Below, in pieces: positions 1 to 64,000 of a stretch of 64,000 nucleotides of DNA. Source of the DNA: Dillenia suffruticosa (Eukaryota > Streptophyta > Magnoliopsida > Dilleniales > Dilleniaceae). Location of the stretch: assembly GCA_033439265.1 (NCBI GenBank), contig JAVTVX010000001.1, positions 13,844,608 through 13,908,607 of the forward strand. The letters are read 5' to 3'. Each line of letters begins with the position of its first letter. The first letter of the stretch is position 1. A model generated the notes under the pieces. The model was not told where the DNA came from. It ran no database searches and saw only the letters and a program-made list of their open reading frames with translations. A program made the translations under genes and the position numbers.

Positions 1-1680
1 GATGACGATTTTAAAGTTGCTATATTAAACTACAATTCAGAGCTTTTGTCTGTCTTTAGAGGAGGTGCGTCTAATAAACTATAATCTTGATGACATTTGT
101 AAGATTAAGGGAACCAAAATTTAGAAAATTTTCCTTCTCAATAACATAATTAAAATTTTTTCTTATTTCGCTTGTGACAATGGTTGTATGCACGTGTTTA
201 ATTTAGCGGGTTCAAGTATTGTTTCGGCATGCCATCACATATTACAAAATACTGATCCACAATTCTAACTTTAAGCTGATTATTTTTATAATTATCAGTG
301 AAAAATTTGACTTGGATTAACTCTTAAACTATAGTTAATCAATATAAAATATAATACAATGAGTTATAATTCAACTGATATCGTTATCTTTTTTTAGAGA
401 TTTCGAGTTTGAGTTTTTGTAATGTAAAATATATATATATATAGAATACAACATCACAATCACAAATTCCACAAATATATGACTTCTAATGCTTAATCGA
501 TTTTTAATTTTTACATATTATGTTTTAAATTTTGGGTTGAACGATGTGAAATTTAAAATCTCTGGATACAAATGATTAACTTTGTAAATGTGTGAACTTG
601 AATGTAAACCCGACAAAATTAAATTAAACTTCATTGCGAGTTTGACTGTAATTAGATACTAAATAAGAAATTAACTCCAATTTTACTTTTAAATAATTGT
701 CTCAAATCATATTTAATCTGATTTAAAATAATTACTAATGTTTAATCAGATTTAAAATAATTACTAAATACTGATAATTTATAAAAAGATAAGTGAAATA
801 ATACAAAATATCATATTGAACAAAGATGAAAAGAGAGATAGAAAGAAGAGATAACCCAACAAAGTCATTACTATGCAAAATGAATTTACAAGTTGCATAT
901 GGAATTTTGACAATATTCAAAAAAATAATGTTTGAAAAAAAAAAAAGTCTGGTGGCACATTCACATTCACATTCACAGCGACTTGCTGACATGGCTTCCC
1001 TTTCTTATCATGTGTCGTCTGATTTAACACTTCTTTCTTATTTCCTTCTTCTGTTGTGGTCTACTCGGGTTACTTTTTACAACGTGTATCAATTAAATTT
1101 ATTATTAAAAGCGCGTGCACGCGCGCGCGCACACACTCTCTCTCTTCACTTTGTTTTTCACTTGGCGAATAGCGTGGGGGTGGGGGGATGATTCTCTCGC
1201 TTCTTTAACCATATACAAATATTTACTTTAATTTGGAAAAATTCAGTTTTTAATAAATCTTTTTAGAGGCAAAAATTACTTGGTGAGGGTGGCCGATTTC
1301 TTTTATTTCTTTTACTTTTATTTCCCTGAAGAACAAGGAGTCTTAGTGAAAAGTCTTAGCCTCCAAATAGAACTAACACAAATACTTTAGACATATTATG
1401 GAATTTTGACTTTTGAATTGAAAAATCTTCAGGTTTTACTAATGTTGCACTCTCACGTCTCGACCATAGTCATCACGTACCTCAGCTTTGTTTTACTGCA
1501 GCAGCTATTATTATGGAATTGCCACATTTTTTTACATTTTACTTTCTGTAAATTTCAAGACCAATGCATGGTAAAGTTTGGGTTAATTCGGCGACAGTGT
1601 TTAATTCAAAGAAAATGGATTTTTATTTTTAAAAATAAGGATAATATTCTATTTTTAGCAAGTTTGTTTGTCTAGTATGT
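1..1680. repeat. Array flank U1, first copy; no gene recognised
   Basis: AT-rich DNA with no recognisable gene on either strand. The whole stretch recurs at 56648-58046, so it belongs to a large direct duplication. The copies differ by small changes and one 274-bp indel: bases 1026-1299 are absent from the second copy. It contains an (AT)n run at 429-443 and a compound simple repeat at 1111-1144. The short open frames here are low-complexity and do not resemble proteins. Confidence 0.75.
1111..1144. repeat. Compound GC/CA/CT microsatellite
   Basis: Alternating purine-pyrimidine GC and CA dinucleotides run into a CT tract. It lies inside the 274 bp that are missing from the duplicate copy near 57.66 kb. 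Such alternating tracts can adopt Z-DNA; that is general knowledge, not something shown here. Confidence 0.85.
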
Positions 1681-2200
1681 ATAATGCTTGGGTTTCGGAC
1701 ATAATCGATATATTTATTCGGACATATTTCAAAAAGTAGTTCAAAATATATTTCAGTTACCGGAATAAAAATTAGAGAGTCGATAGAAAATAAATACAGC
1801 ATTAAAAATTTAAAGAAGTTATTTGACTGTAATTAAACTTCAAAAATATTTTTAAATACTATTTAAAATTTTACTTTTTTAAGAAAATTTTTATGGTTTT
1901 GACATATTATCAATTTAATAAACTATTGATCTTATATATCATTTTATCAAAATTATTGCAAAGTGTGCTTCCTTTTCTTTTTCTTAAGTAACAAATTCAT
2001 ATATTATGTGAATATTTATTCTATGAAAATTAGGAATATTTTAATGTGATATTCGACCAAAACAAACATAGAAAAGGAAGGAAATTTGGAAAGGTAGCAA
2101 ATCATAAATGCAATTTTCTAAATATATGATATGTTTCTCTAACATTTAATCTAAGTACTTGTTTGAATTGTCACTTAGAATCAAATTTGAAATGATTCTT
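1681..2200. repeat. Left array flank L, copy 1
   Basis: A ~0.5-kb non-coding segment that precedes a tRNA-5S block in four places: 1681-2200, 14228-14720, 35870-36340 and 58047-58530. It begins around ATAATGCTTGGGTTTCGGAC and ends where the 5S-derived tail of the first monomer starts. Homology between copies with different upstream sequence (U1 at copies 1 and 4, segment D at copies 2 and 3) begins at the same base, so this edge is a duplication or recombination junction. Confidence 0.75.
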
Positions 2201-4634
2201 GTCCCCATTCTAAATTTTTACCATTAAACCCCAATGGCTTAGCATTTGAGTGCCGGCCTTGCAAGCCTTGTAAACTGAAGGTCTGTTGTCAATCTTGCAT
2301 GGGGGCAATAAATTTGAAATTCTTCGGTCTAAATGGAAGGTCTTATTATTTTGGGTTCGATCATACCAACACTAATGCATGACTGACTTATTTTGGGTAC
2401 GATCATACCAGCACAATGAGAGACCTCATCGAAAGTTCTTGTGTTACACCACTTATTTGAATTGTCAATGAGAATCAAATTTGAAATGATTTCTATTCTC
2501 ATTCTAAGCATTTATCGATAAGCCCCTATAGCTCAGTGGTAGATCATAAGTATTGTAAACTGAAGTTCTGTAGTTCAATCTTGCACTAATGTATGGTTGA
2601 TTTATCTTGGGTACGATCATACTAGCACGATGAGTGACCTCTTCGGAAGTTCTCATGTTTCACCCCTTGTTTGAATTGTCGGTGAGAATGAAATTTGAAA
2701 TGATTCCTGTTCCAATTCAAAGCTTTAATCAATAAGCCCTAATAGCTTAGTAGTAGAGTGTCAATCTTGTAAACTGAAGGTTTGTAGTTCGATGTTGCAT
2801 GGGGGCAATAATATTGAAATTCTCTAGTTCAAATGGAAGGTCTTATTATTTTGGGTGCGATCATGCAAGCACTAATGCATAGTTGACTTATTTTGGATAC
2901 TGTCATACCTGCACTCTAACTTATTTTGGGTACTATCATACGAGCACGGACCTAGTCAGAAGTTCTCGAGTTACACCCGTCGTTTGAATTGTCGTGCAAA
3001 TCAAATTTGAAATGATTCCTATTCCCATTCTAAGTTTTTATTGAGAAACCCCTATAGATTTGTGGTAAAGCGTCGATCTTGTAAACTGAAGGCCTACATG
3101 GGGGCAATAATTTCAAAATTCCTTAGTTGAAACGGAAGGCCTTATTATTTTGGATGTGATCATACAAGTACAAATGCATGGCTGATATATTTTGGGTACT
3201 ATCACAACAGCACGATGAGTGACCTCCTTGAAAGTTTTCGTATTGTACCCATCATTTGAATTGTCGGTGAGAATCAAATTTGAAATGATTCTTGTTCCCA
3301 TTCTAAGATTTTATCGATAAGCTCCTATAACTCGATGGTAGAGCGTCAGTCTTGTAATGTGTAGTTCAATTTTGCATGGGGGCAATAATTTTGAAATTCT
3401 TTAGTTTAAACAGAAGGTTCCATTATTTTGGGTGCGATCATACCAGTAGTAATGCATGGTTGACTTAATTTGAGTATGATCATACCAGCATGATGAGTGA
3501 CCTCCTTAGAAGATCTCGTGTTGCACCCCTCGTTTGAATTACCAGTAAGAATCAAATTTGAAATGATTCTTGTCCCCATTCTAAATTTTTACCATTAAAC
3601 TTCTATAGCTGAGTGGTAGAGCGGTATTCATGTAACCTGAAGGTTTGTAGTTCAATCCTCCATGGGGGCAATAATTTTGAAATTCTTTGGTTTAAACAGA
3701 AGGTCTCATTATTTTGGATGCGATTATATTGGTATGAATGCATGGTTGACATATTTTGGGTACGATCATACCAGCACGATGAGTGATTTGGGAAGATGTT
3801 GTGCTGCACCCCTCGTTTAAATTGTCGATAAGAATAAAATTTGAAATGATTTTTGTTCCCATTCTAAAATTTTACCATTAAACCTTACAGCTTAGTGGTA
3901 AAGCGTCAGTCTTGTAAATTGAAGATCTATAGTTCATTCCTGCGTGGAGGCAATTGTTTTGAAATTTCTAGATTTAAACAGAAGGTCTTATTATTTTGGG
4001 TTTGATCATACCAGCAACAATGCATGGTTGATTTATTTGGGTACAGTCATACCAGCACTATTGGTGACCTCCTCAAAAGTTACTGTGTTGCACCCTTTGT
4101 TTGAATTGTAGATGAAAATCAAATTTGGAATGATTCCTATTCCCATTCTAATTTTTTATCGATAAGCCCCTATAGTTTAGTGGTAGAACATTAGTCTCGT
4201 AAATTGAAAGTTTGTGATTCAATCCTACGCTAATGCATGGCTGAGTTATTTTGGGTACTATCATACCAGCACGATGAGTGACCTCCTTGGAAGTTTTCAT
4301 GTTGCACCCTTCATTTAAAATGTCACCGAGAATGAAATTTGAAATGATTCCTGTTCCAATTCTAAGTTTTTATCTATAAGCCCCTATAGCTCTATGATAG
4401 AGCATTTGTTTTGTAAACTGAAGGTTTGTAGTTCAATCCTGCATAGGAGCAATAATTTTGTAATTCTTTAGTTCAAATGTATGGTCTCATTATTTTCGAT
4501 GCGATCATACAAGCACTAATGCATGGCTGACTTATTTTGGGTACTATCATGCCAGCACGATGAGTGACCTCATCGTTGTCATATGAATCAAATTTGAAAA
4601 GATTCCTGTTCCCATTATGAGATTTTATTGATAC

Positions 4635-4693
4635 GCTCCTATAGCTCAGTGGTAGAGCATCAATCTTGTAAACTGAAAGTCTGCATGGGAGCA
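4635..4693 (+). pseudogene. tRNA-Thr-like unit lacking the T arm, compensated acceptor stem
   Basis: This unit is 59 nt rather than 72 because 13 nt between two CTG trinucleotides are gone, which removes the T arm and promoter box B. The D arm (GCTC/GAGC) is intact. The anticodon loop reads CTTGTAA (UGU, Thr). The acceptor stem is GCTCCTA with TGGGAGC, so the usual C3-G70 pair is replaced by T3-A70. That is a two-sided change keeping the stem paired. Without box B it is unlikely to be a normal Pol III gene. Confidence 0.7.
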
Positions 4694-4907
4694 ATAATTT
4701 TGAAATTCTATAGCTTAAATGGAAGGTCTCATTATTTTGGGTGTGAGCATATAAGTACTAATGCATGGCTGACTTATTCTGGGTATGATTATACTAGCAC
4801 GATGAGTGGTCTCCATGGAAGTTCTCGTGTTGCAGCCTTCTTTTGAATTGTCAGTGAGAATCAAATTTTAAATGATTCCTATTTCCATTTTAATTTTGTA
4901 TTGATAA

Positions 4908-4979
4908 GCCTCTATAGCTTAGTGGTAGAGCATTAGTCTTGTAAATTGAAGGTCTGTAGTTCGATCCTGTATGGGGGCA
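4908..4979 (+). tRNA. tRNA-Thr(UGU)-like gene, foldable with wobbles
   Basis: The unit is 72 nt long. Acceptor GCCTCTA pairs with TGGGGGC using two wobbles. D stem is GCTT/GAGC, anticodon stem TTAGT/ATTGA with two wobbles, loop CTTGTAA (anticodon UGU), T stem TGTAG/CTGTA with two wobbles, T loop TTCGATC. The A-box-like TAGCTTAGTGG and B-box-like AGTTCGATCC are present, and TTTT follows the discriminator base after four nucleotides. The many G-U pairs suggest decay from the consensus. The duplicate at 60986-61057 is slightly better. Confidence 0.5.
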
Positions 4980-5193
4980 ATAATTTTGAAATTCTTTACT
5001 TTAAACGGAAGGTTTTATTATTTTGGATACGATCATACCAACACTAATGCATCGTTTATTTATTTTGGGTATGATCATACCAGCACGATGAGTGAGCTCC
5101 TCAGAAGATCTCGTGCTGCACCCCACGTTTGAATTGTCTGTAAGAATCAAATTCGAAATGAATCCTATTCCCATTCTAAATTTTTACTATTAA

Positions 5194-5265
5194 GTCCCTA
5201 TAGCTTAGTAGTAAAGCCCTAATCTTGTAAACCAAAGGTTTATAGTTGAATCCTTCATAGGGACA
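5194..5265 (+). pseudogene. tRNA-Thr-like unit with GTCCCTA/TAGGGAC acceptor stem
   Basis: The acceptor stem forms seven Watson-Crick pairs but differs from the family consensus on both strands (T2-A71, and T6-A67 instead of T-G). The anticodon and T stems carry several mismatches, so the molecule would not fold as a tRNA. The same two-sided acceptor change is seen at 61267-61338, and partly at 46161-46232 and 7029-7100, so it marks a subfamily. Confidence 0.65.
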
Positions 5266-7139
5266 ATAATATTGAAATTCTTTGGTTTAAACGGAAGGTC
5301 TCATTATTTTGGTTGCGATTATACCAGTATTAATGCATGGCTATCTTATTTTGTGTGCGATCATACCAGCAAGATGAGTGACCTCCTAGGAAGTTTTCGC
5401 GTTGCACCCCTCATTTGAATTATCGATGAGAATCAAATTTGAAATGATTCCTATTCCCAATATGTTTTTATCGATCAGTCCCTATAGCTCAGTAATAGAG
5501 CGTTAGTCTTGTAAACTAAAGGCCTATAGTTCAATCTTGCACTAATGCATGGCTATGTTATTTTGGGTTTGATCATAACAACATGATGAGTGGCCTCCTC
5601 AAAAGTTCTCGTGTTACACCCCTCGTTTGAATTGTTAGTGAAATTAAATTTGAAATGATTTTTGTTTCCATTCTAAGTTTTTATCGATAATCTCCTATAA
5701 CTCAATGGCAGAGCGTCAGTCTTGTAATTGTAGGTCTATAGTTTGATCCTGCATGGTGGCAATAATTTTGAAATTCTTTAGTTTAAACGGAAGGTCTCAT
5801 TATTTTGGATGCGGTCATATCAGCACTAATGCATGGCTTACTTATTTTGGGTACGATCATACCAGCACATTGAGTGCCCAGCTGGGAAGTTCTCGTGTCG
5901 CACTCCTTGTTTGAATTGTTGATGAGAATCAAATTTGAAATAATTCCTGTTATCATTCTAAAATTTTACCATTAAACCCTTATAGCTCAGTGGTATAGCG
6001 TTAGTCTTGTAAACTGAAGGTCTGCAGCTCAATCTTGCACTGGGGCAATAAGTTTGAAAATTTTCGATTTAAACAGAAGGTATCATTATTTTGGGTGCAA
6101 TTATACCTGTTTTAATGCATGGCTGACTTATTTTGGTTATGATCATACCAACATGATGAGTTCCTACCTTGGAAGTTCTCGTGTTGCACCCCTTGTTTGA
6201 ATTATCGATGAGAATCAAATTTGAAATGATTTCTATTCCCATTTCAAGTTTTTATCGATAAGACCCTATAGCCCAGTGTAAAGCGTCAGTCTTGTAAGCT
6301 TAAGTTCTGTAGTTCAATCCTGCTCTTATGTATGGTTGATTTTTTTTGGGGGTACGATTATACCAGTACGATGAGTGACCTCCTTGAAAGTTCTTGTATT
6401 ACACCCCTCGTTTGAATTGTCAGTGTGAATCAAATTTGATATGATTCCTGTTCCCATTCTATGTTTTTATTGATAAACCCCTATAGCTCAGAGGTAGAAC
6501 GTCAGTCTTGGAAATTGAATGTCGGTAGCTTGATCCTGCAAGAGGGCAATAATTTTGAAATTCTTTAGTTTAAGCGGAAGGTCTCATTATTTTGGGTGCG
6601 ATCATATCAGTACAAATGCATGGTTAACTTATTTTGGGTACGATCTTACTAGCACGATGAGTGACCTCGTCGAAAGATCTCCTGTTGCGTCCATCGTTTG
6701 AATTGTTGGTAAGAATCAAATTCTTGCTCCCATTCAAAATTTTTACCAATAAGCCCTTATAACTTAGTGGTAGACCATTAGTCTCGTAAACTGAAGGTCT
6801 GTTGCTCAATCTACATGGGTTAGGAACTTTGAATTTTTTCGGTTTAAATGGAAGGTCTCATTATTTTGGGTGCAATTATACCATCACTGCCGACTTTTTT
6901 TAGGTACAATCATATTGGTACGATGAGTGACCTTCTTGAAAGTTCTTGTGTTGCACCCCTCGTTTGAATTGTCGATGAGAATCAAATTTGAAATGATTTC
7001 TATTCCCATTATAAGTTTTTATCTATAAGTACCTATAGGTCGGTGGTAGAGCATCAGTCTTGTAAACTGAAGGACTGTAGTTCGATCCTGCATGGGGACA
7101 ATAACTTTGAAATTCTTTAGTTTATATGGAAGGTCCCAT

Positions 7140-7860
7140 TATTTTGGGTATGATCATACCGGTATTGATGCATTGGGGCAATAACTCTGAAATTCTTTAG
7201 TTTAAATGGAAGGTCTTATTCTTTTGGGTATGATCATACCTACACTAATACATCCATCAGAACTCCACAACTTATTTTGTGTGTGATCGTACCAGCACTA
7301 ATGAACCAGTCCATCAGAACTCTGCAATTCAACGTGCTTGGATGAGAGTTGTACAAGGATGGATGACCTTATTGGATGTTCTTGTGTTGCACATCTCTCT
7401 TACAAAGAGTAAATATTTTAGATGTTTTGGTTCATCATTCAAAGCGATGACAACATCGCCTTGGAGGAGAGTTGTACTAGGATTGATGACCTTCTCAAAA
7501 GATGTATCCATCAAAACTGTTCAATTGAACGTGCCTGGATGAGAGTTGTATTAGGATAGGTAAGCATCTCGGAAGATGCATCCATCAAAACTTCGCAATT
7601 AAACGTGTTTGGATGAGAATTGTACTAGGATAGGTGACTTTCCTGAAAGTTCTCATGTTGCATCCCTCATTTACAAAGAGTGAACATTTTAGACACTTTG
7701 GGTCATCATTCAAAGTGATTGCAACATAGCCTTGGATGAGAGTTGTGTTAGGATTGGTGACCTTCTTGGAAATTCTTGTGTTGTATGCCTTATTTATAAA
7801 GAGTGAATATTTTAAATATTTTGAATCATTATTCAAAACGATAGCAATATAGATGGGGAC
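7140..7860 (+). repeat. 5S-only zone R, copy 1
   Basis: Downstream of block A the tRNA part disappears and 5S rRNA-derived pieces continue in the same orientation. I see a truncated 5S start (7150-7180), a 5S nt 1-50 piece (about 7217-7270), a nearly full copy (7279-7395), then three repeats of 5S nt ~35-104 at ~70-80 bp spacing, recognisable by GAGAGTTGTAYTAGGAT (about 7460, 7540 and 7615), and a last 3' piece near 7735-7790. The spacer word TTTACAAAGAGTGAAC recurs between pieces. Homologous zones lie at 10850-11460, 32460-33070, 48195-48870 and 63170-63900. Confidence 0.8.
7279..7395 (+). pseudogene. 5S rRNA pseudogene, nearly full length
   Basis: About 117 nt that follow plant 5S rRNA from end to end. 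Recognisable blocks in order are GTACCAGCACTAATG (nt ~11-25), CCATCAGAACTC (nt ~35-46), CGTGCTTGGATGAGAG (nt ~57-72), GGATGGATGACC (nt ~81-92) and TTGTGTTGCA (nt ~106-115). Unlike the array monomers it keeps the region of the internal control elements. There are changes along its whole length and no clean T run directly after it, so it is taken as a relic. The duplicate is at 63335-63451. Confidence 0.8.
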
Positions 7861-8009
7861 ATGAATTATAAGATTCAATTTAATTGAATGAAATAGAGAA
7901 GTGTACATGGAGTTCTCTACGATTGCATGATACTATTGCAGTTGAAGGAGAAGTTTTATAGAATTTAGCTAAGATCTGTATTTTTGTATGAAATAAGAAT
8001 ATTCAAATG

Positions 8010-8345
8010 GATATATAGTAAAACTAAAAAAGATAGATTAGAAATGAAAAGATACATATGGAGTTAGGAATGACTTTAGTTATAGATAAAATAAAAGAAT
8101 ATCGTTTAAAATGGTTTGAACATATACAATAAATATTTTAAAACATACCAGTTAGAAGGTACGAGATTTCAAATATAGGATATTTAATCAAATATCGGGG
8201 TAAGCTATTAAAAAGTTGGATGTAAATTATCCGCATAAATATATGTGTTAAGAGTTTAGTTAAAAATATGATTTTGATAAGAATTAGTAGCGTAGGAGAA
8301 TTCAAATAAATTGAATTAATATACTTTTATCATCATCATTATCAT
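8010..8345 (+). mobile_element. LINE (L1-type) ORF2 3' relic
   Basis: Translation of parts of this stretch resembles the C-terminal tail of plant L1 reverse transcriptases. It has a DKIKEYRLKWFEHIQ segment (family form roughly KLRE-RLRWFGHVQ) and, near the end, DKN--RRRIQIN (family form roughly DR-EWRRRIH). It is full of stops and followed by an ATC/T-rich tail near 8325-8350. Homologous relics lie at 11640-11995 and 33250-33630, each downstream of a 5S-only zone, so the relic was carried along by segmental duplication rather than inserted repeatedly. Confidence 0.6.
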
Positions 8346-8439
8346 TTTTTTAGATTTAATTGGATAGTTTATTTTTAATATATTCTTTTTATTCTTTTTA
8401 TTATTTTTGTTTTATATTCTCTATTTTTGTTTTCAAATT

Positions 8440-8955
8440 TTAATATATTCTTTTTATACCCTAATGGCGGTTACGGCTTGCTTCCGGGACTTTTCATGTA
8501 ACTCCTTTATTACGTTAGATGCCTTAATATGGATAAAATTAAAATACATACTAGCCCTTCTCAGTCTATTCCTGTATGGAGATGAGGCCCAATCCATATC
8601 GAAGTTCTCAAGAATTTTACACAGAATCATTTGTGATGCCAAAACTGCTTATACCCTGCATCTTACTCTTGAGAAAGAAAGACCCTTAACAAAAGAAGAA
8701 AGCTTTCAGCATTGGACAGCTTCTTTGGAGTGAAAAACCATAGAGGAGTTGCTGGTCGAAACTGACATGCATGGTACAAAAGGAAATAGGATTCAATATT
8801 GTATTTGGCAAGCGTCACAGTTCCTATCAAATGCAACCATATGTTGTGGGTGGAGGCCGCCTTTTGATTGTCCAGCTGCTCGCCACTCTATATTAGGATA
8901 TATGCTCGTGTTAGTACTACAAGTAATTCTATGTTTTGTACTTGGGATGGATCCC
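8440..8955 (+). repeat. Unidentified low-copy segment C, copy 1
   Basis: A ~0.5-kb segment of more balanced composition than its surroundings, starting near TACCCTAATGGCGGTT and ending near TGTACTTGGGATGGA. It recurs at 12713-13195, 34336-34818 and 51427-51855. It carries overlapping short frames, among them 108 codons at 8407-8733 and 69 codons at 8749-8958. I cannot assign a family. Base composition and small indels between copies would fit a decayed host gene or exon. Frames shared by the 12.98 and 34.6 kb copies prove nothing, because those copies are near identical. Confidence 0.45.
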
Positions 8956-9327
8956 TAAAATTATTTATTATAAAAAATTTTTAGATAACACTACTTTGTT
9001 TTCTATCACAAGTAGTTTATATTTTATTTTATCATCAATTTTTTTTTTTCTTTTAAGGTCAAAATCACATGGAATGATAATAATTTATAATTATTATTAA
9101 CTCAACATACCATTTCGGATTTTGTGATCCTTCACGAAATTGATTACTCATTGCTGAGCTAAGTTGATGTGGCTTGCTTGCTTGAGTAGTTCATATATTT
9201 TATTTAAATATATACAATTATAATTCTTAACACGAATACGTCACTACTTTTCTATAACTAAATCTTAACTCTATACCGCGTAACACGTGCAGTATACCCC
9301 ATCTAGTTATTTTATAAGCCTCACTAG

Positions 9328-9480
9328 GTACCTTTCTCGGCTTTCGGCTAAGATCAAGCTGCAGTACCTCGCCTCTCCCATATAACAACGGCTTTGGGCT
9401 TTCAGTGACTGAACTAGCCCACCTATTAGGGGGTTGAGGCCCTTTCTTTAGTATGGTCCTAAGATAATACTCCCTGCCTT
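9328..9480 (+). pseudogene. U2 snRNA-like pseudogene fragment
   Basis: The first ~30 nt read TACCTTTCTCGG-CTTTCGGCTAAGATCAAG, which matches the conserved 5' end of U2 snRNA (AUACCUUUCUCGGCCUUUUGGCUAAGAUCAAG) with one gap and few changes. After that similarity falls. The branch-site-pairing GTAGTA reads GCAGTA, and only a later piece, GAACTAG...GGGG...GCCCTTTC at 9412-9448, recalls the region after the Sm site. I see no convincing plant upstream sequence element plus TATA spacing. A decayed U2 copy is the most likely reading. Confidence 0.55.
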
Positions 9481-9491
9481 AAACTATTTAA

Positions 9492-9509
9492 ATATATATA
9501 TATATATAT
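9492..9509. repeat. (AT)n microsatellite
   Basis: Nine TA/AT dinucleotides in AT-rich DNA. Similar runs occur at 429-443, 48949-48970 and 57076-57088. Confidence 0.9.
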
Positions 9510-9842
9510 GTATTTTGTGTTAGACCAACGGCATTTAGGTTACTCATTTAACTTAGTTCAAATACCGTAAAACTTATTTTAAATTAGTCTTTTGATACTT
9601 ATTTTTTTATTTTTAAAATCCGAATTCGATATCTTAATTAAAAGAGTTTAATATCCATCTTAAAACTATATATAACAATACGTAATTAGTTCAATAACTA
9701 AACACTGATAACTATATATAACAACGGCTTTGGGCTTTCAGTTTAAATTCTATGTTTTGTACTTGGGAAGGAACCTTAGCAGCTGAGCTAAATTCAAATT
9801 ATTATTATTCCATGTGATCCGAAATGGTATATTAGGATTCAA

Positions 9843-10850
9843 CTCGATGAGTGGCCTCCTCGGAAGTTCTCGTGTTGCATCCCTTGTTTAAATTGTTGAT
9901 GAGAATCAAATTTGAAATGATTCTTGTTCTTATTCTATGTTTTTATCGATAAGCCCCTATAGCTTAGTGGTAAAGCGTCAGTCTTATAAATTTAAGTTCT
10001 GTAGTTCAATCCAGCACTAAAGCATGGCTGACTTATTTTTAGTACGATAATGCCAGCACGATGAGTGACCTCCTCAGATGTTTTTATGTTACACCCCTAG
10101 TTTGAGTTGTCTATAAGAATCAAATTTGAAATGATTCCAGTTCCCATTCTAAGTTTTTATCGATAAGCCCCTATAGCTCAGTGGTAGAGCGTTAGTCTCG
10201 TAAACTGAAGGTCTGTAGTTCTATCCTACATGGGGGCAATAATTTTGAAATTCTTTAATTTAAATGGAAGGTCTCATTATTTTGGGTGCGACATACTAAG
10301 ACTAACACATGGCTGACTTAATTTGGGTACAATCATACCAGCATGATAAGTGACCTCATCGAAAGATCTCGTGTTGCACCCTTTGTTTGAATTGTCTGTA
10401 AGAATAAAATTTGAAATGATTCTTATTCCCATTCTAAAGTTTTGCCATGAAGCCCATATATCTTAGTAGTAGAGCGTCAATCTTGTAAACTGAAGGTCTG
10501 TATTTCAATCCTGCATGGGGGCAATAATTTTGAAATTCTTCGGTTTAAATTGAAGGTCTCATTATTTTGGGTATGATTATACCAGCACTAATGCATGGTT
10601 GACTTATTTTGGGTACTATCATACCAGTATGATGAGTGATCTCCTCGGAAGTTCTCGTGTTGTACACCTCATTTGAATTGTCAATGAGAATCAAATTTAA
10701 AACCTGTTCCCGTTCTAGATTTTTATCGATAAGCCGCTATAGCTCGGTGGTTGAGCATTGGTCTTGTAAACTGAAGATTAGTAGTTTGATTTTGCCTGGG
10801 GGCAATAACTTTGAAATTCTTTAGTTTAGACAGAAGGTCTCATTATTTTG
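9843..10850 (+). repeat. tRNA-Thr/5S composite tandem array, block B (4 units)
   Basis: Four tRNA-like units at 9953 (short type, fused to 5S), 10167, 10452 and 10733, with the usual 5S-derived spacers. The block begins abruptly within the 3' part of a mini-5S. It is the same four-unit group as 31576-32428 at the end of block C. Confidence 0.85.
10167..10238 (+). tRNA. tRNA-Thr(CGU)-like gene
   Basis: The unit is 72 nt long. Acceptor stem is GCCCCTA/TGGGGGC (one wobble), D stem GCTC/GAGC, anticodon stem TTAGT/ACTGA (one wobble), loop CTCGTAA giving anticodon CGU, still threonine. The T stem TGTAG/CTACA is fully Watson-Crick. The T loop is TTCTATC: position 57, normally a purine and part of box B, is T, which may weaken promoter and tertiary contacts. 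TTTT follows four nucleotides after the final A. A copy identical in all these features lies at 31790-31861. Confidence 0.55.
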
Positions 10851-11460
10851 GGTACGATCATACCAGTACTAATGCATCCATCAAAACTCTGCAACATATT
10901 TTGTGTATGATCATACCAGCACTAATGCACCAGTCCATTATTACTCTGTAGTTAAGCATGCTTGGATAAGAATTGTACAAGATGGATGACCTTATTGGAA
11001 GTTCTTGTATTGCAGCTCTCATTTACAAATAGTGAACATGTTAGATATCTTAATTCATCATTCAAAGCGATGACAACATAGCTTTGGATGAGAGTTGTTC
11101 TTGGATTGGTGACCTTCTCAAAAGATGCATCCATCAGGATTCCGCAATTAAACGTTCTTGGGTGAGAGTTTTACTTGGATAGGTGACCTTCTTGGAAGAT
11201 GCATCGATCATAAATCCGCAATTAAACATGTTTGTATGAGAATTGACTAGGATAGGTGACCTTCCCGAATGTTCTTGTGTTGCACCACTCATTTACAAAT
11301 GGGTCATCATTCAAAGTAATGGCAACATAGCCTTGGATAAGAGTTGTATTGGGATTGGTGACCTTCTCGAAAGTTCTCATGTTGTATCCCTCATTTACAA
11401 GAGTGAACAATTTAGATATTTTGGATCATCATTCAAAATGATGACAATATAAATGAGAAT
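10850..11460 (+). repeat. 5S-only zone R, copy 2
   Basis: Same architecture as 7140-7860: a 5S 5' piece, one nearly full 5S copy at 10903-11018, then repeated 5S nt ~35-104 pieces near 11090, 11160 and 11230, and a final 3' piece near 11330-11390. The spacer word TCATTTACAAATAGTGAAC occurs near 11020. It is part of the 21.6-kb-spaced duplication. Confidence 0.8.
10903..11018 (+). pseudogene. 5S rRNA pseudogene, nearly full length
   Basis: Follows plant 5S rRNA throughout: ATACCAGCACTAATGCACC (nt ~12-30), AGTTAAGCATGCTTGG (nt ~50-65), AAGATGGATGACC (nt ~80-92) and CTTGTATTGCA at the 3' end. The A-box-like region AGTTAAGCATG is better kept than in the 7279 copy. Scattered changes and the lack of a terminal T run argue for a relic. 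The duplicate is at 32527-32642. Confidence 0.8.
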
Positions 11461-11639
11461 GTATGTTATAGGATTTAAGCTGATTGAATGAAAGAAATGC
11501 ACATGGAGTTCTCTGCGATTGTTTGATAGCAATACAGTTGAAAGAAAAGTTTTATAGAATTCGAGTATAATCTATATTATTGTATGACACCAAGTGTTGA
11601 ATTATTAAACAAGAATAAGAGTATAAATAAGTATAGCTA

Positions 11640-11995
11640 AAATGATAATATTCAGATGAATGTATGGTAAAACTAAAAAAGATAGGATTATAAATGAAAA
11701 ATATGTATGGAGTTAGAAAAGAATTTAGTTATAGATAAAATAAAAGAATATCATTTAAAATGATTTAAACATGTGCAACAAATATCCAAAAAAATATCAG
11801 TTAAGAGGTACGAGATCTCAAATGCAGGAAATTTAGTAAAATATCGGGATAAATATTTAAAAATTTGAATATAAAATATCCGTAATATAAGTGTCAAGAG
11901 TTTAGTTAAAAAGATGATTTTAGATAAGAATGAATGGTGTAGGAGAATTCAAATAAGTTGAATTAATGCTCTTTTATCATCATAAATATCAATAT
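11640..11995 (+). mobile_element. LINE (L1-type) ORF2 3' relic
   Basis: A second copy of the relic at 8010-8345. Here the 3' end is clearer: codons at about 11920-11955 read DKNEWCRRIQIS, close to the DR-EWRRRIH tail usual in plant L1 ORF2 proteins. Elsewhere it is broken by stops. Confidence 0.65.
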
Positions 11996-11999
11996 TTTA

Positions 12000-12712
12000 A
12001 GTTTATATGAATAGTTTATTTTAGTTATTTTTTTCATTATTTTTAATTTTTGTTTTTATATTCTCTTGTTTTCAAATTTTAATTTTATATTGTTGTTATT
12101 ATTATTAATTTTCTCTTCTCTCTCCCATATTGGTCTCTCAAATGGTTGACCCCAGAATTAAAATTTAGTTTCTTGTTGTATGTTATTTGGCATAGAAGAA
12201 TCATAGTATTTATATTGTCTGGAATTGTCCTTTTCAAGAAAAAAAATTCTTATTCCTGATCGGTAATATAAAGAAATAAAATTTGGGGTTAAAATTTTAA
12301 ATTAGTTTATTCTTTTAGAATTATGTTTCATTATATTTAATTACTAAAATGGTTTTAATTGTTGGATGGGTGATTATTTTGCTACTATTCAGCTATGATA
12401 TTGTGATAAACTTTTGCAAAGTGTTAGTAGTAATTCTAATATTTCGAAAATAGGAACATATTGAAATTATTTTTTGGTATAACCAACTCGTATGCGCAAC
12501 CATATTTCGACTAATTCGATCCGAATGTTGTCGGTTCCAATTTAAGGGGAGTTCTCCTAATATAATTTTTTTTTTTATTTTTAAAATTTCAAACTAGAAA
12601 TTTGGTTAAAAGATTTAGCACCTCTTATCCACTAGGTCGATGTCCATTAATTAAGGGAGCATATTGGAAGTGTTAAATTAATAAAACTTGCCACAAGCTG
12701 CCATTTTAGTTA
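12000..12712. other. AT-rich spacer, nothing recognised
   Basis: No gene or element identified. It recurs at 33630-34335, and in part (about 12249-12350) at 48885-49010. Confidence 0.6.
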
Positions 12713-13195
12713 TACCCTAATGGCGGTTCCGGCTTGCTTCCGTGACATTTCATGTAACTCCTTTATTACGTTAGATGGCTTAATATGGATAAAATTAAAA
12801 TATATACTAGCCCTTCTCAATGTATTCCTTTAAGGAGATGAGGTCCAATTCATATCGAAGTTCTTAAGAATTTTACACTTTGAATCATTTGTGATGCTAA
12901 AACTGCTTATACCCTGCATCTTACTCTTGATAAAGAAAGACCCTTAACAAAAGAAGAAAGCTCTCAGCAACCATAGAGGAGTTGCTGGCCGAAACTGACA
13001 TGCATGGTACAAAAGGAAATAGGATTCAATCTTGTATTGGGCAAGTGTCACAGTTCCTATCAAATGTAACCATGTGTTGTGGGTGGAGGCCGCCTTTTGA
13101 TTGTCCAGCTGCTCGCCACTCTATATTAAGACATATGCACGTGTTAGTACTACAAGTATTTCTATGTTTTGTACTTGGGATGGAACCTTAGCAGC
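12713..13195 (+). repeat. Unidentified low-copy segment C, copy 2
   Basis: Homologue of 8440-8955, beginning TACCCTAATGGCGGTTCC. It contains a 69-codon frame at 12982-13191 that is identical in sequence to the one at 34608-34817. No family recognised. Confidence 0.45.
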
Positions 13196-14227
13196 TGCCA
13201 GCTGTTGCTATATTTCGTTGTTTTTGTAGCACAAAACAAACATAAGTACATATTTATAGGAAACAGTGTCTCCAGAGCGTAGGATTCGCATTTGTTTCCA
13301 TTTGAATTTTGTTTTGCGGTGCAAAGCATTCAATGTGTTGTGTGCGCGAGTGCGAGAGGTTTGTTCTAGTTGGTCGACACCCAATGGCATTGCCCCAAGC
13401 CTGTAGCTTCATGCTCCCATTCACGTGCTTTCTTTTTGTATGTTTTGCTTCATCTTCTTGCCTCTTGACCACCTTTTTTCTCTTTCCTTTATGTTAATGG
13501 AGGAAATTCTTCAGAATGCCAATACGTGTTAAAACTATGACAACTATGACATCTTGAGCTATTTGTGCCCAAATCGGGTACCATTCATTAGGTCGTGTGT
13601 ATCTATTTGATATATACCAAATTATTCTATCCTTCAAGAAAAAGAATCAAATTTCTAAAAACCCTCTCACATGTGCAATCAGAAATCTCTACAACAATCA
13701 TTCGAATCCTACAATAGTTTCGGCTTTTTTAGTTTTCTGCTACTCGTTTAATCATTCAATAGACGTTTGATATATACCAAGCTTTACTACTTTTCTAGAC
13801 AATCTCAACAGTGGTAACCAGATCTCAGCTCTCTGCTATCTCTACCACTCGTCCAATCATTCGATAGTCATTTCATTTATATAAAATTTTATTAACTCTC
13901 AAGTCGATCTCAATGGCAGTAAATAGATTTTATTAGAGTCTTTTTTATTAGTATTCTTATTCAAATCAATTAGTAAAAGATATTATATATTAGAGTAAAT
14001 AAATAATTGATTTGATTTTTAAAATGTTTGAATTTCTTTGATTTCATATTTATAATGATAAGAGTTTTATATAAATTTAATGTGTTATAATATTTTACTA
14101 TATTAGAATTATATATTACACTATTCTTTCCCGTCTTTAACGGGATATAACAATATTGGCAACTCAAAGCAACGTGTATGGAATTTGTTTTAAAACAGAA
14201 CATTTCATTTGTAGGATCTGGTGTTAA
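13196..14227. repeat. Unidentified segment D, copy 2
   Basis: About 1 kb that follows segment C in three macro-units (13196-14227, 34819-35860, 51856-53004). It has a less AT-rich start (13196-13500, with CACGTG at ~13422) and then very AT-rich DNA. Overlapping short frames exist on both strands at 13208-13497, but their mutual overlap and lack of any familiar motif make coding unlikely. I recognise nothing else. Confidence 0.5.
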
Positions 14228-14720
14228 TAATGCTTGGGTTTCGAACATAATCGATAAATTTATTCGGACATATTTCAAAAAGTAGTTCAAAACATATTTC
14301 AGTTACCGGAATAAATATTAGAGAGTGGATAGAAAATAAATACAACATTAATAATTTAAAGGTGTTATTTGATTGTAATTAAACTTTAAAAATATTTTTA
14401 AATACTATTTAAAATTTTATTTTTTTAAGAAAATTTTTATGGTTTTGACATATTGTCACTGTAATAAACTACTGTTCTTATATATGATTTTAACAAAATT
14501 ATTGTAAAGTGTGCTTTCTTTTCTTTTTCTTTTCTTTGGTAACAAATTCATATATTATGTGAATATTTATTCTATGAAAATTAGGAATATTTTAATGTGA
14601 TATTCCACCTAAACAAACATAGAAAAGGAAGGAACTTTGGAAAGGTAGCAAACCATAAATGCAATTTTCTAAATATATGATATGTTTCTCTAACCTTTAC
14701 TCGAAGTCCTTGTTTGAATT
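14228..14720. repeat. Left array flank L, copy 2
   Basis: Homologue of 1681-2200, here preceded by segment D instead of U1. It runs directly into the first monomer of block C. Confidence 0.75.
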
Positions 14721-16899
14721 GTCGGTGAAAATCAAATTTGAAATGATTTTTGTTCCCATTCTAAAGTATTACCATTAAGCCCCAATAGCTCATGAGTAGA
14801 GTGCCAATCTTATAAATTGAAGGTCTATAGTTCAAACTTGCATGGGGCAATAATTTTGAAATTCTTTGGTTTAAATGGAAACTCTCAATATTTTGGGTGC
14901 GATCATCAAGCATTAATGCATGGCTTATTTATTTTGGGAGCAATCATACCAACATGTTGAGTGACCTCCTCGAAAGTTCTTGTGCTGCAACTTGTTTAAA
15001 TTGTTGATGAGATTCGAATTTGAAATGATTCATGTTCCCATTCTATGTTTTCATCAATAAGCCCTTATAGTTCAGTGGTAGATATAGTCAGTCTTGTAAA
15101 CTGATGGTCCATGGTTCAATCCTGCACTAATGAATGGTTGACTTATTTTGGGTTCGATCATACTGGCACAATGAGTGACCTTCTCGGAAGTTCTCATATT
15201 GCACACCTCGTTTGAATTGTTGGCGAGAATCAAATTTGAAATGATTCTTGTTCCAATTCTAAGTTTTTATCGATAAGCCTCTATAACTCAGTGGTAGACT
15301 GTCAGTCTTGTAAACTAAAGGTCTGTAGTTCAATCCTGCATGGGAGTAATAATTTTGAAATTCTTTAGTTCAAAAGGAATGTCTTAGTAATTTGGGTGCG
15401 ATCATACAAGTACTAATGCATGACTGACTTATTTTGGGTACTATCATATACCAGCACGATGAGTGACCCCTTCGGAAGTTCACGATTTGTACTTCTCATT
15501 CAAATTGTCATCTAAATCAAATTTGTAATGATTCCTGTTTCCATTCTAAATTTTTATCGATAAGCCCCTATAGCATAGTGGTAGAGCGTCAGACAAGTGA
15601 ATGAAGGTCTATAGGGGGCAATAATTTTGAAACTTTAGTTTAAATAGAAGGTGTCATTATTTTTGTTGTGATCATACAAGCACAAATGCAAGTTGACTTA
15701 TTTTGGGTATTACCGTACCGACAAGATAAGTGACCTCCTCAGAAGTTCTTATGTTGCACCCTCGATTGAATTGTCGGTGAGAATCAAATTTGAAATGATT
15801 TCTATTCACATTCTAAGATTTTATCGATAAGTGCTTTGAGCTCAGTGGTAGAGCTTTAGTCTTGTAAATAGAAAGTTTGTAGTTCGATCTTATGCGGGGG
15901 CAATAATGTTGAAATTCATTAGTTTAAACAGAAGGTCACATTATTTTGGATGTGATCATGGTAGTACTAATGCATGGCTGACTTATTTTGGGTTCGATCA
16001 TACCAGCATGATGGGTGAAATTCTCGGAAGATCCCGTGTTGCACTCCTCATTTGAGTTGTTGGTAAGAACCAAATTCGAAATGATTCTTGCTCCCATTCT
16101 ATATTTTTACCATTAAGCCCCTATAGTTGAGTGGTAGAGCATCACTCTTGTAAATTGAAGGTTTGTAGTTCAATCCAACTTGTAAGAAATAATTTTGAAA
16201 TTCTACGGTTTAAACGAAAGGTCACAATACTTTGGGTGCGATTATAACGGCACTAATGCATCGCTGACTTATTTTGGGTACGGTCATACCAACACAATGA
16301 GTGACCTTGGAAGATTTAGTGTTGCACCCCTCATTTGAATTGTTGATAAGAATCGATCTAGAAATGATTCTTGTTTCCATTCTAAAATTTTACCATTAAG
16401 CTTGTATAGCTCAGTGGTAGAGTGTCAGTCTTGTAAATCGAACGTTTGTAGTTCAGTCTTTCATGGGGGGAGTAATTTTGAAGTTCTTCGGTTTAAACGG
16501 AAGGTCTAATTATTTTGGAGGCGATCATACCATCACTAATACATAGCTGAGTTATTTTGGGGACAATCATACCTGCACGATTGTGACTTCCTAAGAAGTT
16601 CTCATTTTGCACCCCTTGCTTGGATTGTCGATGAGAATCAAATTTGAAATGATTCCTATTCCCATTCTAATATTTTTATTGATTAACCCCTACATCTCAA
16701 TGGTAGAGTGTTAATATTATAAACTGAAGATCTGTAGTTCAATCCTGCACTAATGGATGGTTGACTTATTTTGGGCACGATCATACTAGCATGATGAGTG
16801 ACCTCCAAGGAAGTTCTCATGTTGCACCACTCGTTTGAATTGCCACTAATAATCAAATTTAAAATGATTCCTGTTCCAATTCTATGTTTTTATCGATAA

Positions 16900-16971
16900 G
16901 CCCTTATAGCTCAGTGGTAGAGCGTCAGTCTTGTAAACTGAAGGTCTGTAGTTCGATCCTGCATGGGGGCA
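16900..16971 (+). tRNA. tRNA-Thr(UGU)-like gene, complete cloverleaf
   Basis: The unit is 72 nt long. Acceptor stem is GCCCTTA/TGGGGGC (two wobbles), D stem GCTC/GAGC with loop AGTGGTA, anticodon stem TCAGT/ACTGA fully paired, loop CTTGTAA (anticodon UGU), variable AGGTC, T stem TGTAG/CTGCA (one G-U), T loop TTCGATC, discriminator A. Box A (TAGCTCAGTGG) and box B (AGTTCGATCC) match plant tRNA promoters, and TTTT lies at 16976-16979. No CCA is encoded, as expected for a nuclear gene. The following spacer is shortened. The structure is plausible; expression is not shown. Confidence 0.65.
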
Positions 16972-18250
16972 ATAATTTTGGGTAACTAATTTTGGGTACT
17001 CTCATACCAGTACGATGAGTGAACTTCTCGAAAATTTTCATGTTGTATCCCTCATTTGAATTGACGGTGAAAATCAAATTAGAAATGATTCTTGTTCCCA
17101 TTCTATATTTTTATCGATAAGCCCCTATAACTCAGTGGTACAGCGTCACTCTTATAAACTTAAGGTCTATAGTTCAGTCCTGCATAAGGGAAATAATTTT
17201 GAAATTCTTTAGTTTAAATGGAAGGTCTCACAATTTTGGGTGCAATCATACCAAAGCTAATGCATGGTTAACTTATTTTGGGTAAGATCATACCAGCACG
17301 ATAAGTGACGACGGAAGATCTCATGTTGCACCCCTCATTTGAATCATTGACGAGAATCAAATTTGAAATGATTCTTGTCCCTATTCTAAATTTTTACCAT
17401 TAAGCGGCTATAGCTCAGTGGTAGAGCGTCAATCTTAAAAACTAAAGGTCTGTCATTCGATCTTGCTTGGGGGCAATAATTTTAAAAGTCTTCAGTTTGA
17501 ACAAGAGGCCTCATTATTTTGGGTACGATTATAAAAGCACTAATGCGTGGCTGACTTATTTTGGGGATGATCATACTAGCACGATGAATGACCTCCTAGG
17601 AAGTTCTTTTGTTATACCACTCATTTGAATTGTCAATGAGAAATAAATTTGAAATGATTTTTGTTCCCATTCTAATTTTTTATTAATAATTTCTTTTAGC
17701 TCAATGGTAGAGTGTTAGTCTTCTAAACTAAAGGCCTGTAGTACGATTTGGCATGGGGGCAATAATTTTGACATTTTTTAGTTTAAATAGAAGGTCTCAT
17801 TATTTTGGGTGCAATTATATAGCACCAATGCATGGCAGACTTATTTTGGGTACGATCATACCAGCACTATGGAAGGCTCGGAACGTCTTGTGTTGCACCT
17901 CTCATTTGAATTTTCAATAAGAATCAAATTTAAAATGTTATTCCCATTCTAAATTTTTACAAATAAGACCCTATGGCTCAGTAGTAGTGTGCTAGTCTTG
18001 TAAATTGAAGATCTATAGTTCAATCTTGTGTGAGGGCAATAATTTTGAAATTCTTTGGTGTAAACGGAAAGTCTCAATAATTTGGGTGCAATCGTCTAAC
18101 AATAATGCATGGCTGATTTGTTTTGGGAACGATCACACCAGCGCGATGAGTGACCTCCTTGAAAGTTCTTGTGCTACACCTTGTTTAAATTGTCAGTGAG
18201 AATCAAATTTGAAATGATTCATGTTCCCATTCTAAGTTTTTATCAAATAA

Positions 18251-18322
18251 GCCCCTATAGCTCAGTGGTAGAGCGTCAGTCTTGTAAACTGAAGGTCTAT
18301 AGTTCAATCCTGCATGGGGGCA
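18251..18322 (+). tRNA. tRNA-Thr(UGU)-like gene, one T-stem mismatch
   Basis: Acceptor GCCCCTA/TGGGGGC, D stem GCTC/GAGC and anticodon stem TCAGT/ACTGA are intact, with anticodon UGU. The T stem TATAG/CTGCA has one A-C mismatch, and the T loop is TTCAATC. TTTT follows the discriminator A after four nucleotides. It is close to the array consensus but slightly less stable than 29028-29099. Confidence 0.5.
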
Positions 18323-18440
18323 ATAATTTTGAAATTCTTTAGTTCAAATAGAAGGTCTCAGTAAGGCTTATTTTGGGTACTATCATAACAACATGATGAG
18401 TGGCCTCCTCAGAAGTTCTAGAGTTCTACCCCTCATTTGA

Positions 18441-18787
18441 ATTGTCATCTAAATCAAATTTGAAATGATTCCTGTTCCCATTCTAAATTTTTATCGATAA
18501 GGCCCTATAGCATCATGGTAGAGCATTAGACATGTAAACTGAAGGTCTGCACTGGGACAGTAATTTTGAAATTCTTTAGTTTAAATATAAGGTCTCATTA
18601 TTTTGGATGTGATCGTACAAGCACTAATGCAAGCCTGGCTTATTTTGGGTGCTACCATACCAAAAAAGATGAGTGACCTCCTTAGAAGTTCTTGTGTTGC
18701 ACTGTCGTTTGAATAGTCGGTGAGAATCAAATTTGAAATGATTTCTATTCCCATTCTAAGATTTTATCGATAAGTGCTTATAGCTTT
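18441..18787 (+). repeat. Near-identical exchange tract (partner 24698-25038)
   Basis: This ~345-bp stretch spans the T-arm-less unit at 18501 and its 5S spacer. It matches 24698-25038 with only a handful of differences, whereas the equivalent monomer of the intervening higher-order copy (about 21490-21780) is clearly more diverged. Confidence 0.75.
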
Positions 18788-20290
18788 GTGGTAGCATCAG
18801 AAGGTGACATTATTTTCGGTGTGGTCATACTAGCACTAATGGAAGGCTGACTTATTGTGTACGATCATACAAGCATGATGGGTGAAATCATTTGAAGATC
18901 TCATGTTGCACATGTTTGAATTGTTGGTAAGAATCAAATTTGAAGTGATTCTTGCTCCCATTCTAAATTTTTACCATTGAGCTCCTACAGCTCAGTGGTA
19001 GAGAGTCATTCTTGTACACTGAAGGTTTGTAGTTCAATCCTACATGTAGGCAATAATTTTGATATTCTTAAGTTTAAGCAGAAAGTCTTAATATTTTGGG
19101 TGTGATTATAGTAGCACTGAGGTATGGTTGTTTTATTTTGGGAACGATCATACCAGCATGATGAGTAACCTCGGAAGATCTAGTGTTGCACCCCTCATTT
19201 GAAATGTCGATAACTATCAAACTAGAAATGAATCTTGTTTCCATTCTAAAATTTTACCATTATTCCAGTATAGCTTAGCGGTAGAGCATCAATCTTGTAA
19301 ACTGAAAGTTTGTAATTCAATCCTGCATGGGGGCAATTATTTTGAAATTCTTTGGTTTAAATGGATGGTCTCATTATTTTGGGTGTGATCATACCAACAC
19401 TAATGCATGGTTGACTTATTTTGGGGGCAGACATACCAGCATAATGCATGACTTCCTCAAAAGTTCTTGTTTTGCAACCCTTGCTTGAATTGTCAATGAG
19501 AAGCAAATTTGAAATGATTCCTATTCCCATTTTAATATTTTTATTGATAAGCCTCCATAGCACAGTGGTAGATTGTGAGTCTTGTAAATTGAAGATCTGT
19601 AGTTTAATCCTATACTGATGGATGGTTGACTTACTTTGGGTACAATCATACTCGCATGATGAGTGATCTCCAAGGAAGTTCTCATGTTGCACTGCTTGTT
19701 TGAATTGTCAGTGAGAATCAAATTTGAATGTATGCCAATTCTCTGTTTTTATCGATAAGCCCTTATAGTTCAGTGGTAAAGCGTCAGTCTGGTAAAATGA
19801 AAGTTTGTAGTTTGATCCTGCATGGAGGACAATAATTTTGAAATTGTTTAGTTCAAAAGGAAGGCCTCATTATTTTGGGAGCATACCCACATGCTAGCAT
19901 GATGAATGACCTTCTTGAAACTTCTTGTGTTGCATCCCTCTTTTGAATTATTGGTGAGAATCAGATTCAAAATGATTCCTATTCCCATTCTATGTTTTTA
20001 TCGATAAGCCCCTATAGCTCAGTGGTACAATGTCATTCTTGTGAACTGAAGGTCTATAGTTCGATCCTGCATAGGGGAAATAATTTTGAAATTCTTTAGT
20101 TTAAGTGGAAGGACTTACAATTTTGGGTGCAATCATACCGACACTAATGCTTTGTTGACTTATTTGGGGTACGATCATACCAACACGATGAGTGATGCTG
20201 GAAGATCTCGCATTGCACCCTTCTTTTGAATTGTCGATAGGAATCAGATTTGAAATGATTCTGGTTCCCATTCTAAATTTTTACCATTAA

Positions 20291-20375
20291 GTGGCTATAG
20301 CTCAGTGGTATAGCATCAGTCTTGCACGATGAGTGACCTCCTTGGAAGTTCTTATGTTGCACCCCTCATTTGAAT
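20291..20375 (+). pseudogene. tRNA 5' half fused to the mini-5S 3' part
   Basis: The tRNA-like sequence runs normally through the D arm and the start of the anticodon loop (CAGTCTTGC) and then continues directly as GCACGATGAGTGACC of the mini-5S. A shared GCAC at the junction points to a microhomology-mediated deletion of the tRNA 3' half, spacer and first 5S start. The result is a ~110-bp shortened monomer. Confidence 0.75.
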
Positions 20376-21212
20376 TGTCGATGAGAAACAAATTTGAAAT
20401 GATTTTTGTTCCTATCCTAAATTTTTATTGATAATCCCTTATAGCTCAGTGGTAGAGTGTCAGTCTTGTAAACTAAATGTTAGTAGTTTGATCCGGCATG
20501 GGGGCAATGATTTTGAAATTTTTTAGTTTAAATGGAAGGTCTCATTATGTTGAGTGCAATCATATTAGCACTAATGCATGGCAGACTTATTTTGGGAATG
20601 ATCATACCAGCACGATGGGTGACCTTGGAAGGTCTAGTGTTGCACTTCTCGTTTGAATTTTCGATGAGAACAAAATTTGAAATGATTTTTGCTCCCATTC
20701 TAAATTTTTACAATTAAGCCCCTATAACTCAATAGTACAGTGCCAGTCTTGTAAATTGAAGGCCTATAGTTCAATCTTGCATGGGGGTAATAATTTTGAA
20801 ATTCTTTGGTTTAAATGGAAAGTCTCAATATTTTGGGTGCGATCATCTAGCATTAATGCATTGCTAATTTATTTTGGGAACGATCATACTAGAACGATTA
20901 GTGACTTCCTTGAAAGTTCTTGTGCCGCACCTTGTTTAAATAGTCATGAGAATCAAATTTGAAATTATTCATGTTCCCATTCTAAGTTTTTATCAATAAG
21001 CCCCTATTGTTCAGTGGTAGATAGTTAGTCTTGCAAACTGAAGGTCTATAGTTCAATGTTGCACTAATGAATGGCTGACTTGTTTTGGGTACTATCATAC
21101 AAGCACGATGAGTGACCTTCTTGGAAGTTCTCATATTGCACACCTCGTTTGAATTGTTAGTGAGAATCAAATTTGAAATGATTCTTGTTCCATTCTAAGT
21201 TTTTATCGATAA

Positions 21213-21284
21213 GCCCCTATAGCTCAGTAATAGAGTGTAAGTCTTGCAAATTGAAGGTCTGTAGTTCAATTCTGCATGGGGGCA
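21213..21284 (+). pseudogene. tRNA-like unit with UGC (Ala) anticodon
   Basis: Acceptor (GCCCCTA/TGGGGGC) and T stem (TGTAG/CTGCA) are kept. The loop reads CTTGCAA, which would give anticodon UGC. The anticodon stem TAAGT/ATTGA has one mismatch. A changed anticodon on a Thr-type body is more likely decay than a new alanine tRNA. Confidence 0.5.
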
Positions 21285-22837
21285 ATAATTTTGAAATTCA
21301 GTAGTTCGAACGAATGGTCTCAATAATTTGGGTGCAATCATACAAATACTAATGCATGATTGACTTATTCTAGGTACTATCAAACCAACACGATGAGTGA
21401 CCTCCACGGAAATTCTCGAGTTCTACCCTTCATTCGAATTGTCATCTAAATAAAATTTGAATTGATTCTTATTCCCATTCTAAATTTTTATCAATAAGCC
21501 CGTATAGCATAGTGGCATAGTGTCAGACTTGTAAACTGAAGGTCTGCATGAGGGAAATAATTTGGAATTCTTTAGTTTAAACTGAAGGTCTCATAATTTT
21601 GGGTGTGATCATAAAAGCACTAATGCAAGCCTAACTTATTTTAGGTATTTCCTTACCAATAAGATGAGTGACCTCCTCAGAAGGTTCTTGTGTTGCACCG
21701 TCATTTGAATTATGAGTGAGAAGAAAACTTGAAATGATTTCTATTCCTATTCTAAGATTTTATCGATAAACGCTTATAGCTTAGTGGTAGAGCGTCAGTC
21801 TTATAAACAGAAAGTTGGTAGTTCGATCTTTCATGGGGGCAATAATGTTGAAATTTATTAGTTTAAATGGAAGGTCACATTATTTTGGGTGCGATCATAC
21901 TAGCACTAATGCATGACTGGCTTATTTTGGATACGATCAAACCAACAGGATGAGTGAAATCCACGAAAGATCTCGTGTTGTCCTCCTCCTTTGAATTGTC
22001 GGTATGAATCAAATTTGAAAAGATACTTGTTCCCATTCAAAAGTTTTACCAATAAGCCCCTATAACCTAGTAGTCGAGCGTCACTTTTGTAAACTGAAGG
22101 TCTGTAGTTCAATCTTGCATGCGGGCAAAAATTTTGAAATTCTTCGGTTTAAACTGAAGGTTGCAATATTTTGGGTTCGATTATACCAGCACTAATGCAT
22201 GACTGACTTATTTTGGGTACGATCATACCAGTACGATGAGTGACCTCGGAAGATCTAGTGTTGCACCCCTCATTTGAATTGTCGGTAAGAATCAAACTAG
22301 AAATGATTCTTGTTTCCATTCTAAGATTTTACCATTAAGTTCGTATAGCTCAGTAGTAAAGCGTCAGTCTTGTAAACTGAAGGTCTGTAGTTCAATCCTG
22401 CATGGGAGCAATAATTTTGAAAATCTTCAGTTTAAACGGAAGGTCTAATTATTTTCGGTGCAATCATAGCGCACTAATATGTGGCTAAATTATATAGGGG
22501 ACAATCATACCAGCACGATGAGTGACTTCCTCAGAAGTTCTCGTTTTACACCCCTTGCTTGAATTATCTATGAGAATTAAATTTGAAATGATTCGTATTC
22601 CCATTCTAATACTTTTATTGATAAGCCCCTATAGCTTAGTGGTAGAGTGTCAGTCTTGTAAACTCAAGATCAATGGTTCAATCCTACATAATGGATGGTT
22701 GACTTATTTTGGGTTTGATCATCCCAGCACGATGAGTAATCTCCAAGGAAGTTCTCATGTTGCACCGCATGTTTGAATTGTCGGTAAGAATCAAATCTGA
22801 AAATATTCCTGTTCCGATTCTATGTTTTTATCGATAA

Positions 22838-22909
22838 GCCCTTATAACTCAGTGGTAGAGCATCAGTCTTGTAAACTGAAGGTTTGTAGTTCGATCCTGC
22901 ATGGGGGCA
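22838..22909 (+). tRNA. tRNA-Thr(UGU)-like gene, D-stem mismatch
   Basis: Acceptor GCCCTTA/TGGGGGC (wobbles), anticodon stem TCAGT/ACTGA, loop CTTGTAA, T stem TGTAG/CTGCA and T loop TTCGATC are all good. The D stem is ACTC/GAGC with one A-C mismatch, and the box A core G is changed (TAACTCAGTGG). TTTT follows after four nucleotides. It occupies the same place in the higher-order repeat as 16900-16971. Confidence 0.5.
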
Positions 22910-25900
22910 ATAATTTTGAAATTCTTTAGTTCAAACGGAAGGCCTCATTGTTTTGGGAGTGATCATACAAGCACTCATACATGCTCACTTATTTTGGGTA
23001 TTCTTATACCTGCATGATGAATGACCTTCTCAAAACTTCTCATGTTACATCCCTCGTTTGAATTGTCAGTGAGAATAAGATTCAAAATGATTCCTATTTC
23101 CATTCTATGTTTTTATCAATAAGCCCCTATAGCTCAGTGGTAGAGTGTCATTCTTGTAAAGTAAAGGTCTATAGATCAATCTTATATAGGGGAAATAGTT
23201 ATGAAATTCTTTACTTTAAACGGACGGTCTCACAATTTTGGGTGCAATCATACCAACAATAATGCATGGTTGACTTATTTTGGGTACGATCGCACCAGCA
23301 CAATGAGTGACGTCGGAAATCTTGTGTTGTGCCCCTCATTTGAATTGTCGAAAAGAATTAGATTTGAAATGACTATTGTTCCCATTTAAAATTTTTACCA
23401 TTAAACGACTATAGCTTAGTAGTTGAGCATCAGTTTTGTAAACTGAAGATCTGTAGTTCAATCTTGCATGGGGACAATAATTTTAAATGTCTTCGGCTTA
23501 AACGGGAGGTCTCATTATTTTGGGTATGATTATAAAAGCATTAATGCATGGCCAACTTATTTTGGGGACGATAATACCAATACGATGAGTGACCTCATTG
23601 GAAGTTCTTTTGTTACACCCCTTATTCGAATTGTCGAAGAGAAACAAATTTGAAATGATTTTTGTTACCATTCTACATTTATTTTGATAATCCCTTATAG
23701 CTCAATGGTAGAGTGTTAGTTTTATATACTAAAGGTCTATAGTTCGATCCGGCATGGGGGCAATAATTTTCAAATTTTTTTGTTTAAATGGAATGTCTCA
23801 TTATTTTGGGTGCAAACATATCAACACCATTGCCTGGCAGACATATTTTGGGTACGATGTTACCAGCACGATGAGTGACCTCGGAAGGTCTTGTGTTACA
23901 CCTCTCGATTGAATTTTTGATAAGAACCAAATTTGAGATGATTGTTGCTCCCATTCTAAATTTTTACAATTAATCCCCTATAGCTTAGTAGTAGAGTGTC
24001 AGTCTTGTAAATTGAAGGTCTGTAGTTCAATCTTTCATGAGGGCAATAATTTTGAAATTCTTCAGTTTAAATGGAAATTCTCAATATTTTGGGTGTGATC
24101 ATCTTGCATTAATGCATGGTTGATTTATTTTGGAAACTAACATACCAGCACAATTAGTGAATTCCTCGAAAGTTCTCACTTGCACCTTGTTTAAATTGTC
24201 GACGAGAATCAAATTTGAAATGATTCATGTTCCCATTCTATGTTTTTATCAATAAGCCCCTATATTTCAGTGGTAGATAGTCAGTCTTGAAAACTGAAGG
24301 TCTATAGTTCAATCCTGCACTAATGAATGGCTAGCTTATTTTGGGTACGATCATACTTGCACGATGAGTGACCTTCTCGGAAGTTCTCATATTGCATCCC
24401 TTGATTGAATTGTTGGTGAGAATCAAATTTGAAATGATTCTTGTTCCAATTCTAAGTTTTTATCGATAAGCCCCTATAGCTCAGTGGTAGAGCGCTAGTC
24501 TTGTAAACCGAATGTTTGTAGTTCAATCTTGCATGGGGGCAATAATTTTGAAATTCTTTAGTTCAAATAGAAGATTTGAGTAATTTGAGTGCAATCATAC
24601 AAGTACTAATGCATGACTAACTTATTTTGGGTTCTATCATACCAGAACAATTAGTGACTTCCTTGGAAGTTCTCGAGTTCTACCCCTCATTCAAATTGTC
24701 ATCTAAATCAAATTTGAAATGATTCCTGTTCCCATTCTAAATTTTTATCGATAAGGCCCTATAACATCATGGTAGAGCATCAGACATGTAAACTGAAGGT
24801 CTGCACTGGGACAGTAATTTTGAAATTCTTTAGTTTAAATATAAGGTCTCATTATTTTGGATGTGATCATACAAGCACTAATGCAAGCCTGGCTTATTTT
24901 GGGTGCTACCATACCAAAAAAGATGAGTGACCTCCTTAGAAGTTCTTGTGTTGCACTGTCGTTTGAATAGTCGGTGAGAATCAAATTTGAAATGATTTCT
25001 ATTCCCATTCTAAGATTTTATCGATAAGTGCTTATAGCTCAGTGGTGGAGCGTCAGTCTTGTAAACTGAAAATCTATAGTTTGATTTTGCATGGGGGCAA
25101 TTATATTGAAATTCATTAGTTGAAATGGAAGGTCACATTATTTTGGGTGCGATCATATTAACACTAATGCATGGTTAACTTATTTTGGGTACGATCATAC
25201 AAACTTGATGTGTGAAATCCTCGAAAGATTTCGTGTTTGAATTTTCTGTAAGAATCAAATATGAAGTGATTCTTATTCCAATTCTAAATTTTTACCATTA
25301 AGCCCCTATAGCTTAGTGGTAGAGCGTCACTTTTGTAAGTTGAAGGTCTGTAGTTCAATCCTGCATGCAGGCGATAATTTTTAAATTCTTCGGTTTAAAC
25401 AGAAGGTCTTAATATTTTGGGTACTATTATACAACTACTATTGCATGGCTGACTTATTTTGGGTATGATCATACTTGCACGATGAGTGACCCAGGAAGAT
25501 CTAGTGTTGCACCCCTCATTTGAATTGTCAATAAGAATCAAAGTAGAAATGATTCATGTTTCCATTCTAAAATTTTACTAATAAGCCCGTATAGCTTAGT
25601 GGTAGAGTATCAGTCTTGTAAACTGAAGGTTTGTAGTTCAATCTTACATGAGGGCAATAATTTTGAAATTCTTTTGTTTAAACGGAAGGTCTCATTATTT
25701 TGGGAGTGATCATACTAGCATTAATGCATGGCTGATCATAAAAGTTCTTGTTTTGCACCCCTTGCTTGAATTGTCGATGAGAATCAAATTTGAAATGATT
25801 CCTATTCCTATTCTAATATTTTTATTGATAAGGCCCTCTAGCTTAGAGGTAGAGTGTTAGTTTTGTAAACTGAAGATCTATAGTTCAATCCGACTCTAAT

Positions 25901-28900
25901 GGATGGTTGACTTATTTTGGTATGATCATACCAGCACGATGAGTGATCTCCAACGAAGTTCTCATTTTGCACCGCTTGCTTGAATTGTCGATGAGACTCA
26001 AATTTGAAATGATCCTATTCCCATTCCTTTCCCTTCCTCAAAAGTTCTCTTTTTGCATCTCTCGCTTGAATTGTAGATGAGAATCAAATTTGAAATGATT
26101 CCTATTCCCATTCTAATTTTTTTATTGATAAGGTCCTCTAGCTTAGAGGCAGAGCATTAGTCTTGTAAACTAAAGACTATAGTTCAATCCTGCACTAATG
26201 GATGGTTGACTTATTTCGGAACGATCATACCATCACGATGAGTGACCTCCAACTAAGTTCTCATTTTGCACCCTTACTTGAATTGTCGATGAGAATCAAA
26301 TTTGAAATGATCCTATTCCCATTCCTATTCCTTTCCTCAAAAGTTCTCGTTTTGCACCCCTTGCTTGAATTGTCGATGAGAATCAAATTTGAAATAATTC
26401 CTATTCCCATTCTAATATTTTTATTGATAAGGCCCTCTAGCTTAGAGGTAGAGGGTTAGTCTTGTAAATTGAAGATCTATAGTTCAGTCCTGCACTAATG
26501 AATGGTTGACTTATGTCGGTACGATCATCCAGCACGATGAGTGACCTCCAACAAAGGTCTCATGTTGCACCGCTTGTTTGAATTATCGGTGAGAATTAAA
26601 TTTGAAATGATTCTTGTTCCAATTCTATGTTTTTGTTGATAAGCCCTTATAGCTCAGTGGTAGAGCGTCAGTCTTGTAAACTGAAGATCTATAGTTTGAT
26701 CTTGCGTAGAGGCAATAATTTTGAAATTCTTTATTTCGAACGGAAGGCCTCATTATTTTGGGAGTGATCGTACAAGCAGTGATGCATGGCTGACTTATTT
26801 TGGAGGCTCTCATACTAGCACGATGAGTGATGCTGGAAGATCTCGTGTTGCACCCCTCATTTGAATTGTTGATATGAATAAGATTTGAAATGATTCTTGT
26901 TCCCATTCTAAATTTTTCCGGCTATAGCTCAGTGGTAGAGCATCAGTCTTGGAAACTGAAGGTCTGCAGTTCAATCTTGCTTGGGGGCAATAATTTTAAA
27001 AGTCTTCAGTTTAAATAAGAGGTCACATTATTTTGGGTATGATTATGATACCATGAATGCATCCAGTCTTGTTTTGGGGACGATCATACCAGCACATTGA
27101 GTGACCTCCATAGAAGTTGTGTTGCACCCCTTATTTAAATTGTCAATGAGAAACAAAAATAAAAAGAATTTTGTTCCCATTCTAAAATTTTATTGATTAT
27201 CCCTTATAGCTTAGTGGTAGAGTGTTAGTCTTGTAAACTAAAGGTTTGTAGTTCAATCTGGCATGGGGGCAGTAATTTTGAAATTTTTTAGTTTAAATGG
27301 AAGGTCTCATTATTTTGGGTGCAATCATATTAGCACTAATGCATGGTCGGCTTACTTTGGGTACGATCATACTTGCATTCTTGGTGACCTCGGACGGTCT
27401 CGAGTTGCACCTCTTGTTTGGATTTTTGATAAGAACCAAATTTGAAATGATTCTTGTTCCCATTCTAAGTTTTACAATTAAGCTCCTATAGCTCAATGGT
27501 AGAGTGCCTGTCTTGTAAACTGAAGGTCTGTAGTTTGATTCGACATAGGACAATAAATTTCAAATTCTTCTGTTTAAACGGAAGGTCTCATTATTTTGGG
27601 CACTATTATACCAGCAGTAATGCATGGCTGACTTGTTTTGGATATGATCATACTAGCACAATGAGTGACCTCCACGGATGTTCTTGTGTTGCACCCCTTA
27701 TTTAAATTGTTGATAGGAATCAAATTTGAAATGATTCATGTTCCCATTCTAGATTTTTATTGATAAGCCCCCATAGCTTAGTGGTAGAGCATCAGTCTTG
27801 TAAACTTAAGTTCTATAGTTCAATCCTACACTAAGACATGGCTGACTTATTTTGGGTATGATCATACTAACACAATGAGTGACCTCCTCGGAAGTTTTCA
27901 TGTTACAACCCTTGTTTTAATTTTCGGTGAGAATCAAATTTGAAATGATTCTTGTTCCCTTTCTAAGTTTTTATTGATAAGCCCTTATAGTTGAGCCGTA
28001 GAGCGTCAGTCTTGAAAGTTGAAGGTCTATAGTTCGATCCTATATGGGGGCAAGAGACTCTTTAGTTTAAATGGAAGATCTCATTAGTTTGGGTGTGATC
28101 ATACCAGGACTAATGTGTGGCTGACTTATTTTGGGACGATCATACCAGCACGATGAGTGACCTCCACAGAAGATCTCGTGTTATATCTGTTGTTTGAAAT
28201 GTTGATAAGAATTAAATTTGGAATGATTCTTTTTCCCATTCTATATTTTTACCGTTAAGCCCCTATAGCTCATAGTAGAGTGTCAGTCTTGTAAACTGAA
28301 GGTTTGTAGGTCAATCTTAAATGGGGGCAATAATTTTGAAACTCTTCAGTTTAAATAGTAGGTTTCATTATTATGGGTATAACAGCACTAATGCATGTTG
28401 ATTGATTTTGGGTACGATCATACAAGCAGGATGAGTGACCTCAGAAGATCTAGTGTTGCACCCCTTGTTTGTCACGTTGATAAGAATCAAACTTGAAATG
28501 ATTCTTGTTTCTATTCTAAACATTTACCATTAAGCCCCGATAGCTCAGTGTTAGAGCTTCATTCTTATAAATTGAAGGTCTATAGTTCAATCCTGTACTA
28601 ATGGATGGTTGACTTATTTTGGGTATGATCATACCAGCATGTAGAGTGTCCTCCTAAGAAGTTCTCGTGTTGCACTCCTTATTTGAATTGTTGGTTAGAG
28701 TCAAATTTGAAATGATTTCTATTCCAATTCTACGTTTTAATTGATAACCCCTTATAGCTCAGTGGTAGAGTGTCAGTCCTATAGACTGGAAGTCTATAGT
28801 TTGATCCTACATGGGGGCAAGAATTTTAAAATTCTTTAGTTCAAATGGAAGGTTTCATTATTTTGGGTTCGATCATACAAGCACTAATGCGTGGCTAACT

Positions 28901-29027
28901 TATTTTGGGTATTGTCATACCAAAACGATGTGTGATCTCCTTAAAAGTTCTCGTGTTTCACTCCTCATTTGAATTTTTGAGTGCATTAAATTTGAAATGA
29001 TTTCGGTCCCCAAGTTTTTATCAAAAA

Positions 29028-29099
29028 GCCCCTATAGCTCAGTGGTAGAGCGTCAGTCTTGTAAACTGAAGGTCTGTAGTTCGATCCTGCATGGGGGCA
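29028..29099 (+). tRNA. tRNA-Thr(UGU)-like gene, best-preserved unit
   Basis: This unit equals the consensus I derive from the array. Acceptor GCCCCTA/TGGGGGC has seven pairs with one G-U. D stem is GCTC/GAGC with loop AGTGGTA, anticodon stem TCAGT/ACTGA, loop CTTGTAA (anticodon UGU, reading ACA and probably ACG), variable AGGTC, T stem TGTAG/CTGCA, T loop TTCGATC, discriminator A. Box A (TAGCTCAGTGG) and box B (AGTTCGATCC) are intact. The downstream T run (AAAAATTTTT, 29099-29108) would stop Pol III. If any unit still makes a tRNA, this one should. It could also be a recent consensus-like copy without function. Confidence 0.7.
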
Positions 29100-31290
29100 A
29101 AAATTTTTAAATTCTTTCGTTTAGGTGGAAGGTCTCAATATTTTGGGTGCAATCATACAACACTAATGGATGGTGGCTTATTTTGGGTACGATCATACTA
29201 TCATGATGGGTGACCTCGAAAATTTTGAAATTCTTTAGTTAAAATGGAAGGTCTCATTATTTTGGGTATGATCATGCCATCACTAATGCATGGCTAACTT
29301 ATTTTGGGTACAATCATACTAGTACGATGAGTGACCTCATGGAAGATCTCGTATTGCACTCCTCGTTTGAATTGTCAATAAGATTTAAATTTGAGATGAT
29401 TTTTATTCCCATTCTAAATTTTTACCATTAAGCTCGTATAGCTCAGTGGTAGAGCATCAGTCTTGTAAACTGAATGTCTTATGGGGCCAATAATTTCAAA
29501 ATTCTTTAGTCTAAATGGAGGGTCTCATTATTTTGGGTACGGTCATACAAACACTGTTGTTTGGCTAACTTATTTTGGGTATGATCATACCAACATGGTG
29601 AGTGACCTCCTCAGAGGTTCTCATGTTGCCTCCTTCATTTGAATTATTGGTGAGAATCAAATTGGATAGGATTCGTGTTCCCATTCTAATTTTTATCGAT
29701 AAGCCTCTATAGCTCAGTGGTAGTGCATCACTCTTGTAAATTGAAGGCCTATTGTTTGATCTTATATGGGGGCAATAATTTTGAAATTCTTTAGTTTAAA
29801 TGCAAGGTCTCATTATTTTGGGTGTGATCGTACGAACATTAAAGCATGGCTGACTTATTTTGGGTACGATCATACCAGCACACTGAGTGACCTCCTCAGA
29901 AGTTCTCGTGTTGCACTCTTCATCTGAATTGTCGATGAGAGTCAAAATTGAAATGATTCTTGTTCCCATTCTAAGTTTTTATCGATAAGCCCCTTTAACT
30001 CAGTGGTAGAATATCGATCTTGTAAACTGAAAGTCTCTAGTTCAATCCTGCACTAATGCACGGTTGACTTATTTTGGGTATGATCATACTGCCACGATGA
30101 GTGACCTCCTCAGAATCTCTCATGTTACATCACTCGTTTGAGTTATCAGTGAGAATTAAACCTGAAATGATTCCTGTTCCCATTCTAAGTATTTATCGAT
30201 AAGCCCTTATAGCTCGGTGGTAGAGTGTCAGTCTTGTAAATTGTAGGTCTATGGTTTGATCTTGCATGGGGGCAAAAATTTTGAAATTCTTTAGTTTAAA
30301 CGGTTGGACTCATTATTTAGGTGCGATCATATTAGCCCTAAGGCATGACCGACTTATTTTGGGTATGATCATACCAGCACAATGAGTGACCTCGGAAGAT
30401 TTCGTGTTGCACTACTTGTTTGAATTGTCGATAAGAATCAAATGTGAAATGATTCTTGTTCCTTTCTAAATTTTCACCATTAAGGCCCTATAGCTTAGTT
30501 GTAGAGTATCGGTCTTGTAAACTAAAAGCCTATAGTTCAATCTTGCTTCAGGCAATAATTTTGAAATTCTTCAATTTAAACGGAAGGTTTCATTATTTTG
30601 GGAACGATTATACCAACACTAATGCATGGCTGACTTATTTTGGGGGCAGCCATACTAGCACGATGAGCAACCTCCTCGGAAGTTCTTTTGTGGCACCCCT
30701 CATTTGAATTATCAATGAGAATCAAATTTGAAATAGTTCTTGTTCCCATTCTAAGTATTTATCGATAAGCCCCAACAACTCAATGGTAGGACCTTCTCGA
30801 AAGTTCTCATGTTACACCTCTCATTTGAATTGTTGATAAGAATCAAATGTGAAATGATTTCTGTTCCCATTCTAAATTTTTATAGATAAGCCCCTATAGC
30901 TTAGTGATAGAGCGTCAATCTTGTAAACTGAAGGTCTGCAATTTGATCCTGCTTGAGGGCAATAATTTTGAAATTATTTAGTTTAAATAGAAGGTTTCAT
31001 TATTTTGGGTGCGATCATAGCAGCACTAATGCATGACTAACTTATTTTGGTACGATTATCCTAGCACAATTAGTAACCTCAGAAAATTTGAAATTCTTTA
31101 CTTTAAATGAAAGGTTTCATTATTTAGATACGATCATACCAACACTAATGCATGGCTAACTTCTTTTAGGTACAATCATAACAGCGCCATGAGTGATCTC
31201 GGAAGATCTCGTATTGCACACATCATTTTAATTGTCAACAAGAAACAAATTTGAAATGATTCTTGTTCCCGTTCTAAGTTTTACCTTTAT

Positions 31291-31361
31291 GCCCCTATAA
31301 GTCAGTGGTAGAATGTCAATCTAGTAAACTGAAGTCCTATAGTTCAATCTTACATGGGGCA
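31291..31361 (+). pseudogene. tRNA-Thr-like unit with AGU anticodon
   Basis: The loop is CTAGTAA, giving anticodon AGU, another threonine anticodon. D stem GTCA/GAAT and the 3' acceptor side (one G short) are damaged, so it should not fold properly. Confidence 0.5.
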
Positions 31362-31789
31362 ATAATTTTGAATTTCATCAGTTTAAACGGAACGTCGCAT
31401 TATTTCGTGTGCGATTATACCAGCACTAATACATGGTTGACTTGTTTTGCGTACGATCATATCAACTCGATGAGTGGCCTCCTCGGAAGTTCTCGTGTTG
31501 CATCCCTTGTTTAAATTGTTGATGAGAATCAAATTTGAAATGATTCTTGTTCTTATTCTATGTTTTTATCGATAAGCCCCTATAGCTTAGTGGTAAAGCG
31601 TCAGTCATGTAAATTTAAGTTCTGTAGTTCAATCCAGCACTAAAGCATGGCTGACTTATTTTTAGTACGATAATGCCAGCACGATGAGTGACCTCCTCAG
31701 ATGTTTTTATGTTACACCCCTGGTTTGAGTTGTCTATAAGAATCAAATTTGAAATGATTCCAGTTCCTATTCTAAGTTTTTATCGATAA

Positions 31790-31861
31790 GCCCCTATAGC
31801 TCAGTGGTAGAGCGTTAGTCTCGTAAACTGAAGGTCTGTAGTTCTATCCTACATGGGGGCA
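31790..31861 (+). tRNA. tRNA-Thr(CGU)-like gene, duplicate of 10167-10238
   Basis: Same 72-nt unit as 10167-10238: paired acceptor, D, anticodon and T stems, loop CTCGTAA, T loop TTCTATC with the unusual T at position 57. It is part of the 21.6-kb-spaced duplication. Confidence 0.55.
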
Positions 31862-32459
31862 ATAATTTTGAAATTCTTTAGTTTAAATGGAAGGTCTCAT
31901 TATTTTGGGTGCGATCGTACTAACACTAACATATAGCTGACTTAATTTGGGTACAATCATACCAGCATGATAAGTGACCTCATCGAAAGATCTCATGTTG
32001 CACCCTTTGTTTGAATTGTCTGTAAGAATAAAATTTGAAATGATTCTTATTCCCATTCTAAAGTTTTGCCATGAAGCCCATATATCTTAGTAGTAGAGTG
32101 TCAATCTTGCAAACTGAAGGTCTGTATTTCAATCCTGCATGGGGGCAATAATTTTGAAATTCTTCGGTTTAAACTGAAGGTCTCATTATTTTGGGTATGA
32201 TTATACCAGCACTAATGCATGGTTGACTTATTTTGGGTACTATCATACCAGTACAATGAGTGATCTCCTCGGAAGTTCTCGTGTTGTACACCTCATTTGA
32301 ATTGTCAATGAGAATCAAATTTGAAACCTGTTCCCGTTCTAGATTTTTATCGATAAGCCACTATAGCTCGGTGGTTGAGCGTTGGTCTTGTAAACTGAAG
32401 GTTAGTAGTTTGATTTTGCCTAGGGGCAATAACTTTGAAATTTTTTAGTTTAGACAGAA

Positions 32460-33070
32460 GGTCTCATTATTTTGGGTACGATCATATCAGTACCAATGCA
32501 TCCATCAAAACTCTGCAACATATTTTGTGTATGATCATACTAGCACTAATGCACCAGTCCATTATTACTCTGTAGTTAAGCGTGTTTGGATAAGAATTAT
32601 ACAAGATGGATGACCTTATTGGAAGTTCTTGTATTGCAGCTCTCATTTACAAATAGTGAACATGTTAGATATCTTAATTCATCATTCAAAGCGATGACAA
32701 CATAGCTTTGGATGAGAGTTGTACTTGGATTGGTGACCTTCTCAAAAGATGCATCCATCAGAATTTCGCAATTACACGTTCTTGGGTGAGAGCTTTACTT
32801 GGATAGGTGACCTTCTCGGAAGATGCATCGATCAGAAATCCGCAATTAAACATGTTTGGATGAGAATTGACTAGGATAGGTGACCTTCCCGAATGTTCTC
32901 GTGTTGCACCACTCATTTACAAATGGGTCATCATTCAAAGTAATGGCAACATAGCCTTGGATAAGAGTTGTATTGGGATTGGTGACCTTCTCGAAAGTTC
33001 TCATGTTGTATCCCTTATTTACAAGAGTGAACATTTTATATATTTTGGATCATCATTCAAAATGATGACA
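32460..33070 (+). repeat. 5S-only zone R, copy 3
   Basis: Duplicate of 10850-11460, containing the 5S pseudogene at 32527-32642 and the repeated 5S nt ~35-104 pieces near 32710, 32790 and 32860. Confidence 0.8.
32527..32642 (+). pseudogene. 5S rRNA pseudogene, nearly full length
   Basis: Duplicate of 10903-11018. It keeps ATCATACTAGCACTAATGCA, AGTTAAGCGTGTTTGG and GATGGATGACC in the order of plant 5S rRNA. Confidence 0.8.
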
Positions 33071-33249
33071 ATATAAATGAGGATGTATGTTATAGGATTT
33101 AAGCTGATTGAATGAAAGAAATGCACATAGAGTTCTCTGCGATTGTTTGATACCAATACAGTTGAAGGAAAAGTTTTATAGAATTCGAGTATAATCTATA
33201 TTATTGTATGATACCAAGTGTTGAATTATTAAACAAGTATTAGAGTATA

Positions 33250-33630
33250 AATAAGTATAGCTAAAATGATAATATTCAGATGAATGTATGGTAAAACTAA
33301 AAAGGATAGGATTATAAATGAAAAATATGTATGGAGTTAGAAAAGAATTTAGTTATAGATAAAATAAAAGAATATCATCTAAAATGATTTAAATATGTGC
33401 AACAAATATCCAAAAAAATATCAGTTAAGAGGTACGAGATCTCAAATGCAGGAAATTTAGTAAAATATCGGGATAAATATTTAAAAATTTGAATATAAAA
33501 TATCCGTAATATAAGTGTCAAGAGTTTAGTTAAAAAGATAATTTTAGACAAAAATGAATGGTATAGGAGAATTCAAATAAGTTGAATTAATACTCTTTTA
33601 TTATCATAAATATCAATATTTTAAGTTTAT
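33250..33630 (+). mobile_element. LINE (L1-type) ORF2 3' relic
   Basis: Third copy of the LINE tail, duplicate of 11640-11995, with the same DKIKEY-like and RRIQIS-like segments and an AT-rich end. Confidence 0.6.
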
Positions 33631-34335
33631 ATGAATAGTTTATTTTAGTTATTTTTTTCATTATTTTTAATTTTTGTTTTTATATTCTCTTGTTTTCAAA
33701 TTTTAATTTTATATTGTTGTTATTATTATTAATTTTCTCTTCTCTCTCCCATATTGGTCTCTCAAATTGTTGATCCCAGAATTAAGATTTAGTTTCTTGT
33801 TGTATGTTATTTGGTATAGAAGAATCATAGTATTTATATTGTCTGGAATTGTCCTTTTCACGAAAAAAAAAAATTCTTATTCCTGATCGGTAATATAAAG
33901 AAATAAAATTTGGGGTTAAAATTTTAAATTAGTTTATTCTTTTAGAATTATGTTTCATTATATTTAATTACTAAAATGGTTTTAATTGTTGGATGAGTGA
34001 TTATTTTGCTACTATTCAGCTATGATATTGTGATAAACTTTTGCAAAGTGTTAGTAGTAATTCTAATATTTCGAAAATAGGAACATATTGAAATTATTTT
34101 TTGATATAACCAACTCGTATGTGTAACCATATTTCTACTAATTCGATCCGAATGTTGTCGGTTCCAATTTAAGGGGAGTTCTCCTAATATAATTTTTTTT
34201 TTATTTTTAAAACTTCAAACTAGAAATTTGGTTAAAAGATTTAGCACCTCTTATCCACTAGGTCGATGTCCATTAATTAAGGGAGCATATTGGAAGTGTT
34301 AAATTAATAAAACTTGCCACAAGCTGCCATTTTAG
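33630..34335. other. AT-rich spacer, nothing recognised
   Basis: Duplicate of 12000-12712. No gene or element identified. Confidence 0.6.
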
Positions 34336-34818
34336 TTATACCCTAATGGCGGTTCCGGCTTGCTTCCGTGACATTTCATGTAACTCCTTTATTACGTTAG
34401 ATGGCTTAATATGGATAAAATTAAAATATATACTAGCCCTTCTCAATGTATTCCTTTAAGGAGATGAGGTCCAATTCATATCGAAGTTCTTAAGAATTTT
34501 ACACTTTGAATCATTTGTGATGCTAAAACTGCTTATACCCAGCATCTTACTCTTGATAAAGAAAGACCCTTAACAAAAGAAGAAAGCTTTCAGCAACCAT
34601 AGAGGAGTTGCTGGCCGAAACTGACATGCATGGTACAAAAGGAAATAGGATTCAATCTTGTATTGGGCAAGTGTCACAGTTCCTATCAAATGTAACCATG
34701 TGTTGTGGGTGGAGGCCGCCTTTTGATTGTCCAGCTGCTCGCCACTCTATATTAAGACATATGCACGTGTTAGTACTACAAGTATTTCTATGTTTTGTAC
34801 TTGGGATGGAACCTTAGC
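34336..34818 (+). repeat. Unidentified low-copy segment C, copy 3
   Basis: Near-identical duplicate of 12713-13195. No family recognised. Confidence 0.45.
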
Positions 34819-35865
34819 AGCTGCCAGCTGTTGCTATATTTCGTTGTTTTTGTAGCACGAAACAAACATAAGTACATATTTATAGGAAACAGTGTCTCCA
34901 GAGCGTAGGATTTGCATTTGTTTCCATTTGAATTTTGTTTTGCGGTGCAAAGCATTCAATGTGTTGTGTGCGCGAGTGCGAGAGGTTTGTTCTAGTTGGT
35001 CGACACCCAATGGCATTGCCCCAAGCCCGTAGCTTCATGCTCCCATTCACGTGCTTTCTTTTTGTCTGTTTTGCTTCATCTTCTTGTCTCTTGACCACCT
35101 TTTTTCTCTTTCCTTTATGTTAATGGAGGAAATTCTTCAGAATGCCAATACATGTTAAAACTATGATATCTTGAGCTATTTGTGCCCAAATTGGGTACCC
35201 TTCATTGGGTCGTGTGTTTCTATTTGGTATATTCCAAATTATTCTATCCTTCAAGAAAATCACGTATCCAAGAATCAAACTTTCAAAAATCCTTTCACAC
35301 GCGCAACTAGAAATCTTGACATAATCATTCGAATCCGTACAATAGTTTTGGCTTTTTCAGTTTTCTGCTACTCGTTTGATCATTCAATAGATGTTTGATA
35401 CCAAGCTTTACTACTTCTTAAGACAATCTCAACGGTAGTAACCAAATCTCAGCTCTCTGCCATCTCTACCACTCGTCCAATCATTCAATAGTTATTTGGT
35501 GTATATCAAATTTTATTAACTCTCAAGTCGATCCCAATGGCAGTAAATAGATTTTATTAGAGTTTTTTTTTTTTTTTTTTTTTTTTTGTATTCTTATTCA
35601 AATCAATTAGTAAAAGATATTATATATTAGAGTAAATAAATAATTGATTTGATTTTTAAAATGTTTGAATTTCTTTGATTTCATATTTATAACGATAAGA
35701 GTTTTATATAAATTTAATATGTTATAATATTTTACTATATTAGAATTATATATTACACTATTCTTTCCCGTCTTTAACGGTGTATAACGATATTGGCAAC
35801 TCAAAGCAACGTGTATTGAATTTGTTTTAAAACAGAACATTTCATTTGTAGGCTCTGGTGTTAAT
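34819..35865. repeat. Unidentified segment D, copy 3
   Basis: Duplicate of 13196-14227. It contains an expanded poly-T of about 26 at 35562-35587. Nothing coding recognised. Confidence 0.5.
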
Positions 35866-36345
35866 AATGCTTGGGTTTCGGACATAATTGATAAATTTAT
35901 TCGGACATATTTCAAAAAATAGTTCAAAACATATTTCAGTTACCGGAATAAATATTAGAGAGTGAGATAGAAAATAAATACAACATTAATAATTTAAAGG
36001 TGTTATTTGACTGTAATTAAACTTTAAAAATATTTTTAAATACTATTTAAAATTTTATTTTTTTAAGAAAATTTTTATGGTTTTGACATATTGTCACTGT
36101 AATAAACTACTGTTCTTATATATGATTTTAACAAAATTATTGTAAAGTGTGCTTTCTTGTCTTTTTCTTTGGTAACAAATTCATATATTATGTGAATTTT
36201 TATTCTATGAAAATTAGGAATATTTTAATGTGATATTCCACCTAGACAAACTTAGAAAAGGAAGGAACTTTGGAAAGGTAGCAAATCATAAAAGCAATTT
36301 TCTAAATATATGATATGCTAACCTTTACTTGAAGTCCTTGTTTGA
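35866..36345. repeat. Left array flank L, copy 3
   Basis: Homologue of 1681-2200, leading into the single monomer that is split by the LTR element. Confidence 0.75.
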
Positions 36346-36531
36346 ATTGTCAGTGATAATCAAATTTGAAATGATTTTTGTTCCCATTCTAAAATATTAC
36401 CATTAAGCCCCAATAGCTCATGAGTAGAGTGCCAATCTTATAAATTGAAGGTCTATAGTTCAATCTTGCATGGGGCAATGAATTTCAAATTCTTCGGTTT
36501 AAATAGGTCTCATTAATTTGGATGCAATCAT
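36346..36531 (+). repeat. tRNA-Thr/5S array, block D (one unit, interrupted)
   Basis: One degenerate tRNA-like unit at 36407-36477 and the first 5S start (GGATGCAATCAT, nt ~1-12). The 5S-derived sequence resumes after the LTR element at 42831 (ATCAACACTAATGC), so blocks D and E were one array before the insertion. Confidence 0.8.
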
Positions 36532-36958
36532 TGATACAAAATTAAACATTTTTGTGAATTTTTGAGCCTTAAGAGCATATCATCATCTTTGCTCTAATTT
36601 TTCTTTGATAAGTGTTTATCAATCACAGTATGTTTATTCTAAAACTTGCTTTGCTATACATTTCTAAATCAAAAATTAATAATCTAAAATTAAAAAACAG
36701 ATCAACAATGCAAAAATACTAAAAATTAGAAAAGAAATTTAATCTACCAAACTCTAATCCAAAAGTTCACACATTCGATTGTTTCACTCATACTATGATT
36801 GATCCAAGGACAAACCAATCTCAAAATGCATAGCAAAGCAAGTTCTAGAATAAACATACTATGATTGATTAACACTCATCAAAGGAGAATTAGAGCAAAG
36901 ATGATGATATGCTCTTAAGATTCAAAAGCTTACAGAATTGTTTAATTTTGTATCAAAT
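36532..36958. repeat. Inverted repeat at the left end of the LTR element
   Basis: Two ~126-bp arms, 36532-36658 and 36832-36958, are reverse complements at high similarity by eye. The outer words are TGATACAAAATTAAAC and GTTTAATTTTGTATCA. The ~170 bp between them includes the stretch shared with the right LTR (36662-36790 with 41677-41805). Confidence 0.75.
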
Positions 36959-37335
36959 CTATCACATTTTCATTTAATTCAATCATCAAGATCAATGTGA
37001 AATTTAAAACAATTTTATCCAAAAACAACTAATTACACTTACCTCTTTCATGCATTTCAAATCAAATTAACAATGCATACTAACTCAAAATTATTATCAG
37101 ACAAAAATCAAAAGAGTACGAAATTCCAAAGAAAATAGAAAAAATGACATTAGTTTGAAAATCCTCCCCCACACCTAAATACTACATTATCCTCAATATA
37201 TGCAAAAGGTAAAAAAATTTAGGCACAAAGTTTAACAACTCATAACCAGCACAATTGTAACTAGTCTCAGAAATGAAAGATGCTAGTCTATGAAATAGGA
37301 CAATGAAAAGAAAGATAAAGAACGAGATAACTCCC

Positions 37336-38370
37336 CTAAGGTGATGGCGGGAATGGAAGTTGAAATCTCACAAAGTCGGCGAGTCTTTGAATATTCCTCT
37401 CCAATCGTGAGATATGTTGTTGCATGTCTTGCACAGTTTGAGCCAGAGAAGTGAAAGGCAATGGCCCCGAAGTATTAGAAGGACCTACAAAACTAGAATA
37501 AGCTCTTGATCGGATGTCTCTCGGTGAGGTAAAATGATAAATACCATCCTTCATAGAGACAACACCCATTCTCAACAAGCACTCAAAATCCAATAGTTCA
37601 GCCGAACAAGCAATATTCATGTTATGATGTGCCAAGTTTAAAACCTTCAAATTTACAGCCAAGTGTGTGATCAATGATCCAAGAATTAATGGTCCAGCAG
37701 AAAAATTCACAACATTTCGAATTTGGGTAGCAAGCCAATAACTAAGATTAACTTTCTGATTTTGGGTCATAGGCCATAAGAAAAACAATTCTGGTATAGT
37801 GCAAATGGCAGAGTTGGCTTTTCTTCCAGAAAAACTAAAAGCCAAAAATCTTTGGATAATTTGCAATGCACGATCCTTAAGATAATTACTTTTTGAATGA
37901 CTAGCATCGAAATGGTTAGGGTTATTTGTCATTTTAGACCAAATACTAGAGCAATATGAATTGAAATGAGGTGTGTAATCATAAATAGAAGAACAAGCAG
38001 ATGTTCTAGAACCAGATGTGTCCACAAACCCTAAAACCTCATTAAATTGTGTCAAAGAGAAATGAAATACACGGTTCATCAATCTGCATTCAATGATTCT
38101 TGGAGTGTCTACTTTCAACTGTGAAGTGGTATCAAACCGAAATGTAGTGTAGAATTCACATGCAAGTTCTCTAAAAACAGGATAGGACAAATTCATGTAG
38201 TTACTCCAACCAATTGCAGATAACAAACCAGTGATTCTATCAAGCAAACCAAGTGACTCTAGTATAGGAACATGAAAATACTTGCAAGAAATAATAGGCT
38301 TGGTAGAGATATCAGAGTACCTGTGCATGTGTTCTGCAGAATTGAACTTGAGACAGCCTCCCAACTTCAA
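37336..38370 (-). CDS. Retroelement-encoded protein of unassigned function (344 codons)
   Basis: An uninterrupted frame inside the LTR element, lying after the post-pol motif and before the purine-rich tract. That is where Athila-type elements carry an extra, sometimes called env-like, gene. The protein begins near KLGGCLKFNSAEHMHRY and has hydrophobic and polar stretches typical of the plant 'putative transposon protein' families. Near the C-terminus a short heptad-like segment (VQDMQQHISRLERNIQRL) could form a coiled coil. I see no transmembrane anchor or signal peptide. Family assignment is from memory and position. It belongs to the transposon, not to the host. Confidence 0.6.
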   Translation of the reverse strand: MKLGGCLKFNSAEHMHRYSDISTKPIISCKYFHVPILESLGLLDRITGLLSAIGWSNYMNLSYPVFRELACEFYTTFRFDTTSQLKVDTPRIIECRLMNRVFHFSLTQFNEVLGFVDTSGSRTSACSSIYDYTPHFNSYCSSIWSKMTNNPNHFDASHSKSNYLKDRALQIIQRFLAFSFSGRKANSAICTIPELFFLWPMTQNQKVNLSYWLATQIRNVVNFSAGPLILGSLITHLAVNLKVLNLAHHNMNIACSAELLDFECLLRMGVVSMKDGIYHFTSPRDIRSRAYSSFVGPSNTSGPLPFTSLAQTVQDMQQHISRLERNIQRLADFVRFQLPFPPSP

Positions 38371-39799
38371 TGGTTATGGAGGAAGGATCGCCTTCCCTTT
38401 GGCAACTCGAGACTGCGACTTAGTTCTTCTTGAAGAAGATGGTTGCTGTTGGTTAATGGGGGCTGAATCTTCAAGTTCCATTGAAGGGGAAGGAGGCTCA
38501 TTTGTAGTGTCGGCACTAGAAGAGACTGCAGTCGACCGTGGGAGCAACATGCGAGGCTTTCTCTATGGATCCTTTGGTTTGGGCATTTGCACCCGAGGCC
38601 CAGTATGCGATTTTGGTTGTTGTGAAGAGGCCGCAGTGGTTGGTGGGGATGATTGCATGGAGGAAGTTGCGGATGGAGAAGGTTGATCATCGGAGGAAAG
38701 TGAAACTGGCTCACCACTGGGGTTCACGATTCGTACTCATTGGGATGGGGCTTTGTGTGATGAAGAAACAAGTTGTTGATCTCGAAGTCCATACCGGTAT
38801 TCTGCAACCCTTTTCTTTCCCCTCAATGGATTTAGGTCGTAGCAAAATTGGGAATGTGGGTACAGACCTTCGATCGATTTGGGTGGTGATTGAAGATGGA
38901 GAACGACACAAAGCCTTCAGTCGATGATGATTGATGATGATGGTCGACTAGGGTTTGCGATTTGGGCTTAATGGTGAGAATCGAAAGAGGACAGAACAAT
39001 GGAAAGCTTTTCAGAAACTTTTTTTTTGCCTAAAACCGCATGATCATGCCATAAGCGGAAGACTGCTTCTGTCCAACTTTTGAACTTCATTTTTGAAAAC
39101 TGCATGATCACACCTTAAAAGGGGGACTTCTTCTATCTAATTTTGTCTCAATTGCTTTGCCCGTCTCTTGACTTGGATAAGTGAAACTCTTAAAATCTTC
39201 CATCTTAGGCACCTAAAAATAAATCAATAAGTAAATAAAAGGAACAAATGTTACTAGATAATATTCAAATTAAATAATAAAAAAAATCTAAAATCAACTA
39301 AAGCAAACTCCTAGAAACTATTTGGGTTGCCTCCCAACAAGCGTAATTGTTTAATGTCTTTATGCTCGACGTTCTCCACTTGTTTCTCTTCAAGGAGGTT
39401 TCAACTTTACTTTGAAAGGCTTATATAACTCTCCATTCGTATCTAATTGTGTATTCAATTTAAAATCAATATCACATTTTTCTTCACAGATTTCATGTAC
39501 AATTAAATCAAAAATATCAGTAGAACAAATTGATTGACACTCATTTGGGTACTTCATAGGATAAAAAATAATAAATTTAACAATCTCGTTGTCGAACTCG
39601 ACAGAGAGAGTACTCTCATCCACATCTATTTGAGTTTTTGCTGTCTTCATGAATGGTCATCTTAATAGAAGTGGAGCTGAATCTATAATAGTGTCTCATT
39701 CCATTTTCAAGATGTAAAAATTAGTTGGAAAAATAAGTTCATTAACTTGCACCAAAACATCTTCAACAATCCCCTCTGGGTAAGCATAAGAGTGGTCAG

Positions 39800-41435
39800 C
39801 TAACTAAATAATAACTCCAGTTTCTTTTAAGGGACCCAATTTTAGAGCACTATAAACTGAGTAAGGCATGATATTAATAGGGGCTCCTAAATCTAGCATG
39901 GCATACTCCATTTTTTTTCTTACCAATAACACAAGGTAGAGTGAACATACTTGGATCCCCATATTTTTTAGGTAGAGTTCTCTTGCTGATATCAGACATA
40001 TTCTCACCCATCTCATCACCTTTTATCTTCCCTACTTCCTTCTTGTATTCTTCCATCTTGGATTCCTCAAACCTATAAGGAAAAGGTGGCACAATTGTAC
40101 TAGAAGCATTAGGCAAAGAAGGTTTGGATATTACCTTGATTGAATTTTCATGCTTGCATTTATCTTCTTTGTCCATATCCTTCATTTCATCCACCTTCTT
40201 AGATGGAGTGAAGCTCAAATGAAGTTCCTTTTCACTTTTCAACATTATTGCGCTAATGTTTTCTTTGGGATTTACCACAATTTGTGAGGACAATTTTCAA
40301 AAAATTTGTATCTCCGAACTGCTAATTGAGGTTGTTAGTTGGGAAATCTGGTGCTCCAAATTCTGTATACTCGTTCTCATTTCCTGTTGAATTTGCTCAA
40401 ATTCAATCTGTTGAATTTACCATAATTTGTGAGGACAATTTTCCAAAAATTTGTGCTGGTGTTGGTCTATTGAAGTGTTGAGGTGGATATCTTGTCTATC
40501 CCCCTTGGTTTCCATAGCTCAGGTTTGGATGATCTTTCCATCCAAGATTATAATGAGTGGAATGGAGATCATACTTCCTTTGAGGTTGACCAGAAAATCC
40601 TCCTATAGCATTTGCTTGATGAGTGAGATCTTCTTGTAGGGATGGGCACATATCCGTCGAATGTTCTGGAATTGAGCATATGCCACAAATCTTGGTTGTC
40701 TGCATTTGCCCTACAGCCAACTGACGAACCAAAGCACTTAATTTAAAATTTTGATTTTCAAGATTTGAGTGATTTACTTCATTGACACTTGTTGTATCTC
40801 CATCCACTCTCATCCCAAATTGTTGAGAATTTTTTGCCATATTTAAAATCAATTGTTTGGCTTCTTCTGGTGTTTTATTGACCAAAGCTCCTCCACTGGC
40901 TGCATCTACCATACTTTTATCCATGGGTAGAAGTCTTTCATAAAAATATTGAATTAAGAGCTGATCCGGTATTTGATGATGTGGGCAACTGGCACAGAGT
41001 TGTTTGAACCTCTCAAAATATTCATATAGTATCTCTCTGCTATTCTGTCTGATCCCATATATTTCCTTTCTGATGTTGACAGCCCTAGATGTAGGAAAAA
41101 ATTTCTCTAAAAATAATTTTTGCATTCCATTTCATGTACTGATCAAACCGGGAGGTAAACAGTACAGCCAATCTTTCGCCTTATCCTTTAGGGAAAAAGA
41201 AAAGGCTTTCAATTTTATTTGTTCTTTGTTCACACCTTGGGACTTCATGTTCGAATAGACAATGTCAAATTCTTTCAAGTGTTTATGTGGATCCTCACCT
41301 GGAAGACCACAAAAAATGAATCAAGCCAAATTTGAGTTCGAATGTTACCTCAAGAGCTGGGTATTCAATGTACAAGGGTTGTTGATTCAGATTTGGTGCA
41401 GCTAACTCGTTCAGAGTCCTTTGACGATCTGCCAT
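39800..41435 (-). CDS. gag-protease region of the LTR element (broken)
   Basis: Coding remains of the element's capsid polyprotein and protease. The start at 41435 reads MADRQRTLNELAAPNLNQQ, typical of Athila/Tat gag proteins. Further in lie a retrotransposon-gag stretch and a CGIC-x4-H-x4-C zinc knuckle (about 40.66-40.70 kb). Towards 39.8-40.0 kb LDLGAPINIMP recalls the active-site region of retropepsin. Several breaks are present; they are not itemised. Confidence 0.7.
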
Positions 41436-43791
41436 TTTTTATTCCTTGTTAAAAATCAGTAAACAAGTGAAAAACATAAATTAAGAAATTAATTATTTCT
41501 TTGACAACAACACAAAAAATTTGGATGGGTTTGTCGAAACTCTCAAATTAATACTGATTCCCCTAATGCAAATAAACTTATAGCAATAGTGGTACCGGGT
41601 TGAATTCCATAGGAACTAAATTAATTTAACTTCTTAGTTATTGCCAAAAATAAAATGGGATGTTTATCAAATAAATTTCTAAATCAAATATTAATAATCT
41701 AAAATTAAAAGATAGATCAACAATACAAAAATACTAAAAATTAAAAAAGAAATTCAATCTACCAAACTTTGATCCAAGAGTTTACACATTCGATTGTTTC
41801 ACTGATCATGGGTTAAAAAATATTATTCTTGCAATTCATGCATTTAATCTTAAATTTATCAAGATAGCCGTAATAAATCTTGTATTTTTCTAAATTAATT
41901 GACCAAAATCAGTATCCAATCAAAATTTATCATTAATCGATTGGACACGATAGCGTTCTATATCAATATAATGATGGCATTAAATTATGTGAAAACAGTT
42001 AAACCAAAATACAAATAATCGGGATAACCACAATTATTTAATTTTGTTGCATCGATTCCTTAGGTTAAACATGAATATTGGTAAAAAAATCCATAAACAT
42101 AAATAACCTAGTTGCTATTTATACCATTCATTCATGACAATTACGGATCACTGAAATCATGGATAACAATAGCAAAATCAATATTAAATTAAATTATTAG
42201 ATTAACCAGTACCAATCTTTCATATAAATAAATCAAGAATCGACAAATAGCTGAATTAAAAAGGCAAGAAATTAAATGAAACATATAACCTCACAGTGAA
42301 ATCAATTAAATGAAAATTCCCCTTGAATCAGAATAAAAAAATTAGCCACTCATGGTACTGAGTTCTCAACAAAACTAAAAGAAAAAAAAATAGGGTTTTC
42401 TCTTGAAGGAAGAAAGCAGCAGCCGCTTCCTTCTTCTAGGCAGATAGTGACGTGAATAGTATCTTCTAGGTTAATGAGGAGAGTCCTTCTAGGCCTCAAA
42501 GATTCTTCCAACAAAATGATAAGCAAAAGATCCACCAAAAATAGGAAAATTAAGAATTTTACTCTTAAAAACAATTTCACTAAAAATAAAATTCCTAAAT
42601 TAAAATACACTTTTCCACTCTTTGAAACTTCTTCCTTTTCTATGTAGGCTCAAATGATATCTTGAACCACTTAGCTTTAAAATTGCCTCCTTAATCCCAC
42701 TTTGATCCAATCTCCAATTTTGATCCCCTAAAAATAAAAAGCCATAAAACCATCCATTAGAGCACTAACCAATCCAAAATCAAATCATAATATCAATAAT
42801 AAATTTAACAATTTGCACATTATCAATCATATCAACACTAATGCATGGCTGACTTATTTTGGGTACAATCATACCTGAACGATGAGTTACGTTATCTAAA
42901 GTTCTTGTGTTATACCCCTTATTTAAATTATCGATGAGAATCAAATTTGAAATGATTCATGTTCTCATTCTAAGCATTTATCAATAATCTTCTATATTTC
43001 TGTAATAGAGCATCAATATTGTAAGCTGAAGTTCTATAGTTCAATCCTACACTAATGCATGGTTGACTTATTTTGGCTACGATCATACTAGGATGATGGG
43101 TGACCTCATCAGAAGTTCTCATGTTTTACCCATTATTTGAATTGTCAGTGAGAATGAAATTTGAAATGATCCTTGTTCCAATTCAAAGCTTTTATCGATA
43201 AGCCCTTATAGCTCAATGGTAGAGTGTCACTCTTGTAAACTGAAGATCTATAGTTCGATCCTGCATGGGGCAATAATTTTGAAATTCTCTAGCTCAAATG
43301 GAAGGTCTCATTATTTTGGATGCGATCATAGAAGCATTAATGCATAGCTGAGTTATTTTGGATACTATAATACCAGCACTCTAAATTATTTTGGGTATGA
43401 TCATACCAGCATGATAAGTGACATACTCAGAAGTTCTTGAGTTGCACCTCTCATTTGAATTGTTGTGCGAATCAAATTTGAAATGATTCCTATTCCCATT
43501 CTAAATTTTTATCGATAAAACCCTATAGCTCAGTGATAGAGCGTCAATCGTGTAAACTTAAGGTCTGCATGGGGGCAATAATTTTGAAATTCCTTGGTGT
43601 AAAATGAAGGTCTCATTACTTTGGATGCAATCATAGAAGCACTAATGCATGGTTGACATATTTTGGGTACTTTCACACTAGCATGATGAGCGACCTTCTT
43701 GAAAGTTCTAGAATTGTATCCATCATTTGAATTGTCGGTGAGAATCAAATTTGAAATGATTCCTGTTCCCATTCTAAGATTTTATCGATAA

Positions 43792-43855
43792 GCTCCCATG
43801 GCTCAGTGGTAGAGCGTCAGTCTTGTCATATGTATTTCAATCCTGTATGGGAGCA
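43792..43855 (+). pseudogene. tRNA-like unit lacking part of the anticodon arm, perfect acceptor stem
   Basis: This unit is 64 nt long. Acceptor GCTCCCA/TGGGAGC makes seven Watson-Crick pairs, with T3-A70 in place of C3-G70. The D arm is intact, but the 3' side of the anticodon arm is missing, so it cannot be a tRNA. It is the counterpart of the unit at 3318. Confidence 0.7.
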
Positions 43856-44566
43856 ATAATTTTGAAATTCTTTAGTTTAAATGGATGGTCTCATTATTTT
43901 GGATGCGATCATACCAGCAGTAATGCATGGCTGACTTAATTTGAGTAAGATCATATCGGTACGATGAGTGACCTCATCAGAAGATCTCGTGTTGCACCCC
44001 TCGTTTGAATTGTCGTAAGAATCAAATTTGAAATGATTATTGTTCCCATTCTAAATTTTTACCATTAAACCCCTATAGCTCAGTAGTAGAGCACCAGTCT
44101 TGTAAACCGAAGGTCTATAATTTAATCCTGCATGGGGGCAATAATTTTGAAATTCTGCAATTTAAATAGAGTTTCATTATTTTGGGTGTAACTATACCAA
44201 TACTAATGCATTGCTGACTTATTTTGGGTATGATCATACTAGCATTATGTGCGACCCGCTCAGAAGTTCTTATGTTGTACCCCTCATTTGAATTGTTGAT
44301 GAGAATCAAATTTGAAATGATTATTGTTCCCATTCTATGTTTTTATCGATAAGCCCCCATAACTCAGTGGTAGAGTGTTAGTCTTGTAAACTGAAAGTCT
44401 ATAGTTCAATCCTGCACTAATGCATGGCTGGCTTATTTTGGGTACGATCATGCCAGCATGATGAGTGACTTCCTCAAAAGTTCTTGTGTTACACACCTCG
44501 TTTGATTTGTCTGTGAGAATCAAATTTGAAATGATTCTTGTTCCCATTCTAAGTTGTAATTGATAG

Positions 44567-44638
44567 GCCCCTATAGCTCAGTGGTAGAGCATCAGTCTTG
44601 TAAACTAAAGGTCTATGGTTCAATCCTGCATGGGGGCA
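44567..44638 (+). tRNA. tRNA-Thr(UGU)-like gene, partly mismatched
   Basis: Acceptor GCCCCTA/TGGGGGC and D stem GCTC/GAGC are intact, and the loop is CTTGTAA. Anticodon stem TCAGT/ACTAA has one C-A mismatch, and T stem TATGG/CTGCA has one mismatch and two wobbles. The T loop is TTCAATC. Both promoter boxes are recognisable. Probably a pseudogene. Confidence 0.4.
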
Positions 44639-45901
44639 CTAATTTTAAAATTCTTTAGTTTAAACTGAAGGTCTCATTATTTTGGGTGTGATCATATAAG
44701 CACTAATGCATGGCTAGCTTGATTTAAGTATGATCATACAAGCACAATGAGTGACCTCCTCGAAATATCTTGTGTTGCACCCCTCGTTTGAATTGCCGGT
44801 AAGAATTAAATTTCAAATGATTCATGTCCCCATTCTAAAATTTTACCATTAAACTCCTATTGCTTAGTGGTAGAGCGTCAGTCTTGTAAACTAAAGATCT
44901 ATAGCTCCATCCTACACGGGGGGCAATAATTTTGAAATTTTTTGGTTTAAACGGAAGGTCTCATTATTTTGGGTGTGATCATACCTGCAATAATACATAC
45001 CTGACTTATTTTGGGTACAATCATACCAGCACTATGAGTGACCTTGAAAATTCTCTTGTTGCACCCTTGTTTGTATTGTCGTTGAAAATCAAATTTGAAA
45101 CGATTCTTATTTCCATTCTAAGTTTTTATCGATAAGCCCCTATAGGTTAGTGGTAGAGCATTAGTCTTGTAAATTGAAGGTCTGTAGTTCAATCCTACAC
45201 TAATGCATGGCTAACTTATTTTGGGTACGATCATACCAGCACGATGAGTGACCTCCTCAGAATTTCTCGCACCCCTTATTTGAATTGTCAGTGAGAATGA
45301 AATTTGAAATGATTCCTATTCCAATTCTAAGTTTTTATTGATAAACCCCTATAGCTCAGTGATAGAGCATTAGTTTTGTAAACTAAAGGTCTGTAGTTTG
45401 ATCTTGCAAAGAAGCAATAATTTTGTAATTCTTTGGTTTCAAATGGATGGTCTTATTATTTTCGATGCGATCATACAAGCAATAATGCATGACTGACTTA
45501 TTTTGGGTACTATCTTGCCAGCATGATGAGTACCTCATCGGAAGTTTTCGTGTTGCACCCTCATTGGAATTGTCGTGTAAATCAAATTTGAAATGATTCC
45601 TGTTCCCATTCAAAGTTTTTATCGATAAGCCCATATAGCTTAGTGGTGGAGCGTTAGTTTTGTAAACTGAAGGTCTGCATGGGGGCAATAATTTTGAAAT
45701 TCTTTTGCTTAAACGGAAGGTCTCATTATTTTGGGTGTGAGCATACAAACACTATTGCAGGGTTGACTTATTTTGGGTGTGTTTATACTAGCATGATGAG
45801 TGGCCTCCTCGGGAGTTCTCGTGTTGCACTTTTCATTTGAATTATCGGTGAGAATGAAATTTGAAATGACTCCTATTCCCATTTTAATTTTTTATTGATA
45901 A

Positions 45902-45973
45902 GCCCCTATAGCTCAGTGACAGAGCATCAGTCTTGTAAACTAAAGGTCTGTAGTTCGATCTTGCATGGGGGCA
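45902..45973 (+). tRNA. tRNA-Thr(UGU)-like gene, partly mismatched
   Basis: Acceptor GCCCCTA/TGGGGGC, D stem GCTC/GAGC (loop AGTGACA, which changes the GG that contacts the T loop), anticodon stem TCAGT/ACTAA with one mismatch, loop CTTGTAA, T stem TGTAG/TTGCA using wobbles, T loop TTCGATC. Likely decayed, but near the consensus. Confidence 0.4.
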
Positions 45974-48194
45974 ATAATTTTAAAATTCTTTAGTTTAAAC
46001 GAAAGGTCTCATTATTTTGGGTGTGATCATACCAACACAAATGCATGGCTTATTTATTTTGGGTACCTCGGAAGATCTCGTGTTGCACCCCTCGTTTGAA
46101 TTGTCGGTAAGAAACAAATTTGAAATAATTCTTGTTCCCATTCTAAAATTTTACCATTAAGTCCCTATAACTCAGTGGTAGAGCGTCAATCTTGTAAACT
46201 GAAGGTTTATAGTTGAATCCTTCATTGGGACAATAATATTGACATTCTTCGGTTTAAACGGAACGTCTCAGTATTTTGGTTGCGATTATACAAGAACTAA
46301 TCTATGGTTGACTTATTTTGTGTGCGATCATGCCAAACGATGAGAGACCTCTCCGGAAGCTTTTGTGTTGCACCTCTCCTTTGAATTGTCGATGAGAATC
46401 AAATTTGAAATGATTCTTGTTCTCGTTCTATGTTTTTTTTTCGATCAGCCCCTATAGCTCAATGGTAGAGCGTCAGTTTTGTAAACTGAAGGTCTATAGT
46501 TCAATCTTGCACTAATGCATGGCTATGTTATTTTGGGTATGATCATAGTAGCATGATGAGTGATCTTCTCGGAAGTTCTTGCATTTCACCTCTTGTTTGA
46601 ATTGTCAATGAGAATCAAATTTGAAATGATTTTTGTTCCCATTCTAGGTTTTTGTCAGTAAGAATTAAATTTAAAATGATTCTTGTCCCCATTCTAAACT
46701 TTTACCATTAAGCCCCCATAGCTCAGTAGTAGAGTGTCAGTCTTGTAAACTAAAGGTCTGTAGTTCGATCCTGTATTGTGGCAATAATTATGAAATTCTT
46801 TAGTTTAAACAGAAGGTCTCATTATTTTGGGTGCGATCATATCAGTACTAATACATGGCTTACTTATTTTGGGTACGATCATACTAGTACATTGAGTGCC
46901 CATCTAAGAAGTTCTCGTGCCGCACTCCTTATTTGAATTGTTGATGAGAATCAAATTTGAAATAATTCCTATTTCCATTTAAAATTTTTACCATTAAGCC
47001 CCTATAGCTCCATGGTAGAGTATCAATTTTGTAAACCGAAGGTACGCAGTTCAATCCTGCATGGGGGCAATAATTTTGAAATTTTTCGTTTTAAACGGAA
47101 GGTCTCATTATTTTGGTTGTGATTATACCAGCTCTAATACTTGGCTGACTTATTTTGGGTACTATCATACTAGCATGAAGTGCCCATCTCCAAAGTTTTC
47201 ATGCTTCTCCCCTTGTTTGAATTGTCGATGGGAATTGAATTTGAAATGATTCCTATTCCCATTTTAAGTTTTTATCGATAAGCGCCTATAGGTCAGTGGT
47301 AAAACATCAGTCTTGTAAACTTAAGTTTTGTAGTTCAACCCTGCTCTTATGCATGGCTGACTTTCTTTTGGGTATGATTATACCAGCACGATGAGTGACC
47401 TCCTTAGAAGTTCTCGTGATACACCTCTCATTTGAATTGTCGGTGAGAATCAAATTTGAAATGATTCTTGTTCCCATTCTAAGTTTTTATCGATAAGCAC
47501 CTATAGCTCAGTGGTAGAACATCAGTCTTGGAAACTGAATGTATGTAGTTCGATCCTGCGTGAGGGTAATAATTTTGAAATTCTTTAGTTTAAGCAGAAG
47601 GTCTCATTGTTTTGGGTGTAATCATACCAGCGCTAATGCATGATTGACTTATTTTAGGTACGATCATAGCAGTACGATGAGTGACCTTGTCGGAAGATCT
47701 CCTATTGCATCCATCGTTGAATTGTTGGTAAGAATCAGATTTGAAATGATTCTTGTTCCCCTTCTAATTTTTTACCATTAAGCTTTATAACTCAGTGGTA
47801 GAGCATCGGTCTTGTAAACTGAAGGTTTGTTATTTAATCCTGCATGGGGCAATAATTTTGAAATTCTTTAGTTTAAACGGAAGGTCTCATTATTTTGGGT
47901 GCGATTATACTAGTAGTATTGCATGGCTAACTTATTTTAGGTACGATCATACCAGCACGATAAGTGAACTCCTTGGAAGTTCTCATGTTGCACCCCTTGT
48001 TGGAATTGTTGATGATAATCAAATTTGAAATGATTTCTATTCTCATTCTAAGTTTTTATCTATAAGCCCCTATAGCTTAATGGTAGAGCGTCAATCTTGT
48101 AAACTAAAGGTCTATAGTTCTATCCTGCTTGGGGGCAATAACTTTGAAATTCTTTAGTTTATACGGAAGGTCTCATTATTTCGGGTACGATCAT

Positions 48195-48870
48195 ACCGAC
48201 ACTAATGCATGGGGGTAAAAACTTTGAAATTCATTAGTTTAAATGCAAGATCTCATCATTTTGGGTGTGATCATACCTGAACTAATGCATCTGTCAGAAC
48301 TCCGCAACTTATTTTGTATATGATCATACTAGCACTAATGCACCAGTCCATCAGAACTATGCAATTCAGTGTGCTTGCACATCTCATTTACAAAGAGTGA
48401 ACATTTTATATATTTTGGTTCATCATTCAAAGCGATGACAACATCGCCTTGGATGAGAGTTGTATTGGGATTGGTGACCTTCTGAAAAGATGCATCCATC
48501 AGAACTATGCAATTAAACGTGCTTGGATAAGAGTTGTACTTGGATAGGTGAGCATCTCGGAAGATGCATCCATCAGAACTTCTCAATTAAACGTGTTTGG
48601 ATGAGAATTGTATTAGGATAGGTGACTTTCTCAAAAGTTCTCGTGTTGCACCCCTCATTTACGAAGAGTGAACATTGTAGACAATTTGGGTCATCATTCA
48701 AAGTGATGACAACATAGCCTTGGATGAGAGTTGTATTAGGATTAGTGACCTTCTTGGAAGTTCTCATTTTGTGCCCCTTATTTATAAAGAGTAAGTGTTT
48801 TAGATATTTTGGATCATCATTCAAGATGACAACAATATAGATGAGTACGTGAATCATAAGTTTCAAGCTG
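48195..48870 (+). repeat. 5S-only zone R, copy 4
   Basis: Same plan as 7140-7860. A 5S 5' part at 48316-48388 (ATCATACTAGCACTAATGCA...TCAGAACTATGC) jumps to the 3' end region, then 5S nt ~35-104 pieces recur near 48450, 48520 and 48590, with a last piece at 48720-48790. Confidence 0.75.
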
Positions 48871-48874
48871 ATTG

Positions 48875-49372
48875 AATTCTAATTCTTATTCCTGATTGGT
48901 AATATAAAGAAAAAAAATTTGGGGTTAAAATTTTAAATCAGTTTATTTATATATATATATATATATATATTTAGTATTATGTTTCATTTATATTTAATTA
49001 CTAAAATAGGTTTACAATAATGAATTTAATTTGATGATTGAGTTGTATAACTTTCCATTTTTAATTTTTGGTTTAGTGTAAAATAAAAATATTAACAAAT
49101 ATATATACAAACATTATATCAACATTCTCTTATAAAGAAATTAAAATTTCAAGAAATAAAATGAATTATGTTATTATTTCAATACATGATTTCAGGGAAA
49201 TTTTTTTTTTTGATTCTTATAGGTTTCAATCCCTTTAATTCACGCCTCCTTTTTTTTATTTGAGAATTAAAACGATTTCAGTTAATGGATTTCTCCAAAT
49301 AAAAAAATCAACAATCAAAGAGGGGACGGGAATCTCATTTTCCATGACTTGACATAGAACACATTATTCTTG
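48875..49372. other. Remnant of the array flank, then unrecognised AT-rich DNA
   Basis: Positions 48885-49010 match 12249-12350 (word AAAATTTGGGGTTAAAATTT) and hold an (AT)n run at 48949-48970. From about 49010 to the CACTA element nothing is recognised. Confidence 0.5.
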
Positions 49373-50479
49373 CACTACTAGAAAATGAGTTTTCAGCGAC
49401 GGAAAAATCTATTGCCGAAAGTCTCTTTTCCGTCGCTGAAAGGTATTAGCGACGAATTTTTTCCGTCGTTAAATCTGTCGTAAAAAGTGACCCCGCTAAT
49501 TTTTAGCAACTGATTTTTTTTCCGTCTTAAATATTAGCATCGAATCAGCGATGGATTTATGATCTATCGCTGATTTGAGTTATGAAAAAAGTAAAAAAAA
49601 TACACATCCAACCACTCACCCCCTTCCCTTACATTTGCTGGAAGTGAGAATTGAACCTGCGTGCACAAGATGGTGTGAGAGCACTCTTGTCACTAAACCA
49701 AACAAGTTATTTACTTATATATATATTTTTTTACTTATTATCTATATTTCTTATTTCTTAATAATATTAAAATAATATAAAATTATAATTTATTATAAAA
49801 TAATAAAATAATTTTATTATTACTTAAAATAAAATAATAAAAAATTTTAAAAAATTAAATAAAATGATTCTTTGCAAAATAAAATAAAAATAATAAGAAT
49901 TATTAAATAAAATTAAAAATTAAAAAATAAAAAAAATTTATTATAAAATAAAAAAATAATTTTATTATTACTTAAAATAAAATAATAAAAAATTTGCAAA
50001 AATAAAATAATATTATTCTTTGCAAAATAAAAAAAAAATTAATAAGAATTATTAAATAAAATTAAAATTTAAAAAATTAAAAATAAAATTAAAAAAAAAT
50101 CCGTCGGTAATCCGTCGCTAATTGTCCGTCGGTAATCCGTTGCTAATTTTCTATCGCTAATCCGTCGCTAAAGGCTGTACGTATCTTTTTTTAATTGTTT
50201 TTTCCTTCACCAATTCACCAACGGAAGTTAGCGACGAAATATTTCCGTTGTTAAAAATTCCGTCGGTAATCCGTCGCTGATAATTTTATAATTTAAAAAA
50301 AAATTTTTTTTTAAGGTTTTTGCGACGGAAATATTTCTGTTGCTAATATCTGTCGCTAATCTATCGCTAATCTCTCGGTAAAAAATCCGACGTTAATCCG
50401 TCGTAAATCCATCGTTATTATCTACGGATATTTTTCCGTCGGTAATTTTTCGTCGCTGAAACTATGTTTTCTAGTAGTG
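49373..50479. mobile_element. Non-autonomous CACTA (En/Spm-type) DNA transposon
   Basis: The element is 1107 bp long, with terminal inverted repeats CACTACTAGAAAA (49373) and TTTTCTAGTAGTG (ending 50479) and a 3-bp target duplication TTG at 49370-49372 and 50480-50482, as expected for CACTA elements. Both ends carry dense subterminal repeats of the GCGACGGA / TCCGTCGCTAA type in both orientations, the usual transposase-binding zone. The middle is very AT-rich, has no transposase frame and holds a SINE-like piece. It needs a transposase in trans. The intact ends and target duplication suggest it is not very old. Confidence 0.88.
49585..49712 (-). mobile_element. SINE-like, tRNA-derived piece inside the CACTA element
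   Basis: On the minus strand an A-box-like TTTAGTGACAAGAG is followed by a B-box-like GCAGGTTCAATTC about 40 nt later, then a short body (GGGAAGGGGGTGAGTGG) and a T-rich end, the build of plant SINE heads. I see no clear target duplication, so the borders are approximate. Confidence 0.4.
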
Positions 50480-50545
50480 TTGTTAACAAATGGGTAACTC
50501 CTTCAGAGACCTTCTTAAAGAATAAAGCGAATATAAACATTTTAG

Positions 50546-50794
50546 ATATAATAGATTTACAAACACCAAATTCGTTTGGGTTGAGTGGTCAGAGGCACTT
50601 TACCCCCCTAACCAGAGGACTCAAGTTCGAGCCCTGGGAATGACAGTTCTCAAGTTCGAGTCTTAAAAATAATGAAAAAAGATTTATGAGAGTTAACCCA
50701 AAAAAATGAGATTTACAGTGCTCTAATAAGATTAGTCGGACAAATTCTGAATATCGATAATAAAAACAAAAAAAAATATAATGGATTTACAAAC
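50546..50794 (+). mobile_element. tRNA-derived SINE with 19-bp target-site duplication
   Basis: The element proper is about 50565-50775. It has a Pol III-type head with GGGTTGAGTGGTCAGAGG (box A region) and CTCAAGTTCGAGCC (box B), a body containing GAGAGTTAACCC, and a 3' end AATAAAAACAAAAAAAA. The flanks 50546-50564 and 50776-50794 match at 18 of 19 positions (ATATAATRGATTTACAAAC), which defines both borders. A related, older and unflanked relic is at 56430-56600. Confidence 0.8.
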
Positions 50795-51426
50795 GTTAAT
50801 GATATATACCAAAAGAAGACAATAGAACATTAATACCCATAATTCTATTAATCCCAAATAAAATATTAGATTCACTGATCACTTTATTCCATTGCTGGAG
50901 CCTTTGCCCCTCTTGGTGTCTCACGAACATCTACATATTCAAACATTTTAAATATTTGTAATTTTTATAGTTTCCTAATTTTTAGGGTTGTATTCCCTAT
51001 AAATATTTGTAATGTTTCATTATTTTGGAGATATCATGAATAATATTTCTTTTGAAGTAATAATTCACTTTTGAAAGTTCTAAGATTTTGTCTCTTTTAC
51101 AAACCTTATTGTTTTCCTACTATCTCTCCTGTGTTGCAAGTAAAAATATTTAAATTGTGCAAATTTAAACTGCTCTATTTTTTTTTTTTTTTTATAGTTT
51201 CCAAATAATTTTCATACCAAAATATCAAAAAAAGATTAATGATTTAATTTTTAAAATTTTGAAAATATAATTATATTTTATGTATGAAAATACATGAAAT
51301 AATATTTAAATGTTCTCAGAGGAATATATTTCCAAATTAGGCCCTTCACTCTATTCTCCGGAAGAAATTGAAGAGTATAAAAGGGCTCGGCAAAGGCAGC
51401 ATACGGGAGCCATGCTTTCCTTCTCC
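50795..51426. other. Unassigned; possible solo LTR fragment
   Basis: Positions 50880-51130 have a promoter-like CCCTATAAATATTTG and a TTGT-rich tail that recall the R/U5 part of a copia LTR, but no paired LTR or target duplication was found. At 51373 GAGTATAAAAGGGC looks like a TATA box upstream of segment C copy 4. Neither reading is secure. Confidence 0.3.
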
Positions 51427-51855
51427 ATTGCACCCTAATATGGATAAAATTAAATATATACTAGCCTTCTCAATGGATTCCTTTAGGGAGATGAGGTCCA
51501 ATTCATATCGATGTTCTCAAGAATTTTACACTTTGAATCATTTGTGATGCCAAAACTGCTTATACCCTGCATCTTACTCTTGAGAAAGAAAGACCCTTAA
51601 CAAAAGAAGAAAGCTTTCAGCATTGGACAGCTTCTTTGGAGTGAAAAACCATAGAGGAGTTGCTGGCCGAAACAGACATGCAGAAATAGGATTCAATCTT
51701 GCATTTGGCAAGTGTCACAGTTCCTATCAAATTTAGCCATATGTTGTCTGGGTGGAGGCCGCCTTTTGATTCTCCAGCTGCTCGCCACTCTATATTCGGA
51801 TATATGCACGTGTTAGTCTACAAGTAATTCTATGTTTTGTACTTAGAATGGAACC
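51427..51855 (+). repeat. Unidentified low-copy segment C, copy 4
   Basis: Homologue of 8440-8955, lacking about 60 bp near its start and having different upstream DNA. No family recognised. Confidence 0.45.
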
Positions 51856-53004
51856 TTAGCAGCTGGCAGCTGTAGCTATATTTTGTTGTTTTCGTCGCAC
51901 AAAATAAACTTAAGTACATATTTATAGAAAACAGTGTCTCCAAGCGTAGGATTCGCATTTGTTTCCAGTTGAATTTTGTTTTGCGGCGCAGAGCATTCAA
52001 TGTGTTGTGTGCGCGAGTGCGAGAGGTTTGTTCTGGTTGGTCGACACCCAATGGCGTTGCCCCAAGCCCATAGCTTCATGCTCCCTTTCACGTGCTTTCT
52101 TTTTGTATGTTTTGCTTCATCTTCTGGCCTCTTGACCACCTTTTTTCTCTTTCCTTTATGTTAATGGTGGAAATTCTTCAGAATGCCAATACATGTTAAA
52201 ACTATGATATCTTGAGCTATTTGTGCCCGAATTGGGTACCATTCTTGTGTATATCTATTTGGTATTTACCAAATTATTCTATCTTTCAAGAAAATCTCAT
52301 AACCAAAAATCAGACTTTCAAAAACCCTCTCACATGCGCAACCAGAAATCTCTACAACAATCATTCAAATCCCTACAATAGTTTCAGCTTTTTAGTTTTC
52401 TGCTACTTGTTTGATCATTCAATAGACATTTGATATATACCAAATTTTACTACTTCTCAAGGCAATCTCAAAGGTGGTAACTAGATTTCAGCTCTGTGCC
52501 ATCTCTACCACTCATCCAATTATTCGATAGTCATTTGGTATTTATCAAATTTTATTAATATTAGAGATTTTTATTAAATTTTATTAGAGATTTTTTTATT
52601 AATATTCTTTTTCAAATCTCTGTTGCTACTCTAAATAGATTCTTTTCATTACCATTCTTACAAGAGTATTTTATAGCTGCATTTACCAGTGTATTGTTGG
52701 CGAAATTCAATGCCCTTTCGTGGTATATCATTTTTTTTCAAATTCAAGTGATTTTCAGTATACTCTATTAATTTTGAGAAGATATTAAAAAATATTATAT
52801 ATCAAAATCAAATCAATTATTAAATAAATAAATAATTTATTTGATTTTAAAAATATTTGAATTTCTTTGTTTTCATATTTATAACAATAAGTGTTTTATA
52901 TAAATTTAATTTGTTATAATATTTTACTAAAATGATAAATTATTAGAAATTTATATTACCCTATTCTTTCCTGTCTTTAACGGATATAACAATATTGGCA
53001 ACTC
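51856..53004. repeat. Unidentified segment D, copy 4
   Basis: Homologue of 13196-14227 with an extra ~150 bp around 52600-52750. Its end (ATATTGGCAACTCAAAGG) runs into sequence not seen in the other copies. Confidence 0.5.
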
Positions 53005-53328
53005 AAAGGAACGCGTATTGAATTTGTTTTAAAACAGAACTTTTCATGTGTAGGCTATGCTTGAATTAGAATTAAATGAATCAAATTCGACTTTATCCTG
53101 AATATATGCCTATTTTTCTCAAATTGGGACCTCATATAATTTTTTTTAATACCGACTGATATTCAGATCCATACTTTAATTAATTCGATTCGAGTATTGT
53201 TGGACCAAATTTAGAGAGAATTCCAAATGTAGTCTTTTCTACTACTAAATTTTAAATTCGAAACTTGCTCTAGAGACCTAATACATATTAGGGCCTCGTA
53301 TTAGTAAATAAAGAAAATGCACTATTAC
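53005..53328. repeat. 324-bp direct repeat, left copy
   Basis: Matches 55726-56049 over the same length with few differences (from AAAGGAACGCGTATT to GCACTATTAC). It abuts the copia remnant. Confidence 0.8.
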
Positions 53329-55725
53329 CGTATTAGTCAATATGGTAAGTAGGTATCAATCGAATCCTTGAAGGGATCATTGGAGAGTAGTGAAAAGGAT
53401 TCTGAGATATTGCAAGGGAACTGTAGACCTCTGCTTGTGTTACGGAATATGTTATTTGTGTTTGATTGGATATTTAGACGTTGATTGGGGTGGTGATCTG
53501 GATAGACGCAAATCGACATCAGTTTTTATTGTCTTACTCAATAAATGGTACCATATCTTAGAGAAGCAAGAAGCAAATCTGTGTATTTCTATCTACGATA
53601 GAGACTGAGTTTGTGACATACTCAGTGGCAGTTCAAGAGAGGGTTTTGGTTTCAGAGATTTCTGGATGACTTAGAAGTTGTGACAGATAGTGGGAGGTCA
53701 GTAATAATTTGCAGTGATAATCAGGCCAGTATTGCCTAAACTGAAACCCTAAATATCATAGAAAGACCAAACACATTGATACTATATACCATTTTATAAG
53801 AGATATGACTAAGAAGGGTGTAGTAATGTTTAAATACATTTTTATACAGCATAATGGCTGATCCCTTTATCAAACCCATTGTGAGAGATTCCTCTGCGAG
53901 ACATGGAATCATTGAGTTTATATGTGATTTAACATTTCTCACTATGTACTGATTGTGATACTTATTGACATATATGACATATGTGCATTGTATATAGTCA
54001 CAAGTTGATTTCTTACACTAGTTTGTTGTCATATATTATGTAGTGTTGTGATAAAAGATGTGTCAGGCAGGCGTGGTTGATTTTTTCACACGAGTAACCA
54101 CCTCCAACTCTACGTGAGTGGAGATAAGACGGTTTCTAGCCGTAAGAGGTTTTGAAAGTGGTTTTGTTAGAATATAAGTCGCCCTACTACGTGTTCAGGA
54201 TGAGGTTATATGTGACATGACTGACATGGACATATCTATATCCATGTTGCCTGTGAGAAACTAGGTTGAGATATCAGATATCACTCGCATCAAGTGATAT
54301 CGTCTCTGAGATACTCTCTCTGAGATTTTTGGGATAAAGTCTTATGTAGACTGAGACCCATACCTGCACAGTGTTAAAAAAAATATGACATATGCCCTTT
54401 TTGAGAGATGAGAGAATAACACTGTGACACGTGTTTCATACCGCGTGTGATAAGACAATCAAGGGATAGTGAGAGCTATTATTTGAGACGATAGTATAGT
54501 TAAAGATCCTCGTTCCCACTGTGTGAGACCCGAGATCTATTGGATAGGATCTCTAGTAACCTTATGACTTTCGTCTGTCTCTTGATATTTTATTTTGGTA
54601 TTGCTACTTTAGCATGTCACCAAGAAATCATGATTGATTCGGTTCGGCGGTGTATGTTTAGGAATACAGTTAAGATAAGATTGAAAATTAGTAGTATGAA
54701 AGAAAGACAAATCAGCATTATATCATGAAGCTATATTCACAGGTCGATCTGTTATATTAATCCATATTGGGATTCAAAAATAATAGTGAATATACAGTCG
54801 AACAAATAATTAGGGATCACTTTCAATGAAGAAAGTGGCTTGATGGATATAATTGCGTTGAGTTTGGGGTATAACGAGTTCTTTTTGATACTAACGATGG
54901 CTTCTCGATCATCTTAACAGGTATATCGAGAAGTTTTTGATTGCACGTGTACTCGCTGGTCGCACGACATTCAATCCTGTATGAAAATCTAGTAGGGTGA
55001 TGTGAAAGATCACATAAGTTGTGATATGGTGATAGATGTAAAATGCGTTCGTGTGCAAGTGGGAGATGTTGAAAGTTATGCCCACGATGGGGTTTTTTTG
55101 GGATATTCAAATTATGTAGGGGTGTTATTGGGATAGCATCAAATTAATTTAAATTTGAATTTGAGTCATAATCTCCATAACTCCCATAAAACCCCAAAAA
55201 ATTTAACTTCCACGCCTTTCCTTTGTAATGAATGGTGTGTGCCATTCAATTTTTTTGATGATGTCCTGCGAAAAGATGAAGTAACAATGGTGAACAGGGA
55301 TTGCAATTTTTTTTGGGGAACAAGGGCACTCTCAGTAAGGAAAAACCAAAATAAAGAAAGTTGGGTGATTTAACTCCTTTCATAATGCAAACAAAAAAAT
55401 GGTGTTCTAAGAGAAAAAGATTTCCTTGTACATTCCCGAGAAGAAAAAGGTGGAATATTAGCATAGAGAACAATTGAGGGTTTAAGAAATTTTTGTGTAA
55501 GAAAATTCCTTTCGTTATTTGGGTCATTGGACTTTGGATTGAGGTGTCGTGAAAAGTAGTGGTGGTTCGTTTCGTGATCACTATCCTGACCGAACGATCC
55601 ATATAAGGGATTACGTGATTTCGGTAGATATATTGAAACCCTACATATTGAGATATTTATATTAAAATTTTAAACTTTTAATTTATACGATTCTGCATGC
55701 ACATATAGTATAATAAATCCTTCAC
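53329..55725 (+). mobile_element. Ty1/copia LTR retrotransposon fossil, 3' part
   Basis: Starts within the pol region (residues such as SRYQSNP and, at 53390, KRILRYCKGTVDLCL with GYLDVDWGGDLDRRKST, the RNase H part of copia pol). It continues through a long post-pol stretch to a purine-rich AAGTGGGAGAT-like tract at ~55057 and one LTR starting TGTTGAAAG at 55067. No 5' LTR, gag, protease or integrase is seen. It is a broken partial copy with several breaks. With only one LTR it cannot be dated. It is flanked by 324-bp direct repeats of local DNA rather than by a short target duplication. Confidence 0.78.
55067..55725 (+). repeat. 3' LTR of the copia fossil
   Basis: Begins TGTTGAAAGTTATGCCC directly after the purine-rich tract; the end is placed at the junction with the right 324-bp repeat (near CCTTCACA). 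Short frames inside it are not meaningful. Confidence 0.6.
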
Positions 55726-56049
55726 AAAGTAACGAGTATTTAATTTGTTTTAAAACAGAACTTTTCATTTTGTAGGCTATGCTTGAATTATAATTAAATG
55801 AATCAAATTCGACTTTAACCTGAATACATGCCTATTTTTCTCAAAGTGGGACCTCATATATATTTTTTAATATCAACTGATATTCGGATCCATATTTTAA
55901 TTAATTCGATTCGAGTATTGTTGGACCCAATTTAGAGAGAGTTCCAAACGTAGTCTTTTCTACTATTAAATTTTAAATTCAAAACTTGCTCTAGAGACTT
56001 AATACATATTAGGGCCTCGTATTAGTAAATAAAGAAAACGCACTATTAC
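55726..56049. repeat. 324-bp direct repeat, right copy
   Basis: Partner of 53005-53328. It continues into AT-rich DNA without further similarity to the left side. Confidence 0.8.
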
Positions 56050-56647
56050 ATCTAAATTATTTATTAAAATATATTTCATATTTTCTGATACCTACCGTCA
56101 CTAAACTCAAGATGAAATTGGTTTGAGATTGGGTTTGGTTTCATCTTCCCCACCGAGCGCTTGAATTTTCATTACTTGACTGCAACACAATGGGTTGAAT
56201 AAGCAATGTCAACATCCATAGTGTCGGTGTCCATTACTATTGCTAAAGGAGCAACTCTCCATTGAATTTTACTTTTGTACCCAAGTTAAAGTTAACGAAA
56301 ATTCTAATTTTAGTGTTAAAGAAGAAACAAAATTACATTTTAGGGTCTTTCTACAATAATTTTTAGTTAGGAGGGTTTAACCGACTGTGTTGATATTTTA
56401 CTAGTATAGTACCAACGACTTATGAGTTTAATGACAGAACACAAAATTTCGTTAGTCAAAATCTCGAATTCAAATTTTAAAAATGAAAAAAATAAACGTC
56501 AAGAGAGTTAACTTTTAAATTGGATTTTACAACTACTTGAATTATATTAATCGAATTTTTAAATATCAGTAGTCAAGTACGAAAAAAATATTTTACTAAT
56601 ATGGTACTATTTTTGTATTAGATCCGACTAAAAACTATATTGTTCAG
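56050..56647. other. Intergenic DNA with an old SINE relic
   Basis: No gene seen. About 56430-56600 resembles the SINE at 50565-50775 in its body (TTCAAATTTTAAAAATGAAAA, then AGAGAGTTAAC, ATTTTAC and ATCGAAT in the same order), but it is decayed and has no visible target duplication. Confidence 0.45.
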
Positions 56648-58046
56648 GATGACGATTTTAAAGTTGCTATATTAAACTACAATTCAGAGCTTTTGTCTGT
56701 CTTTAGAGGAGGTGCGTCTAATAAACTATAATCTTGATGACATTTGTAAGATTAAGGGAACCAAAATTTAGAAAATTTTCCTTCTCAATAACATAATTAA
56801 AATTTTTTCTTATTTCGCTTGTGACAATGGTTGTATGCACGTGTTTAATTTAGCGGGTTCAAGTATTGTTTCGGCATGCCATCACATATTACAAAATACT
56901 GATCCACAATTCTAACTTTAAGCTGATTATTTTTATAATTATCAGTGAAAAATTTGACTTGGATTAACTCTTAAACTATAGTTAATCAATATAAAATATA
57001 ATACAATGAGTTATAATTCAACTGATATCGTTATCTTTTTTTAGAGATTTCGAGTTTGAGTCTTTGTAATGTAAAATATATATATATAGAATACAACATC
57101 ACAATCACAAATTCCACAAATATATGACTTCTAATGCTTAATCGATTTTTAATTTTTACATATTATGTTTTAAATTTTGGGTTGAACGATGTGAAATTTA
57201 AAATCTCTTGATACAAATGATTAACTTCGTAAATGTGTGAACTTGAATGTAAACCCGTCAAAATTAAATTAAACTTCATTGTGAGTTTGACTGTAATTAG
57301 ATACTAAATAAGAAATTAACTCCAATTTTACTTTTAAATACTTGTCTCAAATCATATTTAATCAGTTTTAAAATAATTACTCTTGTTTAATCACATTTAA
57401 AATAATTACTAAATATCGATAATTTATAAAAAGACAAGTGAAATAATACAAAATATCATATTGAACAAAGATGAAAAGAGAGATAGAAAGAAGAGCTAAC
57501 CCAACAAAGTCATTACTATGCAAAATGAATTTACAAGTTGCATATGGAATTTTGACAATATTCAAAAAATAATGTTTGAAAAAAAAAAAAAGTCTGGTGG
57601 CACATTCACATTCATAGGGACTTGCTGACATGGCTTCCCTTTCTTATCATGTGTTGTCTGATTTCTTTTATTTCTTTTACTTTTATTTCCTTGAAGTACA
57701 AGGAGTCTTAGTGAAAAGTCTTTGCCTCCAAATTGAACTAACATAAATACTTTAGACATATTATGGAATTTTGACTTTTGAATTGAAAAATCTTCAGGTT
57801 TTACTAATGTTGCACTCTCACGTCTCGACCATAGTCATCACGTACCTCAGCTTTGTTTTACTGCAGCAGCTATTATTATGGAATTGCCACATTTTTTTAC
57901 ATTTTTCTTTCTGTAAATTTCAAGACCAGTGCATGGTAAAGTTTGGGTTAATTCGGCGACAGTGTTTAATTTGAAGAAAATGGATTTTTATTTTTAAAAA
58001 TGAGGACTAATATTCTATTTTTAGCAAGTTTGTTTGTCTAGTATGT

Positions 58047-58530
58047 ATAATGCTTGGGTTTCGGACATAATCGATATATTTATTCGGACATATTTCAAAA
58101 AGTAGTTCAAAACATATTTCAGTTACTGGAATAAAAATTAGAGAGTCGATAGAAAATAAATACAGCATTAAAAATTTAAAGAAGTTATTTGACTGTAATT
58201 AAACTTTAAAAATATTTTTAAATACTATTTAAAATTTTACTTTTTTAAGAAAATTTTTATGGTTTTGACATATTATCAATTTAATAAACTATTGATCTTA
58301 TATATCATTTTATCAAAATTATTGCAAAGTGTGCTTCCTTTTCTTTTTCTTAAGTAACAAATTCATATATTATGTGAATATTTATTCTATGAAAATTAGG
58401 AATATTTTAATGTGATATTCGACCGAAACAAACATAGAAAAGGAAGGAAATTTGGAAAGGTAGCAAATCATAAATGCAATTTTCTAAATATATGATATGT
58501 TTCTCTAACATTTAATCTAAGTACTCGTTT
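58047..58530. repeat. Left array flank L, copy 4
   Basis: Homologue of 1681-2200, preceded by U1 (56648-58046) as at the window start. Confidence 0.75.
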
Positions 58531-61500
58531 GAATTGTCAGTTAGAATCAAATTTGAAATGATTCTTGTCCCCATTCTAAATTTTTACCATTAAACCCCAA
58601 TGGCTTAGCATTTGAGTGCCAGCCTGCCAGCCTTGTAAACTGAAGGTCTGTTGTCAATCTTGCATGGGGGCAATAAATTTGAAATTCTTCGGTTTAAATG
58701 GAAGGTCTTATTATTTTGGGTTTGATCATACCAACACTAATGCATGACTGACTTATTTTGGGTACAATCATACCAGCACAATGAGAGACCTCATCGAAAG
58801 TTCTTGTGTTACACCCCTTATTTGAATTGTCAATGAGAATCAAATTTGAAATGATTTCTATTCTCATTCTAAGCATTTATCAATGTGCCCCTATAGCTCA
58901 GTGGTAGAGCATAAGTATTGTAAATTGAAGTTCTGTAGTTCAATCTTGCACTAATGTATGGTTGATTTATCTTGGGTACGATCATACTAGCACGATGAGT
59001 GACCTCTTCGGAAGTTCTCATGTTTCACCCCTTGTTTGAATTGTTAGTGAGAATGAAATTTGAAATGATTCCTGTTCCAATTCAAAGTTTTAATCAATAA
59101 GCCCCAATAGCTTAGTAGTAGAGTGTCAATCTTGTAAACTGAAGGTTTGTAGTTCGATGCTGTATGGGGGCAATAATATTGAAATTCTCTAGTTCAAATG
59201 GAAGGTCTCATTATTTTGGGTTCGATCATGCAAGCACTAATGCATAGCTGACTTATTTTGGATACTGTCATACTCGTACTCTGACCTATTTTGGGTACTA
59301 TCATACGAGCACAAACCTACTTAGAAGTTCTCGAGTTACACCCCTCGTTTGAATTGTCGTGCGAATCGAATTTGAAATGATTCCTATTCCCATTCTAAGT
59401 TTTTATCGATAAACCCCTATAGATTTGTGGTAAAGCGTCGATCTTGTAAACTAAAGGCCTACATGGGGGCAATAATTTTGAAATTCCTTAGTTGAAACGG
59501 AAGGCCTTATTATTTTGGATGTGATCATACAAGTACAAATGCATGGCTGATAGATTTTGGGTACTATCACAACAGCACGATGAGTGACCTCCTTGAAAGT
59601 TCTCGTATTGTACCCATCATTTGAATTGTCGGTGAGAATGAAATTTGAAATGATTCCTATTCCCATTCTATGATTTTATCGATAAGCTCCTATAACTCGG
59701 TGGTAGAGCATCAGCCATGTAATCTGTAGTTCAATCTTGCTTGGGGGCAATAATTTTGAAATTCTTTAGTTTAAACAGAAGGTTCCATTATTTTGGGTGC
59801 GATCATCCAATAGTAATGCATGGTTGACTTAATTTGAGTATGATTATACCAGCATGATGAGTGACCTCCTTAGAAGATCTCGTGTTGCACCACTCGTTTG
59901 AATTACCAGTAAGAATCAAATTTGAAATGATTCTTGTCCCCATTCTAAATTTTTACCATTAAACTCCTATAGCTCAGTGGTAGAGCGGTATTCATGTAAA
60001 CTGAAGGTTTGTAGTTCAATCCTCCATGGGGGCAATAATTTTGAAATTCTTTGGTTTAAACAGAAGCTTTCATTATTTTGGGTGTGATTATATTGGTATG
60101 AATGCATGGTTGACATATTTTGGGTACGATCATACCAGCACGATGAGTGACTTGGGAAGATGTTGTGCTGCACCACTTGTTTAAATTGTCGATAAGAATA
60201 AAATTTGAAATGATTTTTGTTCCCATTCTAAAATTTTACCATTAAACCCCTATAGCTTAGTGGTAAAGCATCAGTCTTGTAAACTGAAGATCTATAGTTC
60301 CATCCTGCGTGGAGGCAATAGTTTTGAAATTTTTTGATTTAAACAGAAGGTCTTATTATTTTGGGTTTGATCATACCAGCAACAATGCATGGTTGACTTA
60401 TTTGGGTACAGTCATACCGGCACTATTGGTGACCTCCTCAAAAGTTACTATGTTGCACCCTTTGTTTGAATTGTAGATGAAATCAAATTTGAAATGATTT
60501 CTATTCCCATTCTAAGTTTTTATCGATAAGCCCCTATAGTTTAGTGGTAGAACATTAGTCTCGCAAATTGAAAGTTTGTAGTTCAATCCTACGCTAATGC
60601 ATGGCTGAGTTATTTTGGGTACGATCATGCCAGCACGATGAGTGACCTCATCGTTGTCATGTGAATCAAATTTGAAAAGATTCCTGTTCCCATTATGAGA
60701 TTTTATTCATACGCTCCTATAGCTCAATGGTAGAGCATCAATCTTGTAAATTGAAGGTCTGCATGGGGGCAATAATTTTGAAATTCTATAGCTTAAACGG
60801 AAGGTCTCATTATTTTGGGTGTGAGCATATAAGTACTAATGCATGGCTGACTTATTCTGGGTATGATTATACTAGCACGATGAGTGGCCTCCATGGAAGT
60901 TCTCGTGTTGCGGCCTTCTTTTGAATTGTCAGTGAGAATCAAATTTTAAATGATTCCTATTCCCATTTTAATTTTGTATTGATAAGCCCCTATAGCTTAG
61001 TGGTAGAGCATTAGTCTTGTAAATTGAAGGTCTGTAGTTCGATCCTGTATGGGGGCAATAATTTTGAAATTCTTTACTTTAAACGGAAGGTTGTATTATT
61101 TTGGATGCGATCATACCAACACTAATGCATGGTTTATTTATTTTGGGTATGATCATACCAGCACGATGAGTGAGCTCCTCAGAAGATCTCGTGCTGCACC
61201 CCACGTTTGAATTGTTGGTAAGAATCAAATTCGAAATGAATCCTATTCCCATTCTAAATTTTTACTATTAAGTCCCTATAGCTTAGTAGTAAAGCCCTAG
61301 TCTTGTAAACCAAAGGTTTATAGTTGAATCCTTCATAGGGACAATAATATTGAAATTCTTTGGTTTAAACGGAAGGTCTCATTATTTTGGTTGCGATTAT
61401 ACCAGTATTAATGCATGGCTGTCTTATTTTGTGTGCGATCATACCAGCAAGATGAGTGACCTCCTAGGAAGTTTTCGGACGATGAGAATCAAATTTGAAA

Positions 61501-63170
61501 TGATTCCTATTCCCATTCTATGTTTTTATCGATCAGTCCCTATAGCTTAGTAATAGAGTGTTAGTCTTGTAAACTAAAGGCCTATAGTTCAATCTTGCAC
61601 TAATACAAGGCTATGTTATTTTGGGTTCGATCATAACAACATGATGAGTGGCCTCCTCAAAAGTTCTCGTGTTACACCCCTCATTTGAATTGTTAGTGAA
61701 ATTAAATTTGAAATGATTTTTGTTCCCATTCTAAGTTTTTATCGATAATCTCCTATAACTCAATGGCAGAGCGTCAGTCTTGTAACTGTAGGTCTATAGT
61801 TTGATCCTGCATGGTGGCAATAATTTTGAAATTCTTTAGTTTAAATGGAAGGTCTCATTATTTTGGATGCGGTCATATTAGCACTAATGCATGGCTTTCT
61901 TATTTTGGGTACAATCATACCAGCACATTGAGTGCCCAGCTGGGAAGTTCTCGTGTCATACCCCTTGTTTGAATTGTTGATGAGAATCAAATTTGAAATG
62001 ATTCCTGTTACCATTCTAAAATTTTACCATTAAACCCTTATAGCTCAGTGATATAGCGTCAGTCTTGTAAACTGAAGGTCTACAGCTCAAACTTGCACTG
62101 GGGCAATAAGTTTGAAATTTTTTGATTTAAACAGAAGGTCTCATTATTTTGGCTGCAATTATACCTGCTTTAATGCATGGCTGACTTATTTTGGTTATGA
62201 TCATACCAACATGATGAGTTCCTACCTTGGAAGTTCTCGTGTTGCACCCCTTGTTTGAATTATCGATGAGAATCAAATTTGAAATGATTCCTGTTCCCAT
62301 TTCAAGTTTTTATCGACAAGCCCCTATAGCCCAGTGTAAAGCATCAGTCTTGTAAACTTAAGTTCTGTAGTTCAATCCTGCTCTTATGTATGGTTGATTT
62401 TTTTTGGGGTACGATTATACAAGTATGATGAGTGACCTCCTTGAAAGTTCTTGTGTTACACCCCTCGTTTGAATTGTCAGTGTGAATCAAATTTGATATG
62501 ATTCTTGTTCCCATTCTATGTTTTTATTGATAAACCCCTATAGCTCAGAGGTAGAACGTCAGTCTTGGAAATTGAATGTCGGTAGCTTGATCCTGCAAGA
62601 GGGCAATAATTTTGAAAATCTTTAGTTTAAGCGGAAGGTCTCATTATTTTGGGTGCGATCATATCACCATAAATGCATAGTTAACTTATTTTGGGTACGA
62701 TCTTACTAGCACGATGAGTGACCTCGTCGAAAGATCTCCTATTGCGTCCTTCATTTGAATTGTTGGTAAGAATCAAATTCTTGCTCCCATTCAAAATTTT
62801 TACCAATAAGCCCTTATAACTTAGTGGTAGACCATTAGTCCTGTAAACTGAAGGTCTGTTGCTCAACCTACATGGGTTAATAATTTTGAATTTCTTCGGT
62901 TTAAATGGAAGGTCTCATTATTTTGGGTGCAATTATACCATCACTGCTGACTTTTTTTAGGTACAATCATACTGGTACGATGAGTGAACTCCTTGGAAGT
63001 TCTCGTGTTGCACCCCTCGTTTGAATTGTCAATGAGAATCAAATTTGAAATGATTTCTATTCCTATTATAAGTTTTTATCTATAAGTACCATAGGTCGGT
63101 GGTAGAGCATCAGTCTTGTAAACTGAAGGACTATAGTTCGATCCTACATGGGGACAATAACTTTGAAATT
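58531..63170 (+). repeat. tRNA-Thr/5S composite tandem array, block F (18 units)
   Basis: Eighteen units in the same order as block A, minus the monomer that corresponds to 4380. The best unit is 60986-61057. Subfamily marks seen in A (T-arm-less unit near 60714, GTCCCTA/TAGGGAC unit at 61267-61338, UGG anticodon near 62568) are all present. Confidence 0.85.
60986..61057 (+). tRNA. tRNA-Thr(UGU)-like gene, foldable
   Basis: Acceptor GCCCCTA/TGGGGGC, D stem GCTT/GAGC, anticodon stem TTAGT/ATTGA (two wobbles), loop CTTGTAA, T stem TGTAG/CTGTA (two wobbles), T loop TTCGATC, then TTTT after four nucleotides. All stems close without a true mismatch. It is the duplicate of 4908-4979 with a better acceptor stem. 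Confidence 0.55.
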
Positions 63171-63900
63171 CTTTAGTTTATATGGAAGGTCCCATTATTT
63201 TGGGTATGATCATACTGGTATTGATGCTTTGGGGCAATAACTCTGAAATTCTTTAGTTTAAATGGAAGGTCTTATTCTTTTGGGTATGATCATACCTATA
63301 CTAATACATCCATCAGAACTCCACAACTTATTTTGTGTGTGATCGTACTAGCACAAATGAACCAGTCCATCAGAACTCTGCAATTCAGCGTGCTTGGATG
63401 AGAGTTGTACAAGGATGGATGACCTTATTGGATGTTCTTGTGTTGCACATCTCTCTTACAAAGAGTAAATATTTTAGATGTCTTGGTTCATCATTCAAAG
63501 CGATGACAACATCGCCTTAGAGGAGAGTTGTACTAGGATTGATGACCTTCTCAAAAGATGTATCCATCAAAACTGTGCAATTGAACGTGCTTGGATGAGA
63601 GTTGTATTAGGATAGGTAAGCATCTCGGAAGATGCATCCATCAAAACTTTGCAATTAAACGTGTTTGGATGAGAATTGTACTAGGATAGGTGACTTTCCC
63701 GAAAGTTCTCATGTTGCATCCCTCATTTACAAAGAGTGAACATTTTAGACACTTTGGGTCATCATTCAAAGTGATTGCAACGTAGCCTTGGATGAGAGTT
63801 GTGTTAGGATTGGTGACCTTCTTAGAAGTTCTCGTGTTGTATGCCTTATTTATAAAGAGTGAATATTTTAAATATCTTGAATCATCATTCAAAACGATAG
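63170..63900 (+). repeat. 5S-only zone R, copy 5
   Basis: Duplicate of 7140-7860 with the same series of 5S pieces; the window ends shortly after it. Confidence 0.8.
63335..63451 (+). pseudogene. 5S rRNA pseudogene, nearly full length
   Basis: Duplicate of 7279-7395: GTACTAGCACAAATGAACC, CCATCAGAACTCTGC, AGCGTGCTTGGATGAGAG and GGATGGATGACC in 5S order. Confidence 0.8.
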
Positions 63901-64000
63901 TAATATAGATGGGGACGTGAATTATAAGATTCAATTTGATTGAATGAAATAGAGAAGTGTACATGGAGTTCTCTACGATTGCATGATACTATTGCAGTTG

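Follow-up and report, generated by a model that had tools for sequence, protein, structure and literature searches.

A decayed satellite of tRNA-Thr and 5S rRNA pieces in Dillenia suffruticosa and its possible origin in a LINE-made chimera

The birth of a satellite is seldom visible, because homogenisation erases the founder. The stretch of Dillenia suffruticosa DNA analysed here (64,000 nucleotides, hereafter the window) carries a tandem repeat built from pieces of a tRNA-Thr(UGU) gene and of 5S rRNA, which raises the question of how these parts came to be joined and multiplied. Our preferred answer, to which we assign a probability of roughly 0.55, is that the locus is a dead single-locus satellite whose founder was a LINE-made chimera of tRNA-Thr(UGU), 5S rRNA and a LINE 3' part. 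The block ends seem to hold a less-edited unit, so that its components and the order in which they stand are readable there.

Arrangement and copy number

The repeat unit is a monomer of about 285 bp with a 72-nt tRNA-Thr(UGU)-like part and two 5S pieces in one orientation. ARAGORN, Rfam and the profile search agree on this composition, which had been proposed in the preliminary description. Profile search with chaining yielded 147 copies in the window, a few of them pieces in block tails; the count depends on the method and falls to 146 with a single-sequence query. All 147 lie on the plus strand, and the profile search found no minus-strand match in the window. The tRNA-Thr(UGU) core is present in 126 copies, close to the approximately 129 units claimed earlier, the first 5S piece in 134 and the second in 123, while 114 copies combine the tRNA core with the second 5S piece. 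ARAGORN called 22 tRNA genes in the window (18 of them Thr, all plus), and 78 matches reached the Rfam gathering score (74 tRNA and four 5S, all plus).

The satellite had been assigned the span 2200 to 63900; it actually comprises five blocks divided by other sequence, with 34,346 bp of monomers in total. Monomers fill blocks 1, 3 and 4 as given in Table 1, and end at 10923 in block 2 and at 63363 in block 5. These blocks belong to a complex of about 190 kb, and the satellite on C1 is made up of hundreds of decayed tandem unit copies. Over a 264-kb stretch, 320 of the 395 gaps separating successive copies measure 5 bp or less, which is the head-to-tail arrangement of satellite DNA. Array-plus-flank blocks are 82-96% identical across kilobases, and 26 copies have in common a deletion of about 70 bp that costs the tRNA acceptor stem its 3' strand. 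Among the matches listed, the unit occurs only on C1, at a single locus. The upstream flank also matches C1 only, among the matches listed, so there is no empty site for comparison. The LTR retrotransposon that interrupts block 4, presumably gypsy-like, is bordered by a 5-bp duplication, ATCAT (36527-36531 and 42826-42830, letters read by eye).

Table 1. Positions of array blocks, block tails and associated features in the window
Feature	Position	Strand	Basis or remarks
Upstream flank common to block starts	1681..2160	+	Copies 88-98% identical
Block 1, tRNA-5S monomers	2161..7307	+	nhmmer monomer matches
Block 1 tail: 5S 1-50, near-full-length 5S (7279-7395), then alternating 5S and LINE pieces	7226..7797	+	Rfam 5S 50.5 bits; module map
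Block 1, 5'-truncated LINE part after last 5S piece	7798..8457	+	Similar to L053 473-667 and 721-790; block-end homology reaches 8457
Block 2 (5' truncated), monomers and beginning of 5S tail	9839..11018	+	nhmmer, Rfam 5S, block comparison
Block 3, the window's longest array	14712..32546	+	nhmmer, block comparison
Best-kept tRNA-Thr(UGU) copy	29028..29099	+	68.6 bits; 21/21 pairs intact; 100% identity to native genes on C15, C19, C24 and C30
Block 3 tail: 5S 1-50, 5S 7-115, 5S and LINE pieces, LINE up to TTGTTGTTATTATTATT microsatellite	32474..33730	+	Module map, similarity
Block 4, array interrupted by LTR retrotransposon	36340..48337	+	nhmmer, block comparison
LTR retrotransposon within a monomer	36532..42825	-	Retrotrans_gag 39.4 bits in one ORF
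Block 4 tail: LINE piece and 5S pieces, none full-length	48263..48867	+	Module map
Block 5, monomers and near-full-length 5S (63335-63451)	58526..63451	+	nhmmer, Rfam 5S

Sources of the parts

Counting itself and a second copy on C1, the best-kept tRNA copy is matched exactly and over its full length at least 19 times in the genome. In the best 40 of 376 candidates, C15 accounts for at least 14 of these matches, C1 for two, and C19, C24 and C30 for one apiece. The 45 bp 3' of the satellite tRNA resemble the 3' flank of native C19 tRNA-Thr genes, with a score of 40 that was reached by none of 1000 shuffles, and the flank of a second C19 gene agrees likewise. This similarity stops at a terminator-like TTATTTT, and the next base is 5S rRNA +1. 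For the 3' flanks of other native tRNA-Thr loci, the respective score was reached by 90 (C30), 538 (C24, one gene) and 104 (C15) of 1000 shuffles; a second C24 gene and C4 were aligned only, without shuffles. BLAST similarity to C30 runs 43 bp beyond the tRNA in some copies, so a weaker resemblance in the flank may extend to that locus. On the 5' side, comparison of the satellite with native tRNA-Thr genes gave scores reached by 604, 280, 858 and 658 of 1000 shuffles (C30, C24, C15 and C19, respectively). The stretch of about 70 bp upstream of the satellite tRNA, here termed 'up', has no source recognised in the native 5' flanks by this comparison or among the genome matches; all 44 of its matches fall within the complex (best 40 of 319 candidates scored).

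The first 5S piece corresponds to 5S 1-27 and is identical to native 5S at 27/27 positions. The second joins 5S 1-20 to 82-119 (19/20 and 35/38 identical), and both begin at nucleotide 1. The 5S words noted in the preliminary description are real, as the pieces score 54 and 61 against shuffle maxima of 24 and 26 (1000 shuffles each). Nucleotides 21-81, which the second piece lacks, presumably hold most of the internal promoter, and the first piece ends at 27. The native 5S genes found lie on C15 in a 331-bp unit. Their spacer was not recognised in the whole monomer (score 18, shuffle mean 17.8); the first piece scored below the shuffle mean against it, and the second scored 18 (shuffle mean 13.3, sd 2.0, maximum 24). 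A 5S rDNA array would carry a full 5S gene and the native spacer in each unit; here, there are only pieces.

A lack of matches to the 5S covariance model had been put forward as a refuting result. At E<=1 in 43000-49000, it left the monomers unmatched, its sole 5S match being a block tail at 48505-48654, but this miss is not decisive because both 5S pieces are fragments of the model. In the whole window it gave four gathering matches, all at block ends, and near-full-length 5S stands at four of the five ends, block 4 being the exception.

What follows the 5S at the mapped block ends is a truncated LINE. This order was found in the four tails mapped (blocks 1, 3 and 4 and one past the window), and similar junction letters occur at other block ends. 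The mapped tails hold 12 places where 5S passes into LINE. The LINE match begins at position 473-474 of the LINE sequence L053 in ten of them and at 504 in two, and the 5S reaches 115-126 at 11 junctions and 64 at one. Identity as a LINE is suggested by an RVT_1 match (E 3.6e-05, 24 bits, below the Pfam cut-off of 29.6). Matches to the LINE 3' part fall outside the complex in 34 of 40 scored cases (best 40 of 1214 candidates); the 5S-LINE junction is spanned by none of 30 matches outside it (best 40 of 434 candidates scored). As in chimeric insertions, a small-RNA end adjoins a LINE that is 5'-truncated and extends to its own 3' end, as judged from its microsatellite.

No target-site duplication was detected beyond the LINE microsatellite: the match to the final 30 bp of 'up' was equalled in 301, 345 and 351 of 500 shuffles, and that to the whole of 'up' in 110, 45 and 298. 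Such a duplication could have been lost through age. An initial weak signal (9 and 21 of 1000 shuffles for blocks 2 and 3; 514 and 510 for blocks 1 and 5) was rejected, as the region lies inside the LINE. The same applies to a seeming return, past the LINE, to native C19 flank sequence (15 and 17 of 500 shuffles in two of eight comparisons, 193-394 in the other six). At the C19 tRNA-Thr locus, which forms a tandem repeat of its own, a LINE-like RT fragment (L031) lies 3' of the tRNA; it matches L053 at 73% over 79 columns (E 1e-6), and two additional pieces match less strongly.

Decay of the array

No sign of retained tRNA or 5S function was seen in the sequence of the array. The monomer alignment comprises 118 of 146 copies, 28 partial ones being left out. 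In 72 of the 118 (tRNA part 70-74 nt, 70 distinct), 83.8% of tRNA stem cells are paired, against 84.0% after shuffling, with no compensatory change. All 21 pairs are kept in 6 of the 59 copies whose tRNA is exactly 72 nt; cloverleaves kept intact by selection, which would mark a functional tRNA cluster, were not observed. Divergence outside CpG amounts to 0.129 in the tRNA module, 0.112 in 'up' and 0.081 in the middle. An A box, a GTTCGANNC B box and TTTT within about 40 nt occur together in eight copies, or in 18 with a relaxed B box (GTTCRANNC). Transcription is conceivable for a few intact tRNA copies at most.

Monomer identity is 0.787 for all pairs and 0.785 for adjacent ones, with a best-match value of 0.96 for blocks 1 and 5. 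No local homogenisation between neighbours was detected at lags 1-8, where identity stays flat at 0.782-0.787, as befits a decayed array; such homogenisation is common in satellite DNA but not essential to it. C>T changes in the array stand at 0.279 (CG), 0.239 (CHG) and 0.110 (CHH). The corresponding values in a flank pair are 0.078, 0.026 and 0.032, based on few changes (15/192 CG, 5/189 CHG). The CG and CHG bias suggests, indirectly, past methylation and an array lying in methylated, silent chromatin.

Origin of the founder and related systems

The 5S-LINE joins at the array ends suggest that the satellite began with an error in retrotransposon copying. One partner of the chimera would be a tRNA-Thr(UGU) transcript that extended as far as its terminator. 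While copying the RNA of its own element, a plant LINE reverse transcriptase would have switched template, first to the 5S rRNA 3' end and next to that of the terminator-ended tRNA precursor, and the three-part product would have been inserted by the LINE machinery. 'Up', the tRNA and a truncated 5S would then have multiplied through unequal exchange instead of retroposition, the monomers would have diverged (about 21% between copies) and array-plus-flank blocks would have been duplicated later. This course of two template switches, which would make the locus a stillborn SINE turned satellite, is offered tentatively, at somewhat less than even odds. Dispersed retroposed copies with a Pol III promoter, as in a SINE, were not found: 'up', the upstream flank and the monomer occur on C1 only, among the matches listed.

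Without any RNA intermediate, break repair or ectopic recombination of tRNA-Thr, 5S and LINE relic segments could produce the same junctions. The missing target-site duplication leaves room for such a DNA-level fusion, and the C19 locus, tandem and with its LINE-like RT fragment, indicates that tRNA and LINE pieces do meet in DNA. However, the 5S starts exactly at +1 (by simple arithmetic, a random break in a 331-bp unit would fall within 1 nt of it with p about 0.009), the T-run is exactly where the tRNA flank stops, and the 5S stops near the transcript end, where the LINE starts. We regard fusion at the DNA level as rather unlikely. A 5S rDNA array that acquired a tRNA gene, one of two directions left open by the preliminary description, is the least credible origin. 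It would account for 5S pieces in most units (134/147 and 123/147), but the monomer resembles the native 5S spacer no more than shuffles do, the 5S genes found are in the 331-bp unit on C15, and the DNA after the tRNA is native tRNA-gene flank. The evidence thus favours a tRNA unit gaining 5S, while the tRNA-5S composite, its tandem amplification and its decay stand as first described. The LINE partner, the block-wise segmental duplication and the single locus are additions to that description.

A living Pol III locus, either a tRNA-Thr cluster or a dicistronic tRNA-5S array kept for expression, is very improbable. Fully paired copies and those with both boxes and a terminator are at odds with a tRNA module that diverges at least as much as the spacer, stems lacking compensatory change, the acceptor strand lost from 26 copies and 5S pieces without the middle of the gene. 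There is equally little to recommend a tandem derivative of a TRIM retrotransposon, whether Cassandra (5S in its LTRs) or Helenus (tRNA in its LTRs). The sequence TGGTATCAGAGC, which we take to be a Cassandra-type PBS, gave five matches at two mismatches against 3.27 expected, and none closer; the comparison relied on this PBS and on the 5S neighbours. Both neighbours were identified as tRNA-gene flank and LINE, from which the absence of LTRs is judged, and the monomer matches at one locus, not as dispersed copies, among the matches listed. In favour of this reading, long tandem arrays are reported for Cassandra (PMC7215508).

If true, the three-RNA chimera would link LINE template switching onto small RNAs to the birth of a satellite and provide an example from plants in which 5S and tRNA are fused to a LINE. 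The locus is also an annotation trap, with 22 tRNA genes called among stems that bear no sign of selection, and 5S or tRNA probes might mark a locus that is neither.

In the dicistronic tRNA-5S genes of Yarrowia, the tRNA lies directly upstream of 5S, and these are working genes. The order in the satellite is alike, but its 5S is fragmentary and its tRNA stems are not maintained, so the comparison drawn earlier does not extend to function. The plant tandem tRNA clusters (Arabidopsis tRNA-Pro and Tyr-Tyr-Ser, maize tRNA-Ile) are likewise tandem nuclear units, described in the accounts available as tRNA genes; the satellite differs in its 5S pieces, decayed tRNAs and LINE at the mapped block ends. 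The Arabidopsis SYY cluster is reported to carry CG and CHG methylation and to be silent in the majority of tissues (PMC12308677, PMC12652284, PMC11700998). Cassandra arrays, as outlined in the cited source, are also 5S-derived plant tandem arrays (PMC7215508), from which the satellite is set apart by having no recognised LTR neighbours, no PBS excess and no dispersed copies among the matches listed. The TRIMs Helenus and Ajax similarly contain tRNA- or 5S-derived sequence, but are presented not as satellites but as LTR elements, each with a single small RNA (PMC10886601).

Further related systems are the 5S/LINE and tRNA/LINE chimeras, the SINE3-type 5S SINEs and HaSE3, which, as summarised in the cited sources, also combine a Pol III RNA with a LINE or SINE 3' part and for which template switching has been proposed (PMC13174262, PMC3272025). 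Of the L1 chimeras formed with 5S and with tRNA in mammals, most are described there as antisense and truncated, a pattern unlike that of the satellite chimera (PMC13174262). In HaSE3, 5S is joined to a tRNA-derived SINE body, whereas the satellite holds its tRNA and 5S parts side by side. The known 5S and tRNA chimeras, as far as these sources describe them, are dispersed and come from animals; the satellite is a plant case in tandem, with subsequent block duplication.

Unit composition, blocks and extent of the satellite

Chained profile matches recover 147 unit copies in the window, all on the plus strand. The preliminary description had seen one continuous array; the copies instead form five blocks (see table). 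Its composite unit, a tRNA-Thr joined in the same orientation to two 5S pieces, is borne out: the tRNA core is present in 126 of the 147 copies, the first 5S piece in 134 and the second in 123, and 114 of the 126 tRNA-bearing copies also carry the second piece. The consensus monomer consists, in order, of a part upstream of the tRNA ('up', 66-70 bp), the tRNA (72 bp), a middle part (~45 bp), the first 5S piece (27 bp), a link (15 bp) and the second 5S piece (~58 bp). On the window, ARAGORN reports 22 tRNA genes, 18 of them Thr, and Rfam gives 74 tRNA and four 5S matches above gathering. The 5S covariance model has no match to the monomers, an outcome named earlier as a refutation; it is not decisive because the 5S pieces are fragments. 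Both align to native 5S far above shuffles: the first is identical at 27/27 positions (score 54; maximum of 1000 shuffles 24), and the second matches at 19/20 and 35/38, with positions 21-81 absent (score 61; maximum of 1000 shuffles 26).

The genome comprises 596 Mb in 37 contigs. The 264 kb around the window hold 396 copies, of which 341 have the tRNA core, amounting to 93.8 kb of monomer; the complex extends beyond this stretch. All listed matches to the monomer (36 of 68 candidates scored, weaker matches lying beyond these), to 'up' (40 of 319 scored) and to the upstream flank (36 of 36 scored, with weaker matches again beyond) lie on C1, the contig of the window. As far as these searches show, the satellite is therefore a single locus of ~190 kb.

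Copies differ by ~21% on average. Adjacent copies resemble each other no more closely than any two copies do (identity 0.785, against 0.787 over all pairs), and identity stays level from lag 1 to lag 8; thus, homogenisation of the array has stopped. Best-match identity between blocks reaches 0.96 for copies of blocks 1 and 5 and 0.98 for block 2 copies in block 3. The blocks have common flanks (~0.5 kb upstream, and also downstream), and kilobase stretches of block plus flank are 82-96% identical to one another. By these comparisons, the blocks were duplicated later than the monomer was amplified. A 70-bp deletion is common to 26 copies; the ~1.6-kb spacing of four of them in block 3 is perhaps the trace of an old higher-order repeat. 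Block 4 is split by a 6.3-kb LTR retrotransposon (gag match; ATCAT flanking both sides). The related LTR retrotransposon pair is perhaps one insertion duplicated along with its block.

Coordinates of the satellite, related loci and neighbouring features (window positions unless a contig is named)
Feature	Position	Remarks
Window	C1:13844608-13908607	
Block 1	2161-7307	
Block 2	9839-10923	
Block 3	14712-32546	
Block 4	36340-48337	
Block 5	58526-63363	
Best-preserved tRNA-Thr(UGU) copy	29028-29099 (+)	
70-bp-deleted copies, block 3	20936, 22557, 24189, 25764	
Two related LTR retrotransposon copies	36532-42825; ~24.2-18.1 kb before window	93% identical; adjoin satellite blocks
Very A+T-rich tandem repeat	49787-50083	unit 148 bp, 93% matches
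Ten block tails	between C1:13831946 and 14016376	counted from similarity matches
tRNA-Thr(UGU) tandem array, separate	C15:1550772-1573278	~764-bp repeat, each holding an intact gene along with several tRNA-like pieces; one 3-kb stretch read by eye showed no recognisable 5S
tRNA-Thr copies, at least three	C19:3951699-3953738	~1 kb apart, one degenerate; LINE-like reverse transcriptase fragments nearby
Dispersed 5S-like sequence	C10:26507800-26508500	without first part of 5S; other flanks

Sources of the tRNA, 5S and LINE parts

At least 19 full-length 72-mers in the genome are identical to the best-preserved copy (40 of 376 candidates scored); of those scored, C15 carries 14 and the complex two, while C19, C24 and C30 have a single one each. 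The satellite consensus differs from that copy by one base, in the T loop. Downstream of the tRNA, the next 45 bp correspond to the 3' flank of a C19 tRNA-Thr gene, at a score reached by 0/1000 shuffles (C30 90/1000, C24 538/1000, C15 104/1000), and the 3' flank of a second C19 gene agrees too. This similarity breaks off at TTATTTT, a T-run resembling a Pol III terminator. Of the four native tRNA-Thr 5' flanks compared, none scores above shuffles. The copied piece would therefore have the extent of a tRNA precursor, beginning at about the first tRNA base and ending with the T-run.

5S nucleotide +1 directly follows this T-run. The best 47 5S matches scored genome-wide all lie on C15, in arrays of a 331-bp unit. 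Against the native 5S spacer, the whole monomer scores 18 (shuffle mean 17.8), as does the second 5S piece alone (shuffle mean 13.3, maximum 24).

The 5S/LINE tails at the 3' ends of blocks retain more 5S than the monomers. Four were mapped (blocks 1, 3 and 4, and one past the window). Each runs from 5S 1 or 6 to 50 through a longer 5S (3-116, 7-115 or 7-126; only 7-64 in block 4), a LINE piece and alternating 5S and LINE pieces into LINE running on. Of their 12 5S-then-LINE junctions, 11 have 5S extending to 115-126; the LINE starts at 473-474 of L053, a dispersed copy on C18, in ten and at 504 in two. L053 encodes reverse transcriptase, by an RVT_1 match (E 3.6e-05, 24 bits) below the 29.6 cut-off. 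The LINE part near the 3' end, which in blocks 2 and 3 extends to a TTG/TTA microsatellite, is dispersed genome-wide (of 40 matches scored, 34 fall outside the complex), and the 5S-LINE junction is spanned by none of 30 matches outside it, 28 covering LINE and two 5S.

Decay of the array

The satellite is probably not alive functionally. Over 72 tRNA parts, of which 70 are distinct, pairing holds in 83.8% of stem cells, against 84.0% after shuffling. Stem pairs in which both partners have changed number 8, below the 10.4 of the shuffles, and the tRNA part is conserved no better than the spacer. C>T changes amount to 0.279 (CG), 0.239 (CHG) and 0.110 (CHH) in the array, and to 0.078, 0.026 and 0.032 in the duplicated flank, where changes are few. 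A CHG excess in the array alone is as expected if it once lay in methylated heterochromatin. In the Ser/Tyr tRNA cluster of Arabidopsis, which is silent for the most part, mCG exceeds mCHG and mCHG exceeds mCHH, though the authors doubt methylation as the cause of silencing (PMC12308677). Eight copies retain an A box, a B box and a near T-run, so a few may be weakly transcribed.

Origin of the chimera and comparison with known systems

The tRNA, 5S and LINE parts all join at or near transcript ends. This is the pattern produced when a LINE reverse transcriptase switches templates, which is the most likely origin of the chimera. The enzyme would start on LINE RNA, next switch to 5S rRNA, entering at its 3' end, and last to a tRNA precursor, entering at its U-rich end. 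In animals, LINE chimeras with 5S or tRNA, and SINEs derived from them, are documented (PMC13174262, PMC3272025). Against template switching count the lack of a target-site duplication at the satellite, the lack of a source for 'up' among scored matches (40 of 319) and the mostly antisense, truncated state of 5S and tRNA in mammalian LINE chimeras (PMC13174262). Fusion of the parts at the DNA level is a serious rival, supported by the C19 tRNA locus, which is itself tandem and bears LINE-like fragments.

The open-access literature searched yielded no plant satellite of comparable composition, which is not proof of absence. Earlier reports describe tandem tRNA clusters, arrays that carry 5S, and chimeras of LINE with 5S or tRNA, each on its own (PMC7215508, PMC3272025, PMC13174262, PMC12652284, PMC11700998, PMC10886601).
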